Assembly: GCA_948144175.1 (NCBI GenBank)
Contig: CANXME010002421.1
Coordinates: 1-64,000, forward strand
Source: Closterium sp. NIES-65
Lineage: Eukaryota; Streptophyta; Zygnematophyceae; Desmidiales; Closteriaceae
Length of the DNA: 64,000 nucleotides
Direction of reading: 5' to 3'
The notes under the pieces are model-generated. The model saw only the letters and a program-made list of their open reading frames with translations, was not told the DNA's origin and made no database searches. The stretch's first letter is position 1; every line of letters starts with the position of its first letter. The position numbers and the translations under genes are program-made. This document shows positions 1-64,000 of the stretch, one piece after another.

Positions 1-215
1 CAAGCAAGCAGTGATGGCAGCAGCAGTAGAAAGCAAGCAGTGATGGCAGCAGTAGTAGCAAGCAAGCAGTGATGGCAGCACAGTAGAAAGCAAGCAGTGA
101 TGGCAGCAGCAATAGAAAGCAAGCAGTGATGGCAGCAGTAGTAGCAGCAGCAAGCAGTGACGGCAGCAGTAGTAGCAAGCAGCAGCAGTGACGCCAGACC
201 AGAAGCAACAGCAGT
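1..215. repeat. Degenerate AGCAAGCAGTGATGGCAGCA minisatellite
   Basis: A unit of roughly 30 bp built from AGCAAGCAGTGATGGCAGCA plus GTAGTA or GTAGAA is repeated about six times with small indels. The open frames crossing it are trinucleotide-repeat artefacts and no conserved protein is recognisable. Confidence 0.8.
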
Positions 216-3200
216 AGCAAAAGCAGCCCCCACAGAAGCAACAGCAGCAGAAGGGTGTGTTTTAAACATGACCAAACTGCATAGGGAAGGGAGAGAGGGA
301 AAGGTTTGGATAGCGAGGGGTGATGGACCCGTGACGGGATGGAGCAAGGGAAGTGATGAGTGGGCAGCGGTTGCGAGCCCAGGAGCAAGGAAGGTAAAGG
401 CCGAAACACATTGGGTGGTGCTTTTCAGTCTTAGTTTGACGCTGCATCCACACAGATACCCATAGCCTGGTGCTTTGCTGCCATGCCATCATGATGGCCA
501 CCAGCCAGCCATCCAGCACTCGCATGATGAAGCATGAGAAGCTGGTGATTTCTGCCATGCTCTCCAATCCTAAGTCGTTTTGAACAAGCAGCGGCAGTAG
601 CAACGTAGCAACGCGAGAGGACGGGCCGCGGTGACGAACGAGAGGCGTGATTTTCTCAGCGCGCGCGCTTCTTGGCAGCCTCGCTTGCCGCCTGCTCCGC
701 TGAGCCCGACAAGAACGGCACGCATGACATTTCACCTAGTTTGAACTAATGGCGGTAATTTAAACGACCGCGAAAGGCTCCCGTCGAACGAGGATTTAAA
801 CCACGCCGCTAAGCCCAGGCCGTCGTCTGGCGGTGGCTGTCGTAACCATTCGCATGCATAGGATCACGTTCATTATTAACGCAAGATTTGTACGACTACT
901 ACTTACTAATACTGGTGCTACTACCGCTGTCGACGGTGTGTGATGAGTGTGATTAGCGGAAGTCGGTGCCTTTTCAGAGAACGAGAAAGCGGGGCTTTGA
1001 ATGATACTATTATCTACTACTAGCTAATACGACGAAGTGCTACTGCTACTAGCGACGGTGGTGCGATAAAGCTGATGTGGGGGAGGGGGTCGGCTCCTCA
1101 GCGGAAAGGATAAGTGTGGATGGATCTGAGGCAGCGTTTGCTCCCTCTTTTGTTTCTGAAACCCTGACTCGGTGCACACGGTTCAGAACGGTAAAACATT
1201 TTTCCAAGTGTTTTAGGCGCGCGCACTGTGTTAATCGTGAAATTTTCTGTAGACAGACACATGTACCGCGCCTGAATCTCGTAATCCCTTCTGAAGCTCG
1301 CGAATCGTGAACCGTCAGATTGCAGCAGACGACCACCCGTGCTCGCAAATCAGCAGGGGTGCGAGTGGTGGGAGGGATACAGTTCACTCTGTACACTTGG
1401 GAAGGTGAGGGTGTGTGAAAATGATGTGGCACGATCCAGGCCGTTGAAAATTTTGGTCTGTATTCAGCAGTGAAATCCGCATTGGCCTGCTGAAGTCTTG
1501 CTCCAGCATTCCACGAATGGGGGAGTGTGGTGGGGACCTTTGGATACCATTCTTTTTGCTCAAACATTTTCCCTAAACCGCTGTGTAACGTACCGAAACC
1601 CCTGAATATCGATTTTCGTGTCGGTGCGTTGCATGCCAGCAAATAGTGACGTTTGATCAACCCACCTGGTGCTCGCCCAGCCTTTGGTTTCTGGGCGGAA
1701 CCAGCCTTTGGTTTGTACTGTAGACGGCTTGGATGTAAATATATGCCGTCACAGCACCGTCTGGTGTTTTGCATCCCAGGGTTTTTTTTCGCCACTCCTT
1801 GCATTTTTAAGCACGAGATTTGGCCCCTTCCCAACTCCACCCTCAAGCCTTTTCGTTCTCTGGGCGGAAGGCGAGCCTCAAGCTCAGCAGCAGGTTCAAA
1901 AACAAAAACGAATGGGCATGGGTTTTTGCGCTTGGGGTGGGTTGCCAGCGTAGGCGCTTACGACTGCTGGGCAATGCAGGTGTGCCCGAACTGTAGCGAG
2001 TGTCCGCCACCCAGCCCAACCCCTCCTACCCTGCTTGTTTCTTCACTGTACATGACGGCTAGGAACTGTTTGAGCTTGAGCTCGACTCTGCACAAACAGG
2101 TGAACACTCCGTAGGGCGCGGTACATTCTCCCGCTTGAAGCATTTGTCGCGTATCGATTCACTCCGCTAGGCTAAACATTTTTGAAACAGTTTGACCGTT
2201 CTCAACTGAGAGATAAGAACTCGGGTTTCACAAACCACGTCTGCAATGAAACACTCCCCGAACTTGACCCCAGATTCACCACAACACTTCCACCAAAGCA
2301 CCCGCTCACATCACCTTCATTGCGCCACCTAGCACCACCCCTCGCCAGCTCGTCGTAGTAGCACTAGTAGCACCAGTAAACTCGTAATGTAGGGTGTATG
2401 TATTTCGCACCAGTCCCTTGGCCACTCTGCAAAGCACGATCGGTGTTTTGCTAAAACAAATTTTGTTTCGCCACTCTGCTTGCCTTTTGACTGAGATGAC
2501 GCCCGAAAACTGAAGCTATTTGTTTAACCCGGTAGTGATTTCCACCCGGTAGGTCGACAAAGCAGATTCGCAAATCGTGAGTGTATTATTTCTCGCCTCA
2601 TTTGTGACCTCACCCACCCAGCCGTACTCGCACTGTACTGCCGCAGTGCTCGTCGACGAGAAACGCCAAAACCTGATCGAGCCCGTCCTGTCTGTTCTGC
2701 GCAGACTGGATGGTTCGTGCGAGCTTCACAGAGGGCTGTGCTTGGTACAGTTGGGCAATGGGCAGTTCAACCCCAGGCGCAGTCCACGTGTCCCGTCGGC
2801 TGAGCCATTCCATTCAGCGCGCTTGGCTGAAACGGTCGAAAACGGTTACACAGTTTTCAACCGTGTGGAAAATATCGGTTCACAGAACAAAGGGAGCAAG
2901 CCAACGCTGCCTGCCAAGATCCGATTCCTTCGTTCACTACAGTGATCCACCCTCTCACTTCAGCCTTATACCACCACCCACCCACCCTCCATAGCCCATC
3001 ATTGTTAGTACGGTAGCAGTAGTATAATTGCACTAGTCGCTAGCAGAATTAGTAGTAGTATAGCAGGTACTAGTAGTACTTGTGGCACTTCGCGTCGACT
3101 CAGTCGCTACTATTATTGGTTCATTCGCGTAACTTAAACGCCAGCGTTTCCTATCGAGTATTTTGTGTCGCGCTGTTAGGTTTGTTTCCATGAGTTGGAA

Positions 3201-3300
3201 ATTTAGGTTTCCGAAAACAAGGCGCCCTAGTACTAGCAGTAGCAGCGAGCAGTAGTAGTCGCAGCCCTTATTTGCCCGTTTGGACTGATATACGCGCTCA
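216..3300. other. Gene-poor region, nothing recognised
   Basis: About 3 kb without a coding region I can support. The open frames here (for example 1049-1846 on the minus strand) have no recognisable domain and no splice logic. There are short TAGTAG/ACTAGT-rich stretches (about 2355-2375 and 3000-3090) and a direct repeat of CAGCCTTTGGTTT near 1680-1710. The 5' exon of the downstream ClpX gene, with its targeting peptide and promoter, probably lies somewhere here, but I cannot place it. Confidence 0.5.
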
Positions 3301-3311
3301 TGTGGCGTTTC

Positions 3312-3383
3312 CTCGCTGTCGCTGATCTAATATACCTAAAGTGTCGCTCGTTAGCTCGCTGTCGCTGATCTAATATATCTAAA
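3312..3383 (+). repeat. 29-bp direct repeat carrying a branch-point-like motif
   Basis: Two copies (3312-3340 and 3355-3383) of a 29-bp sequence beginning CTCGCTGTCGCTGATCTAAT differ at one base. The second copy ends just before AAATAG, and 3387 opens the ClpX zinc-ribbon frame. CTGAT/CTAAT followed by a terminal AG suits an intron 3' end, so the repeat may be a duplicated branch-point region. Use as a splice acceptor is inference. Confidence 0.5.
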
Positions 3384-3386
3384 TAG

Positions 3387-6300
3387 CGGCGACGGCGGAG
3401 AGAGCGGGCGGGGATGGGGGGGAGGGCGGGGCTGGTGTGCGGGGAGGCGGAAGCGACGGTGTGGTTGCCGGGGGTGGCGGAGCGGCGGGAGCGGGTGACG
3501 GAGGCGGAGGGGGGAGCGGGCGCGGGGACGAGGAGCTGCTGTGCCCCAACTGCCGCGCGCCCCTCTCGCTCCTCTCTTTCCCCGCGCTTGCCTTCCCCCA
3601 TTCCCCCTCCTCCCCGTCCGCGTCCGCGCTATCTCCGCCCATGTCCGCGGCGGAGGCGCGCACGAGCGGGCGCGCGGTGCTGTTCTGCCGCCAATGCCAG
3701 CGATTCACCGACAGGCCGGTGGCGAGAGGGACAGGGGAGGCGGAGAATGGGCGGAAGGGGAAAGAAGAGGGCAGCCGCAGGTGACGGCGGAAGGGCAGTG
3801 CGCAAGCGGGGGGAAGGGGGAAGGATTGGGGAAGGGCAAGGCCGGGGGGGGGGGCGCGAGAGTGGGGGAGTTTGTGGAGGCGGACTGGTATGAAGCGGAC
3901 TGGAAACATGTCTCCCCCCTTTCCGCCGTCACTCCCCCCGAGCCCCCCGCCTCTGACGCGTGGCAGTGGTCCCGCTTTGGGCGGCAACTTAGCCGCCAAG
4001 ACGGCCGCCCGGGCGGCAGGTCTGCGCGCAGCGAGCTGGACGGGATGATGGGCGGGGCGAGCGGGGGGGAAGGGGGGAGCGCGCGGAGGGATGCGCGGGA
4101 GGAGTATGTGAATCGGTTCAAGGCGAGTTTGCAGGGGTGGGGGGGGCACCCGTGGGCGCAGGGACAGGGGCAGCAGGGGCAGGGACAGGCAGGCGCGGGG
4201 GGAGAAAAGAAAGCGCAAAGGCAGGGGCAGGGGCGGAGTGAGGGGCAGCAGGTGGGCAGCAGCGGAAGGAATAGAAGCCCTGGCGGTGGCGGAAGCAGCG
4301 CCAGCGCGTATCCCCCTAGCTTCTCCTCCCCCCTCCTGCACGCCCCCAGAGGCCCCCCCGCCCCGCCTCCGCCCCCGTCCCCCCTGGCCGCGCCCACGCA
4401 GATCCCCCCCGCGCCTGGCGCGGGTGCGGGGGAGAAGCGGGGGGAGGGGGCAGCAGAGCGGGGGAGGGGAGGGGAGGGAGGGGCGGGAAGGGCGGGAAGG
4501 GCGAGAGGGGAGGGAGGGGCATGTGCCGTGTTTTGGGGCGGCAGGGGGAGGGGAGGACGGGACAGAGCACAACTGGGGAGGGGCGAATCTGGGGAGAATC
4601 TGCCCACGCCCAAGCAGATCCGGGCAGCTCTGGATGAATTTGTGATCGGGCAGGATAATGCGAAAAAGGTGAGCGGGTGCTGGTGACGTGGCAGTTACTG
4701 TTAGGCTGGTGGTGTAACAGGTTTACAGTCACAGACTCGCTAAGAGCAGTATTTTTTCTTCTTCTTTTGATTTTATTTGTAACCGAATGTTTGCAGTGGC
4801 GGTGGTGTACCCACTACGAGCGCATCTTCTCTATAAGCTCATTTCGTTACGAGCCCTTTCCGATCCCCGTATGCTACCCTTTGCTGCAGGTTTTGGCAGT
4901 GGCAGTTTACAATCACTACAAGCGCATCTTTCTTGAAAACCAGAAGCGGGAAAGACTTGCCAACCTGCCAGAGGGGTGAGAAGGGGTAAAAAAAAGGCGA
5001 GAGGAGGTTCAGAGGGGTGAGAGGGGGAGGAGAGGAAGTGGGAGAGGGGCTGTGTGCTGTGTGTGGTGAGGGATGGAGAGGGAGAGGAAATGTTCTTTAA
5101 AGTGATTCAAGCAAGGATTAAGAGGGAGAGGGAGAGGGAGTGACCGGTCATCTACCTGAACGATCCCCTTTTCTACACCTCACATGGGGGAAAGAGATTA
5201 GGCTTGCTCCACATTTTGCCCACTGTCCGCCCTCCCTCACTCACTCACTTCTGTTCTTGCTCACCCCCATGGTGGATAAGAGCAACGTGCCCCTCACTCC
5301 CTACCCTCTCCCTATGCCCCCGTCGCCCTCTCTTCCACCTCTCTTCCCCCCTGCAGGGCGTGCGAGAACCTGGTGGGGGGCGGTGAGGAGGACGAGGTGG
5401 AGGTGGAGAAGAGCAACGTGCTGCTGATGGGTCCCACGGGTTCAGGTGGGTGCAAGAATCACCACTGCAGCATACGGGGGGCAGGGCCGCATGGGAGCAG
5501 CGGAATAGCATAGGGTAGGGCAAGCATGGGACGAGGTGCAGGTGGGGAAGAGCAACGTGGTGCTCATGGGAGGGACCCACAGGCTCTGGTGGGTGGGTGG
5601 TTGGATGCAGCCCATCGGAAGCAGTAGGTGTTTGGACGGGTTCAGGCGTCGTGTCGTCTCAAAACTCGATGGGCCCGACTGACTGACACATGGGTCCCTC
5701 GCACGGGCCCCGATCATGTCGCTCGCATACAGCTGTTCAGGTACTATCGCCTGTCAAGCAAGGGCTGCCCAGAGGGTTTATTGGAGGGAAGATTTTAACA
5801 GGCTCATGAATGCGTGTATGCGTTCTTGCCTTCCTGTCGCCCAGCGGTCTCATGAGCAACGTGCTTCTCATCTCGCTCACGCGTGTGTCTCTCTCCACTC
5901 AACTTATCCCACTCCCCACCTGTCAACTCACCTTATCGGCTCCACTCCATCCGCCCACTCCCTACCCGCTCCGCGCCTGTCCGGCCTGTGATGGCAATGT
6001 GGTCAACATCCCAGGCCACTCCCTACCTTATTCTTTGCGGGCGGTATTTCAACCGCTGCTGTCCCTTGGGTGCAGTGCATGCAGGCAAGACCCTACTGGC
6101 CAAGACTCTGGCGCGGTTTGTCAACGTGCCATTCGCCATTGCTGATTTTTGAGTCGACTCAAAAAAGTCCCCTCCCCCCACACACTGGTGGGTGACTATC
6201 CCCTCCCCCCCCCCCAACGCGTGCAGGCAAGACCCTACTGGCCAAGACTCTGGCTCGGTTTGTCAACGTGCCATTCGCCATTGCTGATTTTTGAGTCGAC

Positions 6301-9300
6301 TCAAAAAAGTCCCCTCCCCCCACACACTGGTGGGTGACTATCCCCTCCCCCCCCCCCAACGCGTGCAGGCAAGACCCTACTGGCCAAGACTCTGGCTCGG
6401 TTTGTCAACGTGCCATTCGCCATTGCTGATGCCACCACTCTCACTCAGGTGCGCCTTTAACGAGGTGACTCTTAATTGACTCAAAGGCCACTCTCACCCA
6501 GCTGCGTCTCATACCGCCACTCTCATCAACTTCCACACCCAGCTGCGTCTCATACCGCCACTCTCATCAACTTCCACACCCAGCTGCGTCTCATACCGCC
6601 ACTCTCATCAACTTCCACACCCAGCTGCGTCTCATACCGCCACTCTCATCAACTTCCACACCCAGCTGCGTCTCATACCGCCACTCTCATCAACTTCCAC
6701 ACCCAGCTGCGTCTCATACCGCCACTCTCATCAACTTCCACACCCAGCTGCGTCTCATACCGCCACTCTCATCAACTTCCACACCCAGCTGCGTCTCATA
6801 CCGCCACTCTCATCAACTTCCACACCCAGCTGCGTCTCATACCGCCACTCTCATCAACTTCCACACCCAGCTGCGTCTCATACCGCCACTCTCATCAACT
6901 TCCACACCCAGCTGCGTCTCATACCGCCACTCTCATCAACTTCCACACCCAGCTGCGTCTCATACCGCCACTCTCATCAACTTCCACACTCAGCTGCGTC
7001 TCTCTGATTCTCAGGTTGGATACAGCCTGGTTTCCACACTCTTTCACACGGGAGAGTTCACCAGTATGGTTAACCAGTAGGGTTAACTCTCCCGTGTCAT
7101 GGTATGCCACTTAGGGAGTGCGTGACAAGGGGCATATTATTACTATCACCGTTGCTCTTGAGCCAATTCCCACACGATGACTCGTGATTCGCCTCAAAGG
7201 TCACTTCGTTACAGTGGCATGCAGGACAACGGGCTTTCTACTAGAACTGTGTTTCCTGAGCCAACGCTCACCTATTTCTCATTCTCTGGTGCTGTTTGTC
7301 GTGCAGGCTGGTTATGTGGGAGAGGACGTGGAGATGATTCTCTATAAGCTGCTGCAGGTGAGGGACAGAAGGGGTTGTTGGGGTTGGGACAGGGAGTGGG
7401 GGGTGGGGGGGTTATGTTATGTTAGTGTTTCTGCTCCTCGTGCAGGCGGGGTATGTGGGAGAGGACGTGGAGATGATTCTCTATAAGCTGCTGCAGGTGA
7501 GGGGGTTTGGAAGAGGTGAGACGGGTCAGTAGAGGTGTTAGCTTGTCGTGCAGAGGACGCGGAGATGATATTTTACAAGTTGCTGCACCTACAAGTGGAG
7601 GTGAGGGTAGGGGTTGCTGCACCCGGGTCCCAACCCCGGGTGGCTTCACGTAGCTCAACTGCTCCTTACAAGTTACATTCATTTTGCTCCTGATGTGCAT
7701 GCTTGCATGTTCATGACTATCTGTTCTGTGTGTGATTCCCATGGTGGTGTGTGTGTGTGCGTGACTGTCCATTTGTCTTACGCAGAGCGCCAATTTCAGT
7801 GTGTCAGCAGCGCAGCAGGGCATCGTGTATATCGACGAGATCGACAAGCTTACCAAGAAGGTGGGCTCGCTAGCAGCACTAGCGGCACTAGCTGCACGGG
7901 CACTAGGAGATGCAACCCCCCCCCACTAAAGCAGCAGCGCAGCAGGGATCGTGTATATCGACGAGATCGACAAGCTTACCAAGAAGGTAGGCTTGCTAGC
8001 AGCACTAGGGGCACTAGCGGCACTGGCGCTAAGTAGGTGCTCCCCACCCCACCAGAGCAGCAGCGCAGAAGGGCATTGTAAACATAGATGAGATTGACAC
8101 GCGCACTAAAAACATGAGCTTAATCTGGACAGCCCCCGCTCTCCCCTCTGTGCGTGCCTGGACAGGCAGAGGGCATCACGAGCACACGGGACGTGTCAGG
8201 GAAAGGCGTGTTGGAGTGTCTTATCCAATAAGTGTCTTACTGATTCCTCTCTCCCCCCTCTCTCATCTCCGCGCCCTGTATGACTGCACAGGCAGAGGGC
8301 ATCACGAGCACACGGGACGTGTCAGGGGAGGGCGTGCAGCAGGCGCTTTTGAGGATGCTCGAGGGCGCTGTGAGTAAAGAAGGGGGGGGGGGAGGGAGGG
8401 TATGGGAGTATGTGAGGAGGTTGGAGGAGGCGGGATGGGAGGGACGTGTCAGGGGAGGGCGTGCAGCAGGCGCTGTTGAGAATGCTCGAGGGCGCTGTGA
8501 GTGGGGGGAAGGGGTGGGCTGTAAGGGGATATGATGTGAGCTGGTTTGAAGGACGGTGGGATGAGAGACACAGGTCTATTGGCGTTTGAGATGTGGCAGG
8601 GGAGGGCGTGCGGCCGCCGTTGTTGAGGATGCTGAGGGGCGCTGTGAGGGTGGTGTGAGCATCCATGAGCCCGTTTGTCACACGTGTGTGTCCCTCTACC
8701 TACTGGTGCGGAGCGGATCTTCTCACTCCCCCTGGGCCCTGGGTGCAGGTGATTGATGTGCCAGAGAAAACAGGGAGGAAGTCCTTCAGAGATTTAGGGC
8801 GCCTTGTAAGTCTCATGTGCCGGTCTTCCCCCTGCTCCTCCCCTCTTCTCCCGGGTACAGGTGATCAATGTGCCAGAGAAAACAGGGAGGAAGAATCCAA
8901 GAGGCGAGTTCATACAGGTACGGGCTACAGGGGTGCGGGAGTGCGAGGGTTGCAGGGGTGCAGGGGTACGGGGGTAGAACAACGATACCGGGTGTTTCTG
9001 TTTTGAGACGTCTCAAAACACTTCTTCAAACACGGAGTGCGAGGGTTGCAGGGGTGCAGGGGTACGGGGGTAGAACAACGATACCGGGTGTTTCTGTGCC
9101 GAATGCCTGGAAATCACAACGAATATCACACAGAGCGGAAAGGGTTTCTGCTCAATGGCTAGATACGTTTGAGGCGCATTCCAAGTCGGAGTGTGTTTGT
9201 TAGCATGGCTAGCGACCTTCATCCCCTTGGAATTTACCTCAACAGAGGTGAGGGTCGATGAAGAGTATGTCTACCACCTCTTATTCCAACTTTTGAGGCG

Positions 9301-12300
9301 CGTCAGGAGTTGTCTCCGTTCATGCTTACTGCCTGCCATTCCCCTCTCGCATACCTCCCCTTTCTTTGCCCCACCCATCCCACCAGGTTGACACACAAGA
9401 CATACTCTTCATCAACCCTCACCTCTGTTGCTTGCCGTGCCAGCCATTCCCAGCCCAATACCCCCTTTCCCATACTTGACTTTGCCTTTCCCCTCCCAAC
9501 CCACCAGCTGGACACACAGAACATTCTCTTCATCTGCCCTCCACTGCCGCTGCCTGCTATTCCCACCCCCACGCCCCAAGCCACATGCCCGATGCCCCAT
9601 CCACCCCAATGCTTCCCCTTATCCCACCCCGCCAGCTGGACACACAGAACATTCTCTTCATCTGTGGAGGGGCATTCGTGGATCTGGAAAAGACGATTGC
9701 AGAGAGGTGAGGCGGAGGCTGCTTTTGCTGACTCAAAATGCACTCACTGATACGTCTGCTATCGTCAGGTTTTTGAGATTTCTCAAAACATTTGCTGACT
9801 CAAAATGCACTCACTGATACGTCTGCTATTGTCAGGTTTTTGAGAATTCCTTCAAAATTTGCTGACTCGAAATGCACTCACTGATACGTCTGCTGTCGTC
9901 AGTTATGACCTAAAAAAAAAAAATCGAAGAAAAGACAATCGCACTGAAGGTGCGCAACCATGGTTTTGGGGCAGGGAAAATGAAGCCACCGTTTCTCGCC
10001 TTTCAGTGCGATTGTCTTCGCCGCAGCAGTGTGTGCTACAACTGTGTATGCAGGCAATGTCAGGAATGCAGTCCCATCTTAACTACTTTGCCTACTCTGA
10101 TGACCCACCCACATGTTAGAAACGACTTTCAATAATTGTCTGCAGTTTGACTCTAACATTGACTGCGGTTTGAATCGGTCTGATTGTCTGCAGTCAATGT
10201 TAGGAATGTATCTCCTGCCTTTCGTTGGCCGTGCTATGCTAGCCCTCAGAGCTCCTAAGCGCGCAACTCTGCAAGCACTGCAAGAACATACAATGTTGTC
10301 TTGACTGCATGTCTTGACTCTCTCTATTACCATTCATTTGTTGCAGGAAGCGCAAGTCATCAATCGGCTTCGGGGCCCCCGTGTGACATTGCTGCAATCA
10401 TTGCAAGCAGACATGAGACTGACTGCATTCCATGACTCAAATCCCAATATTACCTTGCTGCGTGCAGGAAGCACAAGTCATCCATCGGCTTCGGGGCCCC
10501 CGTGCGCGCATCGCTGCGCAACCGATCGGTGCTTGACGCCCGCACTGCCGGCTCGCTGCTGCAATCGGTGAGTGCTAACTCTATACCGTTGGTTTGTTTG
10601 TTTGTTTTTTTGGTTGATTTGTTTGTTGGTTTGATTGTTTGGTTGGGTTTTGTTTTGTTTTGTTTTGTTTTGTCATTGTTTTAGCGCGTGTGCCAGCGAT
10701 CCATGCTTGCAACACTTGCTGTGTGTGCTTGTGGGCGTGCTGCTTTTGAGAGCTGCTTTTCACTGTCCTATAAGCCACCTGCTGCAGTTGATGCGTGCTC
10801 TTCCTTCAACCATCCTTTCCCCGCCACCCCGCAAACCCCCTTCCCCCCTTTTTTTGTATCAACGGCTCGCAGAGAGCACTTTTGAGGCGCCTCAAAAGTT
10901 GTCTCTCTTACCCGCAATTCCCGTATCTCCCCCCCCCCCCCCCCCCCCCCCCCCGTCTTTTTTTGCTCATCAACTGCACTCAGAGAGCACAGATCGGGTA
11001 GCCTACAGGCTCGTCCCCGAGTTTGTGGGGCGATTCCTTGTGTTATTGTTATACCCCTCCAGATCCTCCCTCCCCATCGTTCAACATCCCTCCCCACCCG
11101 TCCCCACCCCTCCCTACCCCTCTGGAACGGCAGGCAGAGAGCACGGATCTGATAGCCTATGGGCTCATCCCTGAGTTTGTGGGGCGATTCCCCGTGCTGG
11201 TGGGGCTGCATGCGCTCACAGAGGAGCAACTCGTGCAGGTAATGACTGGTGCAGGTAATGACTGGTGCAGGTAATGACTGGTGCAGGTAATGACTGGTGC
11301 AGGTAATGACTGATGCAGGTAGTGACTTGTGCAGGTAATGACTGGTGCAGGTAGTGACTGGTGCAGGTAGTGACTGGTGCAGGTAATGACTGGTGCAGGT
11401 AATGACTGGTGCAGGTAGTGACTGGTGCAGGTAATGACTGGTGCAGGTAATGACTGGTGCAGGTAATGACTGGTGCAGGTAATGACTGATGCAGGTAGTG
11501 ACTTGTGCAGGTAATGACTGGTGCAGGTAGTGACTGGTGCAGGTAATGACTGGTGCAGGTAATGACTGGTGCAGGTAATGACTGGTGCAGGTAGTGACTG
11601 GTGCAGGTAATGACTGGTGCAGGTAATGACTGGTGCAGGTAATGACTGGTGCAGGTAATGACTGGTGCAGGTAATGACTGGTGCAGGTAATGACTGGTGC
11701 AGGTAATGACTGGTGCAGGTAATGACTGGTGCAGGTAATGACTGGTGCAGGTAATGACTGGTGCAGGTAGTGACTGGTGCTGGTAATGACTGGTGCAGGT
11801 AGTGACTGGTGCAGGTAATGACTGGTGCAGGTAATGACTGGTGCTGGTAATGACTGGTGCAGGTAATGACTGGTGCGGGTAATGACTGGTGCGGGTAATG
11901 ACTGGTGCGGGTAATGACTGGTGTGTGTAGGCTTTGGTAACAACAGCTGGTGCTCATGGGGCTGCGTGCTTTCACAAAAGAGCAACATGTGCAGGTAGGT
12001 GTAGTGCAGGTGGCAACTGGTGCAGGTGGCAACTGATGCAGGTGGAAGCAAAGGACCTTTCTTATGCACTTCGAATTATGTCTATATACAGAGCTGAGTG
12101 GCTTTCCTTGCATGATTCGACACGTATTTTGGTCCATCTTCTTTTCCTAATCCCTGCCCAGAAAATTTACGTTCTTAAAACCGGAGGGCCAAGAAGGCCC
12201 AAATTGCCTCAACCTTCCTAACCTTGGTTGAGTTTGGCCCTCGCACCCAAAATCTTGGCCAATTGTGTTGCTCGCTCCAACCAAGCTTCCTAAGGTTGAA

Positions 12301-13997
12301 GTTCTTGGCCCGCGGGTTGTAACCCCTGAAACACTACCCGATTCTTATCCCTCTCCCCACCCTCCTGCTCCTTCTCCGTACTCGTTCTCTCCTCTCGGTG
12401 TGGCTCTCACTTGCAGGTTCTCTTAAAGCCCAAGAACGCCCTCAGCAAGCAATTCGCCAAGCTATTGGCCATGAACAACGTGAGTGCAGTGTGGGCTGCT
12501 GGTTGTGGGTCACGAGCATTGTGTTTTCTATTGTATAAATAAGAAATCCAGACAGTTCTCGGTTAGCAAGCAAGTGCAATTTGCAAAGCTACAGGATGCA
12601 GAATAGCACTCAGTGTTGCCTTCTTCCTTGTCCTCATGCTCTCCCAATCCTCCCCTCCCCTCTTACTGAGGCCCGTCTGCACATGACAGAGGAGGCAGTG
12701 AGGGCCATTGCGTGGAGTACAGCACCCATTCTTGCCCTTTTCCATGACCTCGTGCCATCTCCATCTCATCTCTTCCTGCCCTCCCTTCCACTCCACCCAC
12801 TCAGGCCCGCTTGCACATGACGGAGGGGGCAGTGAGGGCCATAGCGCGCAGAGCAGCAGCGCGAAACACGGGGGCCAGGGGGCTGCGATCGCTGCTGGAG
12901 GGGCTGCTCACCGAGGCTATGTACGAGGTATGGCGACTGCCGAGGCTATGTACGAGGTATGGCGACTGCCGAGGCTATGACGAGGTATGGTGGCTGCCAA
13001 GGCTGTGTATGAGGTATGATGATTACCGAGGCTATGTATGAGGTATGGCGGTTACTGAGCCTCTGTATGAGGTACAATGTAATAGATACAATACTCACCA
13101 GGCCTATGTACGGGGTACGGTGTAACAGGCTAACAAAAGGTACGGCGGTTACTAAGGCTGTGTATGAGGTACGTACAGCAGTTACCGAGGCACTGCTTGA
13201 GGTATGTACGGCAGTTACCAAGGCTGTGTATGAGGTACTGTGATCGCCAGTGGACCTTGGTATTGTTGTGAAGGCAATGTTGTTGGATGAGGTATCAGTG
13301 GGGGCTCGGAGGGGAGGTGGGGTTAACCTGCTCGCTGCTTTCCTCCATCCATCCCTCCATTCCGTCCTTCCCACCCCAACTCCCCAGGTCCCCAGCAATC
13401 TGGTGGAAGCAGTGGTGCTGGACGAGGCATCGATGGGGCACGAGGGGGAGGAAGGGGAAGAGGGCAAGCCGGTGTGCAACTGTGTCCTTGATCATTGCCC
13501 TCATTCCACGCCCATCCGTCATCTCATGCCCCAACCCACCAGGTCCCCAGCAGTCTAGTGAAGGCAGTTGTGTTGGACAAGGCATCGGTGGGGCACGAGG
13601 GGGAGGAGGGGGGCGACGGGGTAACCTGCACTCTGCCATCATCCATCCATCCCTCCTATCCCTGCTCTTCCAAGCCTGATCTTCCCGTCCCTGCCATCCC
13701 TGCCATCCCCACCAGGTCCCCAGCTCTCTGGTGGAAGCAGTGGTGCTGGACGAGGCATCGGTGGGGCACGAGGGGGAGGAGGGCGAGGACGGGGTACCGG
13801 GGTGTGGGGCCCACATACTGCAAGGGGAGGGCTCGTGGGAGCGGTGGTTGCAGGATAACGAGGGGGGAGGAGAGAAGGCGGGAGGGAAGGGAGAGGAGGG
13901 CCAAGGGGGAGGAAGCAAGGGAGGCTCATCTGGGGGAGGTGGAAGTGATGAGGAATCGGATGCAGCTCCTGCTCTTGCCACAGCCACTGCAGCTTGA
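3387..13997 (+). CDS. CLPX: ClpX, ATPase subunit of the organellar ClpXP protease
   Basis: AAA+ unfoldase that feeds proteins to ClpP, in plants in the mitochondrial matrix. Exons in phase: 3387-3780 and about 3861-4668 (zinc ribbon, linker, then [16 protein letters not shown]), 4890-4975, 5357-5445 (GPTGS of Walker A), 6369-6448 ([11 protein letters not shown]), 7307-7357 or 7446-7496 (GYVGEDVE), 7786-7860 (Walker [10 protein letters not shown]), 8292-8369 ([10 protein letters not shown]), 8861-8917, 9636-9706 (ILFICGGAF), 10468-10567, 11134-11238 ([11 protein letters not shown]), 12417-12479, 12805-12927 (NTGARGLRS), 13716-13997 (PGCGA-ILQG, then an acidic Gly-rich tail). The zinc ribbon is CPNC at about 3541-3552 with CRQC at about 3687-3698, in a frame different from the linker. 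An intron at 3781-3860 would reconcile the phases, but it lacks a pyrimidine tract. No in-frame ATG precedes the ribbon, so the first exon is missing. Nearly every intron holds broken copies of the next exon. Confidence 0.95.
4791..4850 (+). repeat. Decayed copy of ClpX exon 4890-4975 in the preceding intron
   Basis: TTGCAGTGGCGGTGG through CGCATCTTCT mirrors the start of the true exon (GGCAGTGGCAGTTTACAATCACTACAAGCGCATCTT, split here only for comparison) with several mismatches and a lost frame. It lies about 100 bp upstream of the genuine acceptor. Confidence 0.7.
6085..6448 (+). repeat. Three 142-bp tandem copies of the Walker-A ClpX exon
   Basis: The exon segment starting GCAAGACCCTACTGGCC occurs at 6085, 6227 and 6369, exactly 142 bp apart. 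The first two copies stop after GCTGAT, where TTTTGAGTCGACTCAAAA (6147-6164 and 6289-6306) begins. Only the third continues into GCCACCACTCTCACTCAG and a GT donor. All three keep a pyrimidine tract or AG acceptor, but the first two run into a TGA within the palindrome. Confidence 0.93.
6486..7002 (+). repeat. 41-bp minisatellite, about 12 copies, in a ClpX intron
   Basis: The unit of 41 bp starts CAGCTGCGTCTCATACCGCC. It begins directly after the donor of exon 6369-6448, and its GCCACTCTCA...CAG|CTGCG segment resembles that exon-intron boundary (GCCACCACTCTCACTCAG|GTGCG). The array therefore probably grew from the splice-donor region. There is no unique spacer, so it is not a CRISPR array. 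Confidence 0.9.
7307..7600 (+). repeat. Twin intact copies and one decayed copy of the GYVGEDVE exon
   Basis: 7307-7357 and 7446-7496 both encode the same 17 residues ([17 protein letters not shown]). Each has a CAG acceptor and a GTGAGG donor, and they differ only at synonymous positions at the 5' end. A third copy near 7553-7600 is decayed. ClpX family members have this segment once, so the two intact copies should be alternatives, not both spliced in. Confidence 0.88.
8938..9096 (+). repeat. 63-bp duplication flanking a perfect 20-bp palindrome
   Basis: A 63-bp intronic segment (starting GGAGTGCGAGGG, ending GTGTTTCTG) occurs at 8938-9000 and 9034-9096, apparently identical. The first copy runs straight into GTTTTGAGACGTCTCAAAAC (9000-9019, perfect palindrome). 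The second continues into unrelated sequence. Confidence 0.93.
9239..9430. repeat. Inverted copy of a ClpX exon start around a palindrome
   Basis: CAACAGAGGTGAGGG...GAGTATGTCT at about 9239-9272 is the reverse complement of about 9397-9430, which is a copy of the LDTQNILFI exon boundary. The imperfect palindrome CTTTTGAGGCGCGTCAGGAG (9290-9309) lies between the arms. This is the same architecture as the direct X-palindrome-X cases, with one X inverted. Confidence 0.75.
9724..9902 (+). repeat. Three copies of a 45-bp segment separated by two palindrome relics
   Basis: The segment starting TTGCTGACTCAAAATGCACT occurs three times. Copies one and two are each followed by a TTTTGAG...CTCAAAA-type palindrome (9771-9788, and a decayed one at 9837-9857). 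The third continues into native intron. Confidence 0.9.
10879..10898. repeat. Perfect 20-bp palindrome in a ClpX intron
   Basis: CTTTTGAGGCGCCTCAAAAG is perfectly self-complementary and interrupts a copy of exon 11134-11238 right after CAGAGAGCAC. A longer copy of the same exon resumes at about 10978 and the true exon at 11134. This is the clearest example of the consensus element. Confidence 0.92.
11239..11930 (+). repeat. 16-bp minisatellite seeded on a splice donor, about 43 copies
   Basis: The unit GTAATGACTGGTGCAG starts exactly at the donor of exon 11134-11238 (CTCGTGCAG|GTAATG). Each unit re-creates GCAG|GTAATG, a plausible 5' splice site. Variants include GTAGTG, TGATGCAG, and GTGCGG units at the 3' edge. 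The long minus-strand frames here are repeat artefacts. Confidence 0.95.
12913..13240 (+). repeat. 29-bp donor-derived repeat after the NTGARG exon
   Basis: The last 15 bases of exon 12805-12927 plus 14 intron bases (GAGGCTATGTACGAG|GTATGGCGACTGCC split) recur in increasingly decayed form to about 13240. Early units keep the exon end and the GT donor. Confidence 0.85.
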
Positions 13998-14525
13998 TCT
14001 GCCTTGTCGTCTCCTGTCGAGCACCTGTCTACCACGCTTGGACTCTTCTCAGCTCCTGCACTTGCCACAGCCACTGCAGCTTGATCTGCCTTGTCGTCTC
14101 CTGTCGAGCACCTGTCTACCACGCTTGGACTCTGCTCAGCTCCTGCACTTGCCACAGCCACTGCAGCTTGATCTGCCTTGTCGTCTCCTGTCGAGCACCT
14201 GTCTACCACGCTTGGACTCTGCTCAGCTCCTGCACTTGCCACAGCCACTGCAGCTTGATCTGCCTTGTCGTCTCCTGTCGAGCACCTGTCTACCACGCTT
14301 GGACTCTGCTCAGCTCCTGCACTTGCCACAGCCACTGCAGCTTGATCTGCCTTGTCGTCTCCTGTCGAGCACCTGTCTACCACGCTTGGACTCTGCTCAG
14401 CTCCTGCACTTGCCACAGCCACTGCAGCTTGATCTGCCTTGTCGTCTCCTGTCGAGCACCTGTCTACCACGCTTGGACTCTGCTCAGCTCCTGCACTTGC
14501 CACAGCCACTGCAGCTTGATCTGCC
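13998..14525 (+). repeat. 87-bp minisatellite directly after the ClpX stop
   Basis: The unit of 87 bp, seen six to seven times, starts CTTGATCTGCCTTGTCGTCT and includes the terminal coding sequence GCCACAGCCACTGCAG. The array grew from the stop-codon region, so it would form part of the 3' UTR. Open frames through it on both strands are consequences of 87 being divisible by three. Confidence 0.93.
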
Positions 14526-15155
14526 ATGCCACCGCATCTCCCATCCAGCATCTGTCTACTACCCCTTCTATTGTGGTGGACTGGGGGATGTCACTGTGCT
14601 AGAGCGTGCTGCTAGGTATCGGTGTATCCTTGCCGCTCGGAAGGTGGGATTGCAGGATGTTTTCATCATGTGTGTATATGCCTCTTCTCTTCTCTCTCGC
14701 TCGGAGTTCAAACAGTTTGTCTGCCTCCGATCGCATGTTTTCCTGCAAGTACTGTACTGCATGTATGATATACGTTCAAAAAATCATGAAATTATTTGTG
14801 GTTTTTTCGAAGAAACTGCAAGAATGTATGTAACAAATCATGGCCGATTGAAAGCTTGACAAACAAAATGTTTATGACCAAATGATGATACAGTAGCACC
14901 GCTATAGCAAGTTAACTGTAGTACATGTCTGTTTATGTTAACGGCCTCTAACTGAAACTGGAAACTTCTACAGCGTGGTAATAGGTTGGAAGTTGGTGGC
15001 GGGTGGTTCGGAAGGCAGCGTTTGCTGGTGTATCGATAGTTTCAACTCAGGTGAGTAGCGGTTCAAAGCGATGAGGCATTACAAAATATATTCAATTTTA
15101 AAATCTGTCGTCACAAGTTCTAAACCACTTCAGAACTCCAACATCACGGCCCTTA
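14526..15155. other. Intergenic, nothing recognised
   Basis: AT-richer sequence with no conserved coding region. It lies between the ClpX 3' repeat array and a MITE, and probably holds the ClpX polyadenylation site. Confidence 0.5.
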
Positions 15156-15652
15156 GGGCGTGTCTCTTTTTATATTTTCTGCAATTTTCCGGACGGTTCT
15201 CTTTTTTGGTACTGGACAGTCCAAATAGCGAGGAGCCGACTGTCCGAATTGCCATTTCGGAACTTTCCCCCGTCCAGATGCAATTCTGTCACTTTTTCAT
15301 GGACCATGAACTCACGAAGTACTGTAGCTTCGTAATGGGCACTGTATCGTCGTTACACAGGTCGCGACATTTTCTCCGCAAAATTGTGCGCCAATCGATT
15401 CCGTTTAGGAAAAAAAAACTCGCGAGCCAATATTTAGTCAGTACTGCTGCACCGTCCGTTTGCTTTTCGAGCTGCGGAAGGTTCAAATTCTGAACCGCTG
15501 GGAGGAGGGAAAAGTGACGCGACAGTTCGTACCGTTGGCGACTTCGCAAGTACTATCACGAAATCGATTACGAACTCTGCGAAACCGGTAATTGTTTCGC
15601 AGTTCGGACCGTCCACGGCTCGAACCGTCGAGGGAAAAAAAGAGACACGCCC
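15156..15652. mobile_element. 497-bp MITE, PIF/Harbinger-like
   Basis: The ends are inverted repeats GGGCGTGTCTCTTTTT (16 bp identical, left end 15156, right end 15652). They are flanked by TTA at 15153-15155 and 15653-15655. A 3-bp TTA duplication and a GGGCNTGT terminus are typical of Tourist-like elements mobilised by PIF/Harbinger transposases. No transposase frame is present, so it is non-autonomous. Superfamily assignment rests on TSD and terminus only. Confidence 0.75.
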
Positions 15653-15843
15653 TTAGCTGGACGTAGTATTTCTAGTGACGTGGGGTTTCCAGAAGCCCTC
15701 ATTGACCACGTCCCACATTAACTCCGCTATCATTACGAGTACAGGCCACGACAAACAGACCAGCAAATATTTAGATACTGAAGACTTCGCAAGGCAGCCA
15801 ATGAGATAGTGAGATTCATTCCTCTTAATCTCACTCTTTGACC
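15653..15843. other. Short 5' flank of the methyltransferase gene
   Basis: Under 200 bp between the MITE and the first ATG, with no distinct promoter motif that I can defend. The MITE therefore sits in the proximal promoter of this gene. Confidence 0.4.
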
Positions 15844-18800
15844 ATGCATTCGTTCAGGAATCATGGGCCGACGAAAACGGATCACCGAGGCGCAGCGGGT
15901 AACCAGCCGGCGAAATTAGATCTTGCGATCCCGGCGAAATTAGATAGTGCGATCCCAGCGATCCTCCCGTGGCACGTGCTGCTCGTTCTCTTCGTCACCG
16001 TGCAGGCCTACTCGCTCCGCACGCTAGTCGTGTATCCGCCGTCCATTTTCTCCGCATCCGACGGTTACCAGCAGCACCAACAGCAGCAGCAGCAGCAGCC
16101 GCAGCAACAGCAGCATCAGGAGCGCGAATGGTCGGAGCGCGCCGAGCCCGTTTCCGCGGCGGAGCAGGCGAAACTGGGATTGGAAGGTCCTCCGAACGGG
16201 GAGGCGGGGAGGAGCGACGGTGGATCAGAGCGGAGCGATGCGATGGGGTCGCGGGGAAGGTGGGGAAGGGTGGGGAGGATGGGGAGGATGGGGAAAGGTG
16301 GGGAGGATGGGAAGGGTGGGGAGGGTGGGGAGGGAGTGGAAGGTGGGGAGGGTGGGAAATGTACGCTGCTCTCACTCCCTTCCCTTCCACCCGTTCTCCA
16401 TGTGTATGGATTCTTGACTTGTCGCTATGCCATTCGCCTTCCAAGTCGTCTCAATACGCTATTTCCTGGTACATTCAAAACAATGCTCTGACATTTGGTC
16501 CTGTCTCCGCCTCCCCGTCCCCTTTCACACCCCCCTCCCCCCCCCCACCCCCCTGCCTTTCTCCGCCACTTCCCCCTGCCTCTCACGCCCCCCTGCTTTC
16601 CACCCTCACTCCCCCCTTCTCCGCATTTCCCACCAAACAAATGTCAATTGTGTCTCCACCTCCTCTCACCTTTCCACCTGCCCCCCAGACACCTCCTCTC
16701 AGACCCCGGGCAGAAAAAAAAGAAGGGAGTCACAACAGCAGAGGACGTCGAGTTCTTTCTGCGCCGCCGCTTCCCCTCCTGCAAGCTGGAATACATCGGC
16801 GGGCAGCCCGGGCAGGCGAAAGAAAAAGGCGAGGGAATCGTGTGGCCCGTATGTTCTGACCACCTGAGGCCAAGAGGAGTCGTGTACTCGTTTGGAGTGG
16901 GCCCGAACCTTCTGTTTGAAGGCGAAATGACCTTGCGGGGACAGCAGGTGAGGGGAGGAGGTGGGGTGGGGTGGAGTGGGGTGGAAGAGGGGGTGGGCGG
17001 GGAATGTGAGGACGAATGAGGTTGAACCTTCTGTTTGAAGGCGAAATGACCTTGAGAGGACAGCAGGTGAGGCAGGGGTTGTGTAAGATGGGAAGGGGTA
17101 TTGTGTGGTGTGATTGGATTACCTGCGTCCAAGAGGGCCCACTCGTTTGGTGTGGGCCCGAACCTTCACATTTGAATGTGAAATGACCTTGAGAGGACAG
17201 CAGGTGAGGCAGGGGTTGTGTAAGATGGGGAGGGGTATTGTGTGGTGTGATTGGATTACCTGCGTCCAAGAGGGCCCACTCGTTTGGTGTGGGCCCGAAC
17301 CTTCACATTTGAATGCGAAATGACCTTGAGAGGACAGCAGGTGAGGCAGGGGTTGTGTAAGATGGGAAGGGGTATTGTGTGGTGTGATTGGATTACCTGC
17401 GTCCAAGAGGGCCCACTCGTTTGGTGTGGGCCCGAACCTTCACATTTGAATGCGAAATGACCTTGAGAGGACAGCAGGTGAGGCAGGGGTTGTGTAAGAT
17501 GGGAAGGGGTATTGTGTGGTGTGATTGGATTACCTGCGTCCAAGAGGGCCCACTCGTTTGGTGTGGGCCCGAACCTTCACATTTGAATGTGAAATGACCT
17601 TGAGAGGACAGCAGGTGAGGCAGGGGTTGTGTAAGATGGGGAGGGGTATTGTGTGGTGTGATTGGATTACCTGCGTCCAAGAGGGCCCACTCGTTTGGTG
17701 TGGGCCCGATTTGAATGCGAAATGACCTTGAGAGGACAGCAGGTGAGGCAGGGGTTGTGTAAGATGGGAAGGGGTATTGTGTGGTGTGATTGGATTACCT
17801 GCGTCCAAGAGGGCCCACTCGTTTGGTGTGGGCCTGAACCTTCACATTTGAATGCGAAATGACCTTGAGAGGACAGCAGGTGAGGCGGTTGTATGTGGAA
17901 TGGGGGCCCCGGAAGGGGGGGAGGGAGGTAGGGGTCGAACGAACGAGCCCAGACTCCTGAGGAGGCATTATGTTCAGAGGCGTAACGTAATGCCTCTGAG
18001 AGGGCGGGGCAGGGGATGTGTGAGATGGGAAGGGGTGTTGTGTGTGTATTGTATAACCACCTGCGTCCAAGAGGAGTCGTGTACTTGTTTTGTCAACGAC
18101 ACCACCTTCTCCTCCCTGCTCCAGCCCATCAAGGGCCCTCCTGCAGGTGTATTTCTTCCGTCTAGGCGTCAACAGTGCCGCTTTCTCATTGCCACAATCC
18201 AATCGTTTCCCGTCCCCCCTCCCTCGTCCAGGTGTTTGTGTTCGACCCTTTCGTCAACGACACCGCCTTTGCCTCCATGCTGCAACCCATCAAGGGCCTC
18301 TCCCCCCGCCGCTCCCCCCAGTTCCGCCCCTTTGCCCTCGGGCCTCGAGACGGGGTCGCCCTCTTCCACCCCATTCCCACTTCCTCCTCTTCCTCCTCCT
18401 CCCCCTCATTCTCTGCATCTTCTGCTGCTGCTGACACCTCCTCCTTGTCTCAAGAGACGCGGGAAGCGGCAGTGCTCCGCCTGCGCACGTTTATGTGCAT
18501 GCACTCCCACCGTTGGATCGACATCCTACGGCTGGATATTGCCGGGCTCGAGCTCGATCTGTGCGAGAATGCCGCAACAGCAGCAGCAGCAGGAGGAGGG
18601 GGAGGGGGGTTAGGAGGGGGAGATGCGTTCAGCACGAGTGTGGGAGATCTGACGCAACATGGTGCTGCAGCATTGGCCGAGAAGACCCCTGTGGGGCCCA
18701 CACCAGGGAGCGTTCCTATTGGCCAGGTGGCGGTGAGGTTCCACGCTGAGCTGGCGGGGAGGGACGGGGCGAAGAGGCGGCAGAAGTGCGAGGAGACGTT

Positions 18801-18888
18801 TGCGGCGTGGGGGCTGAAGAAGGTGCATGTGATGGGGGATGGGAGCACCGTGCTGTTTGCTCGCACTGATGCTGCTGCTGCATTGTAA
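15844..18888 (+). CDS. Membrane-anchored METTL24-like methyltransferase
   Basis: The first ATG at 15844 starts a frame with a single hydrophobic anchor (residues about 39-57, ILPWHVLLVLFVTVQAYSL), then a Gln-rich, charged stem. This suggests a type II secretory-pathway membrane protein. Exon 2 is about 16703-16947 and contains AEDVEFFLRRRFP, a basic/aromatic region and GVVYSFGVG, the SAM-binding start typical of the Methyltransf_22 family. The last exon, 18232-18888, begins VFVFDPFVNDT (acidic end of strand 2), then FALGPRDGVALF, and WIDILRLDIAGLELDL, equivalent to the family KxDIEGxE motif. It ends at TAA/TAG-free VLFARTD...AAAL before TAA 18886. The exon 1 donor is uncertain among several GGGT sites (16259-16330). 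Glycosyl or protein substrate is unknown. The gene is followed after 50 bp by a Copia LTR. Confidence 0.75.
16914..17880 (+). repeat. 137-bp array carrying the 3' end of methyltransferase exon 2
   Basis: The exon 2 end and donor (GGACAGCAG|GTGAG) occurs eight times, at donors 16948, 17067, 17204 and then every 137 bp (one unit of 128 bp). Each unit holds intron sequence plus an exon fragment (GGGCCCGAACCTTC...GACAGCAG). Only the first copy carries the full upstream exon. Further partial copies of exon 3 (VNDT-F-S-LQPIKG) occur at about 18097-18140. Confidence 0.95.
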
Positions 18889-18938
18889 TGCACAAATGCG
18901 GGTGTGTTGGAGTTGTGGATCGACTCTGTTGTAATTCA

Positions 18939-19373
18939 TGTTGGGCTGAGATGCCCTAGGATCTTTGTAGAGTTAAAGTCTGAGTAGGATTGTAATAGCG
19001 GAAGCGTTTGAATGAAAATTCCTTGAACCACCTTGCGCTAGTATGTGAGGGCAAAGTGAGTTGATTAAAACAAGCAAATACAAGGCTTTATATAAGAGTA
19101 CAAGGAATCCGAATAGATATAATTAAACTGTTTTGCTGTTGCGATTCGATACAGTGCGACTCGGGCAACTGCTCAATGTCGAGTCAGTTGTGTGTCCTTG
19201 CTGTCGCGCTGTATTTGTCAAGTCAAAGGTCGCTGACTTTTGACCTTCGCGTAACCTCCAGGCGGTTACCCTAACCTCCGAGGGTTGACTCGCGATGCTT
19301 CGATTTGGACTGCTTCGCTTGTGTCCTGAGTTTCGACACGACAGAGGCGCTTTAAGACTTATTGTTCCCAACA
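18939..19373 (-). repeat. 3' LTR of Copia copy 1
   Basis: On the plus strand it starts TGTTGGGCTGAG and ends GTTCCCAACA, so the termini are TG...CA with a short inverted repeat TGTTGGG/CCCAACA. Same length as the partner LTR. Confidence 0.95.
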
Positions 19374-22300
19374 CTCCCCTTCGCTTCTGGAGTGTCGCTA
19401 ATGGTGACGTGGCCTTGTCCAGTCAGCAGCATGCAGTACTTGAACTTCTGTTTTCCGAGTTTCTTGGTCAAGTAATCGGCTGCCATCTCGGACGTGGGAC
19501 AATAGGATAATTCGAGTTTCCCTTTCTCGATCTCGTCTTTCACGAAGAAGTATCGCAGAGCGATATGCTTCGTTTTGTTCGCGAATCCGCTTTTGTTGGC
19601 GATGCGAATTGCAGATTGGTTGTCGCAGAATAGGGTGAAGTTGGGTAACTCGGCTAACTTTGCTTCTTCCAGCAGCTCGCGAAGGTAGAGTCCTTCCTTG
19701 GTGGCTGAGCAGAGGGCGATATATTCTGCTTCAGCTGAAGAGAGAGCGATTAGTTCCTGCTTGCTCGACTGCCATGAGATAGGTCCGATAGGCTCGAGAC
19801 GATAGACGTAGCCAGTGCGAGAGCGCCTGTTGTTAGAATCGCCGGCATGATCGGCATCGACGTAGCCGATTAGTTTCGTGGTCGTAGTTTCGTTTTTGTA
19901 GTAAGTCAGGCCGATCGTCGGAGTGCTCACGAAGTAGTGTAGTGCGCGATCGAGCTCCGCCAGGTGCTCTGCTTCGGGTTTCTTGAGGTAGGTAGCGAGT
20001 TGGCTTGCGGAGTAGGATAGATCCGGGCGGCAGGTGACGGCTGCGAAGAGGAGGCAGCCCAGTTTCCTCTGGTAGTCTCGTATTCCGGCAGCTTTGAGTG
20101 GAGCGGAATTTCCTTTGTTACTTCCTGCCGTGTAGCGGTATGGCGTGGCGATAGCGGTAGGTGTGAGCGAGAAGCGCTTGGAGATAGTGTCGGCGTATTT
20201 CTCGGCGCTTAAGTAGATAGCATTTTCTTCTTCGCGGATGTTGAGCCCGAGGTACTGAATGACGGTAGAAGAAACCGTGAGCGTGAGGTCCTTCTGCAGC
20301 TCCCCTTAGAACCAGGTGGTGATGTCGTCGGTGGAGCCGATGTAGAGTAGGTCGTCGACGTAGACGATCAGTAGGATGTAATCGGCGTCTTTAGTGAATC
20401 GATACATTCCTTGGTCGTGCGGCAGTTGGCGGAATCCGATGCGAGTGAGTCGGGTGTGTAGGTGCTGTTGCCACAGCCGCGGGGCTTGTTTGATTCCGTA
20501 GAGCGATTTCAGTAGCTGGCAGACCTGATTGGGGTTTCCGTGGGTACCGTGTGGGAGTTCGACGAAGATTTCGGCGTCGACGGGTGCGTAGAGAAATGCG
20601 TTGGCGACATCGATTTGTCGCGGTTTCTTCTTCTTCATGGCGGCAACGGCGAGAAGAATTCGAAGAGAGGTATGTCGACTAACTCGGGCGAATGTCTCGG
20701 TGAAGTCTCGTCCTTGCTCTTGGTCAAATCCACGCACGACCCAGCGTGCTTTGAACTTCTCGATTGTGCCGTCTGCTTTCGTTTTGATGCGGAAGACCCA
20801 TTTCCCGGTGAGAATGGTCTTGTTCCTTGCCACGCTTGCTGGAACGACCTTCCAAGTGTTGCGTTCCTCCAGTGCCTTTAACTCTCTGTCCATGGCTTCG
20901 CGCCATTTCTCCCTGTGTTCCCCCCCTAGAGCCTGCTGAACCGTCGCAGGCTCCTTAGGAAGTACGTTGCCGTGGACTGCGGTGATGAGGCCGAGGATTT
21001 GCAGTCCAGTCTGTGAGTATCGGGGGAGTGTTGGATCCTCAGGATAAGCTGCTTCGTCTCCCGCTTCTGGATCGGGTATGAAATTTGGCCCTATCCGTTC
21101 TGCTTCGTTTGTGTTAACTGTCGCAGGTGTTACGTAACCGTTGTCGGCGAAGTGATAGAAGACTTCGGCGTTGACACTGTCGCGAGGATTGTCTTCGTCC
21201 ATGGGCACGTCGACGGAGCAGTACGGGAGAGGTCCGGTTTCTTCCGATGCGTTGTCGACGTTCTGTTCATCCCAGTCTGCTTCGTCCGCTGCTGAGGCGA
21301 AGGCTCGGTCACCATGAAAACCACCTGTGGGGTCCTGATTCTCGTGAAAGTTGGCGAGGTACGTTTGAAGGGTGAGTCGCTCGTAGAAGATCACATCACG
21401 TGCTGCTACTGTTTCCTTTGAGTGGACATCGAAAATTTTCCACGCGTTGTATTTTTTCTCGATGCCGAGGTGTAGTCCCCACTGTGCCCGTTGTGAAAAT
21501 CTTCCCGCTCGTGCTTCTGGGGGTCGGTACTGCACCATGCATCCGAAAACTCGTAACATTCTTGTGCTGCCCTGCTTTCCTGTCCACAGCAGATGCGGTG
21601 ATGCGTTGTTCGGGAGTGACGACGACGACAGCAAGTTGTGCACCATGACAGCATGGTCCATTGCTGCAGGCCACTGGTGGTTGGGTAGCCGCATGCCACG
21701 TAGCAGTTTGCGCATGCTGTTTTGCAGAGTCCTGTTCATTCTTTCTGCAACACCTTGCTGCTGATGGGCGTAGGGAAGGGAGAGGATTTGCTTGATTCCC
21801 CTTTCCGCCAGGTACTGCTTGAAGCGCTGAGAGGTGTATTCTCCTCCTCTGTCTGACTGGAAGATTTTCAGCTGTGTTCCTGACTCCCTCTCTGCTACCG
21901 GTAGCCAAGCGGCGAACGCTGCGAGTGCCATGTCGCGGCTGGGTAGGTTTCGATGCCAGACGTATCGAGTGGCGGCGTCGATGAAGGTTATCGTGTAATT
22001 GTAGGTGACTTGTCCTGGTTCTCGATTGAAGAGGATGTCGCTGTATACTTTCTCGAGTGGTGCGTATGCAGGTGCGCTCGGGTTGTGGTGAGAAGAAAAC
22101 GGTCGATGGGGTAAGTCGGCTTCGGGGCAGATGAGGCAAGTTCCTCGTGCCCGTTGAAGTTCTCTGCCGTCGGGTGGTAGTAGCGAATCTTTGTCGAGGA
22201 CTCCTGCTCGTATTGTGTTATCTAATACTGTGTTGCTTGGATGTCCTGTGCGTGCGTGCCAGATGTCTTCAGGAGCGCGATGTCCGGGTGAGCGTTGATA

Positions 22301-22570
22301 CGCGTCGGAGTTGGAGTAGAAGCTGGCGACGACATTGGCGCTTCTGTGGACTTCTCGTTGAGTCGGGTTTAGTTGCTGTGCGGGTGTTGGTGGTGCTTCG
22401 TGGACGATGACTGGTGTCGTTGGTCCTGCTGCTGCCGATGATGTTTCTGCTGCTGTCGATGTTGTCTCTGCTGCTGCCGATGTTGTCTCTGCTGCTGCCG
22501 ATGTTGTCTCTGCTGCTGTCGATGTTGTCTCTGCTACTGCCGTTTGTTGAATTGTTGCTAACCCTCGTGT
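19352..22570 (-). pseudogene. Copia integrase-RT-RNase H region, copy 1
   Basis: Continues in the gag frame. It opens with a short-repeat linker rich in ETTSAAA (22420-22560), then the zinc-binding integrase start (about 22290), the catalytic core (FQSDRGGEY and GVAERMNRTLQ), reverse transcriptase with LLIVYVDDLLYIG near 20370, a TAA at 20306 in WF-GEL where copy 2 has Glu, and RNase H with DADHAGD, SSAEAEYIAL and DNQSAI. The last stop is at 19352. There is one nonsense codon in this part and no frameshift that I could see. Confidence 0.9.
19374..19386 (-). other. Polypurine tract
   Basis: The minus strand reads AGCGAAGGGGAG just before the 3' LTR, the expected plus-strand primer for Copia reverse transcription. 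The same tract adjoins the LTR of the second copy (about 32923-32935). Confidence 0.75.
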
Positions 22571-24514
22571 TCATTCTGCTTCAGGGATGGTGTGCGAGTA
22601 CCAGAAACCTCCCGGGCTGAAGTAGGGATTGAGATCCGGGGGATGTGTCCAATCGGCGAAGTTGACGATGGCGTCGCTATCTGCAGTGCCAAGGTCGGGG
22701 ACGAAATCGAGGACTAAGACGTTGTTCTTCAAAACTGCTCTTCCGATGTAGAGGCCGCCCTTCCCGTGGTACAGTTTAAACTCCTGGGTGGTGCTGTCGG
22801 CTTCTAAGTGGATGCCTTTCGCCATCAGCTGGCTGACACTCAGTAAGTTATAACCGAGTCCTTCTGCGATGAGTACCTTTGACATGTGTAGTATGACGTT
22901 TGTCTCTCTTGATTGAAGCTGAACTACTCCTTGTCGTTGTGTGCGCAGGTTCTGGTTGTTGGCGACCGTGATGACTACTCGCTGGAGTCGATGTTCGCGT
23001 TGAACGAAGCGTCCCGAGGAGCACATATGTTGTCCGCAGCAGCTGTCCAAGAACCAGGTGTCTTGCCCGGACGGTTCGCTTTGAGCGATGGCGGCGTACG
23101 TCGGATTCGGTTGGAGTGACTCGCGGCGAGGCGTCCTGTTGTCGAGCTCTTCTTCCGGTGAGTAGTGAGGTGGTGATTCGATTGTGCACGAATCAGTTAT
23201 CTTCACCATGCAATTGACAATGTTTCTTGCTCCTTGTGCAGATTGTCCTGTTGGAGTCGTTGAAGCTTGGATTGAGGTCGTCGGATTTGCTTGTGTTGAG
23301 GCAACTTGGGAGCTTGAAGGTCGGAGTTGTCGCTGTGGTGTTGTCTGACGAGACGGGCAGTGCGTGCGAGGGTGTCCCGAAGTCTTGCAGATGTGGCAAA
23401 ACGGAGGTACCGTCTTCACTTGTTGCTGTTGTCGATTGTTGTTGTTGTTGTATCGTCGCTGAGTGTGAAACGCAAACTCCGGTGCTAATGTTTTCTTCTT
23501 GTGTCTTTCTTCTTGCAGGTCCATGTCCTGCTGCTCGGCATGAATTTCGGCGCAGAGTGCCGCTTCGGAAATCCTCCCGTGTGCTCGTAATATGGTGCGA
23601 GTGGAGCGCCAGTGGGGGCCGAGACCGCCGATGACCACCGTGACAAAGGCGTCTTCTGAAATCGACCCTCCGCATCGAAGAAGCTTGTCGCGCAGTTCGC
23701 GGCAGCGGCTGATATAAGCCATGCCTTTCTCGCCTGGTTTCATTTCAATTGTTGTCAACTGCGCCATTAACCTGCTTTGATTTACGCTGTCTGTTCCTTG
23801 ATACAGGTTCTTCAGGTGGTTGTACGCGAGCTCCGCGGAGTTGCCGTAGCCTCGGTAAGTCCTGATGTTCTGCTGCTGGGTCGGGGTGATGTTTCTTAGC
23901 AGTATCGTGTACGCCATCATTGATTGATAGGTGTACTGCTGCTTCTCATATTGTGTCCCGTTTGTTGGATATGGCAGGGACCCGTCGAAGAAGCCGAGAA
24001 TCTGTGCTCCTTCCATCATCAGTTTGAACTCGAACGACCAGGTGAAGAAGTCTTTTCCGTCGAAGGGCTTTGTCGTTTGCAGCTTGAGAACATGCGCGAA
24101 TTGCGATTGAACTTGTAATGCGTCCAATGCCCTTTCTTGTCCCGGTGCAGATTGCGGTTGCGGCATGAAGCTGACGCAGCCACGCTGGGGCTCGTACGGC
24201 GCAAATGTAGGCTGCTGTTGTTGTTGTTGAATTCCGCGTGCGTAGGATGAGCCGTCGAGACTCATAAGAGTTACGTTGTTGTTGTTGCTGTTGTTTGACT
24301 GCGCAGGTACTCCTTGCTGGTGCTGCTCGTAGAAGGACATGAATGAGAAGAATTTCTCCATCATGCTTGGATCGAAGCCTGCGGGCGTTTCCGTAGACCC
24401 AGCTGCTGGTCTCGTGGTAGTCCCTTCTTCCGTCTGTAGACCAGAGACAGGAGGTGGAGTAGGGGTAGTGCCTGGAGAACCGTTGGAGGAGCTCCTCTCC
24501 TTCCTAGGAGACAT
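22571..24514 (-). pseudogene. Copia gag-protease region, copy 1
   Basis: 647 codons from ATG 24514 to an in-frame TGA at 22571. In order it has a Ser/Thr/Pro-rich start, a Gln/Asn-rich stretch, the Copia Gag core (KPFDGKDFFTWSFEFKLMM to LRDKLL), a zinc knuckle CHICKTSGHPRTHC (C-X2-C-X4-H-X4-C), and the aspartic-protease position WFLDSCCGQHM, then GLGYNLLSVSQLMAKG. The usual D-S/T-G triad reads D-S-C. The second copy has arginine (AGA) at the TGA position, so the stop is a point mutation here. Confidence 0.9.
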
Positions 24515-24564
24515 GTCTTCCTTGTATTAAGTATTAAGAGAAAAAGTAACTTTGAACTCTATCT

Positions 24565-24576
24565 GCTCTCATACCA
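24565..24576 (-). other. Primer-binding site, initiator Met tRNA type
   Basis: Immediately inside the 5' LTR the element reads TGGTATGAGAGC on the minus strand. This is one base from TGGTATCAGAGC, the usual initiator-Met tRNA primer site of plant Copia elements. Confidence 0.8.
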
Positions 24577-25011
24577 TGTTGGGCTGAGATGCCCTAGGAT
24601 CTTTGTAGAGTTAAATTTTGAGTAGGATTGTAATAGCGGAAGCGTTTGAATGAAAAGTCCTTGAACCACCTTGCGCTAGTATGTGAGGGCAAAGTGAGTT
24701 GATTCAAACAAACAAATACAAGGTTTTATATAAGAGTACAAGGAATACAAATAGATATAATTAAACTGTTTTGCTGTTGCGATTCGATACAGTGCGACTC
24801 GGGCAACTGCTCAATGTCGAGTCAGTTGTGTGTCCTTGCTGTCGCGCTGTATTTGTCAAGTCAAAGGTCGCTGACTTATGACCTTCGCGTAACCTCCAGG
24901 CGGTTACCCTAACCTCCGAGGGTTGACTCGCGATGCTTCGATTTGGACTGCTTCGCTTGTGTCCTGAGTTTCGACACGACAGAGACGCTTTAAGACTTAT
25001 TGTTCCCAACA
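24577..25011 (-). repeat. 5' LTR of Copia copy 1
   Basis: Identical termini and length (435 bp) to the 3' LTR. It contains the TATATAA-like stretch (about 24729) in its own sense or antisense direction. It would drive transcription toward lower coordinates. Confidence 0.95.
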
Positions 25012-25016
25012 ATTCA

Positions 25017-25340
25017 CACATGACGGGTGGTATTATGTACAGCATTCTTCTGGCTCACCCAGTGCTTCGGCATCGCCATCCGAAGCATGGACGTGCGGCG
25101 AGGTTCCATCCACACCCCTGGCAAGCAGGGAAGCCATGGTGTCTCAAAAAACCGACCTAGATTCTAGACTCTGGAGTGGGCTGTTCCGTCGCGTTTTGAC
25201 TGCAGTGTTGTTATGAGCTGCTGTGTACTTGGCATCTGCTAAATCATCGGCCATATGGGTACTATTGAGCTAGCGCAAGGGGAAATGCCAAAGCAGCCAA
25301 GCGCCCCTGGTCAGCCAGAACGCCGGCAACGAATTAGCAG
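25017..25340. other. Flank between Copia copy 1 and the LRR pseudogene
   Basis: The continuation after the ATTCA duplication. It contains no recognised coding sequence and is probably the original promoter side of the first LRR gene. Confidence 0.4.
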
Positions 25341-28300
25341 CCATGATGATCCCTTTTCAAGTATTTCTGACGATTTGAAGAAACGATTCTTCTCCTTGTC
25401 GCATCTAAGGGCACCAAGTTCGATACCCACGACTGTCCCAATAACGAGCCCATTCTGCAAAAGAGGATCGAGCAAGCGTTGAATGAGCACCTGCCGAGCG
25501 AGAGCGTATTGTTCGGGTTACCGGAAGCTCCTGTCGCCACAGGCTCATCGCTCACTGCCTTCCGCCACGCTCTCGTGTGCAAGCGATGGCTGCGCGTTTC
25601 CAGATCCGTGCATGCCGCCATCGTCGTGCCTCGAAACCGCTTTTTCTCCGCACGAACTCTCGCCTCGCTCCTCACCTCACCCACCTAGGGATTCCCGAAC
25701 CTTCGCCACCTGCGCGTCGTCGTAGATCGCCACCTCGTGCGATCCATCTGCGACGAATGCGGCTCGTCGCTGACCCATTTCACACTGCACCTGTACGATC
25801 GCCGACGAGTGACAACTAGTATATCAAGCTAGCAGTCAATACCGAGCAGGGGTCAGTCGACCAGCCTTGCACCGATCTCGGGCTCAGATGTCGCCGAGAT
25901 TTTCAATTCCTGCACGCGACTGGTCAATCTGGATTTAAGATTCGGAAAAGGTGTTTCTGAAATTCCAGCTTCCATCAGCCGCTTACAGCAGCTTACGCGC
26001 CTCAGCATGAGCTTCAGTAACGTTACCGGGTTACCAGAGGAGCTTTGCGGCTTGTTGGGACTGAAGCAGTTACTAATCGTGTCGCCGTCTCTTCGCGAGC
26101 TGCCTATTTCGTTCGACTGTCTCACCTCCCTGGAGCATCTCTCTCTTCGCAACTGCTTAATAGGCCAACTCCCGAGCGATTTAGGCCAGCTTCGTAACAT
26201 CAAGATCCTAAGCCTCTCGTATCTGCGTCGCCTCATTGCTCTTCCGGAATCCATCTGTCAACTGCCCGCGCTCTCCCACCTTTCTATCGACCATTGTCGC
26301 CGATTCGCCATGCTACCCGAGAATCTATTCCAGCTGCCCGACCTAGATACGCTGCATCTAGACGATCTGCCTGCTCTCACTTCGTTTCCCGATTCGTTCG
26401 GCAGGCTGCCCGCTGGCCAACCCTTGGGATCTCCAGCCCTCCGGAGTCTCACCATCCACGACTGCAAACGCCTATCCTCGCTGCCGGAATCTATCGGCCA
26501 GTTTTCCGCTCTCCAGCAGTTTCGCCTGAAGTTTCTTGATCGACTTACGGCTCTTCCGCATTCCCTGGGGTTCCTTATGGCACTGAAGGAGTTGAAAGTG
26601 GTTGAGTGCGCCAATCTCGTGAACCTCCCAGAGTCTGTATCCGCCATGGGAGCGCTCACAAGCCTCATTCTTGACGGCTGCTCTTTTTCAGGCCTGCCCG
26701 GAGACATTGGGCAGCTGCAAAACTTGGTCACTGTGAAGCTGTTTTCTACAAGCCTTTCTCACCTGCCTGACTCGTTCGGGCAGCTAGGGCAGCTGAAAGA
26801 GCTGACCATTTACGAATGCTACAACCTATTCGAGCTCCCTGCCTCGTTCACCAACCTCTCTTCATTAGAAACCCTACTCATCTATGGTGGATCCTCGCTC
26901 ATTGACTTGCCTCTGGGTTTCGAGAATCTGCCGAAGCTCCGCACACTAGAGCTGCTAAACTGCGGCATGCCGTACCTGCCCGATAGGTTCGGTGAGCTGC
27001 CGAACCTGGAGATTCTCAAAGTGCAAAGTACTGACACATACACCAATGAAGGCCAGGAGATTTAGTTGGACGGATTCTGCTCCCTGCGTAGCTTTCCCCC
27101 CTCCTTCAGCCTGCTCACGCGCCTGGAGCAAATGATTATAGATGGGTGTCGGGTGCTGAAGGAGCTTCCAAGCGGCATGGGCAGTCTGTGCAGCCTCAAG
27201 GTCCTGAAAGTGGAGAAGTGCAAGCAGTTAAAGGTCTTTCCGTCCTTCCTGCCCTCTGCTGAGGCCAGTGCCCCAGTTGACGGATCTTCTGCTCCTGCTG
27301 CCACCTTTGCTGCTGCTGCTGCCTCATTTTCTGCCACCCCAGCTGCTCCCACCTCAGCTGCTGCCACTTCAGCTGCTCCCACCTCATTTGCTGCCACTTC
27401 AGCTGCTGCCACCTCATTTACTGACACCTCCTCCTTTTCCACCACCATCACTCCACTCCCACTACTTCAAGAACTACTAATTTCATCCTGCCCAAAGCTA
27501 ACAAACCTTCCAGAAGGCCTCCATCTGCTGCCTAGGCTGAAGCATTTCACGCTCGAAAAATGCACTAGCCTAAAACTCGACAACTCAAGCACCAACTCAG
27601 TTTCTTCATTCCCCTCCTCCCATTCGAGCCCCCCATTAGCAGCGCCTATCTCCCTTCCGCCATCTGTTTCAACTATTATCATCTCAAATGTCTTCAAGTC
27701 AGCTCACTACCTCCCGGAATCCATCCTTTCCCTTGACCACCTTCGTCACTTGAACCTATATGACCTCCGATTTCTCACGCACCCTAAACCCCAGCTAAAG
27801 CCGAAGCTGAAGAGGAGGGCACACCTCATGCTCCTCTGATTGAGCTTTCGCGAATGCCTGGATCGATTGAGCAGGCTGGGTTGGGGCGCCTGTCGTCGCT
27901 GGTGCACCTTCACATTGTCAACACCAACCTCCCCGCGCTTCCGGAAAACCTAGGCGATCTGAGGGAGCTGGTGGTACTGCTGCTAGAGAAGTGCCATGCC
28001 ATGACATCCCTCCCCTCCTCCATCGTTACCCTTCCCAAACTGCAGCAGATTGATCTCAAGTCCCTTCCTCTGCTGACTCACCTGCCCGAGAATCTCGGGC
28101 AGCTGAAGGCACTCAATGAGTTGGGTTTGGATCCATGTAAAACCCTGCAGGACCTTCCTTCTTCCTGCACTCTGCTCTCCTCCCTCATACAACTCAGCAT
28201 CATCAACTGTCTGAAAATTACTTGTCTTCCAGAATCTCTATCGTCCTTCTCCCGCCTTTCCTCTCTCAAACTCAGGCTATGAGGGCCCTACCCAGCGACT

Positions 28301-28428
28301 TGGGCAGTTTGTCCTGTCTGAGGGAGGTGGATCTGGACGGGTGTACGCGTCTGAAGGAGCTGCCACACTCGCTGGTGGATAGGATGAATGTGATTACAGT
28401 GAAGGGTTCTTGGGGAAAGAGGTGGTAA
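25341..28428 (+). pseudogene. F-box/leucine-rich-repeat pseudogene (tandem copy A)
   Basis: Parallels the intact neighbour at 28981. The F-box-like remnant (SISDDLKK) and FRHALVCKRWLRVSRSV (about 25555-25610) are followed by an in-frame stop after LLTSPT (25688), and frames shift before 26007. An LRR block of LPESIGQLxxLxxL repeats runs 26007-27062, stops at TAG 27063, and continues in frame to TGA 27837. A second shift leads to 27854-28282 and a third to 28222-28428, ending VKGSWGKRW like copy B (VKGSWGKSW). There is no NB-ARC, TIR or kinase. Several independent lesions make it a decayed duplicate. Confidence 0.85.
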
Positions 28429-28980
28429 TGTGGGAGGTGCTGTTTGGGAGAGAGGGATAAAGCATGGAGGGTACTCGTGGAGCAAGATTGGCTTCGAAGA
28501 CGGGAGGGATCCTATTACCGTAGCATCAGTGTTGACATTTAAAGGTTCTTATTTATTAGTAGAGAGAGAGGTGTACGGTGTACCACAGCAATAGCCTGCT
28601 GGCAAATTCATTCATTTTCAGAATGTGAAGTGTGACATTTCACTTTCACAACTAAGTTACTCTGGTGGAAATATGGTAGCATGTGGCATCTCAAGCGATT
28701 GTGACACTACATTTTGTATTGCTTCCGTTCAGGTCTCCATAAGTCAGCCTAAAAACGTTGATTTTCTTTCTAAGACGAATACCCTCTCTTGAGGAATGCC
28801 CTCTCTTCACCGCTTGAAACCGCCCAATTCGCCTGAATACCAATCCTGTTGCGACAATTTTCACAACCATCACTCGTCCTTCATTTCTCGAGAATTTCAA
28901 TCGTAGGTTGCACCTTCACGGCTCGATTCGACGCGTCACCTCGTTCCATACTGCCAGGTTCACAGGCAGAGTAGGAGATA
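28429..28980. repeat. Intergenic spacer with duplicated 3' flank
   Basis: After the stop, GTAGCATCAGT, GCATTTA-type sequence and GCCTGCTGGCAAAT recur in order after copy B (about 32385-32457). ACTACATTTTGTA-TGCTTCC at about 28706 recurs at about 46286, beyond the outer Copia. The tandem duplication therefore included about 300 bp of 3' flank. No gene is seen here. Confidence 0.75.
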
Positions 28981-31900
28981 TGACGAGTGGTGATCAATTC
29001 TCCCAGTTGTCTGATGATCTGCTTTGCTCGATCCTTCTTCTCGCCGCGTCCGCGACAACCATTAGATTTGACGGCCACTATTCTGATTTTAGTAACGAGG
29101 ACATTCTGCGAGACGCGATCAGCAAAGCATTGGACGAATCTCTGCCGTCGGAGAGTGCGTGGGTTGACACCACGCGAGAATCACGTGTGGTTACCGCTTC
29201 TTCGCTCGTCTCCTTTCGCCACGCGCTGGTCTGCAAGCGATGGCTGCGCGTCGCCAGATCCGTGCATCCCGCCATCGTTGTGCCTTGCGATCGCTTCTTC
29301 TCTTCCCAAACTCTCGGCTCGCTCCTCACTTCACCCACCTCGGGATTCCCGAACCTTCTCCATCTGCACCTCGGCAAATTCGCGACGGACGTTGTAGATC
29401 GCCACCTCGTGCGATCCGTCTGCGACGGATGCGAGTCCTCCGTGACGCATCTTACGATGCATCTGTACGATCGTCGGCTGGCGACACGCGTGCAGGAAGG
29501 CGAGATCAGAGGCATAGCGCGGCGCGGCCCTGCGGCGTTATCGCCCTCCGATGTATCCGAGATCTTCGATTCCTTCTCGCGATTGGTCAATCTGGATCTA
29601 CGGCTGGCAGACGGCGTTCCCACGCTGCCTCCTTCCATCAGCCGCTTGCAGCAGCTGACGCGGCTCAGCATGCGATCAACATACAGCGTAACCGGGCTAC
29701 CAACGGAATTCGGCTGCTTGTCGCGATTGAAGCGGTTGGAGTTTAGACTAGATTTCCTTGAAGCTCTGCCCGACTCCATCTGCGATCTAACGGCTCTGGA
29801 GCATTTGGAGCTTCACAGATCCCACGTCTCTCACCTACCCGAGAATTTCGGGCAGCTGCGAAACCTAAAGAGCCTCACGCTCGCGTTTGTAGACGGTCTG
29901 CGTGAGTTGCCCGAATCCTTCTGCGAGCTACCGGCCCTCACGCGGTTTTCGCTTCTTTACTGCTATGACTATATTAAGCTGCCCGTGAACTTTCTTCAGC
30001 TGTCAAGTTTGGAAGCGGTAGAAATTTCGAGTCTATCCGACTTCACTTCGTTTCCTGACTCGTTCGGGCATCTGCCCGCCCTGCAGGAGTTTCGTCTTCA
30101 AAACTTCAATTTCTCGCAGCTCCCAGCCTCCCTTTCCTCCAGTCAAACCCTCCGTAGCTAAATGATCAGCAACTGTGGAAGCACGACGGCCCTGCCAGAA
30201 GATTTTGGCCGAATCTACACTCTAGAGTGCCTGAAATTAGAAAATTTGGAGGATTTTAGGGTTATTCCGGACTCTATCGGCCAGCTATCTCAACTTAAGG
30301 AGCTGAATGTGATTGGCTGCTGCGAGCTTTCTACCTTCCCACAGTCCGTCTCCGCTATGGAGTCACTCACAAGCCTCGTTCTTGGTGCCTGCGACCTTCA
30401 GGAGCTGCCCGGAGACATCGAGCAGCTCTCGAACCTGGTTTTGCTGAAGCTGTCCAGTAACAAGCTCGTTACTGTGCCCGACTCGATCGGGCAGCTGGGG
30501 AAGCTGAAGAAATTAATATTCATGGAATGCAACAGCCTGATTGAGCTTCCAAATTCCTTCACCAATCTCGACTCCTTGGAAACATTTTTCATCCACGGCG
30601 GGGCTTCCCTAGTAGACCTCCCTCCAGGCTTTGAAACCCTCCCAAAGCTACGTACTCTCTACCTCTTCAACTGCGTCTTCACGAGCCTGCCAGACAGGTT
30701 TGGGGACCTTCCCAGCCTGGAAGTGCTCAGGATCGGGACAAAGGCAACATACAGCCCAAATAGGCTGGAGACCAGGAGCGAATCAGATTACGGGCCTGAG
30801 CTGGAAGGCGCCTGCGCCCTCCACATGCTTCCCCAGTCCCTGGTTCGCCTCACAGGCCTGGTAGAGCTCGTTTTGGAGGGGTGTGAGCTGCTGGAGGACT
30901 TGCCGCCAGGCATGGGGGGGCTGGCCAGCCTAAGAGTGCTCCATGTTAAGAATTCCCCTCAGCTGCGGCTCTTCCCGTCGCTGCTCTCCTCGCCCATTCA
31001 CAACCCTGCCGGAGATTCTTCTACTCTCAAGACAGACCTCCCTGCTGCTGCTGCTGCTGCTACTGCTACTGCTACTGCTGCTGCCGCTGATGCTGCTGCT
31101 GCTGCTGCCACTGATGCTGCTGCTGCTGCCGCTGCTGCTGCTGCTGCCGCTGATGCTGCTGCTGCTGCCGCTGATGCTGCTGCTGCTGCCGCTGCTGCCG
31201 GTGCTCCCCCATTTCCATCGCTGGAGCAGCTGGAGATATCTGACTGCCCGCGCCTGGAGAGTCTTCCAGAGGGCCTGCATCTGCTGCCTAGGCTGGAACT
31301 CCTCGCTCTTGAAGACTGCCCCAGTCTAGAGCTCACACACCAGCTCACGCACCAGAGCCCCTTGCCACCACCCACATCCCCGCCCCCATCGACCTCCTCC
31401 TCCTTCCGTCCTCTGGTTGCGCCCATCTCCCTTCCGACTTCCATGAAAACCATCATCCTCTCTAATGTCTTCCAGTCAGCCCAGTACCTTCCAAAATCCT
31501 TGTTTTCCCTCACCCAACTCACCCACTTGAACATCTACGACATTCCGTCTCTCCAACAGCTTATTTCCCCTCCGCTTGTTACCCAGTCCTCAGTCCACGC
31601 TCAAACCACTCACGATGACCAATCTGAAAGATTCTATTCCGATTCTGATATGGCGGTCAGATTGGATCTCCTATCTTCTCTGCAGCATCTTCACATCGCC
31701 CTCTCCATCCTTTCAGCACTCCCCGAAACATTGGGCGATCTGGTGCAGCTGAGAGTGCTGCTGCTCGAGGAGTATCCTGCCATGGCCTCCCTTCCCACGT
31801 CCCTCACTAGCCTCACCAATCTCCAACAACTGACACTCAATTCACTCCCTTTGCTGACCCACCTGCCCGAGGATATCGGGCAGCTTAAAGCTCTGCGCGA

Positions 31901-32288
31901 TCTGAGTCTGGAGTCGTGCCAAGCGCTTAAAGCCCTGCCGCCCTCCGTCACCCTCCTCTCCTCCCTCGTGCGTCTCACCATCGTCGAGTGTCCTAATTTC
32001 ACCCGCCTCCTGAATTCCATCTCCTCTCTCTCCAGCCTTGCCTCTCTCACACTGAAACGGCTTGCATTCCTCTGCCGCCTCCCCTCCTCTCTCTCCCTCC
32101 CATGCCTTAGAAAGCTCTCCCTGCAAGGATGCAAGCGCCTGAGGGCCCTGCCCTGCGACTTGGCCAGTTTGTCCTGTCTGAGGGAGGTGGATCTGGACGG
32201 GTGCGTGCATCTGAAGGAGCTGCCACAATCGCTTGTGGATAGAATGAATGTGATTGAAGTAAAGGGTTCTTGGGGAAAGAGCTGGTAA
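28981..32288 (+). CDS. F-box-like leucine-rich-repeat protein with one in-frame TAA (copy B)
   Basis: ATG 28981 (MTSGDQFSQ) starts an F-box-like segment LSDDLLCSILLLAAS, and FRHALVCKRWLRVARSV follows at about residues 80-95. Then come at least 20 leucine-rich repeats of the LPDSIGQLxxLKELxxxxC type. A poly-Ala insert (31036-31205, GCT/GCC codons) interrupts the LRR array. It ends VKGSWGKSW. The frame is open for 1102 codons except for TAA 30159-30161, where the repeat pattern LRSLxIxxC expects Leu; TTA to TAA is one substitution. The likely role is substrate recognition in an SCF ubiquitin ligase or a PIRL/SHOC2-like scaffold; neither is proven. Either the gene is newly inactivated, or a small intron or assembly error hides the stop. 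Confidence 0.72.
31036..31205 (+). repeat. GCT/GCC trinucleotide repeat coding poly-Ala
   Basis: About 57 codons of almost pure Ala with Thr and Asp interruptions inside the LRR region of copy B. The equivalent site in copy A (27290-27450) is a looser Ala/Thr/Ser/Pro tract, so the site expanded after duplication. Confidence 0.9.
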
Positions 32289-32470
32289 TGTGGGCGGGAG
32301 GTGCTGTTTGGGAGGAAGGGATATTGCATGGAGGGTACCAGTGGAGCAGGGTTGGCTTTGATGCTGGGATCCTAGCTATAACGGTAGCATCAGTATCGGC
32401 ATTTATAGATCCTAATCAGCAGAGAGGTGTAGCATGGCTTTAGCCCGCTGGCAAATGTTACGGTGAATGT
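32289..32470 (+). other. 3' flank of LRR copy B, site of Copia insertion
   Basis: Putative 3' UTR that matches the flank of copy A. The outer Copia element interrupts it after AATGT (32466-32470), and the flank resumes at 46171. Confidence 0.6.
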
Positions 32471-32475
32471 TGTGT

Positions 32476-32922
32476 TGTTGGGCTGAGAAAATAGCCCTTA
32501 GGATCTTTGCAGGGGTGAACTCTGGGTAGAACTGATGTAGTAGCGGAAGCGTTTAATGAAGAGTTGTGAACCACCTTGCGCTAGTATGTGAGGGCAAAGT
32601 TGATTAATTAAAGTAAAGAGATACAAGATTATATATGAATACAGGGAATATGAAAAGACACAGTTGTAACTACTTTACTGTTGCTGTTGCGGTTCGATAT
32701 AGTGACGACTCGGGCAACTGCTCTGTAACGAGTCAGTTGTGTGTCCTTGCTGACGCGCTGTACTTGTCAGGTCAAAGGTCGCTGACCTTTGACTTTTGCG
32801 TAACCTCCGACAGTTGCTTCAACCTCCGAGGGTTGACTCGCTGGTGCTTCGATAGTGTTTTGCTTCGCTTGTGTCTTGGTGTTTCGACACGACAGAGGCG
32901 CTTAAGTTAGTTGTTTCCAACA
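32476..32922 (-). repeat. 3' LTR of Copia copy 2
   Basis: Starts TGTTGGGCTGAGAAAATAGC and ends TTTCCAACA, related to but distinct from the copy 1 LTR. Confidence 0.93.
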
Positions 32923-35900
32923 CTCCCCTTCGCTTCTGGAGTGTCGCTGCTGGTGACGTGGCTCTGTCCAGTCAGCAGCATGCAGTACTCGAACTTCTGC
33001 TTTCCAAGCTTCTTGGTCAAGTAGTCAGCTGCCATCTCGGATGTGGGGCAGTATGACAGCTCGAGTTTTCCCTTCTCGATCTTGTCTTTCACGAAGAAGT
33101 ATCGCAGGGCGATGTGTTTCGTCCTGTTCGCGAAGCCGTTCTTGTTGGCTATGCGAATGGCCGACTGGTTGTCGTAGAACAGGGTAAAGTTTGGTAACTG
33201 GGCTAGCTTGGCTTCCTCCAGGAGTTCGCGAAGGTACAGTCCTTCCTTGGTGGCTGAGCAGAGTGCGATATATTCTGCTTCAGCTGAAGAGAGGGCGATT
33301 AACCCCTGTTTGCTCGACTACCAGGAGATAGGACCGATAGGCTCGAAGCGGTAGATGTAGCCGGTGCGGGAACGCTTGTTGTTGGAGTCGCCGGCGTGAT
33401 CGGCGTCGACGTATCCGATTAGCTTAGGCGTTATAGTTGTGTTCTTATGGTAGGTCAGGCCGATTGTCGGGGTGCTGACGAGGTAGTGAAGAGCGCGGTC
33501 GAGTTCCGCCAGATGTTCCGCTTCAGGTTTCTTGAGGTAGGTGGCGAGCTGGCTTGCAGAGTACGATAGGTCCGGGCGGCAGGTGACAGCTGCGAAGAGG
33601 AGGCATCCCAGCTTCCTCTGGTAGTCCCGTATGCCGGCGGGCTTGAGTAGAGCGGAGCCTTCCTTGTGGTTTCCTGCCGTGTAGCGGTATGGCGTGGAGA
33701 TGACGGTCGGTGTGAGTGCGAAGCGCTTGGCGATGGTATCGGCATATTTCGCGGCGCTGAGATAGATCGCGTCCTCCTCTTCCCGTATGTTGAGCCCGAG
33801 ATATTGCGTGACGGTAGATGAGACTGTGAGTGTAAGGTCTTGCTTTAGCTCCCCTTCGAACCAGGTAGTGACGCTGTCGGTTGAGCCGATGTAGAGCAAA
33901 TCGTCTACGTAGACGATTAGCAAGATGTAGTCGGTGCCCTTTGTGAGCCGGTACATGCCTTGGTCGTGAGGTAGTTGGCGGAATCCGATCCGAATGAGTC
34001 TTGCGTGCAGGTACTGCTGCCACAGCCTCGGGGCTTGTTTGATGCCATAGAGCGACTTCAGCAGCTGACAGACTTGGTTAGGTTCTCCGTTGGAGCCGTG
34101 CGGTAGCTCGACGAAGATTTCTGCGTCGACAGGTGCGTAGAGAAATGCGTTGGCGACGTCAATTTGCCGAAGCTTCCTTCTCTTCATGGCGGCGATCGCG
34201 AGGAGAATTCGCAGCGAGGTGTGTCGGCTGACTGGAGCGAATGTCTCGGTGAAGTCACGTCCATGTTCCTGGTCGAAGCCACGTACGACCCAGCGTGCTT
34301 TGAACTTGTCGATGGTGCCGTCAGCCTTCGTCTTCACGCGGAAGACCCACTTTCCAGTGAGAATCGTTTTGTTCCGTGCTACGCCGATAGGAACAACCTT
34401 CCAGGTGTTGCGTTCCTCCAGTGCTTTCAGCTCCTTGTCCATGGCTTCGCGCCATTTTTCCTTATGCTCCCCCCCCAGAGCCCGCTGAACTATCGTAGGC
34501 TCTTTAGGAATGGCTATCCCATGGACTGCGGTGATGAGACCGAGTATCTGGAGTCCACTCTGTGTGTAGCGGGGAAGTGATGTGTCCGCGGGATAAGCTG
34601 CTTCGTCTCCCTCTTCTGGCGTAGGATTGAAGTTTGGTCCTACGTGTTCTGCTTCGTTGGTGTTGACTTGTGCAGGTGTAACGTAACCGTTGTCGGCAAA
34701 ATGGTAATAGGCTTTGACGTTGATGCTTTCGCGTGGATTTTCGTCATCCATTGGGACGTCGACGGAGCAGTAGGGGAGAGGTCCGGCTTCTTCCGAAGCT
34801 CCTTCCACGTTCTTCTCGTCCCACTCAGCTTCGTCGACTGCCGAGGCGAAGGCTTGGGTGCCAAGAAAACCATCAGAGAGATCGGGGTTTCCTTCTTGCA
34901 AGTTGACGAGGTAATCCCGGAGGGTGAGGTTTTCGTAGAAGATGACATCACGTGCTGCTACTGTTTCCTTTATCTCGACGTCGAAAATCTTCCATGCGTT
35001 GAAATGTTTTTCGATGCCCAGATGTAGTCCCCACTGTGCGCGTTGGGAGAATCGGCCAGCTCGTGCAGATGGGGGTCGGTACTGTACCATGCAGCCAAAG
35101 ACTCTCAACATTTTTGTGCTGCCCAGTTTTCCTGTCCACAGCAGATGCGGTGATGCGTTGTTCGGGAGCGATGATGACGAGAGCAAGTTGTGCAGCATGA
35201 CGGCGTGGTCCATTGCTTCGGGCCACTGGTGGTTGGGCAGGTGCATGCCACGTAGTAGCTTGCGCATGGTGTTCTGGAGGGTCCTGTTCATCCTTTCTGC
35301 TACACCCTGCTGTTGATGGGCGTAGGGGAGAGAGATGAGTCGCTTGATTCCTCTCTCTGCCAAGTACTCCTTGAACCTCTGTGAGGTGTATTCTCCCCCT
35401 CCGTCTGACTGGAAGCTCTTGAGTTTTACTCCGGATTCTTGTTCTGCTACTGGAAGCCAGGCGACAAAGGCTTCGAAGGCCATGTCGCGGCTTGGAAGAT
35501 TTAGGTGCCAGACGTATCGAGTGGCTGCGTTGATGAAGGCGATGGTGTAATTGTACGCGTTTTGTCCAGGCTCGTGGTTGTACAGGATGTCGCTGTACAC
35601 CTTCTCGAGTGGCGCGTAAGCTGGTGCGCTTGGGTTGTGGTGAGGCACGAACGGTTGATGCGGTAGGTCAGCTTCGGGACAGGTGAAGCATGTTCCACGG
35701 GCTCGCTGAAGTTCTCTACCGTCAATTAGGAGTAGAGAGTCCTTATCGAGCATGCCTGCTCTTATCGTGTTATTTAACACCGTGTTGCTTGGGTGACCCA
35801 TTCTTGCGTGCCAGGTTCCTTCGGTGGCGCGATGTCCGGGTGAGCGCCGATACATGTCGGAGTTGGAGTAGACCGGCGGTGAAGTTGGCGCTTCGCTGGA

Positions 35901-37050
35901 CTTCTCGTTGAGTCGGAGTTAGCTGCTGTGCGGGTGTTGGTGATATATCGTCAATGAAGATTGGTGCCGTTGAAGGACCAGCGATTGGTGTCGTTGTTGC
36001 CACTGCTGTTGTTGTTGTCTCTGCTGCTGCCGATGTTGTCTCTGCTGCTGCCGGTGTTGTCTCTGCTGCTGCCGATGTTATCTCTGCTGCTGCCGAATGT
36101 TGTTTCTGCTTCTGCCGAATGTTGTATTGTTGCTAACGCTCTTGTTCTTTCTGCTTCAGGAATGGTGTGCGAGTACCAGAATCCTTCGGGGCTGAAGTTG
36201 GGGTCAAGATCTGGTGGATGTGTCCAGGAGGTGAAGGTGACGATCCCGTCGCTGTCAGCTGTGCCAAGGTTTGGGACGAAGTCGAGGACAAAGACGTTGT
36301 ACTTCAGGACTGCCTTGCCAATGTAGAGACCTCCTCTTCCGTTGTACAACTTGAACTCCTGAGTGGTGCTATCTGCTTCAAAGTGGATGCCTTTCGCCAT
36401 CAGCTGGCTGACGCTCAGTAAGTTGTAGCCGAGTCCCTCTGCAATTAATACCTTTGACATCTGCAGTATAACATTTGTCTCTTTTGACTGAAGTTGAACC
36501 ACGCCTTGTCGTGTGCGCAGGTTCTGATTGTTGGCGACAGTAATGACGACTTCGCGTTGAAGTTGGTGCTCGCGCTGAACGAAACGTCCCGAAGAGCACG
36601 TGTGCTGCCCGCAGCAACTGTCCAAGAACCAAGTGTCCTTCCCGGATGGCTCACTTTGGGCGATGGCTGCGTACGTCGGGTTCGGTTGGAGTGACTCGCG
36701 GCGAGGTGTGATGTTGTCGAGTTGCTCTTCCGGTGAGTAGTGCGGCGGTGACTCGGTGATGCAGGAGTCGGTCAGTTTTGCCATACAGCTGACGATGTTT
36801 CTTGCTCCTTGTGCAGATTGTGTTGTTGAAGGCTGCGACTGACTCGTGGGGTTCGCCTTCGTCGATGCCACTTGGCTGCTTGAGGGTCGAAGCTGCCGTT
36901 GCGGTGGAGTTGACTGTTGTCGATTCGGGTAGTGTGTGCGTGGGTGTCCTGACGTCTTGCAAATATGGCAGAACGGAGGTACAGGCTTTGGTTGTTGTCG
37001 GTTGTTGTTGTTGTTGTAGCATCGCCGAGTGTGGAAAGCAAATTCCGGTG
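32907..37050 (-). pseudogene. Copia copy 2, 3' half of gag through RNase H
   Basis: From the nested insertion it reads the zinc knuckle (CHICKTSGHPRTHY, final Cys lost), protease position WFLDSCCGQHT, and LSVSQLMAKG, and closes at 35951 after a frameshift near 36000. A second shift near 35880 restores the frame to the long stretch 35855-33318, with integrase (FQSDGGGEYTSQ; one D-R-G reads D-G-G), reverse transcriptase YVDDLLYIGS near 33910, and a stop TAG for Gln (about 33316-33318) inside RNase H. RNase H then continues open to about 32907. Lesions confirm a dead copy. Confidence 0.88.
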
Positions 37051-37055
37051 CTGAC

Positions 37056-37177
37056 TGAGTAAACTGAAACGAGAATGGGACACTAAGGAATGGAATGTGG
37101 TACAAATATGCAACCGTAGAAATGTGCACCCAATATGGGCTACCCCACTACAGCCTACAGAACATCATGATTTGACA
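37056..37177 (-). repeat. 3' LTR of nested Copia
   Basis: 122 bp, TGAGTAAACTGAAACGAG to GATTTGACA. The minus-strand polypurine tract TATGGGGGTG adjoins it. Confidence 0.92.
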
Positions 37178-37385
37178 CACCCCCATAGGCAAAGTGGGGG
37201 AGAACAAGGGGTCACAAGACCAGTCAAGCAGAACAAAGCAAAGCTCAGGGTGGATCACAAAGTCACCACACATTCCGAGCACAAGTTCAAGGCCAGAAGG
37301 CCAGTCCACATGCGGGAGCACAGATATACATAAAAGGCTAAACGAGCAAGAGCAGGAGTATATATATGTGACAGTACAAGCAAGG

Positions 37386-37958
37386 TCAAGAAGTGAGCAA
37401 GTGAGGCAAGGCAGGCACAAGACCAAGCTGAGTACAGAAGCGCTGATGATCACAAGGCGCAAGTGCCTTAGTGAAGATATCAGTAGTGTTGGCCTCAGAG
37501 GCCACGTACGCAAGTCGCAACTGACCATGCTGCTGCAGCTCACGAGCAAGAAAGTAGCGGAGAGCAATGTGCTTCGTTCTGTGCTCCAGGCGCTGCTCCC
37601 TACACAAGGCCAGCATGGCCTTGTTGTCTACGTACAGCACTGGAGGAGAACGAGGTGGCTCTCCGAGGTCAGTCAGCAGGTAGGTGAGCCAGCGAAGCTC
37701 CTGAGCAGCCATGGCTCCTGCGTAGATCTGAGCCTCACAACTGGAGCCGAGAACGGAAGACGAGCGAGTAGCCCTCCACGAAACAGAGCCGGAACCAAGG
37801 CTGAAGGTGTAACCCTGTGACGACCGCTGTGTAGCCTGGTCGTCAGCCCAAGAAGCGTCTGCGTGTCCAAAAAGGACCACTGGACTCTGCCCTCCAAGCA
37901 CTAGCCCCATGCCCGACGTACTGCACAAGTAGCGCAACACCCTCTTCGCTGCAGCCAT
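37386..37958 (-). pseudogene. Nested Copia RNase H
   Basis: Open for 190 codons with GHADASWADD, SSSCEAQIYAGAMAAQEL and YVDNKAM, ending LPHLLTS. A TGA at 37968-37970, where the family has Arg, separates it from the reverse transcriptase upstream; the frames are otherwise continuous. Confidence 0.9.
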
Positions 37959-37967
37959 TTGCTCCGG

Positions 37968-39371
37968 TCAGTGTCTCCCAGGAGCAACATAGCGTGCAAG
38001 AATGCTAAGAGGGTATGCAAGGTCAGGTCGAGTGCAGGTCATCAGGTACATGAGGCAGCCAACAAGCTCTGGGTACGGGCCACTCGACTCTACGGACTCA
38101 TCCGAAGGCAGAGCTGAGAGCGAGTGGCGAGTAGGCAGAGGAGTGGCCTGAGGCGAGGAGTACGTGAAGCCGAAGCGCTGAAGGACCTGCTGCACCATGT
38201 GTGACTGAGTCAGGGTAATGGTGCGGCGTGCTCTGTCCCGGGTGATCTGCAAGCCAAGGTAGCTGCGCAGTTCACCCAGGTCTGTGCACGTGTGTCTCTT
38301 CTGCAGCTCGGACTTCACGTGGGCGAGTCCAGCAGTGTCAGCAGTGGCAAAGATCAAGTCGTCGACGTACACGAGGATGTAGAACGGCGGCAAAGAGGTG
38401 TCGGTGTGCAGAAACAGCGACGGGTCGGCAGTAGAGGGAGCAAACCCAAGAGCCGCAAGCGTAGTCCTCAATGTGTCGTGCCACTCGCGCGGTGCCTGGC
38501 GGAGACCGTAGACTGGCCGCCGAAGGCTCCATTGGGTGCTAGGAAGAAAAGTCCCAGTGAAGCCAGGTGGGCGGCGCAGCCAGATCTCCTCGTGCAGGCT
38601 ACCTTGCAAGAAAGCAGTGCTGAAGTCAAGAGAGTGAAGCTCGTAGTCGCGCTTAGCGGCAATGTGCAGCAGCACCCGAAGAGTGGTCATCTTCGGGGTG
38701 GGAGAGAAGGTCTGAAAGTAGTCAACTCCCTGCCGCTGACTGAAGCCACGAGCCACGTACCGCGCCTTGAAGACATGTGGAGAACCTGGCGGCCGCTTCA
38801 CCCTGAAGATCCACATGCCACTGACTATGTTCGCCCCAGGTGGGGGAACCGCGTCAACGTAGGTGCCTGTGGACTTCCAGGAAGCCATCTCTGCATCCAT
38901 AGCTGCCTGCCACTGAGAGGAGTAGGGACCCTCTACGGCCTCCGCGTAAGAGCGCGGAGTCGGGATGTCAAGTGCATCCGGGTCTCCCTCAGGGGTAAGG
39001 AGTACGGACACGAGATGAGGTGAAGCAGCAGCCAGACACTGGAACTCCTCCTGCCTGTCCTCAAGGACGTCCGTGCCAAGGGCACACTCACCCGCGACGG
39101 ACGGAGGACAGACAGATTCAGACTCAGCGACAAGACTAGCAGCGTAGTCTAGACGACAGCGAGCAGCAAAGTCGACGAGCTCAGCAGCTAGGGCAGACGC
39201 AGCAGTGGACTCAAAAGAAGGGTCAATGACGACAGTAGCAAGGAGACGCGTGACAGTAGGACTGGCAGCACGAAGAGAGTCCGACTCAGGGTCGGCAAGA
39301 GCAGGAAGAGAAGACTCAGGAGGAGAAGGCAAAGGGGCACGCAGAGGAGCAGTGGACGGACGCCGAGACAT
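37968..39371 (-). pseudogene. Nested Copia reverse transcriptase
   Basis: 467 codons. MWIFRVKRPPGSP, KARYVARGFSQRQGVD, FSTAFLQGSL, YGLRQAPREWH and ILVYVDDLIFA are the conserved RT blocks. It closes at TGA 37968 after YVAPGRH. Upstream it merges into a Pro/Ala-rich linker in another frame. Confidence 0.9.
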
Positions 39372-40500
39372 CCGGTGCGTGCCAGGGACAGGAGGAGGAC
39401 GCTGAGCGAACTGTGACCACTAGTGCGGGCAGTACGGACAGGCGACGCAGGGCGAGACGCAGGCTCATGACGCTCAGCAAGACCTCCAGTACGACTAGTG
39501 TAGGGAGACGGAGCAGGCAGTGGGGACGCCGGCTGTAACTGTAACTGCAACGGGACAGGCTGTGGACACTCTAAGGGAGGAGGAGGACCAGTAGAAGACG
39601 GGAGACCAAGAACCTGCTGAAGGAGCGGAACGAAGTACGGCCGAGGCCGCGCGGCGACTCCAGACAAAGCAGGGACAGCACCAGCACCCCCTGTGGCAGC
39701 ACCAGCACCAGTAGCAGCTCCAGCTCCAGTACCTCCAGCAGCACCAGTAGTACCACCAGCAGGACCGCCTCCAGGACTAACAGCAGTAGCCTCCGCGCCA
39801 ACACCCGCAGCAGCTCCAGCTCCAGAAGTACCCGCAGGCCCAGCAGCTCCAGTACTCCCAATACGAGCACCTCCGGGACCCGCGGCACTAGCTCCCCCAG
39901 TAGCAACAGAACCTCCAGTACCCGCAGCACCTCCAGCTCCAGCAGCTCGCATCCAGCGCCGGGCAAACCACTCACGCAGCTCCTGTGGAGAGGGTGGCTC
40001 CCGGCAACACGAAGCACCCGGAGAACCGCCAGGCACAGCACCAGCAGGCCCAGCTCCCTCAGGCTACGCACCCCCAGGCTGAGTACCTCCAGGCATAGCA
40101 CCCCCCAGGCTCAACACCCCCAGGCTCAGCACCCCCAGGCGTAGCACCCCCAGGCTCAGCACCCCCAGACTCAGCACCCCCAGTAGTAGCACCCTCAGGC
40201 TCAGCACCCCCAGGCGTAGCACCCACACGCTCAGCACCCCCAGAGTCAGCACCCCCAGGCTCAGCACCCTCAGCAGCACCAGAGTCACCAGTAACCTCGA
40301 CAAGCTCGACTGCGTCTACCTGGGACACACCTGAAGGGGCAGGACCCTAAGGGGGGAGGGGGTCTACTGGGGGGGGACCTGGCACAAGGAAGAGCGGTGG
40401 CGGGGGGAGGGACGGAGTGCGGTAGGGGAAGAGGCGGTAGTAGGGGACCGACTCGTCAAACGTGACGTCCTGGGAGGACAGAACACGACGAGAGGTGGGG
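39188..40500 (-). pseudogene. Nested Copia linker rich in Gly/Ala/Glu/Pro
   Basis: Low-complexity spacer between integrase and RT. It holds GGAEPGGAE-type repeats (40075-40300), then SPQELREWFARR and Gly/Ala/Thr repeats. Frames alternate, so it has collected indels. The conserved function of such linkers is not known. Confidence 0.7.
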
Positions 40501-40511
40501 TGGTAGAACTG

Positions 40512-41606
40512 TCACCCTGGCGCGTCAGGGGGGAAGCCCAGGAAGACGCAAGGAGTAGCACGAGGGGACAGCTTGTCCGCAGACAAGTCGCGGACAAACG
40601 CCCGAGATCCCCAGACACGGAACGCAGAAGCATCGCCTACCTTCCCCGTCCACAGCAAAGCTGGGGAGGTCTCCGGCATGGAGACCCTGAGGTGAAGGTT
40701 GATCTGATGCGCCGCGTACCGAACCGCAAATGGCCACAGAAAATGGGGGGCAGCCGCATGCATCATGGACGTACGGGCGACGTCCATGACCATGCCAATG
40801 CGGCGCTCAGCAATCCCATTTTGCTGTGGAGAGTCCGGAAGCGTAAAGGTCTGGCGGATGCCTCGCGCACGACAGTAGGCTCGCAGAAGGCCAGAGGAGA
40901 ACTCTCCGCCTCGGTCAGAGTGCAGACGCAGAACAGGAAAGTCCGAGCCGAAGCTCCTCCTGAGCTGGAGACGAGCTGCGCAGATCCAGTCGATCAACAC
41001 CTCAGTGACATCACCCTTGCTGCGCAAGGGGAAGACTGTGGTGTAACGCGAGTAGTCGTCAACCACCAGCAGGAAGTAGCGCTCGTGACCCTGTCCACGG
41101 ACGCGGGCCGGGCCCCACACGTCCATGTGAAGCGTCTGCAGCGGGGCCTCTTTCGGGGGAAACTGAGAGAAGTGAGGGGCAGCCCGCAGCCGCCCCTCGA
41201 CACAGGGGACGCAGGTGGGGCCAGGCCCCGGAGGAAGGGGAGGGAGGGACCGGGGAAGACCAGAGACAAGGACACGGGAGGCCATGCCTCGGAGACGAGG
41301 CAGGGAGGGGTGACCAAGGCGGTGGTGCCAGAGAAGAGTCTCGTGAGACAGGAGGCGACACGAGCAGGGGGCAGACTCAGGACCAGACCTGGACGCTGCA
41401 GCAAACACCTGACCCGACGCAGCTACCTGACCAGACGCAGGGACAGGAGGAGACTCAGTGGTCAGGGTGTACAGGCTCGACCCCGGCGGACGCGTAAACG
41501 TGGCCAGGTGCCGGCCCGTGCGAGCGTCCGAGCAGTGGGTCACCCGCTGACTCGCAGGAGTAAACTGGTGAACCCCCGCATCCTGTAGGTCAACACCACT
41601 CACCAA
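40512..41606 (-). pseudogene. Nested Copia integrase
   Basis: Contains LLWHHRLGHPSLPRLR and CVPCVEGR (HHCC zinc site), HMDVWGPAR, RLHSDRGGEFSS and QQNGIAERRIGMVMDVAR (D, D, E catalytic residues), and WTGKVGDASAFRVWGSRAFV. It stops at TGA 40512 where the next residues would be W-Q-F-Y, a single-base change. Confidence 0.92.
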
Positions 41607-42280
41607 GTTCGTAGAGAACGAAGGGAGGTAAAGACCAGACTAGGTGCCAGAGGGGGGCCGCCGGACACGGGAGGACAGTGGAGAAGTGAGAAAGGACAAG
41701 ACCCCCAGAGGGGTCTGCCAGGGAGACTGCAACCGGCCGACCAAGCGGCGTGAGTGTGGTGCGGTCTCGAAAGAAGGAGCGAGAAGTCTTTGAGTCAAGT
41801 GTGAAGGTGAGGGAGGCCGAAGCCGACGCGGTACCTGCGAGCGCAGACTCAACAGCACCTGAGGACGCATACGCACTGGCACCTAGAGCAGCAGCCTCAC
41901 TGGCACCTAGAGCAGCAGCCTCACCAGTACCTAGAGCAGCAGTCTCAATGCCCGGGTCAGGCGGGAGACACCGGTAACAGTCACCCTCATCACTAATAGA
42001 CACTGCATACATGGCAGAAAGGATAGCATCAAAATGAAGATCATAGATGGCAACTCCCGCCCTAGACAGCTCGCCCCAGCGAGGGATCTCTGTGGCCTCC
42101 GGTAACTGGTGACGCCACGCGTCCGTCAGGCGGCCAAAGCAGCGCTGGGTGGGGTGCGCACCCCCACACTGCTCACCCGCACGGTCGCCGGTGCGCAGGA
42201 CGTAGGTGCACGGACCAAAGCCCCCACCCCTCTGGCGTGTAGTGTACCACTCACGGAGCTGCTGAGGGGACAGGGTCTCA
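41590..42280 (-). pseudogene. Nested Copia protease and Cys-rich region
   Basis: The frame 42012-41590 carries TFTLDSKTSRSFFRD at the aspartic-protease position, with Lys-Thr where Gly-Ala is usual. An upstream Cys/His cluster (EQCGGAHPTQRCF, about 42120-42180) follows another frame. Together with the frameshift at about 42750 this region is inactive. Confidence 0.8.
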
Positions 42281-42741
42281 CTACCGCGCTGCTGCTATGG
42301 CGCGGACCACCACCGTAGCCACTCCTCTGCGTAGACCCGCGACCAGCTCCACCGCCACCCCCACCGCCTCCGCCGCCTCCGCCGCCTCCGCTACTACCGC
42401 CGCCTCCGCCGCCTCCTCCACCGCCGCCACCTCCGCCACCTCCGCTCCCACCGCCACCGCCGCCGCCGCCTCCGCCTCCACTGCCGCCACCGACACCTCC
42501 ACCCCCACCTCCACTCCCACGGCCACCCCCACTCCCCCCGCCGCCTCCACCTCCACCTCCACCGTCCCCGCTCGCTCCTCCAGTGCCCCTGCCCCCCTTG
42601 CCTTTGCCAGAGCGGCGTCTCCCGCTAGGGGCAGACGCCGCACCGACTGACTCAAGACCAAGGAGGTCGGCCGCAGCAGCAGAGGCAGCAGAGGGCAGAA
42701 GGGGGGAGGGGGAACACCCCTCAAAGATGGGGGTGCGCGGG

Positions 42742-43380
42742 TCACCACAAGAGGCCCCATACAGCGACTATGCTCTTCTCGGCCGCTAGGAGGGACTTCT
42801 CGAGGAGGTCAACAGTGAGAGTGGTGGGACAGACTGAGAGGAAGTGGTCCCTGACTACGCGAAGAGAGTCAGGGAGGCGAGTGAGTACGTAGTAGAGAGT
42901 GATGTACATGGGGGGGGGGTTCTTGGCACAGAAGTCAGCAGGAAGCGCAGCGCGGTAGCGAGTGTCACTAGTGCGGAGGTGCGTGATGAGGTCAGCGACT
43001 GTGGGAAAGGCAGCAAGGTCACGGAAGAGGTACGGTAGCATGAGACGGCTCAGTGCAGCAGTGGCAGGGGAGGAGTAGCGTGCAACTACAGCGTCGTACA
43101 AGGTCTGAGCACTCTTGTACTGACTAAAGTGCGCACGCTCAGAGGTAGGGAGGTGGCGACGCACAGCAAGACGTGCAGCAGCATCGGGCGTGGCCCACTG
43201 TGAGCGAACAGTGGCGTCAGCATCAGCAGCAGGAGCAGGAGAGGCACCAGAGGTGAGGTCAAAGAGGGAGAGACCGTCTGCCCTATCGCACTGTAAGAAC
43301 AGCTGCAGGTCATCTACCCAGACGTCAAAGTCAATGGCTCGACCCTCGGCGTCAAAAGCGAGGACACTAGGGGTAGCCAT
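42742..43380 (-). pseudogene. Nested Copia gag
   Basis: ATG 43380 (MATPSVLAFDAEGRAIDF) opens 212 codons: WVDDLQLFLQCD, RLAVRRHLPTSERAHFSQYKSAQTLYDAVVARYS and TLTVDLLEKSLLAAEKSIVAV, an alpha-helical Copia Gag. It goes out of frame after SIVAV. The following Gly-rich coding stretch (42300-42600, GGC/GGA triplets) is in another frame. Confidence 0.88.
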
Positions 43381-44488
43381 GACAACAGTAGACTAGCAGC
43401 GCACACAGTAGGGAAAGGGCAGTGCAGTGACAGAGTCGGTGTGCTTACCGGACGGGGCTGCTCGGGCGGCTCGGAGGCTCGGTGGCTCGGCTGCACGGTG
43501 GCTCGGCTGCAGGGCGGCTCGGCTGCTGGGCGGCTCGGCTGCAGGGCGGCTCGGCTGCTCGGCTGCTGGGCGGCTCGGCTGCAGGGCGGCTCGGCTGCTC
43601 GGGTGTCTGGTTGCTCAGCTGCTGGGCGGCGCGGCTGTGCTGCTGTACGGCGGTGCGGCGGTCGGCTGCTCGGCTAGGTGAGGCGGCTCGGGCGGCTCGG
43701 GTGGCGGGAGGCGCTGCAGTAGATGACGAGGCCGCAGGGAAGGCGGCGGGGCCGCAAGTGAGGGCGGCGGGGACCGCAAGTAAGGGCGGCGGGGGCCGCA
43801 GGTAAGGGCGGCAGGGACCGCGGGTGAGGGCGGCGGGGCCGCAGGTAGGGCGGCTGGGCCGCAGGTAGGGCGGCTGGGCCGCAGGTAGGGCGGCTGGGCC
43901 GCAGGTAGGGCGGCGGGGCCGCAGGTAGGGTGGTTGGGCCGCAGGTAGGGCGGCGGGGCGGGGCCGTAGGTAGGGCGACGGGGCCGGGTCGAAGGTAGGG
44001 CGACGGGGCCGGTACGCAGGTAGGGCGACGGGGCCGGGGCCGGGGCGCAGGTAGGGCGACGGGGCCGAGGCCAGGGCGCAGGTAGGGCGACGGGGCCGGG
44101 GTCGGAGGTGGGGCGACGGGGCCGGGGTCGCAAGCAGGGCGACGGGGCCGGGGCTGGGGCGCAGGTAGGGCGACGGGGCTAGGGTCGGGGCCGCAGGTAT
44201 GGCGATGGGGCCAGGGTCGCAGTTAGGGCGACGGGGCCGGGGCGCAGGTAGGGCGACGGGGCCGAGGCGCAGGTAGGGCGACGGGGCCGGGGCCGTAGGT
44301 AGGGCGACGGGGTCGCTAGGGCGACGAATCAGGGGCCGCTAAGGCGGCGCGACTTGGCCGCTAGGGCGTCTCGACGAAGTCAGAGACGGGAGCGCGACTC
44401 GGGCTGAGCGCGCTCCGGGCTGGAAAAAAAAACTTTCGACTTGGTGGGCCCTAGGCACAGTTCCCAGGAGGGAACCTGCTCGATACCA
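43381..44488. repeat. GC-rich minisatellites forming the nested element leader
   Basis: Two arrays: CTGCAGGGCGGCTCGG units at about 43490-43620, and CGCAGGTAGGGCGACGGGGC units of about 17-30 bp at about 43790-44320. They fill the space between 5' LTR and gag, where a transcript leader should be. Open frames here are artefacts. Confidence 0.85.
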
Positions 44489-44610
44489 TGAGAAAACTGA
44501 AACGAGAATGGGACACTAAGGAATGGAATGTGGTACAAATATGCAACCCTAGAAATATGTACCCCATATGGGCTACCCCACTACAGCCTACAGAACATCA
44601 TGATTTGACA
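44489..44610 (-). repeat. 5' LTR of nested Copia
   Basis: 122 bp, differing from the 3' LTR at a handful of sites. The minus strand just inside reads TGGTATCGAGCAGG, an initiator-Met-type primer site. Confidence 0.92.
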
Positions 44611-44615
44611 CTGAC

Positions 44616-45649
44616 GTCTTCCTTTTGTGCCTTTCTTCTTGCAGGTCCATGTCTTGCTGCTCGGCATGAATTTCGGAGCAAAGTGCTGCTTCGGAGATTC
44701 ATCCGTGAGCTCAGAGAATGGCTTTTGTGGCACGCCATTGAGGACCGAGGCCGCCAATGATGACTGTCACGGAGGCGTCTTCAGATATCGACCCTCCGCA
44801 TCAAAGAAGTTTGTCGCGCAATTCGCGATAGCGACTGATATACGCCATCCCCTTTTCCCCTGGTTTCATTTTGACTGTTGTCAGTTGCGCCATTAGTCGA
44901 CTCTGACTTACGCTGTCTGTTGCTTGGTACAGGCTTTTCAAGTGGCTGTATGCGAGTTCTGCGGAGTTGCCGTATCCCCGGTAAGACCGTATATTCTGTT
45001 GCCGAGTCGGGGTGATATTCCTCGGTAGGATTGTGTACGCCATCATTGACTGATAGGTGTACTGCTGCTTCTCGTACTGTGTGCCGTTTGTTGGGTATGG
45101 CAGGGATCCGTTGAAGAAGCCGAGGATTTGCGCGCCTTCCATCATCAGCTCGAACTCGAATGACCAGATAAAGAAGTCCTTTCCGTCGAAAGGTCTTGAC
45201 TTCTGCAACTTCAAAACGTGCGCGAACTGTGACTGAACTTGTAGCGCGTCCAGTGTCTTCTCTTGTCCAGGTGCAGGCTGCGGTTGTGGCATAAAACTGA
45301 CGGAGCCGCGGTGGGGCTCGTACGGAGCAAATGTAGGTTGCTGCTGTTGATTTCCACGTGCGTAGGATGAACCATCAAGGCTCATTGGAGTCACGTCGTC
45401 GTTGTTGTTGCTGTTGTGTGACTGCACAGGTGCCGATTGCTGGTGTTGCTCGTAGAAGGACATGAAGGAGAAAAACTTCTCCATCATGCTCTGGTCGAAG
45501 CCTGCAGGTTGATTCGCGGGAGTCTCGGTGGATGTTGCCCTGGGTCTTGTTGCCGTACCCTCCTCTGTCTGTAGGCCAGAGGCAGGAGGTGGAGTAGGAG
45601 TAGTGCCGGGAGAACCAATAGAGGAACTCCTTTCCTTCTGAGTAGTCAT
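44616..45649 (-). pseudogene. Copia copy 2, 5' half of gag
   Basis: ATG 45649 (MTTQKERSSS) opens the Gag N-terminus with the same Gag core as copy 1 (RPFDGKDFFIWSFEFELMM). It meets TGA where copy 1 has Arg after LRDKLL (44801-44803), and continues degenerate to the nested insertion at 44615. Confidence 0.88.
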
Positions 45650-45707
45650 GTTTTCTGATGTTGTAGGTGTCTTGATAGTTGAATTCCCCCTGATAGCTCT
45701 CATACCA

Positions 45708-46170
45708 TGTTGGGCTGAGAAAATAGCCCTTAGGATCTTTGCACGGGTGAACTCTGGGTAGAACTGATGTAGTAGCGGAAGCGTTTAATGAAGAGTTGTG
45801 AACCACCTTGCGCTAGTATATGAGGGCAAAGTTGATTGATTAAAGCAAAGAGATACAAGATTATATATGAATACAGGGAATATGAAAAGACACAGTTATA
45901 ACTACTTTACTGTTGCTGTTGCGGTTCGATACAGTGACGACTCGGGCAACTGCTCTGTAACGAGTTAGTCGTGTGTCCTTGCTGCCGCGCTGTACTTGTC
46001 AGGTCAAAGGTCGCTGACCTTTGACTTTCGCGTAGCCTCCGACAGTTGTTTCAACCTCTGAGGGTTGACTCGCTGGTGCTTCGATAATGTTTTGCTTCGA
46101 TAGTGTTTTGCTTCGCTTGGGTCTTGGTGTTTCAACACGACAGAGGCGCTTAAGTTAGTTGTTTCCAACA
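45708..46170 (-). repeat. 5' LTR of Copia copy 2
   Basis: As the partner LTR, with a 16-bp internal duplication near 46080-46110. The primer-binding site TGGTATGAGAGC lies immediately inside it (45696-45707, minus strand). Confidence 0.93.
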
Positions 46171-46175
46171 AATGT

Positions 46176-46705
46176 CTTTGTGTTGCACCAAATCAAGACC
46201 AGTTGGAAAAATCATGTGGCATGGCAGGGGATCGCGTGGGCTGGGCTAAAAGTAATGACAGGTGGAGGCAGTTGAGATGAGATGAGACTACATTTTGTAA
46301 TGCTTCCTTTCAGACCCCTGGAATTTCATTGCATCAGAGACCAAGTGGTTGATTCTGTCATCTTCTTTAAAATATTGTGTCTTTGCATAGAGCTGTTAGT
46401 ACAGAAAGTAAACGTGGTGCTTTGTTTCTTCTGTACCTGTAATCGAGTCAATACAAACGCAGAGCTCTCCGTGCTTACCCTTTCACCCGCACAAGGGCCA
46501 TTCCTGCTTGATCTCAAAATGTACTTTTTGCCACGTCACATCATATCCATTCATCACATTGCAGTGTGCAAGAGTAGGGTAGAACTTCTAGCAGTGAATT
46601 GCTCGTCCATTGGCCAGACACGCGACGCGATTTGCTAAGCCTGCGCTGCTGTAACGCGAGAGCGTGTGTGGGTGGGTGTGTGTTTTACCGTTTGAATGTG
46701 CTGCA
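46176..46705. other. Flank between Copia copy 2 and the RUS gene
   Basis: Holds the displaced 3' flank of LRR copy B (to about 46320), then presumed promoter and 5' UTR of the RUS gene. No further gene is seen, and no specific promoter motif. Confidence 0.5.
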
Positions 46706-49700
46706 ATGGCAGCTGCAATGCGATCGTGCTGCCATCTGCCGTGCGCTCCGGCCCTTGGGAATGACGGGCACGAAACGCGTCGCTTTGGCGCCTTTCAGGG
46801 TAAGGCGATTCGCGGGAGCGGCACAATGTACTCACCTGTCAAATGCGCGTATCGAACTGCCGAAATTGACTCGATAGCGGGGACAGGGAGAAGACCAGCA
46901 GCTGGTCGACCATTTCGAGTCGTCACCGCGAGGTTACCATCGGGTTTTGCGGGGCCTCAAGACGGAAGGCTAGCAGCAAGACCGTCAATTGCGGGGAAGT
47001 TGCGACTGGCGGAGGCAACGCGATCCGCTGCTCCTGGCGCGCGGGTCAAAGCGCACGCCTTGGCATGGCGGAGCGGAGACGGGCGGGGGGGAAGCGGGGG
47101 TAATGACGGAAGGGGGAGAGGGGGCGGCGGCGGAAGAGGGGGAGATGGAGGCGGAGGGGGAGGCGGAGGAGAGGATAATGGAAACGACGGAGGTTGCGGA
47201 GGGCAAGGTGGTAACCAGCAGGAACATGGTTACTTGTTCCTATTGAAGCTGTTTTCTGATTGGTCCAACTCCCGTCTCGACGCCCTCTCTCCTCTATTCC
47301 ACAACCGCCTAATCACGTTTCCGAGCGCATTATCACTCTCCGCATTTCTGCTTATCATGCTTCCGCTGCTCGTCTCCCCGCTAGCGCGCGCGGAATCCGC
47401 GCTTCTCCGCCGCCCTGCGCCTCCCCCTGCAACCGGCGCGCCCGCGGCCGACCAGGATGTGATATGGGAGCTCCACGGTGACAGGTGGCGGCGCCTGATT
47501 GGCGGAGACAGTAGCAGCAGCAGCAGCGCAAGCAGCAATAGGGGGAAGGGCCAGCTAAGGGTGGAAGTTGAATTGGAAGGCGAGGAAGCTGCTAACGCGT
47601 ACGAGGAGGAACACGGACGCGTTGTAAAGGGGATCGTTACAAGCACGGGGAATGGCAATGGGAAGGCCGCAGGGGGTAGGGTTTTAGCGGGGGAGGAGGA
47701 TGAGCGGAGCAGAGGGGGGGATATGGTTGCGCGGGTGGTGAGGGGAGTGAAAGCGGCGGTGGTGAGATGGATGTTACCAGAGGGTTATCCCGATAGTGTG
47801 ACTCCTGACTATATGGAGTACACAGTGTGGCGCATGCGGCAAACAGTGGCGAGCGAAATGAACCACGTGCTTACAACGCAGGTGAGACGCGTTTCTATGT
47901 CGCAGGCTCCTTCAATTGAGGTCTGTTTGCTATGTCTAAGAACCTTTCTCTCCCCTGCCCTCCTCTCTCCGTCCTTTTCCTCACCTGAAGCCTTTCTTCT
48001 CTCTCTTCTCTCAAACGGTCCTTCGTGGTAAAGGACGGGCTGGGCTATGCAGCCGAGGTCACGCCCTCCCAGTTCAACATGTTGCATCCCTTCCCCCTCG
48101 AACGGTCCTTGCATTAATCACGGTGGGTGTTACAAGGAAGGTGCAAACACAAGCAAGACAAACAACCAGACCACAATTCTACCTATCACACCTACTCCTT
48201 CCCACTCCCGGCCCCCTCTGTCCGACCCTACTGGCCGAATGGGGGCTCAATCAGCTGGTGCAGCTGTCCCTCGCTAAGAGGGACGATGGGGCCCTGCATG
48301 CCGAGCTCGTCCGCTGCCAAGGCCTCGTTGGTCTTGGAGCGGAGGGCATTGGCCTGCGCTCCCTGGAGGCAGACACTCCAGTGCTGGCGGTACTCCGTCA
48401 GCAGCTTGGCTGCCTCGTATGAGGTAGGTGCTGAGTTGTATCGCAGCTTGGCCGCTAGCTCCGCGCACTGCCGCAGGTAAGCCATCACCCCCGGGGAAGG
48501 ACAGCCGTATGTCTCGACTGCAAGGGCGTGGAAGCCCACCCACGCGTTCCGTCGCGCGTATTTCTCCTCCTTCCTAGCTGCTGCCGCCCTTGCCGCCCAC
48601 CCTGGAGCCCGACTGCATTCTTTATCCTGGTAGGACACGGGATCAGTCACAGTCACGTCACACAACCACACTCTCTCCCTCTCTTTCCCCCCTCTCTTCC
48701 CTCTCTCCCTCCCTCCCTTTCTCTCTTCCCTCTCTCGCTTCCCTCCCTCTCTTCCCTCTCTCCCTCCCTTTCTCTCTTCCCTCTCTCGCTTCCCTCCCTC
48801 TCTTCCCTCTCTCTTCCCTCTCTCGCTTCCCTCCCTCTCTTCCCTCTCTCCCTCCCTTTCTCTCTTCCCTCTCTCGCTTCCCTCCCTCTCTTCCCTCTCT
48901 CCCTCTCTTCCCTCTCTCTCTCTCTCTTTCTCTCTTCCCTCTCTCGCTTCCCTCCCTCTCTTCCCTCTCTCCCTTCCTTTCTCTCTTCCCTCTCTCGCTT
49001 CCCTCCCTCTCTTCCCTCTCTCCCTCCCTTTCTCTCTTCCCTCTCTCGCTTCCCTCCCTCTCTTCCCTCTCTCCCTCCTGCAGGCAATGCTGTACGCGGT
49101 GGGGCTGGGAAAAGGCGCCATCCCAGCAGCAGCCGCGGTCAACTGGGTGCTGAAAGAATCCAAAGTCACGCTCTCCCAGTTCAACCTGGAACCATTCGTC
49201 TCTCCTCCCTCTCTTCCCACTTTCTCTTCCCTCCTCGCCTCTCCAGGCAATGCTGTACGCAGTGGGGCTGGGCAAGGGCGCCATCCCAGCAGCAGCCGCG
49301 GTCAACTGGGTCCTAAAAGACGGGCTGGGCTACGCTGCAAAAGTCACGCTCTCCCAGTTCGGCCGCCATTTCGACGTCTCCCCCAAGCGCTCGCGCCTGC
49401 TCTCCGACCTCGTTGAGAACCTCTCCGCCTCCCTCGAGCTCCTCACAGCCACCTTCCCGCAGTACTTCGTCCAGCTGGCCGCTGCAGCCGGGGCAGGGTT
49501 CTCTGCTTCCAGCCTCGTGCAGAGTGCCACGAGAAACCGGTTTTACGCCGGGCTGGCAGGCAGAAGAAATTTCGCCGAGGTAAGGCAGCACCTTAGGTCG
49601 GGCAGGTGAGAGGGCCGATGCGAGCAAGTGAGATTGCCGATGTGGGCAGGTGAGAGGGCCTGTGAAGGGACATTCCCTCACTCCGACCTCGTTGAGAATC

Positions 49701-52700
49701 TCTCCGCTTCCCTCGAGCTCCTCACGGCCACCTTCCCGCAGTACTTCGTTCAGCTGGCCGCCGCTGCCGGGGCGGGGTTCTCTGCCTCGAGCCTCGTGCA
49801 GAGTGCCACGAGAAACCGGTTTTACGCCGGGCTGGCAGGCAGAAGAAACTTTGCCGAGGTGAGATTCAACGCTGTCTCGGGAGCCAATGGGGCCAGGAGG
49901 GGGGATATGCTCCCTCCTTGGACTTCCTTACCTTCTATAATCCTGGCTGGGGTTGTATGGGTTCAAATTGCAGAAAGCCTTCAAAAAAGGCCTAACATTT
50001 ATATCGGTGCTTTTATAGGCGTGTGCTGGGAATGGAAGTAAGCGGCTCTTATGGTTTTCAGGTTCACGAGTCACATGTCTTAACTCGTCAGCCTTTCATC
50101 CCCCTTCTTCTTCCCCAACCCAACCACCCCGAGTGTTGGTGTGTGTGCGCAGAAGCACAGCCGCACAGGGCATGGTGAGCATCGAGCAAGACATTGGAGA
50201 TGGCAGTAGGCGTCATTACTTTTGAGGCGCCTCAAAGACAGGGCAAGATAATTGGAATGGCATGAGGCCTCGCCATCGCCCCACACATGGGCACAATAGG
50301 CCCGGTGCTGTGCTCCTCTCATTACGCTCCCCGTGTTCTCCCTTCCACTCCACCCTGCCTTCCTCTCCCACAGGTGCTAGCACGTGCAGAGGCACAGGGC
50401 ATGGTGAGCAAGACATTGGGGATGGCCCTGGGTATCGCCATCGCTCCACACGTGGGCACCCGGGGCCCTCTGCTGTGTGCGACGCATGCCGTGCTGTCCG
50501 AACCGAACCTTTCGTGTGCTTTCTCTGACTGTTCCTCCTTTTCATCTCCCCCCAGGTCTTGGCGCGGGCAGAGGCACAAGGCATGGTGAGCAAGACATTG
50601 GGGATGGCTCTAGGCATCGCCATTGCTCCTCACGTAGGCACCAGGGGTCATCTGCTGTGGCTGATCCACGCATGCCCTGCTGTCCGGCCCACCCATGTGA
50701 TTGTACTTCACTTTCTGCTCCTCCCCTTCCTCTCCCCACAGGTGCTAGCACGTGCAGAGGCACAGGGCATGGTGAGCAAGACATTGGGCATGGCCCTGGG
50801 TATCGCCATTGCTCCTCACGTGGGCACGAGGGGTCCTCTACTCTGGGCAACACACGCCCTGCTGTCCGAACCCAACCATTTGTGTGTTTTCTCTGACTGT
50901 TCCTCCTCTTCCTCTCCCCTCAGGTGCTAGCACGCGCAGAGGCACAGGGCATGGTGAGCAAGACATTGGGGATGGCACTAGGCATCGTCGTTGCTCCTCA
51001 CGTGGGCACCCGGGGCCCTCTACTGTGGGCAACTCATGGCCTGCTGTCCGCCGCCCACCTGTTTTGCAACTACCGCTCGTACAAGGCCGTTCAACTCAGG
51101 ACGCTCAACCCCTTCAGAGCAGGTAAAATAAGTACTTGCTTGCAGGAAGCCTCACAAGCATTCAATCCAGTGGATTCAGAAGCAGATAGTTACTTCCAGA
51201 GCAGCTATTGTCATGTCATGTCTTTGAGCTGTAACCACAATTGTTTTTTAGGCGCCTAAAAAATCATCTCAAAAAGTTTGAGGCGCCCCAAAAACATTCG
51301 CCAGAGCAGCGACCGTCGTGTCTTTGAGCTGTAAGGCACGACGGTCGCTGTAAGCACAACTCAATTAGTTCCCTCCTTCACCTGTTTCTGTCTAAGTAGC
51401 TTGCTCCGCTGCGCTGTCCTCTCTGCTTCCCCTGTGCTCTCTTCTACCACTGTTCTTTCCCCAGATATTGTCCTGGCAGAGTACGTGACCAATGGCAGGG
51501 TGCCAGGTGTCATCGAAGTCAACTCCCAGGAACCCATTCTGCCGCCCCTCAAATCGATATTTTCGCCCAAGGTATCTCTGGTGTGGTGCATGTGTGATGT
51601 ATGTGTGGTGCATGTATGTATGGTGCATGTGCATTGCATGTGCGTTACAAGTGCCACTTAGCTGCAGTGCCTCACTCACACAGAGAGATCTCATCCCTCC
51701 TTCTCCCCTTTCTCTCTTCACAGGCGTCCCCTCCACCTCTCCCCGGCACAGGTAGCGAGAACTGGATTGAGTTCGGAGTGCCCTTGGCAAGTAGGCAGCA
51801 GTGGCTCACACAGACAGACGTCTCAACACTCCCTTACTCCCATTCCACCCGAACCCCCTCCCCTCCTCCCCTTTCCAGGCCTCTCCCCCTCCTCGTCCAG
51901 GCACAGGCAGTGAGAACTGGATCGAGTTCGGAGTGCCCTTGGCAGCAGTGGCGCAAAAAGAGACCTCTCAACCCCCTCATTCCCCCCTCTCCACCCGTTC
52001 CCCTCCCCCGCCCCTTCTCCGCGTCCCCTTTCCCAGGCGTCTCCTCCACCCCTTCCCGGCACAGGGAGTGAGAACTGGATCGAATTTGGGGTGCCCTTGG
52101 CCGCAGTGGCGCACACAGAGCGGGAGGCTGAGACCATGGCTGATATATTCCGAGGAGAGAAGTACCTGCTTGGGAGGGACGAGCGTACGGGGCAGATGCA
52201 GGTGCGTGTGCTGCTGCGCATGCTTGTGTTTTGAGATGGGAGTGAGGCACACAGGTGTGCTGTGCTGTGATGTGCAGTGGGAGGAGGCAGAGGCGGTGGC
52301 TGGGATGGGATATGCCGAGGAGAGAAGTACCTCCTTTGACAGGACGAGCGTACAGGGCAGATGCAGGTTCATGCTGTGTGCATCTGTGTGCGTGGGTGGG
52401 TGGGAGAAACGGGAATGTGTGGGGGCCTGCAGGTTGTGTTGAAAGAGGGATCTGTCTAGGGACCTCCTCCGGGCGGCCTTACAAATCCGGCCACCTCCGC
52501 ATGTGTGCCTCCTCGTCTCAATCCCGTCCCTTCCACCCCTGACACTCACCATGCAGGTTGTGTTAGGGGTGTCACGCCGCCGCACGGAGGAAGTCTCGAA
52601 AGAGATCCCTCTCTTGAAAGAGCACCATGCAAGTTGAGCTAGAAGAGGGATCTACTTCGGGACTTCCTCTGTGCGGCGCTCCAAGCAGACTACCTCTCCT

Positions 52701-54278
52701 CTTCCTCTCACATCCATTCCTTCTCCTCTTACCTCCATGCATTCTCACCCCTGTCACTCACCAGGCTGTGTTGAAAGAGGAGGCTCTACCTCGGGACTTC
52801 CTCCGAGCGGCCTTACAAGCCGCCTACCTCTGCACGCTTGCCCCACTTTTTTTGAGGCGCCTCACTTTCTCTTAGTGCTGCTGCCCTTCCAACCATGAGT
52901 GACAACGGCCTTACAAGCCGCCTACCTCTGCACGCTCGCCCCACACCCCCTCTGCCCCACCATCCACTCTTTCTGCCCACTGCAAGCTGTCTGCATCTAG
53001 ATTCTCACCTCTTGCTTTCCCACCCACCCCTATCTGTCACCCACCATCCAGGTTCTGTTGAAAGAAGGAGCTCTCCCTCGGGACTTCCTCCGGGCTGCCC
53101 TCCAATCCACCTGCCTGCCGCTAGATTGATCTCCTCGTTCCATCGCCATGCCTCCTCACCCCACGCACTCACCATGCAGGTTGTGTTGAAAGAAGGAGCT
53201 TTCCCTTGGGATTTCCTCCGGGCTGCCCTCCAATCCACCTGCCACTAAATGATCTCCTCGTTACACCGCCATGCCTCCTCACCCCACGCACTCACCATGC
53301 AGGTTGTGTTGAAAGAAGGAGCTTTCCCTCGGAATTTCCTCCGGGCTGCCCTCCAATCCACCTGCCACTAAATGATCTCCTCGTTACACCGCCATTCCTC
53401 CTCACCCCACGCACTCACCATGCAGGTTGTGTTGAAAGAAGGAGCTCTTCCTTGGGATTTCTTACGAGCGGCCCTGCAAGGCGCCTACCTCCGCACTCTC
53501 TCTCCACACCTCTTGCCTTCTCACCCCTATCAACCACTCACCATTCTTCTTGCACGTAGTGTTGAAGGAGGGGGCCCTCCCAAAGGACTTCCTCTGAGCG
53601 GCCCTACAAGCCGCCTACCTCCGCACGCTCTCTCCACACGTCCTCTGCCCCACCATCCACTCTTTCTACCCACCATCCATACAGGTAGTGTTGAAGGAAG
53701 GAGCACTCCCTCGGGACTTCCTCAGAGCGGCCCTGCAAGCCGCCTACCTCCGCACTCTATCTCCACACGTCCTCTGCCCCACCATTCATTCCCTCGCCCC
53801 CCAAGCGCGCACCCACGTCCAAGCCCGCGCCGCCGAGTTTTCCTCCTTGGGGAAGCAGATCAAGGTGCTGCATGCTCTCCTCTTCCCCTCACATCTATTC
53901 CTTCTCCTCTCATCCCCATGCCTTCTCACCCTGCAACCACCATCCATGCAGGTAGTGTTGAAGGAGGGGGCACTCCCAAGGGATTTCCTCAGAGCGGCCC
54001 TGCAAGCCGCCTACCTCCGCACCCTCTCTCCACACGTCCTCTGCCCCACCATCCACTCTCTCGCACCCCAAGCGCGCACCCACGTCCAAGCCCGCGCAGC
54101 CGAATTCGCTTCCTTGGGGAAGCTAGAGGTGCTGCATGCTTCGTATGACCGCATGGCTGCGGGGTTTGATGGGTTGTGTGAGGCGCTGAGAGCGAATGGG
54201 TGGCGCTGTGACGATGGCTTGTTGGCTCGGCCAGGAGACTGGCGACTGCTGCTGGCACCTGAGGAGAAGAGGAAATGA
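46706..54278 (+). CDS. RUS-family protein (DUF647), probably plastid-targeted
   Basis: Root UV-B Sensitive family; in plants its members act in UV-B sensing, auxin and organelle biology, with unknown biochemistry. Exons, all in phase: 46706-47881 (Arg/Ser-rich targeting-like start, Gly-rich block, hydrophobic segment [19 protein letters not shown], then [16 protein letters not shown]), 49247-49579 ([20 protein letters not shown] and [16 protein letters not shown]), 50924-51122 ([34 protein letters not shown]), 51465-51571, 52037-52201 and 53952-54278 ([18 protein letters not shown]; ends PEEKRK). About 768 residues, longer than plant members because of the Gly-rich insert. ATG 46706 is the first in frame. 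Introns contain many exon copies, so alternative joins are possible. Confidence 0.9.
48231..48660 (-). pseudogene. Fragment of a non-LTR retrotransposon ORF2 C-terminus
   Basis: Antisense in RUS intron 1, an open stretch reads [20 protein letters not shown], then [19 protein letters not shown] and [16 protein letters not shown], ending at TAG 48228. A segment of form F-x-PLAxETYG ... LRxxA ... LSVxLQ-x-x-A-x-A at the C-terminus of reverse-transcriptase ORFs is familiar from LINE-like elements. Only the tail survives; upstream frame is a CT-rich repeat. The assignment is from pattern memory. Confidence 0.45.
48655..49080 (+). repeat. CT-rich minisatellite ahead of a RUS acceptor
   Basis: About 425 bp, nearly all pyrimidine, in units such as CCCTCTCTCGCTTCCCTCCC. 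It ends at TCCTGCAG, the acceptor of an exon-2 copy, so it looks like an expanded polypyrimidine tract. Long frames on both strands (Leu/Ser/Pro or Arg/Glu/Gly) are artefacts. Confidence 0.93.
49681..49860 (+). repeat. 180-bp copy of the 3' half of RUS exon 2 with its donor
   Basis: Near-identical to 49400-49579 (TCCGACCTCGTTGAGAA to TTTGCCGAG|GTGAG). Here the copy lies downstream of the full exon and keeps the donor, not the acceptor. Confidence 0.93.
50150..50923 (+). repeat. Ladder of RUS exon-3 copies about 185 bp apart
   Basis: Copies with CAG acceptors begin at about 50374, 50559 and 50744 and stop after CTGTCCG; the true exon starts at 50924 and continues CCGCCCACCTG. A much-decayed copy at about 50160-50310 is interrupted by CTTTTGAGGCGCCTCAAAG (50219-50237). 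The open frame [21 protein letters not shown] persists in each. Confidence 0.93.
51190..51340 (+). repeat. X-palindrome-X module in RUS intron 3
   Basis: CCAGAGCAGC...GTGTCTTTGAGCTGTAA occurs before and after TTTTTTAGGCGCCTAAAAAA (51244-51263) and a second imperfect palindrome (51277-51292). No coding sequence is involved. Confidence 0.88.
51722..52365 (+). repeat. Copies of RUS exon 52037-52201
   Basis: Upstream copies at about 51725 and 51884 keep the CAG acceptor and [13 protein letters not shown], then end. A downstream copy at about 52275-52365 holds the exon end (GAGAGAAGTACCT, GGCAGATGCAG) but has TT in place of the GT donor. Confidence 0.88.
52430..53880 (+). repeat. Ten or more copies of the start of the last RUS exon
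   Basis: GTTGTGTTGAAAGAAGGAGC-type starts ([18 protein letters not shown]) recur near 52435, 52559, 52633, 52764, 53051, 53180, 53303, 53427, 53558 and 53687, mostly 123-137 bp apart. The 53687 copy extends to about 53860 (residues to FSSLGKQ). Most retain CATGCAG. At 52590-52620 a segment is inverted relative to 52648-52680. A palindrome at 52847-52864 (TTTTTTTGAGGCGCCTCA) cuts the copy at 52764; its segment CGGCCTTACAAGCCGCCTAC recurs at 52907. Confidence 0.92.
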
Positions 54279-54539
54279 GGGGTGCAAGTGAAGCCGAATT
54301 CGCCTCTGCTGGATTCACTTGCACTGCCCCACCTGAAAATTGCACCCCCAGCTCCCAAAAATCCCTCACTTGTGCCTTTAAAGGCAGGGTGCAACTTCTT
54401 AGGAACATTAGGGGGACAAAAATGGCATGTGATTAACTTGAATTCTATTGGACGAAAAAGCTGAAAATCCACAAGAGGACAAACCTCTCGCCTCTGAACT
54501 GCCTCAGTCAACCATCTTCCAAGCTATACGGTAATACTT

Positions 54540-55080
54540 CGAAATGAGGGAGGCGATTGGTGGCTGCTGCTGGCACCTGAGGAGAAGAGGAAGTGAGGGG
54601 TGCAAGTGCAGCAGCCTTTGCATTCTTGGGGAAATCAGATAGAGGTATTGCATTCTTCGTATGGTGGCCCGGCCGGTGGGCGATTGGTGGCTGCAGCTGG
54701 CACCTGAGGAGAAGAGGAAATGAGGGGTGCAAGTGCAACTGCAGCCGAGTTAGCCTCTTTCGAGAAGCTAGAGATGCTGCATGCTTCCTTTGGCCGCATG
54801 GCGGGAGGGTTTGATGGGTTGTGTGAGGCGCTGAGAGCGAACGGGTGGCGCTGTGACGATGGCTTGCTGGCGCGGCCGGGAGACTGGCGACTGCTGCTGG
54901 AATCAGTGAATAAGAGGAAGTGAGGGAGGGATGGGAGGGCGCATGCCTCATGAGCGCATGGCAAGGAGGGGCGGAGAGGGGGGGGGGGGGGGGGGAGAGG
55001 TTTGACGGGCTGTGTGAGGTGGTGAGGGCGAGTGGGTGGCGCCGCGATGATAAACCATTGACTGGGAAACTAGAGGTGGC
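54540..55080 (+). repeat. Copies of the RUS 3' terminus beyond the stop codon
   Basis: TGGCACCTGAGGAGAAGAGG plus stop and GGGGTGCAAGTG recurs at about 54570 and 54700. 54720-54923 is an open 67-codon copy (EKLEMLHASFGRMAGGFDGL..) ending in TGA. A poorer one follows at about 55000-55060 after a run of about 17 G. None has an acceptor that would make it an obvious exon. Confidence 0.88.
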
Positions 55081-55440
55081 GCATGTGCTACATGACCAAT
55101 GGATACATTTTGAGTCAGCTCAAAGCACAGCGGTTCACACCCTCGGATGGACTAGAGGTTCTTTCTGCATGCATTGTACGATCATATGTGAGACGTGTTG
55201 ATACTGTATTTGCATTTGGATTACTAGCAGCGACTAACCAAAGTAATCAGCAGTCAGCTAGTTCGATTATGTAGATTGGAAATTGGAAACTGAAGATAAA
55301 GAAGCAGCGCCTCGGAGCATGACAGTCGGAGAACCCAAGTCTGAGTGAAGCGATTGGAGCAACAAAGCAGGAACTTTCTATGTCCGTTCTCCACCTCCAG
55401 AAGCAAGACACCGTTTCGTTGGTTGGTAGCACGTGGTCGC
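55081..55440. other. Intergenic between convergent RUS and Trk/HKT genes
   Basis: No gene recognised. It contains an imperfect palindrome ATTTTGAGTCAGCTCAAAGC (about 55107-55126). Confidence 0.5.
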
Positions 55441-55544
55441 AGAGCAGATGCAGCAGATGTGGAAGGTGGAGTGGTTGGTGGAGCGGGGGAGAGGGGGAGG
55501 GAAGGGGGGGGAGGCTGAGGTGAGTAGCGGTGGGGGAGGGGAGC

Positions 55545-55935
55545 GACCGGGGGAGGGGCGACTAGGGGAGGAGTGACTAGGGGAGGGGCGACTAGGGGAG
55601 GAGTGACTAGGGGAGGGGCGACTAGGGGAGGGGCGACTAGGGGAGGGGCGACTAGGGGAGGGGCGACTAGAGGAGGGGCGACTAGGGGAGGGGCGACTAG
55701 GGGAGGGGCGACTAGGGGAGGGGCGACTAGGGGAGGGGCGACTAGGGGAGGGGCGACTAGGGGAGGGGCGACTAGGGGAGGGGCGACTAGGGGAGGGGCG
55801 ACTAGGGGAGGGGCGACTAGGGGAGGGGCGACTAGGGGAGGGGCGACTAGGGGAGGGGCGACTAGGGGAGGGGCGACTAGGGGAGGGGCGACTAGGGGAG
55901 GGGCGACTAGGGGAGGGGCGACTAGGGGAGGAGCG
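55545..55935. repeat. 15-bp minisatellite, about 25 copies
   Basis: The unit GGGGAGGGGCGACTA is repeated almost perfectly. As the unit is a multiple of three it opens Thr-Arg-Gly-Gly-Ala and Val-Ala-Pro-Pro-Leu frames, which are artefacts. It lies downstream of the Trk/HKT stop. Confidence 0.95.
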
Positions 55936-56056
55936 GCAGGGAGGAGCAACCTGGGTGGGAGGGGGACGTGCGGCCGAGGGTGGTACGGCCGGGGGAGGGA
56001 GGAACTGGTGCAGGCCTGGGATGGGGATGGCAGCGACTCGTGAGTCGACTCTTCAG

Positions 56057-57243
56057 TCACCTTGGTGCACACGTGGAACGCATGCAAGGTGCGACAACAG
56101 GGACGGCAGATACAGCAGATGCAGAAGGTGGGGCAGGCAGTGCAGGTGGTTCAGGAATGAACTGGTTGCGGTTGGGGAGGGAGATGGCAGCGTCGATGTT
56201 GTCAGGCAGGCCTCTGTGGCGGCCCAGCAGCATTACCAGCACGAGAACCAGCTTGGACCAAGGGCTCCACACACCTGCAAGGTGGGGAGAAAATGGGTAC
56301 GGGGAAAGGAGAGAGGGAAACATGACCTATTACTGACGTGCAACCAGAAGAAAAAACACCCAGCAGCATCACGAGCACGAGCACCAGCTTGGACCAAGGG
56401 CTCCACACGCCTGTGGGGAGCAAAAGGGGTACGTGGAAAGGAGAGAGAAACATGACTTTGTTCCGAGTCATCTAAGAGAAAAACTCCGAGCCGCATCATG
56501 AGCACGAGCACCAGCTTCGACCAAGGGCCCCACACGCCTGTGGGTAGAAATCAGAGGGATTCGAGGGAAGAAGAGAGAGAGGCATAATATGGTTTTCAGG
56601 AGCCTATTGAAAATATCGCCTGGACCTCCTAGTTCCAGGAATTTCCCCCGCGCCTGCGGGGTGCTTTTGAGAATTCTAAAATACGAACCACCTTGGACCA
56701 GGAATTCCAGAGAAGGCACTTTGGGAAATTCTACGATATGACGCACCCGAGAAGGCACTTGGGGAATTTATATGATAGGACGCACCAGAGAAGCTGTAAG
56801 GAGGGGAGACACAGCTGGGGCCAGCTTCAGGTGGACAGGTGTAGCCCAGGGAGAGACCCACATTGCCGTATCCACTGCCAGGAAAGAACACGTGCAAGGA
56901 TGGGTATGTTGAGAGATGTTCGGACAGAGTCACCAGAAAGCAGCTGTGGCCAGGCGAAGCACATTACTAAGGCATGTCAAAATTAGAAGAGGTTAAATTT
57001 GCCAAATCCACTATGGAGACGCCTCTCAAGCGAAGCACCTGAGAAGACGGGTTTTGAGGCACCGACAAAAAAATAACACACACACACCCACGCACCCACG
57101 CACGCACGCACGCACGCACGTACGCACGCACACGCACACGCACACGCACACGCACACGCACACGCACACGCACACGCACACGCACACGCACACGCACACG
57201 CACACGCACACGCACACGCACACGCACACGCACACGCACACGC

Positions 57244-57303
<60 letters not shown>

Positions 57304-57782
57304 GCACTAGCAGAGCCATTAAGAGCGATCGAGGGCCTAAGCTGTCCCTTGATGAAGGTTTGAACAAGCATGTGGGGACTGGGCGCACTCACTCACCTGA
57401 TGAGCTCAAAGGCGATGTTAAAGATGTTGAAGTTGGAGATGTCGTTGGTGATGTTGGCGCTCTCTATGAGGCAGATCACCAGCAGAGCCATGAAGAGCAT
57501 CGCTGAATCGCGCAGGAGCAGCCCTCTGCCCTGGGTGAACACCCCGTGGTCCAACACCCCCCCCTACATGGATTGTCGAGGGAAGGCACATGGGCAGGTG
57601 ATGTATAAGGCCAGCTGAATCACTATCTGTTTACATAACTTCTGATCCAGCAGCACACCCCCCTGAATGACTTGCGTCACGCCGTGTGATGTGCCATGTT
57701 ACGAAATGACAAGCGAGGAGGGATGAGAGTGGCATGGATGGTGGGCGGTGAAGGATGGAAAAGCCCAGTTGTTTCTCAAGAG

Positions 57783-57827
<45 letters not shown>

Positions 57828-60800
57828 ACCCACCCACACACACACACACACACCCACACACACACACACACGCAGACACAGACACAGACACAGGCACACA
57901 CACACACACACACACATACACACACACACACACACACAACAAACTTTAATGACCATCTCGACTCAAAAGCCACTCAAGAACTTGAATGCAGGTCTTCCCA
58001 GAACATCCCAATGTCCTCGTCGTCGTACACCTCCCTTTGCTCCCTCGACGTCTTAAGCGCCAATTTTTATTTTTTTAGCAGTGGCAGTTTCCCGGGCGAA
58101 GGGACTGACTGCTGTTGCATCAGAGGGATGTAATGTGAACTCACCTGCAGATCTTGCCAGAACACCCCAATGTCCTCGTCGTCATACACCTCTCTCTGCT
58201 CCCTTGACTTTTGGGTCAACTCAAAAGCTTCTCAAGAACTTGCCTGCAGGTCATCCCAGAACACCCCAATGTCCTCATCGTCTTACACCTCCCTCTGCTC
58301 CCTTGACGTCTGCCTCGTCCCCTACACCCCTCCCCATCCCCCACACCCCTCCCCATCCCCCACACCCCTCCCCATCCCCCACACCCCTCCCCATCCCACA
58401 AGTTCTCACTCATTCGCAGGGACTTGGAACAGAACTTGCCTGCAGGTCTTCCCAGAACACCCCAATATCCTCGTCATCATACACCTCCCTCTGCTCCCTC
58501 GATGTCTGCCTCGTCAGGTACAGAGGATACACAGCCACGTACCTGCTCACGTTCGAGAGAGCAGCAGGGAATGGAATGGAAGGGTGGGCGGTTGTGGGGA
58601 TGGAAAGGAGGGCGGTTGTGAGATTGGATTGGAATGGAATGAAATGGAATGGGGGCTGGGTGTTTTTTTAGAATTTTCAGAAACTCCATGCGAAGCCAGA
58701 GTTGGTAATGATATTTTTTTGTGCAAAGGATTCATGGCCACACACCTGAGCAGAGTTTGGAAGGGAGGCTGGGATATGTAAGGGAGGGTGATGTCCCATG
58801 CACTCTCACACCATGCCCCTTGCACTCTCACACCATGCCCCTTGCACTCTCACACCATGCCCCTTGCACTCTCACACCATGCCCCTTGCACTCTCACACC
58901 ATGCCCCTTGCACTCTCACACCATGCACTCACATCATGCCCAGGTATAGCAGCAGCATGGGGGGGCGCAGGAGGCCGATGGCAATTACGTTGAATCCCGC
59001 GTTGCGTGTGCTCACAGATTGGAAATATCCTGCTAGTACCTTGGTCCCGCCTGCCATGCGCACACACACAAACACAAAGGGTAGAGAGGGAGAAGAGTGG
59101 AGAAACTGTGTTTGAGGTGCCTCAAAAAGCATTGCGTGTGCTCACAGATTGGAAATATTCAGCCAATATCCACCTGGCATGCACTCACACACAACCACGA
59201 GGTGGGGGGAATGTGGAGTAACATTGTGTGTGGGGTTTTGTTTTGTTTTTTTGTTTTTTTTTTTGGGCAGACAAAGCCCCCACCAAAAGGAAGAATTGCT
59301 CTCTTCCCAGACACATCCTCAGGAAATACGTACGTAATCCTTGTTTGTTGGTCTTTAGGTGACTTTTGAGTCGACGCAAAAGTTCCCTCAGGAAGACAAA
59401 TCCTCTAGGAATATATACGTAATCCTTGTTTGTTGGTCTTTTTCGCATACCCGCAGTCCACATGCAACTCACTGGTGAAGCCGTCAATGGCAGGCGAGGT
59501 CCAGTCAGTGGCACAGAAGAAGACAAACTCCGTGAGATTGAACGCGAGCACTGTTAGCACGAGCATCACGGTGGAGCGTGGTGGGAAGAGGTGCGTGTAG
59601 CACTTGCGTGGGTGCACGAGAAGGTAGGAGTAGACGAACTGAGGGGCACGAGGTGAGGGGGGCGAAAATCACTTGTCAGTATAAGAAGAACCCAGTTTTA
59701 TGAGTCTGCTTTTGAAGCACCTCAAGAGAGGTGCGTGTAGCACTTGCGCGGGCGCAAAAGAAGGTACGAGTAGACAAACTGCCGGCCAGGGCAAAGGGTG
59801 AGAGAGGGTTGCAGACACTTCTCAATGTAAGAAACGCCGACTGCAATGAGTCTGCTTTTGAGTCACCTCAGAAGAGGTGCTAATGGCATTTGTGCGCCTG
59901 TAAGATGAGATGCGGTAGGTAGGTGTGGACAAACTGAAGGGGTCAACAATGTAGGTGTGGGGGTAGCAGATAGATTTTTCAAAATAGGAACCCTGCGGTG
60001 TAAGAGACTGTTTTCACATGACCTCAACAGGGGTGCACGCAGTGTGTGTGCAAATGCAGGAGAGTGTGAGTAGATGTTCTGAGGGATCACACTGCAGGAT
60101 GGTACAGTAGAAGAAGAAAAAAGGAGGTTGTTTTTTAGAATTGATGTGCAGCCTCAAAAACAACCTGCAGGATGGTACAGTAGAAAAAAGGATTGCCAAG
60201 TGTGCGTGCAGTGCAACACAGGGAGGGAGGGAGCCAGGAACAAGAAGAGAGGTGACTGGAGAGCGGTGGGGGACCTAGTGCGAAAACGGCAACCATGTGA
60301 AGGGAAAGACGGGTAAGGGTGCAGTCATTAGCCATCTACGAGACCGGTGTGGTGCGGTGCAGAAGTTCCCTCTTAGAGTGATCAAATTCAAGAGGGTGCA
60401 GTGCGGTGCAGACCTTACCCTTTTCTCTCCTCGTGAGAAGTGCCGGAGCAGAAGCAGGAGGGCTCGCAGCGTGGGCGGGTACATGGTATTGCCAATGAGA
60501 ATGAAGACCGACGTGACGATGATCAGAGCTGGCACCCTCACGAACCCCATTAGATTATCGTTCAGCAGTGCCGCCCCTGTGTTGGAAAACGTCGACATAG
60601 CCTGTGCGGGAAGGAGGAGGGAAGCATGGGGGCCGAGGGGTCTATTTTTGAGGCGCCCAAAATTAGGTTATCGTTCAGCAGTTCTGCCCCTGTGTTGGAA
60701 AACGTTGAAATCGCCTGTGTGGGGGGGAGGGAGGAAGCATGGGGGCCGAGGGAGGGACAAGTGAGGGTAGATGGAGGGGGGATGACATGAAAGTTGAGTG

Positions 60801-63800
60801 AGTGACATGGAAATCGGCTGCCTGGGATGGAAGGTGAATGACTGGGATGGAAGGCGCCTGACTGGCAAGAAGGGCAGCTGACTGGCAAGAAGGGCAGCTG
60901 ACTGGCAAGAAGGGCAGCTGACTGGCAAGAAGGGCAGCTGACTGGCAAGAAGGGCAGCTGACTGGCAAGAAGGGCAGCTGACTGGCAAGAAGGGCAGCTG
61001 ACTGGCAAGAAGGGCAGCTGACTGACATGGAAGGCACAGAAGAAGACGCTGTTGACGCTGTTGGCCTGCAGATTTGCCTTGGCGGAGGCAGAGAGGCTAA
61101 CGATGAGCAGCAGCAGGAGGAAGGCAGTGAGCAGCGATGCGGCGAGGAATGCTGGCACCAGCCAGCTTAACGTCTCCAGTGCCCTTGATAGGGATAGGGA
61201 CGGTGGGATGGGGATGGGGATGGGGATGCATTTTGAGGCGCCTCAAAATACGCCTCAAAATATGATGCGGCGAGGAATGCTGGCACCAGCCAGCTTAACG
61301 ACTCCAGTGCCCTTGATAGGGATAGGGACGGTGGGATGGGGATGGGGATGGGGATGGGGATGGGGATGCATTTTGAGGCGCCTCAAAATACGCCTCAAAA
61401 TACGATGCGGCGAGGAATGCTGGCACCAGCCAGCTTAACGTCTCCAGTGCCCTTGATAGGGATAGGGACGGTGGGATGGGATGGGGATGGGGATGGGGAT
61501 GGGGATGGGGATGGGGATGGGGATGGGGATGGGGATGGGGATGGGGATGGGGATGGGGATGGGGATGGGGATGGGGATGGGGATGGCGATGGGGATGGGG
61601 ATGGGGATGGCGATGGGGATGGGGATGGGGATTGGGATGGGGATGGGGATGGGGATTGGGATGGGGATGGGGATTGGGATTGGGATGGGGATTGGCATGG
61701 GGATGGGGATTGGGATGAGGATTGGGATGGGATAGGGATAGGGGGATGGGGATGGGGATGGGGATGGGGATGGGGATGGGGATGGGGATGGGGATGGGGA
61801 TGGGGATGGGGGTGGGGATGGGGATGGGGATGGGGATGGGGATGGGGATGGCGATGGGGATGGGGATGGGGATTGGGATGGGGATGGGGATGGGGATGGG
61901 GATTGGGATGGGGATGGGGATTGGGATTGGGATGGGGATTGGCATGGGGATGGGGATTGGGATGAGGATTGGGATGGGATAGGGATAGGGGGATGGGATG
62001 GGGATGGGGATGGGGATGGGGATGGGGATGGGGATGGGGATGGGGATGGGGGTGGGGATGGGGATGGGGATGGGATAGGGTGGGGATAGGGGGAAGGGGA
62101 TGGGATGCGGATGGGGATGGGAATGGAGATGGGGATGGGGATGAGGATGGAAATGGGGATGGGGATGTGCAAGTGTATGTGCATGTGCATGTGCAAGTAC
62201 ATGTGAAGTACATGTGCAAGTACATGTGCATGCATGGGCAATGTGCAAGTGCAGGTTCCACATCGAAAGGGGGGCATTGCAGAGCAGATGGCACAGAGAG
62301 AGGGCACATAGCATGGAACGTGGCACATGGCACGTGGCACATGGCACGTGGCAGAGATGGCACATGGCACATTGCAAATTGCACATGGCATGTCGCACAT
62401 GGCACATGCAATGCACAAGAAAATCATTTCAAAAATGAGATTTTTCGAAAGAGGTCCATCAGAGAACAGCAGCAGGGCAGAACAGTGGTGCAGGAAAGTG
62501 AGCTATGAGGAGGGCCCACCTGAGCCACAAGGAGGGGAGGGAGGGCTCACCTGAGCCACAAGGACGGGAGAAAGGGCTCACCTGAGCTCGAGGAATCTGA
62601 GTTCACTTGGCTGTGCTGCCGTCAGCCATTCATCCACCATTGCATCCGCGTAACCATCAGCAAACCCGTAACCATCAGCATCAGCGAAATCCAGATCCCC
62701 CCCAAGGCTTGTGCCGGTCACACTGCTTTCACGGCTCAACCTCCCGCTCCTCCTCTGCCTTGCCCTGTGCTCCAGACCCCCCAGGAATGGCAAGAATGCG
62801 GGGGCGTGTGGTAGGGAGTGTGCTCTTAACGCGGATTGGTTGAGAGATGCAGCACGAGTTAGCCTTGAGGTGAACAGGTCAAGGGAGGAGCGCCTTGTAG
62901 CTGCCGCCTCCTGCTCCTCCTCCTGCGGCTGCTGCTGCTGCTGTGCTCTAAGCGCCTCAAGCGCCAATTGGAGGCGCTGCCCTTCAATCCTAGCCGTTTC
63001 CCCGGCCCAAGTCATCGAGCTCATCCCCACAGCCCCCTCTGCCTCCGCCCCTCTGCCTCCACCCCGCCGGCGCAACCCACCACGTGTCACCCATCCCTCC
63101 TCCACATCCGTCCCCAGTCTGGCGCCACGCCCTTCGCCCTCACCATCACCTGGAGTCAAGGGTTGCCGCCCTTCTCTTGCCTCCTCCAGGAGTTTCTCCA
63201 GGAGAGTTGTCAGGCCTAAGGGCCTTCGGCCCGTGGGAGCTGCTGATTCTTGAGGCGCCTCAAAAGTTGTCAGGCCTAAGGGCCTTCGGACCACAGGCGC
63301 TGCTGCTGCTATTGCTGCTGTTGTTGCACCTGCTGCTGCTGTTGCTGCATCTGCTGCATTTGCTGCTGTAGCTGTTCCTGCCGCTGCTGCTGCACCAGAA
63401 GCTGCAGCCACAGAGGCCACATGGGACTCGCCTGCTGGAGCGACAGTGCCTGCAGTGGCAGCAGGTATCTCATGGGAGGGGGCGGGCGAGGAAGAGACAA
63501 GAGGGGGAATGCAGGCAGATGAGGTACTTCCTCCTCCTCCGCTTAAGCTAGCAGCAGCAGCCGCAGCAGCAGCCGCAGCAGCAGCAGCAGCAGAAGGGTA
63601 TGCAGTGGGGTCACTGGCGATAGGATATGCTGGGCCTGTTTCAACGTCAGCAAAACCATCTCCTCCCCCCTCTTCCCCCCCAGCATGCACTCTACTCCCC
63701 TGCAGCTGCCCCAGCACTCTCAACCCGCCTCCTCCACTGCCTCCCTGCCTTCCCTTGCTGCTGCCACTGTCACTGCTGCCCCTGCTACCCCTGCTGCCCT

Positions 63801-64000
63801 TGCCGCTGCTGCAGACGCTCTTGGGACTCGCAGCAGCTGGAGCTGCAGGGGGCAGACTTACAGACCAGGCTCCGTTGTTCCCTGATATGTTTTCTCCTCC
63901 TCCATCTCCTCCTTCTCCTCCTCCTCCTCCTCCTCCTCCTCCTCCTCCTCCTCCTCCTCCTTCGCCCCCTGCACCATGCTGCGCTTCCTGAGAGGCGGAG
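56057..64000 (-). CDS. TrkH/HKT-family potassium transporter, 5' end outside window
   Basis: Plasma- or organelle-membrane K+ (or Na+/K+) transporter with four membrane-pore-membrane units. Visible exons in gene order, phases all matching: 62582 to beyond 63723 (large cytoplasmic loop, Ala/Gln-rich, ends ELRFLEL-R), 61027-61182 ([20 protein letters not shown]), 60419-60601 ([17 protein letters not shown] pore 2, then IGNTMYPP), 59473-59638 ([14 protein letters not shown]), 58933-59029 ([13 protein letters not shown] pore 3), 58440-58542 ([20 protein letters not shown]), 57397-57530 ([11 protein letters not shown]), 56786-56874 ([11 protein letters not shown] pore 4), 56057-56274 ([20 protein letters not shown], then a Pro/Ala tail, TGA). 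Filter glycines are present in pores 2-4. RHRGLP after the last TM is typical of fungal TRK and related plant HKT. Pore 1 and the ATG lie beyond 64000. Confidence 0.9.
56230..56790 (-). repeat. Copies of the last two Trk/HKT exons
   Basis: GGAGCCCTTGGTCCAAGCTG (the GVWSPWSKL exon start) recurs at about 56350-56415 and 56485-56545. The end of exon 56786-56874 with donor (CCTTCTC-GG|GTGCGTC) recurs at about 56705-56760. Confidence 0.85.
57066..57300. repeat. CA-rich microsatellite, (CACGCA)n then (CA)n
   Basis: About 235 bp: ACGC, then CGCACA hexamers, then pure CA. All frames through it are artefacts. It lies in a Trk/HKT intron. Confidence 0.97.
57785..57945. repeat. CA microsatellite with CCCA interruptions
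   Basis: About 160 bp of CA repeats with CCCACC and GACACA variants, in a Trk/HKT intron. Confidence 0.97.
57980..58320 (-). repeat. Three copies of the Trk/HKT exon encoding [15 protein letters not shown]
   Basis: Copies end at about 57988, 58152 and 58246; the full exon is 58440-58542. The 58152 copy is bounded by CTTTTGGGTCAACTCAAAAG (58208-58227) and, unlike the full exon (GC donor), has a GT donor (CTGCAG|GTGAGT). Confidence 0.88.
58318..58400. repeat. CCCCATCCCCCACACCCCT repeat, four copies
   Basis: A short 19-bp tandem repeat in a Trk/HKT intron. Confidence 0.9.
58797..58930. repeat. 22-bp CTTGCACTCTCACACCATGC repeat, six copies
   Basis: The array abuts the donor of exon 58933-59029: the minus-strand donor GTGAGTGCATGG matches the repeat (GTGAGAGTGCAAGG). 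It is another donor-proximal array. Confidence 0.92.
59100..59165 (-). repeat. Copy of the pore-3 exon start bounded by a palindrome
   Basis: GCATTGCGTGTGCTCACAGA at about 59131 repeats 59000-59020 and stops at TTTGAGGTGCCTCAAA (59111-59126). Confidence 0.88.
59325..59445. repeat. X-palindrome-X module in a Trk/HKT intron
   Basis: TACGTAATCCTTGTTTGTTG occurs at about 59332 and 59417, on either side of CTTTTGAGTCGACGCAAAAG (59363-59382). Confidence 0.9.
59590..60085 (-). repeat. Four-step ladder of exon 59473-59638 starts with palindrome relics
   Basis: Segments of about 120 bp starting GGTGCGTGTAGCACTTGCG recur at about 59590, 59729, 59875 and 60030, each preceded by ATGAGTCTG-type sequence plus a palindrome: CTTTTGAAGCACCTCAAGAG (59708-59727), CTTTTGAGTCACCTCAGAAG (59855-59874), and a relic TTTTCACATGACCTCAACAG (about 60010-60030). 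Divergence rises with distance from the true exon. Confidence 0.9.
60545..60760 (-). repeat. Pore-2 exon start duplicated around a palindrome
   Basis: TTATCGTTCAGCAGT...AAGCATGGGGGCCGAGGG occurs at about 60555-60640 and 60666-60750, flanking ATTTTTGAGGCGCCCAAAAT (60644-60663). Confidence 0.92.
60858..61026. repeat. 20-bp repeat GACTGGCAAGAAGGGCAGCT, about eight copies
   Basis: Near-perfect array that abuts the minus-strand donor of exon 61027-61182 (CAT|GTCAGTC...); each unit carries CAGTC. It is another donor-seeded minisatellite. Confidence 0.93.
61133..61470 (-). repeat. Three copies of the [10 protein letters not shown] exon start with two palindromes
   Basis: GATGCGGCGAGGAATGCTGG occurs at about 61136, 61264 and 61404. 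ATTTTGAGGCGCCTCAAAAT (61230-61249 and 61370-61389) plus a half-copy ACGCCTCAAAATA separates them. All copies keep the acceptor. Confidence 0.94.
61470..62100. repeat. (GGGGAT)n array, about 630 bp
   Basis: Over 90 hexamers on the plus strand with TT and GC variants; a higher-order unit of about 250 bp is duplicated (about 61490-61735 versus 61745-61985). The G-runs would allow G-quadruplexes in the plus strand, which is the template strand of the transporter gene. Long Gly-Asp, Trp-Gly, His-Pro and Ile-Pro frames are artefacts. Confidence 0.97.
62160..62410. repeat. GTGCATGT and GGCACATGGCAC repeats
   Basis: Two degenerate short-unit arrays in the same transporter intron. Confidence 0.85.
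62500..62590 (-). repeat. Donor-derived 30-bp repeat, three copies
   Basis: The CTGAG|GTGAGCCC donor of exon 62582 recurs within CACCTGAGCCACAAGGA units at about 62517 and 62548. Confidence 0.85.
63205..63290 (-). repeat. In-frame 60-bp coding duplication with a palindrome
   Basis: AGTTGTCAGGCCTAAGGGCC occurs at 63205 and 63265. CTTGAGGCGCCTCAAAAG (63249-63266) lies at the junction. On the minus strand this inserts 20 codons, duplicating RRPLGLTT around [12 protein letters not shown] in the cytoplasmic loop of the transporter. Confidence 0.93.
63545..63600 (-). repeat. GCA/CTG trinucleotide repeat coding poly-Ala
   Basis: About 15 consecutive Ala codons in the transporter N-terminal loop frame. 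Confidence 0.9.
63896..63962. repeat. (CTC)n microsatellite at window edge
   Basis: About 22 triplets; Glu-rich frame on the minus strand. It is unclear whether it is exon or intron of the transporter. Confidence 0.9.

Follow-up and report, generated by a model that had tools for sequence, protein, structure and literature searches.

The window, that is, the whole 64,000-nucleotide stretch of contig CANXME010002421.1 of Closterium sp. NIES-65 that was analyzed, carries part of a ClpX gene whose exon start is present in three copies separated by a short palindrome. Copy 1 of the duplicated segment (hereafter X), which comprises the exon start with its acceptor (70 bp, 6077-6146, plus strand), agrees at 68/70 positions with copy 2 (6219-6288, plus strand) in local alignment, and the two are separated by the palindrome TTTTGAGTCGACTCAAAA (6147-6164, exact core) and a 54-bp spacer. 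A second palindrome with exact core (6289-6306) belongs to the same 142-bp ClpX unit, and copy 3 (6356-6430, plus strand; 75/75 to 6214-6288) is the native continuation into ClpX. The ClpX reading (27 residues, 6368-6448) matched ClpX chains without gaps (best 5e-8), and in translation copies 1 and 2 are each ended by a stop at their palindrome, and ClpX continues from the third copy only.

Palindromes and duplicated segments in the window

The initial annotation had listed 18 sites at which the palindrome TTTTGAG-N4-CTCAAAA lies at the junction of local duplications, and local alignment bore this out, with clear flanking copies at 16 of the 18. The core is exact at seven sites (6147, 6289, 9001, 9771, 10880, 61231, and 61371); the remaining 11 are imperfect, mostly with one to two mismatches or an altered centre length, and 52850 deviates more. 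Examples of clear flanking copies are 6289, 9001, 9771, 52850, and 61231. Site 50220 gave a weak match (81/128 with gaps) distant from the palindrome, and site 59856 a moderate one. No convincing duplication was found by the same alignment around the palindrome-like places 46945, 55108, 56665, and 57052 or the half sites 9291 and 57962.

At site 9001, a 33-bp insert with exact core and truncated left arm (TTTTGAGAC followed by GTCTCAAAACACTTCTTCAAACAC; 9001-9033) separates two plus-strand copies of a 63-bp X (8938-9000 and 9034-9096; 63/63). The 20-bp insert at 9771-9790, with the exact core TTTTGAGATTTCTCAAAA, lies between the plus-strand copies 9724-9770 (47 bp) and 9791-9837 (46/47), and is followed by an imperfect 21-bp insert GTTTTTGAGAATTCCTTCAAA (9836-9856) and a third copy (9857-9902), X matching at 43/46 around it. 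Further on, the palindrome TTTTGAGGCGCCTCAAAA plus 30 bp (10880-10927) is enclosed by 10818-10879 and 10928-10990 (51/66), a 66-bp insert with two palindromes at 51245 and 51276 (51235-51300) by 51196-51234 and 51301-51334 (31/39), and a palindrome with filler (59 bp, 52847-52905) by 52808-52846 and 52906-52944 (38/39). Inserts of 27 bp (58209-58235; X 58137-58208 and 58236-58307, 64/72), 22 bp (59110-59131; X 59002-59109 and 59132-59227, 81/110), and 37 bp with the arm AGGTGACTTTTGAGTC (59357-59393; X 59309-59356 and 59394-59441, 45/50) precede two imperfect palindromes at 59710-59727 (X 59588-59709 and 59728-59855, 96/129) and 59855-59873 (X 59728-59854 and 59874-60010, 89/143, weaker). A decayed insert with arms AGGTTGTTTTTTAG and CTCAAAAACAACCT (60131-60159; X 60089-60130 and 60160-60195, 34/44) is an addition to the sites listed earlier. 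A 24-bp insert follows (60640-60663; X 60551-60639 and 60664-60752, 78/89). The palindrome at 61229-61263 (X 61136-61228 and 61264-61356, 92/93) has a second right arm, head to tail at 12-nt spacing, and this unit is repeated 140 bp on at 61369-61400 (X 61261-61368 and 61401-61507, 105/108). The last insert, of 20 bp, occupies 63246-63265 (X 63206-63245 and 63266-63305, 35/40).

The earlier statement that X does not include the palindrome is true of the outermost copies alone, since the repeated unit itself already contains the palindrome at 6147/6289, 9771/9838, and 61231/61371. Match coordinates further suggest that near-identical paralogues carry different numbers of X-palindrome units, which indicates that arrays grow secondarily; the paralogues C2004 and C508:8121 are suggested by these coordinates to have one unit fewer at the ClpX site. 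Six more full-length copies of the ClpX stretch matched it at 100% (rounded) across all its sites. When 7.9 kb of the window, in two pieces, was searched against the genome, no empty site was found, and the paralogues met in this search, judged from where their matches begin and end, appear to carry palindromes too.

A palindrome family dispersed in the nuclear genome

Searching the 874-Mb Closterium genome returned 30,327 exact sites for TTTTGAG-N4-CTCAAAA and four for the backwards control pattern. In 264 kb, the core allowing up to two mismatches gave 121 matches versus 25 for 40 shuffled arms pooled, and a chance origin of the core matches was thus rejected. Sites were located on 2-Mb contigs, and some had coordinates above 7 Mb; many copies stand in tandem arrays and others are isolated. 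The 33-bp insert of site 9001 recurs elsewhere in the genome in matches of 33-47 bp at 93-100% identity, at no fewer than 19 further places on 18 contigs among the 40 of 285 candidates that were scored.

The inserts are palindromes without a loop, have a self-complementary centre, and fall into subfamilies in which the core is fixed and the arms differ. Clean inserts consist of arms only, as in L012:9826, whose arms are 17 nt long (X about 43 bp), and L018:4603, whose arms are 26 nt long (X about 20 bp; both X by eye). Arms measure 17-27 nt in the fuller inserts and many are truncated from outside, so the conserved part is the centre, while the outer ends are ragged and vary between sites. No second palindrome family stood out between duplications among 102 inserts lacking an exact TTTTGAG or CTCAAAA: of the 91 with sufficient length for scoring, five reached p 1/50, and the two top-scoring ones were decayed members of the TTTTGAG family. 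A 24-mer had no match in IMG/VR, nor did a 20-mer in a prokaryote genome collection.

Duplications are centred on the palindrome

Among isolated exact palindromes in the 264 kb, 21/25 had abutting direct duplications on both sides at a score of at least 12, the left copy ending within 12 bp and the right copy starting within 25 bp of the palindrome; four failed. The duplication background is high, 181/1000 random places passing this tight test, and yet only 6/100 places shifted by 60-120 bp did so, which locates the duplication at the palindrome itself (Fisher, p 8e-15 against shifted and 4e-12 against random places). At a score of at least 20 the counts were 18/25 exact, 6/100 shifted, and 148/1000 random, and at 30 or more just 10/25, 5/100, and 118/1000. 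Isolated palindromes with one mismatch passed in 10/17 cases at the lowest threshold and failed in seven. Further flank tests concurred (44/55 versus 91/400; 32/55 versus 31/600), as did a comparison including array copies (49/58 exact sites versus 5/20 decoys). The first, unconstrained test was unspecific, with 50/58 sites and yet 296/1000 random places positive. The condition that the initial annotation named as refuting, hits elsewhere without an excess of duplicated flanks, was not borne out by these tests (21/25, 44/55, and 49/58, each exceeding its controls).

X differs at every site while the insert stays the same. At 45 isolated sites it measured 11-173 bp with a median of 48, as determined within 200-bp flanks, from which a longer X would escape. 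The copies of X are 72-100% identical, which indicates that insertion continued over a long time.

Both arms of an insert tend to be of the same variant

Classified by arm variants, 1013 inserts were AA, 499 BB, and 246 AB, versus 804 AB expected under free pairing; T-type centres with an A- or G-type partner likewise numbered 246. These counts take in tandem-array copies and are therefore not independent events. Free pairing of two independent tails was rejected on the deficit of AB hybrids. The five outer bases of the two arms were also concordant (0.54 versus 0.41 when shuffled within core type, 0/2000), significantly for TCGA cores (19 sites, 0/2000), weakly for ACGT (9 sites, 51/2000), and not for GCGC (7 sites, 260/2000). 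In a few inserts at least (L029, L036, and L049), the two arms belong to different variants. In some arms a further unit follows in head-to-tail orientation, offset by 12, 15, or 17 nt; at the 12-nt offset, GAG occurred in 17/136 arms where 3.8 were expected, and four arms had a TTTTGAG-like word against an expectation of 0.24, and such words peaked also at 29 nt (four arms) and 24 nt (three arms).

Proposed mechanism and alternatives

There is good support for an insertion coupled to target duplications that are long and vary in length. Subfamilies at unrelated loci argue for mobility, and a repair-type insertion is favoured by the ragged ends, by the tandem arms, and by the variability of X. 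The mobile palindrome and the templated repair product offered by the initial annotation as two possibilities are not mutually exclusive, and its interpretation is supported in part. We consider it probable, at roughly 0.6, that the palindromes form a family of ultra-short mobile sequences in the nuclear genome of a streptophyte alga and that they enter staggered breaks. Two nicks on opposite strands, about 10-170 nt apart, would leave a break whose overhangs are long and complementary; the palindrome would be set between the broken ends, and fill-in of both overhangs would turn their sequence X into X-palindrome-X. Since both arms are mostly of the same variant, they would have been copied from one template, which may be a hairpin or a single arm copied onto both 3' ends, the two tails then joining at the self-complementary centre. 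Slippage or unequal exchange could later multiply the palindrome-X unit into arrays. This simple scheme does not predict the extra sequence of 30-54 bp within the inserts at 6147, 10880, and 52850. Also counting against it are the absence of an empty site from the genome search with 7.9 kb, the isolated palindromes that did not pass the duplication test, and the few inserts with two arm variants.

A possible, though clearly less favoured, alternative is telomerase-like or target-primed reverse transcription, in which both 3' ends of the break are extended on one short RNA. This RNA would be approximately 5'-CTCGACTCAAAAGTCACCTC-3' or a related one, and the two tails would be joined head to head at TCGA, CG, or AATT. 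The fixed, self-complementary inner end beside ragged outer ends, the head-to-tail second units, the signal at 12 nt, and the few mixed-arm inserts speak for it. Its 12-nt signal does not stand alone, given the peaks at 29 and 24 nt, and the arm counts show that template choice at each end is not free, so that both ends would need the same RNA. The telomere-type repeat here is TTTAGGG (four tandem units: 2267 overlapping matches in forward and 788 in reverse orientation, one of them at the start of a contig), which the insert is not, and a telomeric origin of the palindrome by repeat healing was rejected. Rfam offered no explanation of a template in the stretches scanned: one tRNA reached the gathering threshold in 114 kb, and nothing in the other stretches exceeded the gathering score. 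SINEs and LINEs, which insert by target-primed reverse transcription, have variable target duplications, truncated copies, and possibly terminal repeats. The Closterium palindromes share the variable duplication and the truncated copies, but their duplications are longer than usual there, and they have two arms head to head, with no promoter, tail, or body recognised in the clean inserts and in the stretches scanned with Rfam.

That the palindrome came first by ordinary insertion and replication stalling then duplicated the adjoining DNA seems improbable to us. Palindromes are unstable, unit numbers vary among near-identical paralogues, and four isolated exact sites showed no detected duplication; against this, at the other 21 the palindrome is abutted by a copy on either side, and slippage would be expected mostly to copy palindrome and flank jointly, as in the secondary arrays. 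Slightly less credit still is due to a MITE-like DNA transposon cut down to its two terminal inverted repeats, with a transposase making unusually wide staggered cuts. MITEs are short, non-coding, inverted-repeat elements of high copy number with subfamilies, target duplications of fixed length, and conserved termini. The palindromes resemble them in shortness, inverted repeat, copy number, and matched-arm subfamilies at unrelated loci, but fail in duplication length, which is not fixed, and in precise termini, the centre being conserved instead; the earlier exclusion of a MITE is upheld on these grounds. Of 19 ORFs scanned in DNA retrieved from the genome, two were without match and the others belonged to LTR elements and host genes. 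Ordinary minisatellites containing the palindrome by chance, or an assembly artefact, are very improbable, even with many copies in arrays and local duplications at so many random places: isolated sites consist of two X and one palindrome, with X variable and the insert constant, one insertion lies within a conserved ClpX exon, and the ClpX stretch recurs in full at six further places. Head-to-tail repeats of one unit occur only in the secondary arrays. The earlier view that this is no minisatellite is correct where copies are isolated, but many copies have turned into tandem units.

Beyond the staggered-break insertion that we favour, the palindromes might represent a previously undescribed class of mobile nucleic acids living through break repair, a reading we regard as rather unlikely. 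The template would be one arm, about 17-27 nt long and perhaps a small RNA processed from the hairpin transcript of earlier palindromes. A telomerase-like activity would copy it onto the two 3' ends of a staggered break; the identical tails would join by their self-complementary tips to yield, at every insertion, a perfect palindrome and a copied target, and the remade palindrome would encode the next template.

If staggered-break insertion is correct, a gene-less sequence of 18-54 bp spreads by tens of thousands in a nuclear genome, and because the target is copied at each insertion, pieces of exons, splice sites, and units of tandem repeats would arise as by-products. Small tandem duplications, usually held to be random repair scars, would be tied to a heritable sequence, and the origin of minisatellites and local exon multiplication would become testable in an alga near land plants.

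Comparison with known systems

The known systems that come closest are the palindromic repeats of organelles and the tandem duplications made by repair. Volvox carteri mitochondrial and plastid DNA contain palindromic repeats of about 50 nt in several related classes, thought to be selfish, with no coding capacity and hairpin loops of 3-5 nt; they lie in organellar noncoding regions, and nuclear copies are called inert, according to the portions available of Smith and Lee (2009, PMC2670323). To that extent they resemble the Closterium family as short palindromes in many copies, but the latter is nuclear and loop-free and has long direct target duplications; the word part "duplicat" does not occur in PMC2670323. 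The same source, as far as available, cites an ultra-short invasive element of Podospora mitochondrial DNA, also very small and mobile, for which reverse transcription was proposed; it is mitochondrial, whereas the Closterium palindrome is nuclear, and long duplications are not mentioned for it there. Small tandem duplications also arise when paired nicks that leave 3' overhangs are repaired, with CST and Pol alpha involved, as with opposite nicks 43 bp apart (PMC8355091, available in part). Abutting copies of tens of bp (21/25 in Closterium) and overhang fill-in are common to both, but a conserved palindrome between the copies is not described in the available part of that paper, whereas Closterium has the same core beside unrelated X. 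We found no description of such palindromes in Closterium in the open-licence literature, and "palindrom" is absent from the accessible part of PMC10407611.

Borders of the inserts

At truncated ends, at least 1 nt of matching bases was present at 42/61 junctions, array copies included, against an estimated null of about 0.44, which is weak evidence. As a separate observation, the break points may have a sequence preference, being C-rich after both borders (141 C versus 82 G).

Abundance and form of the palindrome

The exact pattern TTTTGAG-N4-CTCAAAA occurs at 30,327 sites in the assembly (874,075,685 bp, 2400 contigs), and the same pattern read backwards, used as a control, at four. With up to two mismatches allowed, 121 matches were found, compared with 25 for 40 shuffled arms combined, in 264 kb comprising the window and 20 further stretches of this single genome picked for dense palindromes. 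The central N4 is mostly self-complementary, and the palindromes are therefore loop-free. At 79 exact sites (303 kb), a tally that takes in array copies and loci chosen by arm, the core was TCGA in 43, ACGT in 15, GCGC in 12 and AATT in 2, the remaining seven being TTGA (2) and TCAA, ACAT, AATC, ATTT and TAGA (1 each); TTGA, TCAA and ACAT would be the expected products of C-to-T change at the central CpG. When related copies were counted once and two mismatches tolerated (n = 126), TCGA accounted for 48, GCGC 21, ACGT 18, AATT 10 and others 29.

Outer arm sequence varies with core type, (CG)AGGTGAC or GTTGAC preceding TTTTGAGTC, and CACGTG...AGTG preceding TTTTGAGAC. The longest perfect arms reach 26 nt (L018:4603, in another stretch of the genome), and the outer ends of the inserts are variable on either side at the sites examined, which were those picked by core.

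Duplication of the flanking segments

The duplication is centred on the palindrome, with a local segment (X) present as a direct repeat on either side. Duplicated flanks had been claimed in the initial annotation for 18 sites in the window, and clear X copies were recovered at 16 of them. A first flank test was too loose, passing 50 of 58 sites yet also 296 of 1000 random places. When the left copy had to end no more than 30 bp from the palindrome and the right copy to begin no more than 60 bp from it, 44 of the 55 isolated sites (those outside secondary tandem arrays) passed, versus 91 of 400 random places. A tighter test cut these limits to 12 bp on the left and 25 bp on the right; at score 12 it was passed by 21/25 isolated exact sites and 10/17 one-mismatch sites, against 181/1000 random places and 6/100 shifted places (the same exact sites displaced by 60 or 120 bp), and at score 30 by 10/25, 5/17, 118/1000 and 5/100, respectively. 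At 45 isolated sites X measured 11–173 bp (median 48), with 72–100% identity between copies. At 32 isolated sites, native bases +1 to +6 past both break points were C-rich (141 C, 82 G), and the six preceding bases had no C excess (99 C, 103 G).

A ClpX-like gene lies at 4500–13000, its exon pieces (55 residues) each present in several local copies. Three X copies, at 6084, 6226 and 6368, all encode one 21-residue peptide. After the first two the palindrome follows, translated as F and then stop, while the third continues in frame as ATTLTQ and then GT, its 27 residues aligning without gaps to ClpX (6sfw_O, 5e-8). Since only the third copy continues as ClpX, the palindrome and the extra X copies are additions to a conserved gene. 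Every X copy retains an AG (gcaG|GC) ahead of the reading frame, so that splicing-in of the last copy may still be possible.

Origin of the two arms and a possible mechanism

To see whether the two arms are independent draws, we counted arm pairings. Matched arms were found at 1013 (GTGAC-GTGAC) and 499 (TTGAC-TTGAC) sites, and mixed GTGAC/TTGAC arms at 111 + 135 = 246 sites versus 804 under free pairing (F = 0.69), all three counts including array copies; part of the mixed sites should be truncated arms with the T supplied by X. Hybrid centres, T-type on one side and A- or G-type on the other, numbered 122 + 124 = 246, less than 1% of all exact sites, a figure that leaves G-with-A out. Over the five outer bases, arm concordance at 42 sites was 0.54 versus 0.41 when shuffled within core type (0/2000 shuffles reached it); by core it was clear for TCGA (0/2000), weak for ACGT (51/2000), and not demonstrated for GCGC (260/2000). 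Given the rarity of mixed arms and hybrid centres together with this concordance, both arms come mostly from one source. This argues against an independent template for each arm, and the remaining candidates are a hairpin or palindrome copied whole and a pair of tails derived from a single RNA.

Some arms carry a second head-to-tail unit at 12, 15 or 17 nt. GAG at the 12-nt offset was present in 17 of 136 arms (3.8 expected), although TTTTGAG-like words also exceeded expectation at 24 and 29 nt. Before the arm pairings were counted, this pattern had suggested tails that are extended by copying a short template over and over and are then joined at their tips.

Beyond the observed anatomy, duplication centring, matched arms, subfamilies and secondary arrays, a route to insertion can be proposed. 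A staggered break from opposite nicks, with the geometry of paired-nick duplications, would have its overhangs filled in, and a palindrome placed between the filled-in ends, both arms probably from a single template, would yield X-palindrome-X with X of variable length. In mouse cells, paired nicks on opposite strands, 43 bp from each other and leaving 3' overhangs, lead to small tandem duplications via CST and Pol alpha (PMC8355091). The palindromes would work like such repair-made duplications, with a conserved insert added. The selfish palindromes of Volvox organelles look similar (PMC2670323); the Closterium ones differ in being nuclear, loop-free and target-duplicating. The view that this is neither a MITE nor a normal minisatellite held up: the palindromes lacked the fixed-length target duplication and conserved outer termini of a MITE, and head-to-tail repetition of one unit was confined to the secondary arrays. 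Searches of open-licence literature found no description of such palindromes.

Spread and later multiplication

Among the 40 of 285 candidates that were scored, the insert at site 9001 had matches at 19 other places across 18 contigs (33–47 bp, 93–100% identity). The ClpX stretch, its copies read throughout from match coordinates and not from sequence letters, has six full-length copies at 100% (four on C2368, two on C508). In six others (C2244 four, C2013 two) 8938–9096 is matched twice with a gap of 32–33 bp, an arrangement that would amount to three palindromes versus one in the window, and C2004 and C508:8121, with overlapping matches at 6147/6289 and 9771/9838, read as one unit short at both. 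Three copies have a match ending at 6288. The palindromes at 9771/9838 look older than the divergence of one further copy, C508:27888 (77% and 92%), which runs across both sites with its length barely changed.

The 58–61.5 kb stretch has six copies on C1858 (93–97%) and one on C1076 (96–99%), which align across palindrome sites as far as 61231; three end 140 bp before three others, the unit length at 61231/61371. Given such differences in unit number, the palindrome-X unit seems to gain and lose copies once the insertion is in place. No empty site was found among the genome copies of either stretch.

Window stretches also recur nearly identical 27–68 kb apart within C2368, C2244, C508 and C1858, forming large tandem segmental duplications. 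At 58795–58926, away from any palindrome site, lies a 66-bp tandem repeat that seems to be short of one copy in the C1076 paralogue (99% identity).

Genome setting and other repeats

The window has a GC content of 56%. Translation of one LRR ORF best matched Closterium proteins, from Yama58-4 (83%) and Naga37s-1 (87%), with 39% of the query covered in both cases; the source alga is therefore a Closterium, presumably of the C. peracerosum-strigosum-littorale complex. Strains of this complex are reported to have genomes of 454–1188 Mb (PMC10407611, a text in which the string "palindrom" is absent). The palindrome (up to two mismatches) is absent from 10.9–46.9 kb of the window, where LRR genes also lie; Copia-type retrotransposon ORFs (RVT_2, gag, integrase) occupy 20306–24514 and 33318–39371.

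Other repeats were seen elsewhere in the genome. A tandem array of the 20-nt unit TTTTGAGGCACTTTTGCGAC (L009:324–480) looks like a satellite that may have grown from the same palindrome core. A different 20-bp palindrome with arm CGCCACTGGC is present in six copies, mostly at 37 bp spacing (L019:2598–2820). TTTAGGG arrays were found at the start of contig C17 and at C64:136584–142495 and C131:130405, the latter two possibly interstitial.
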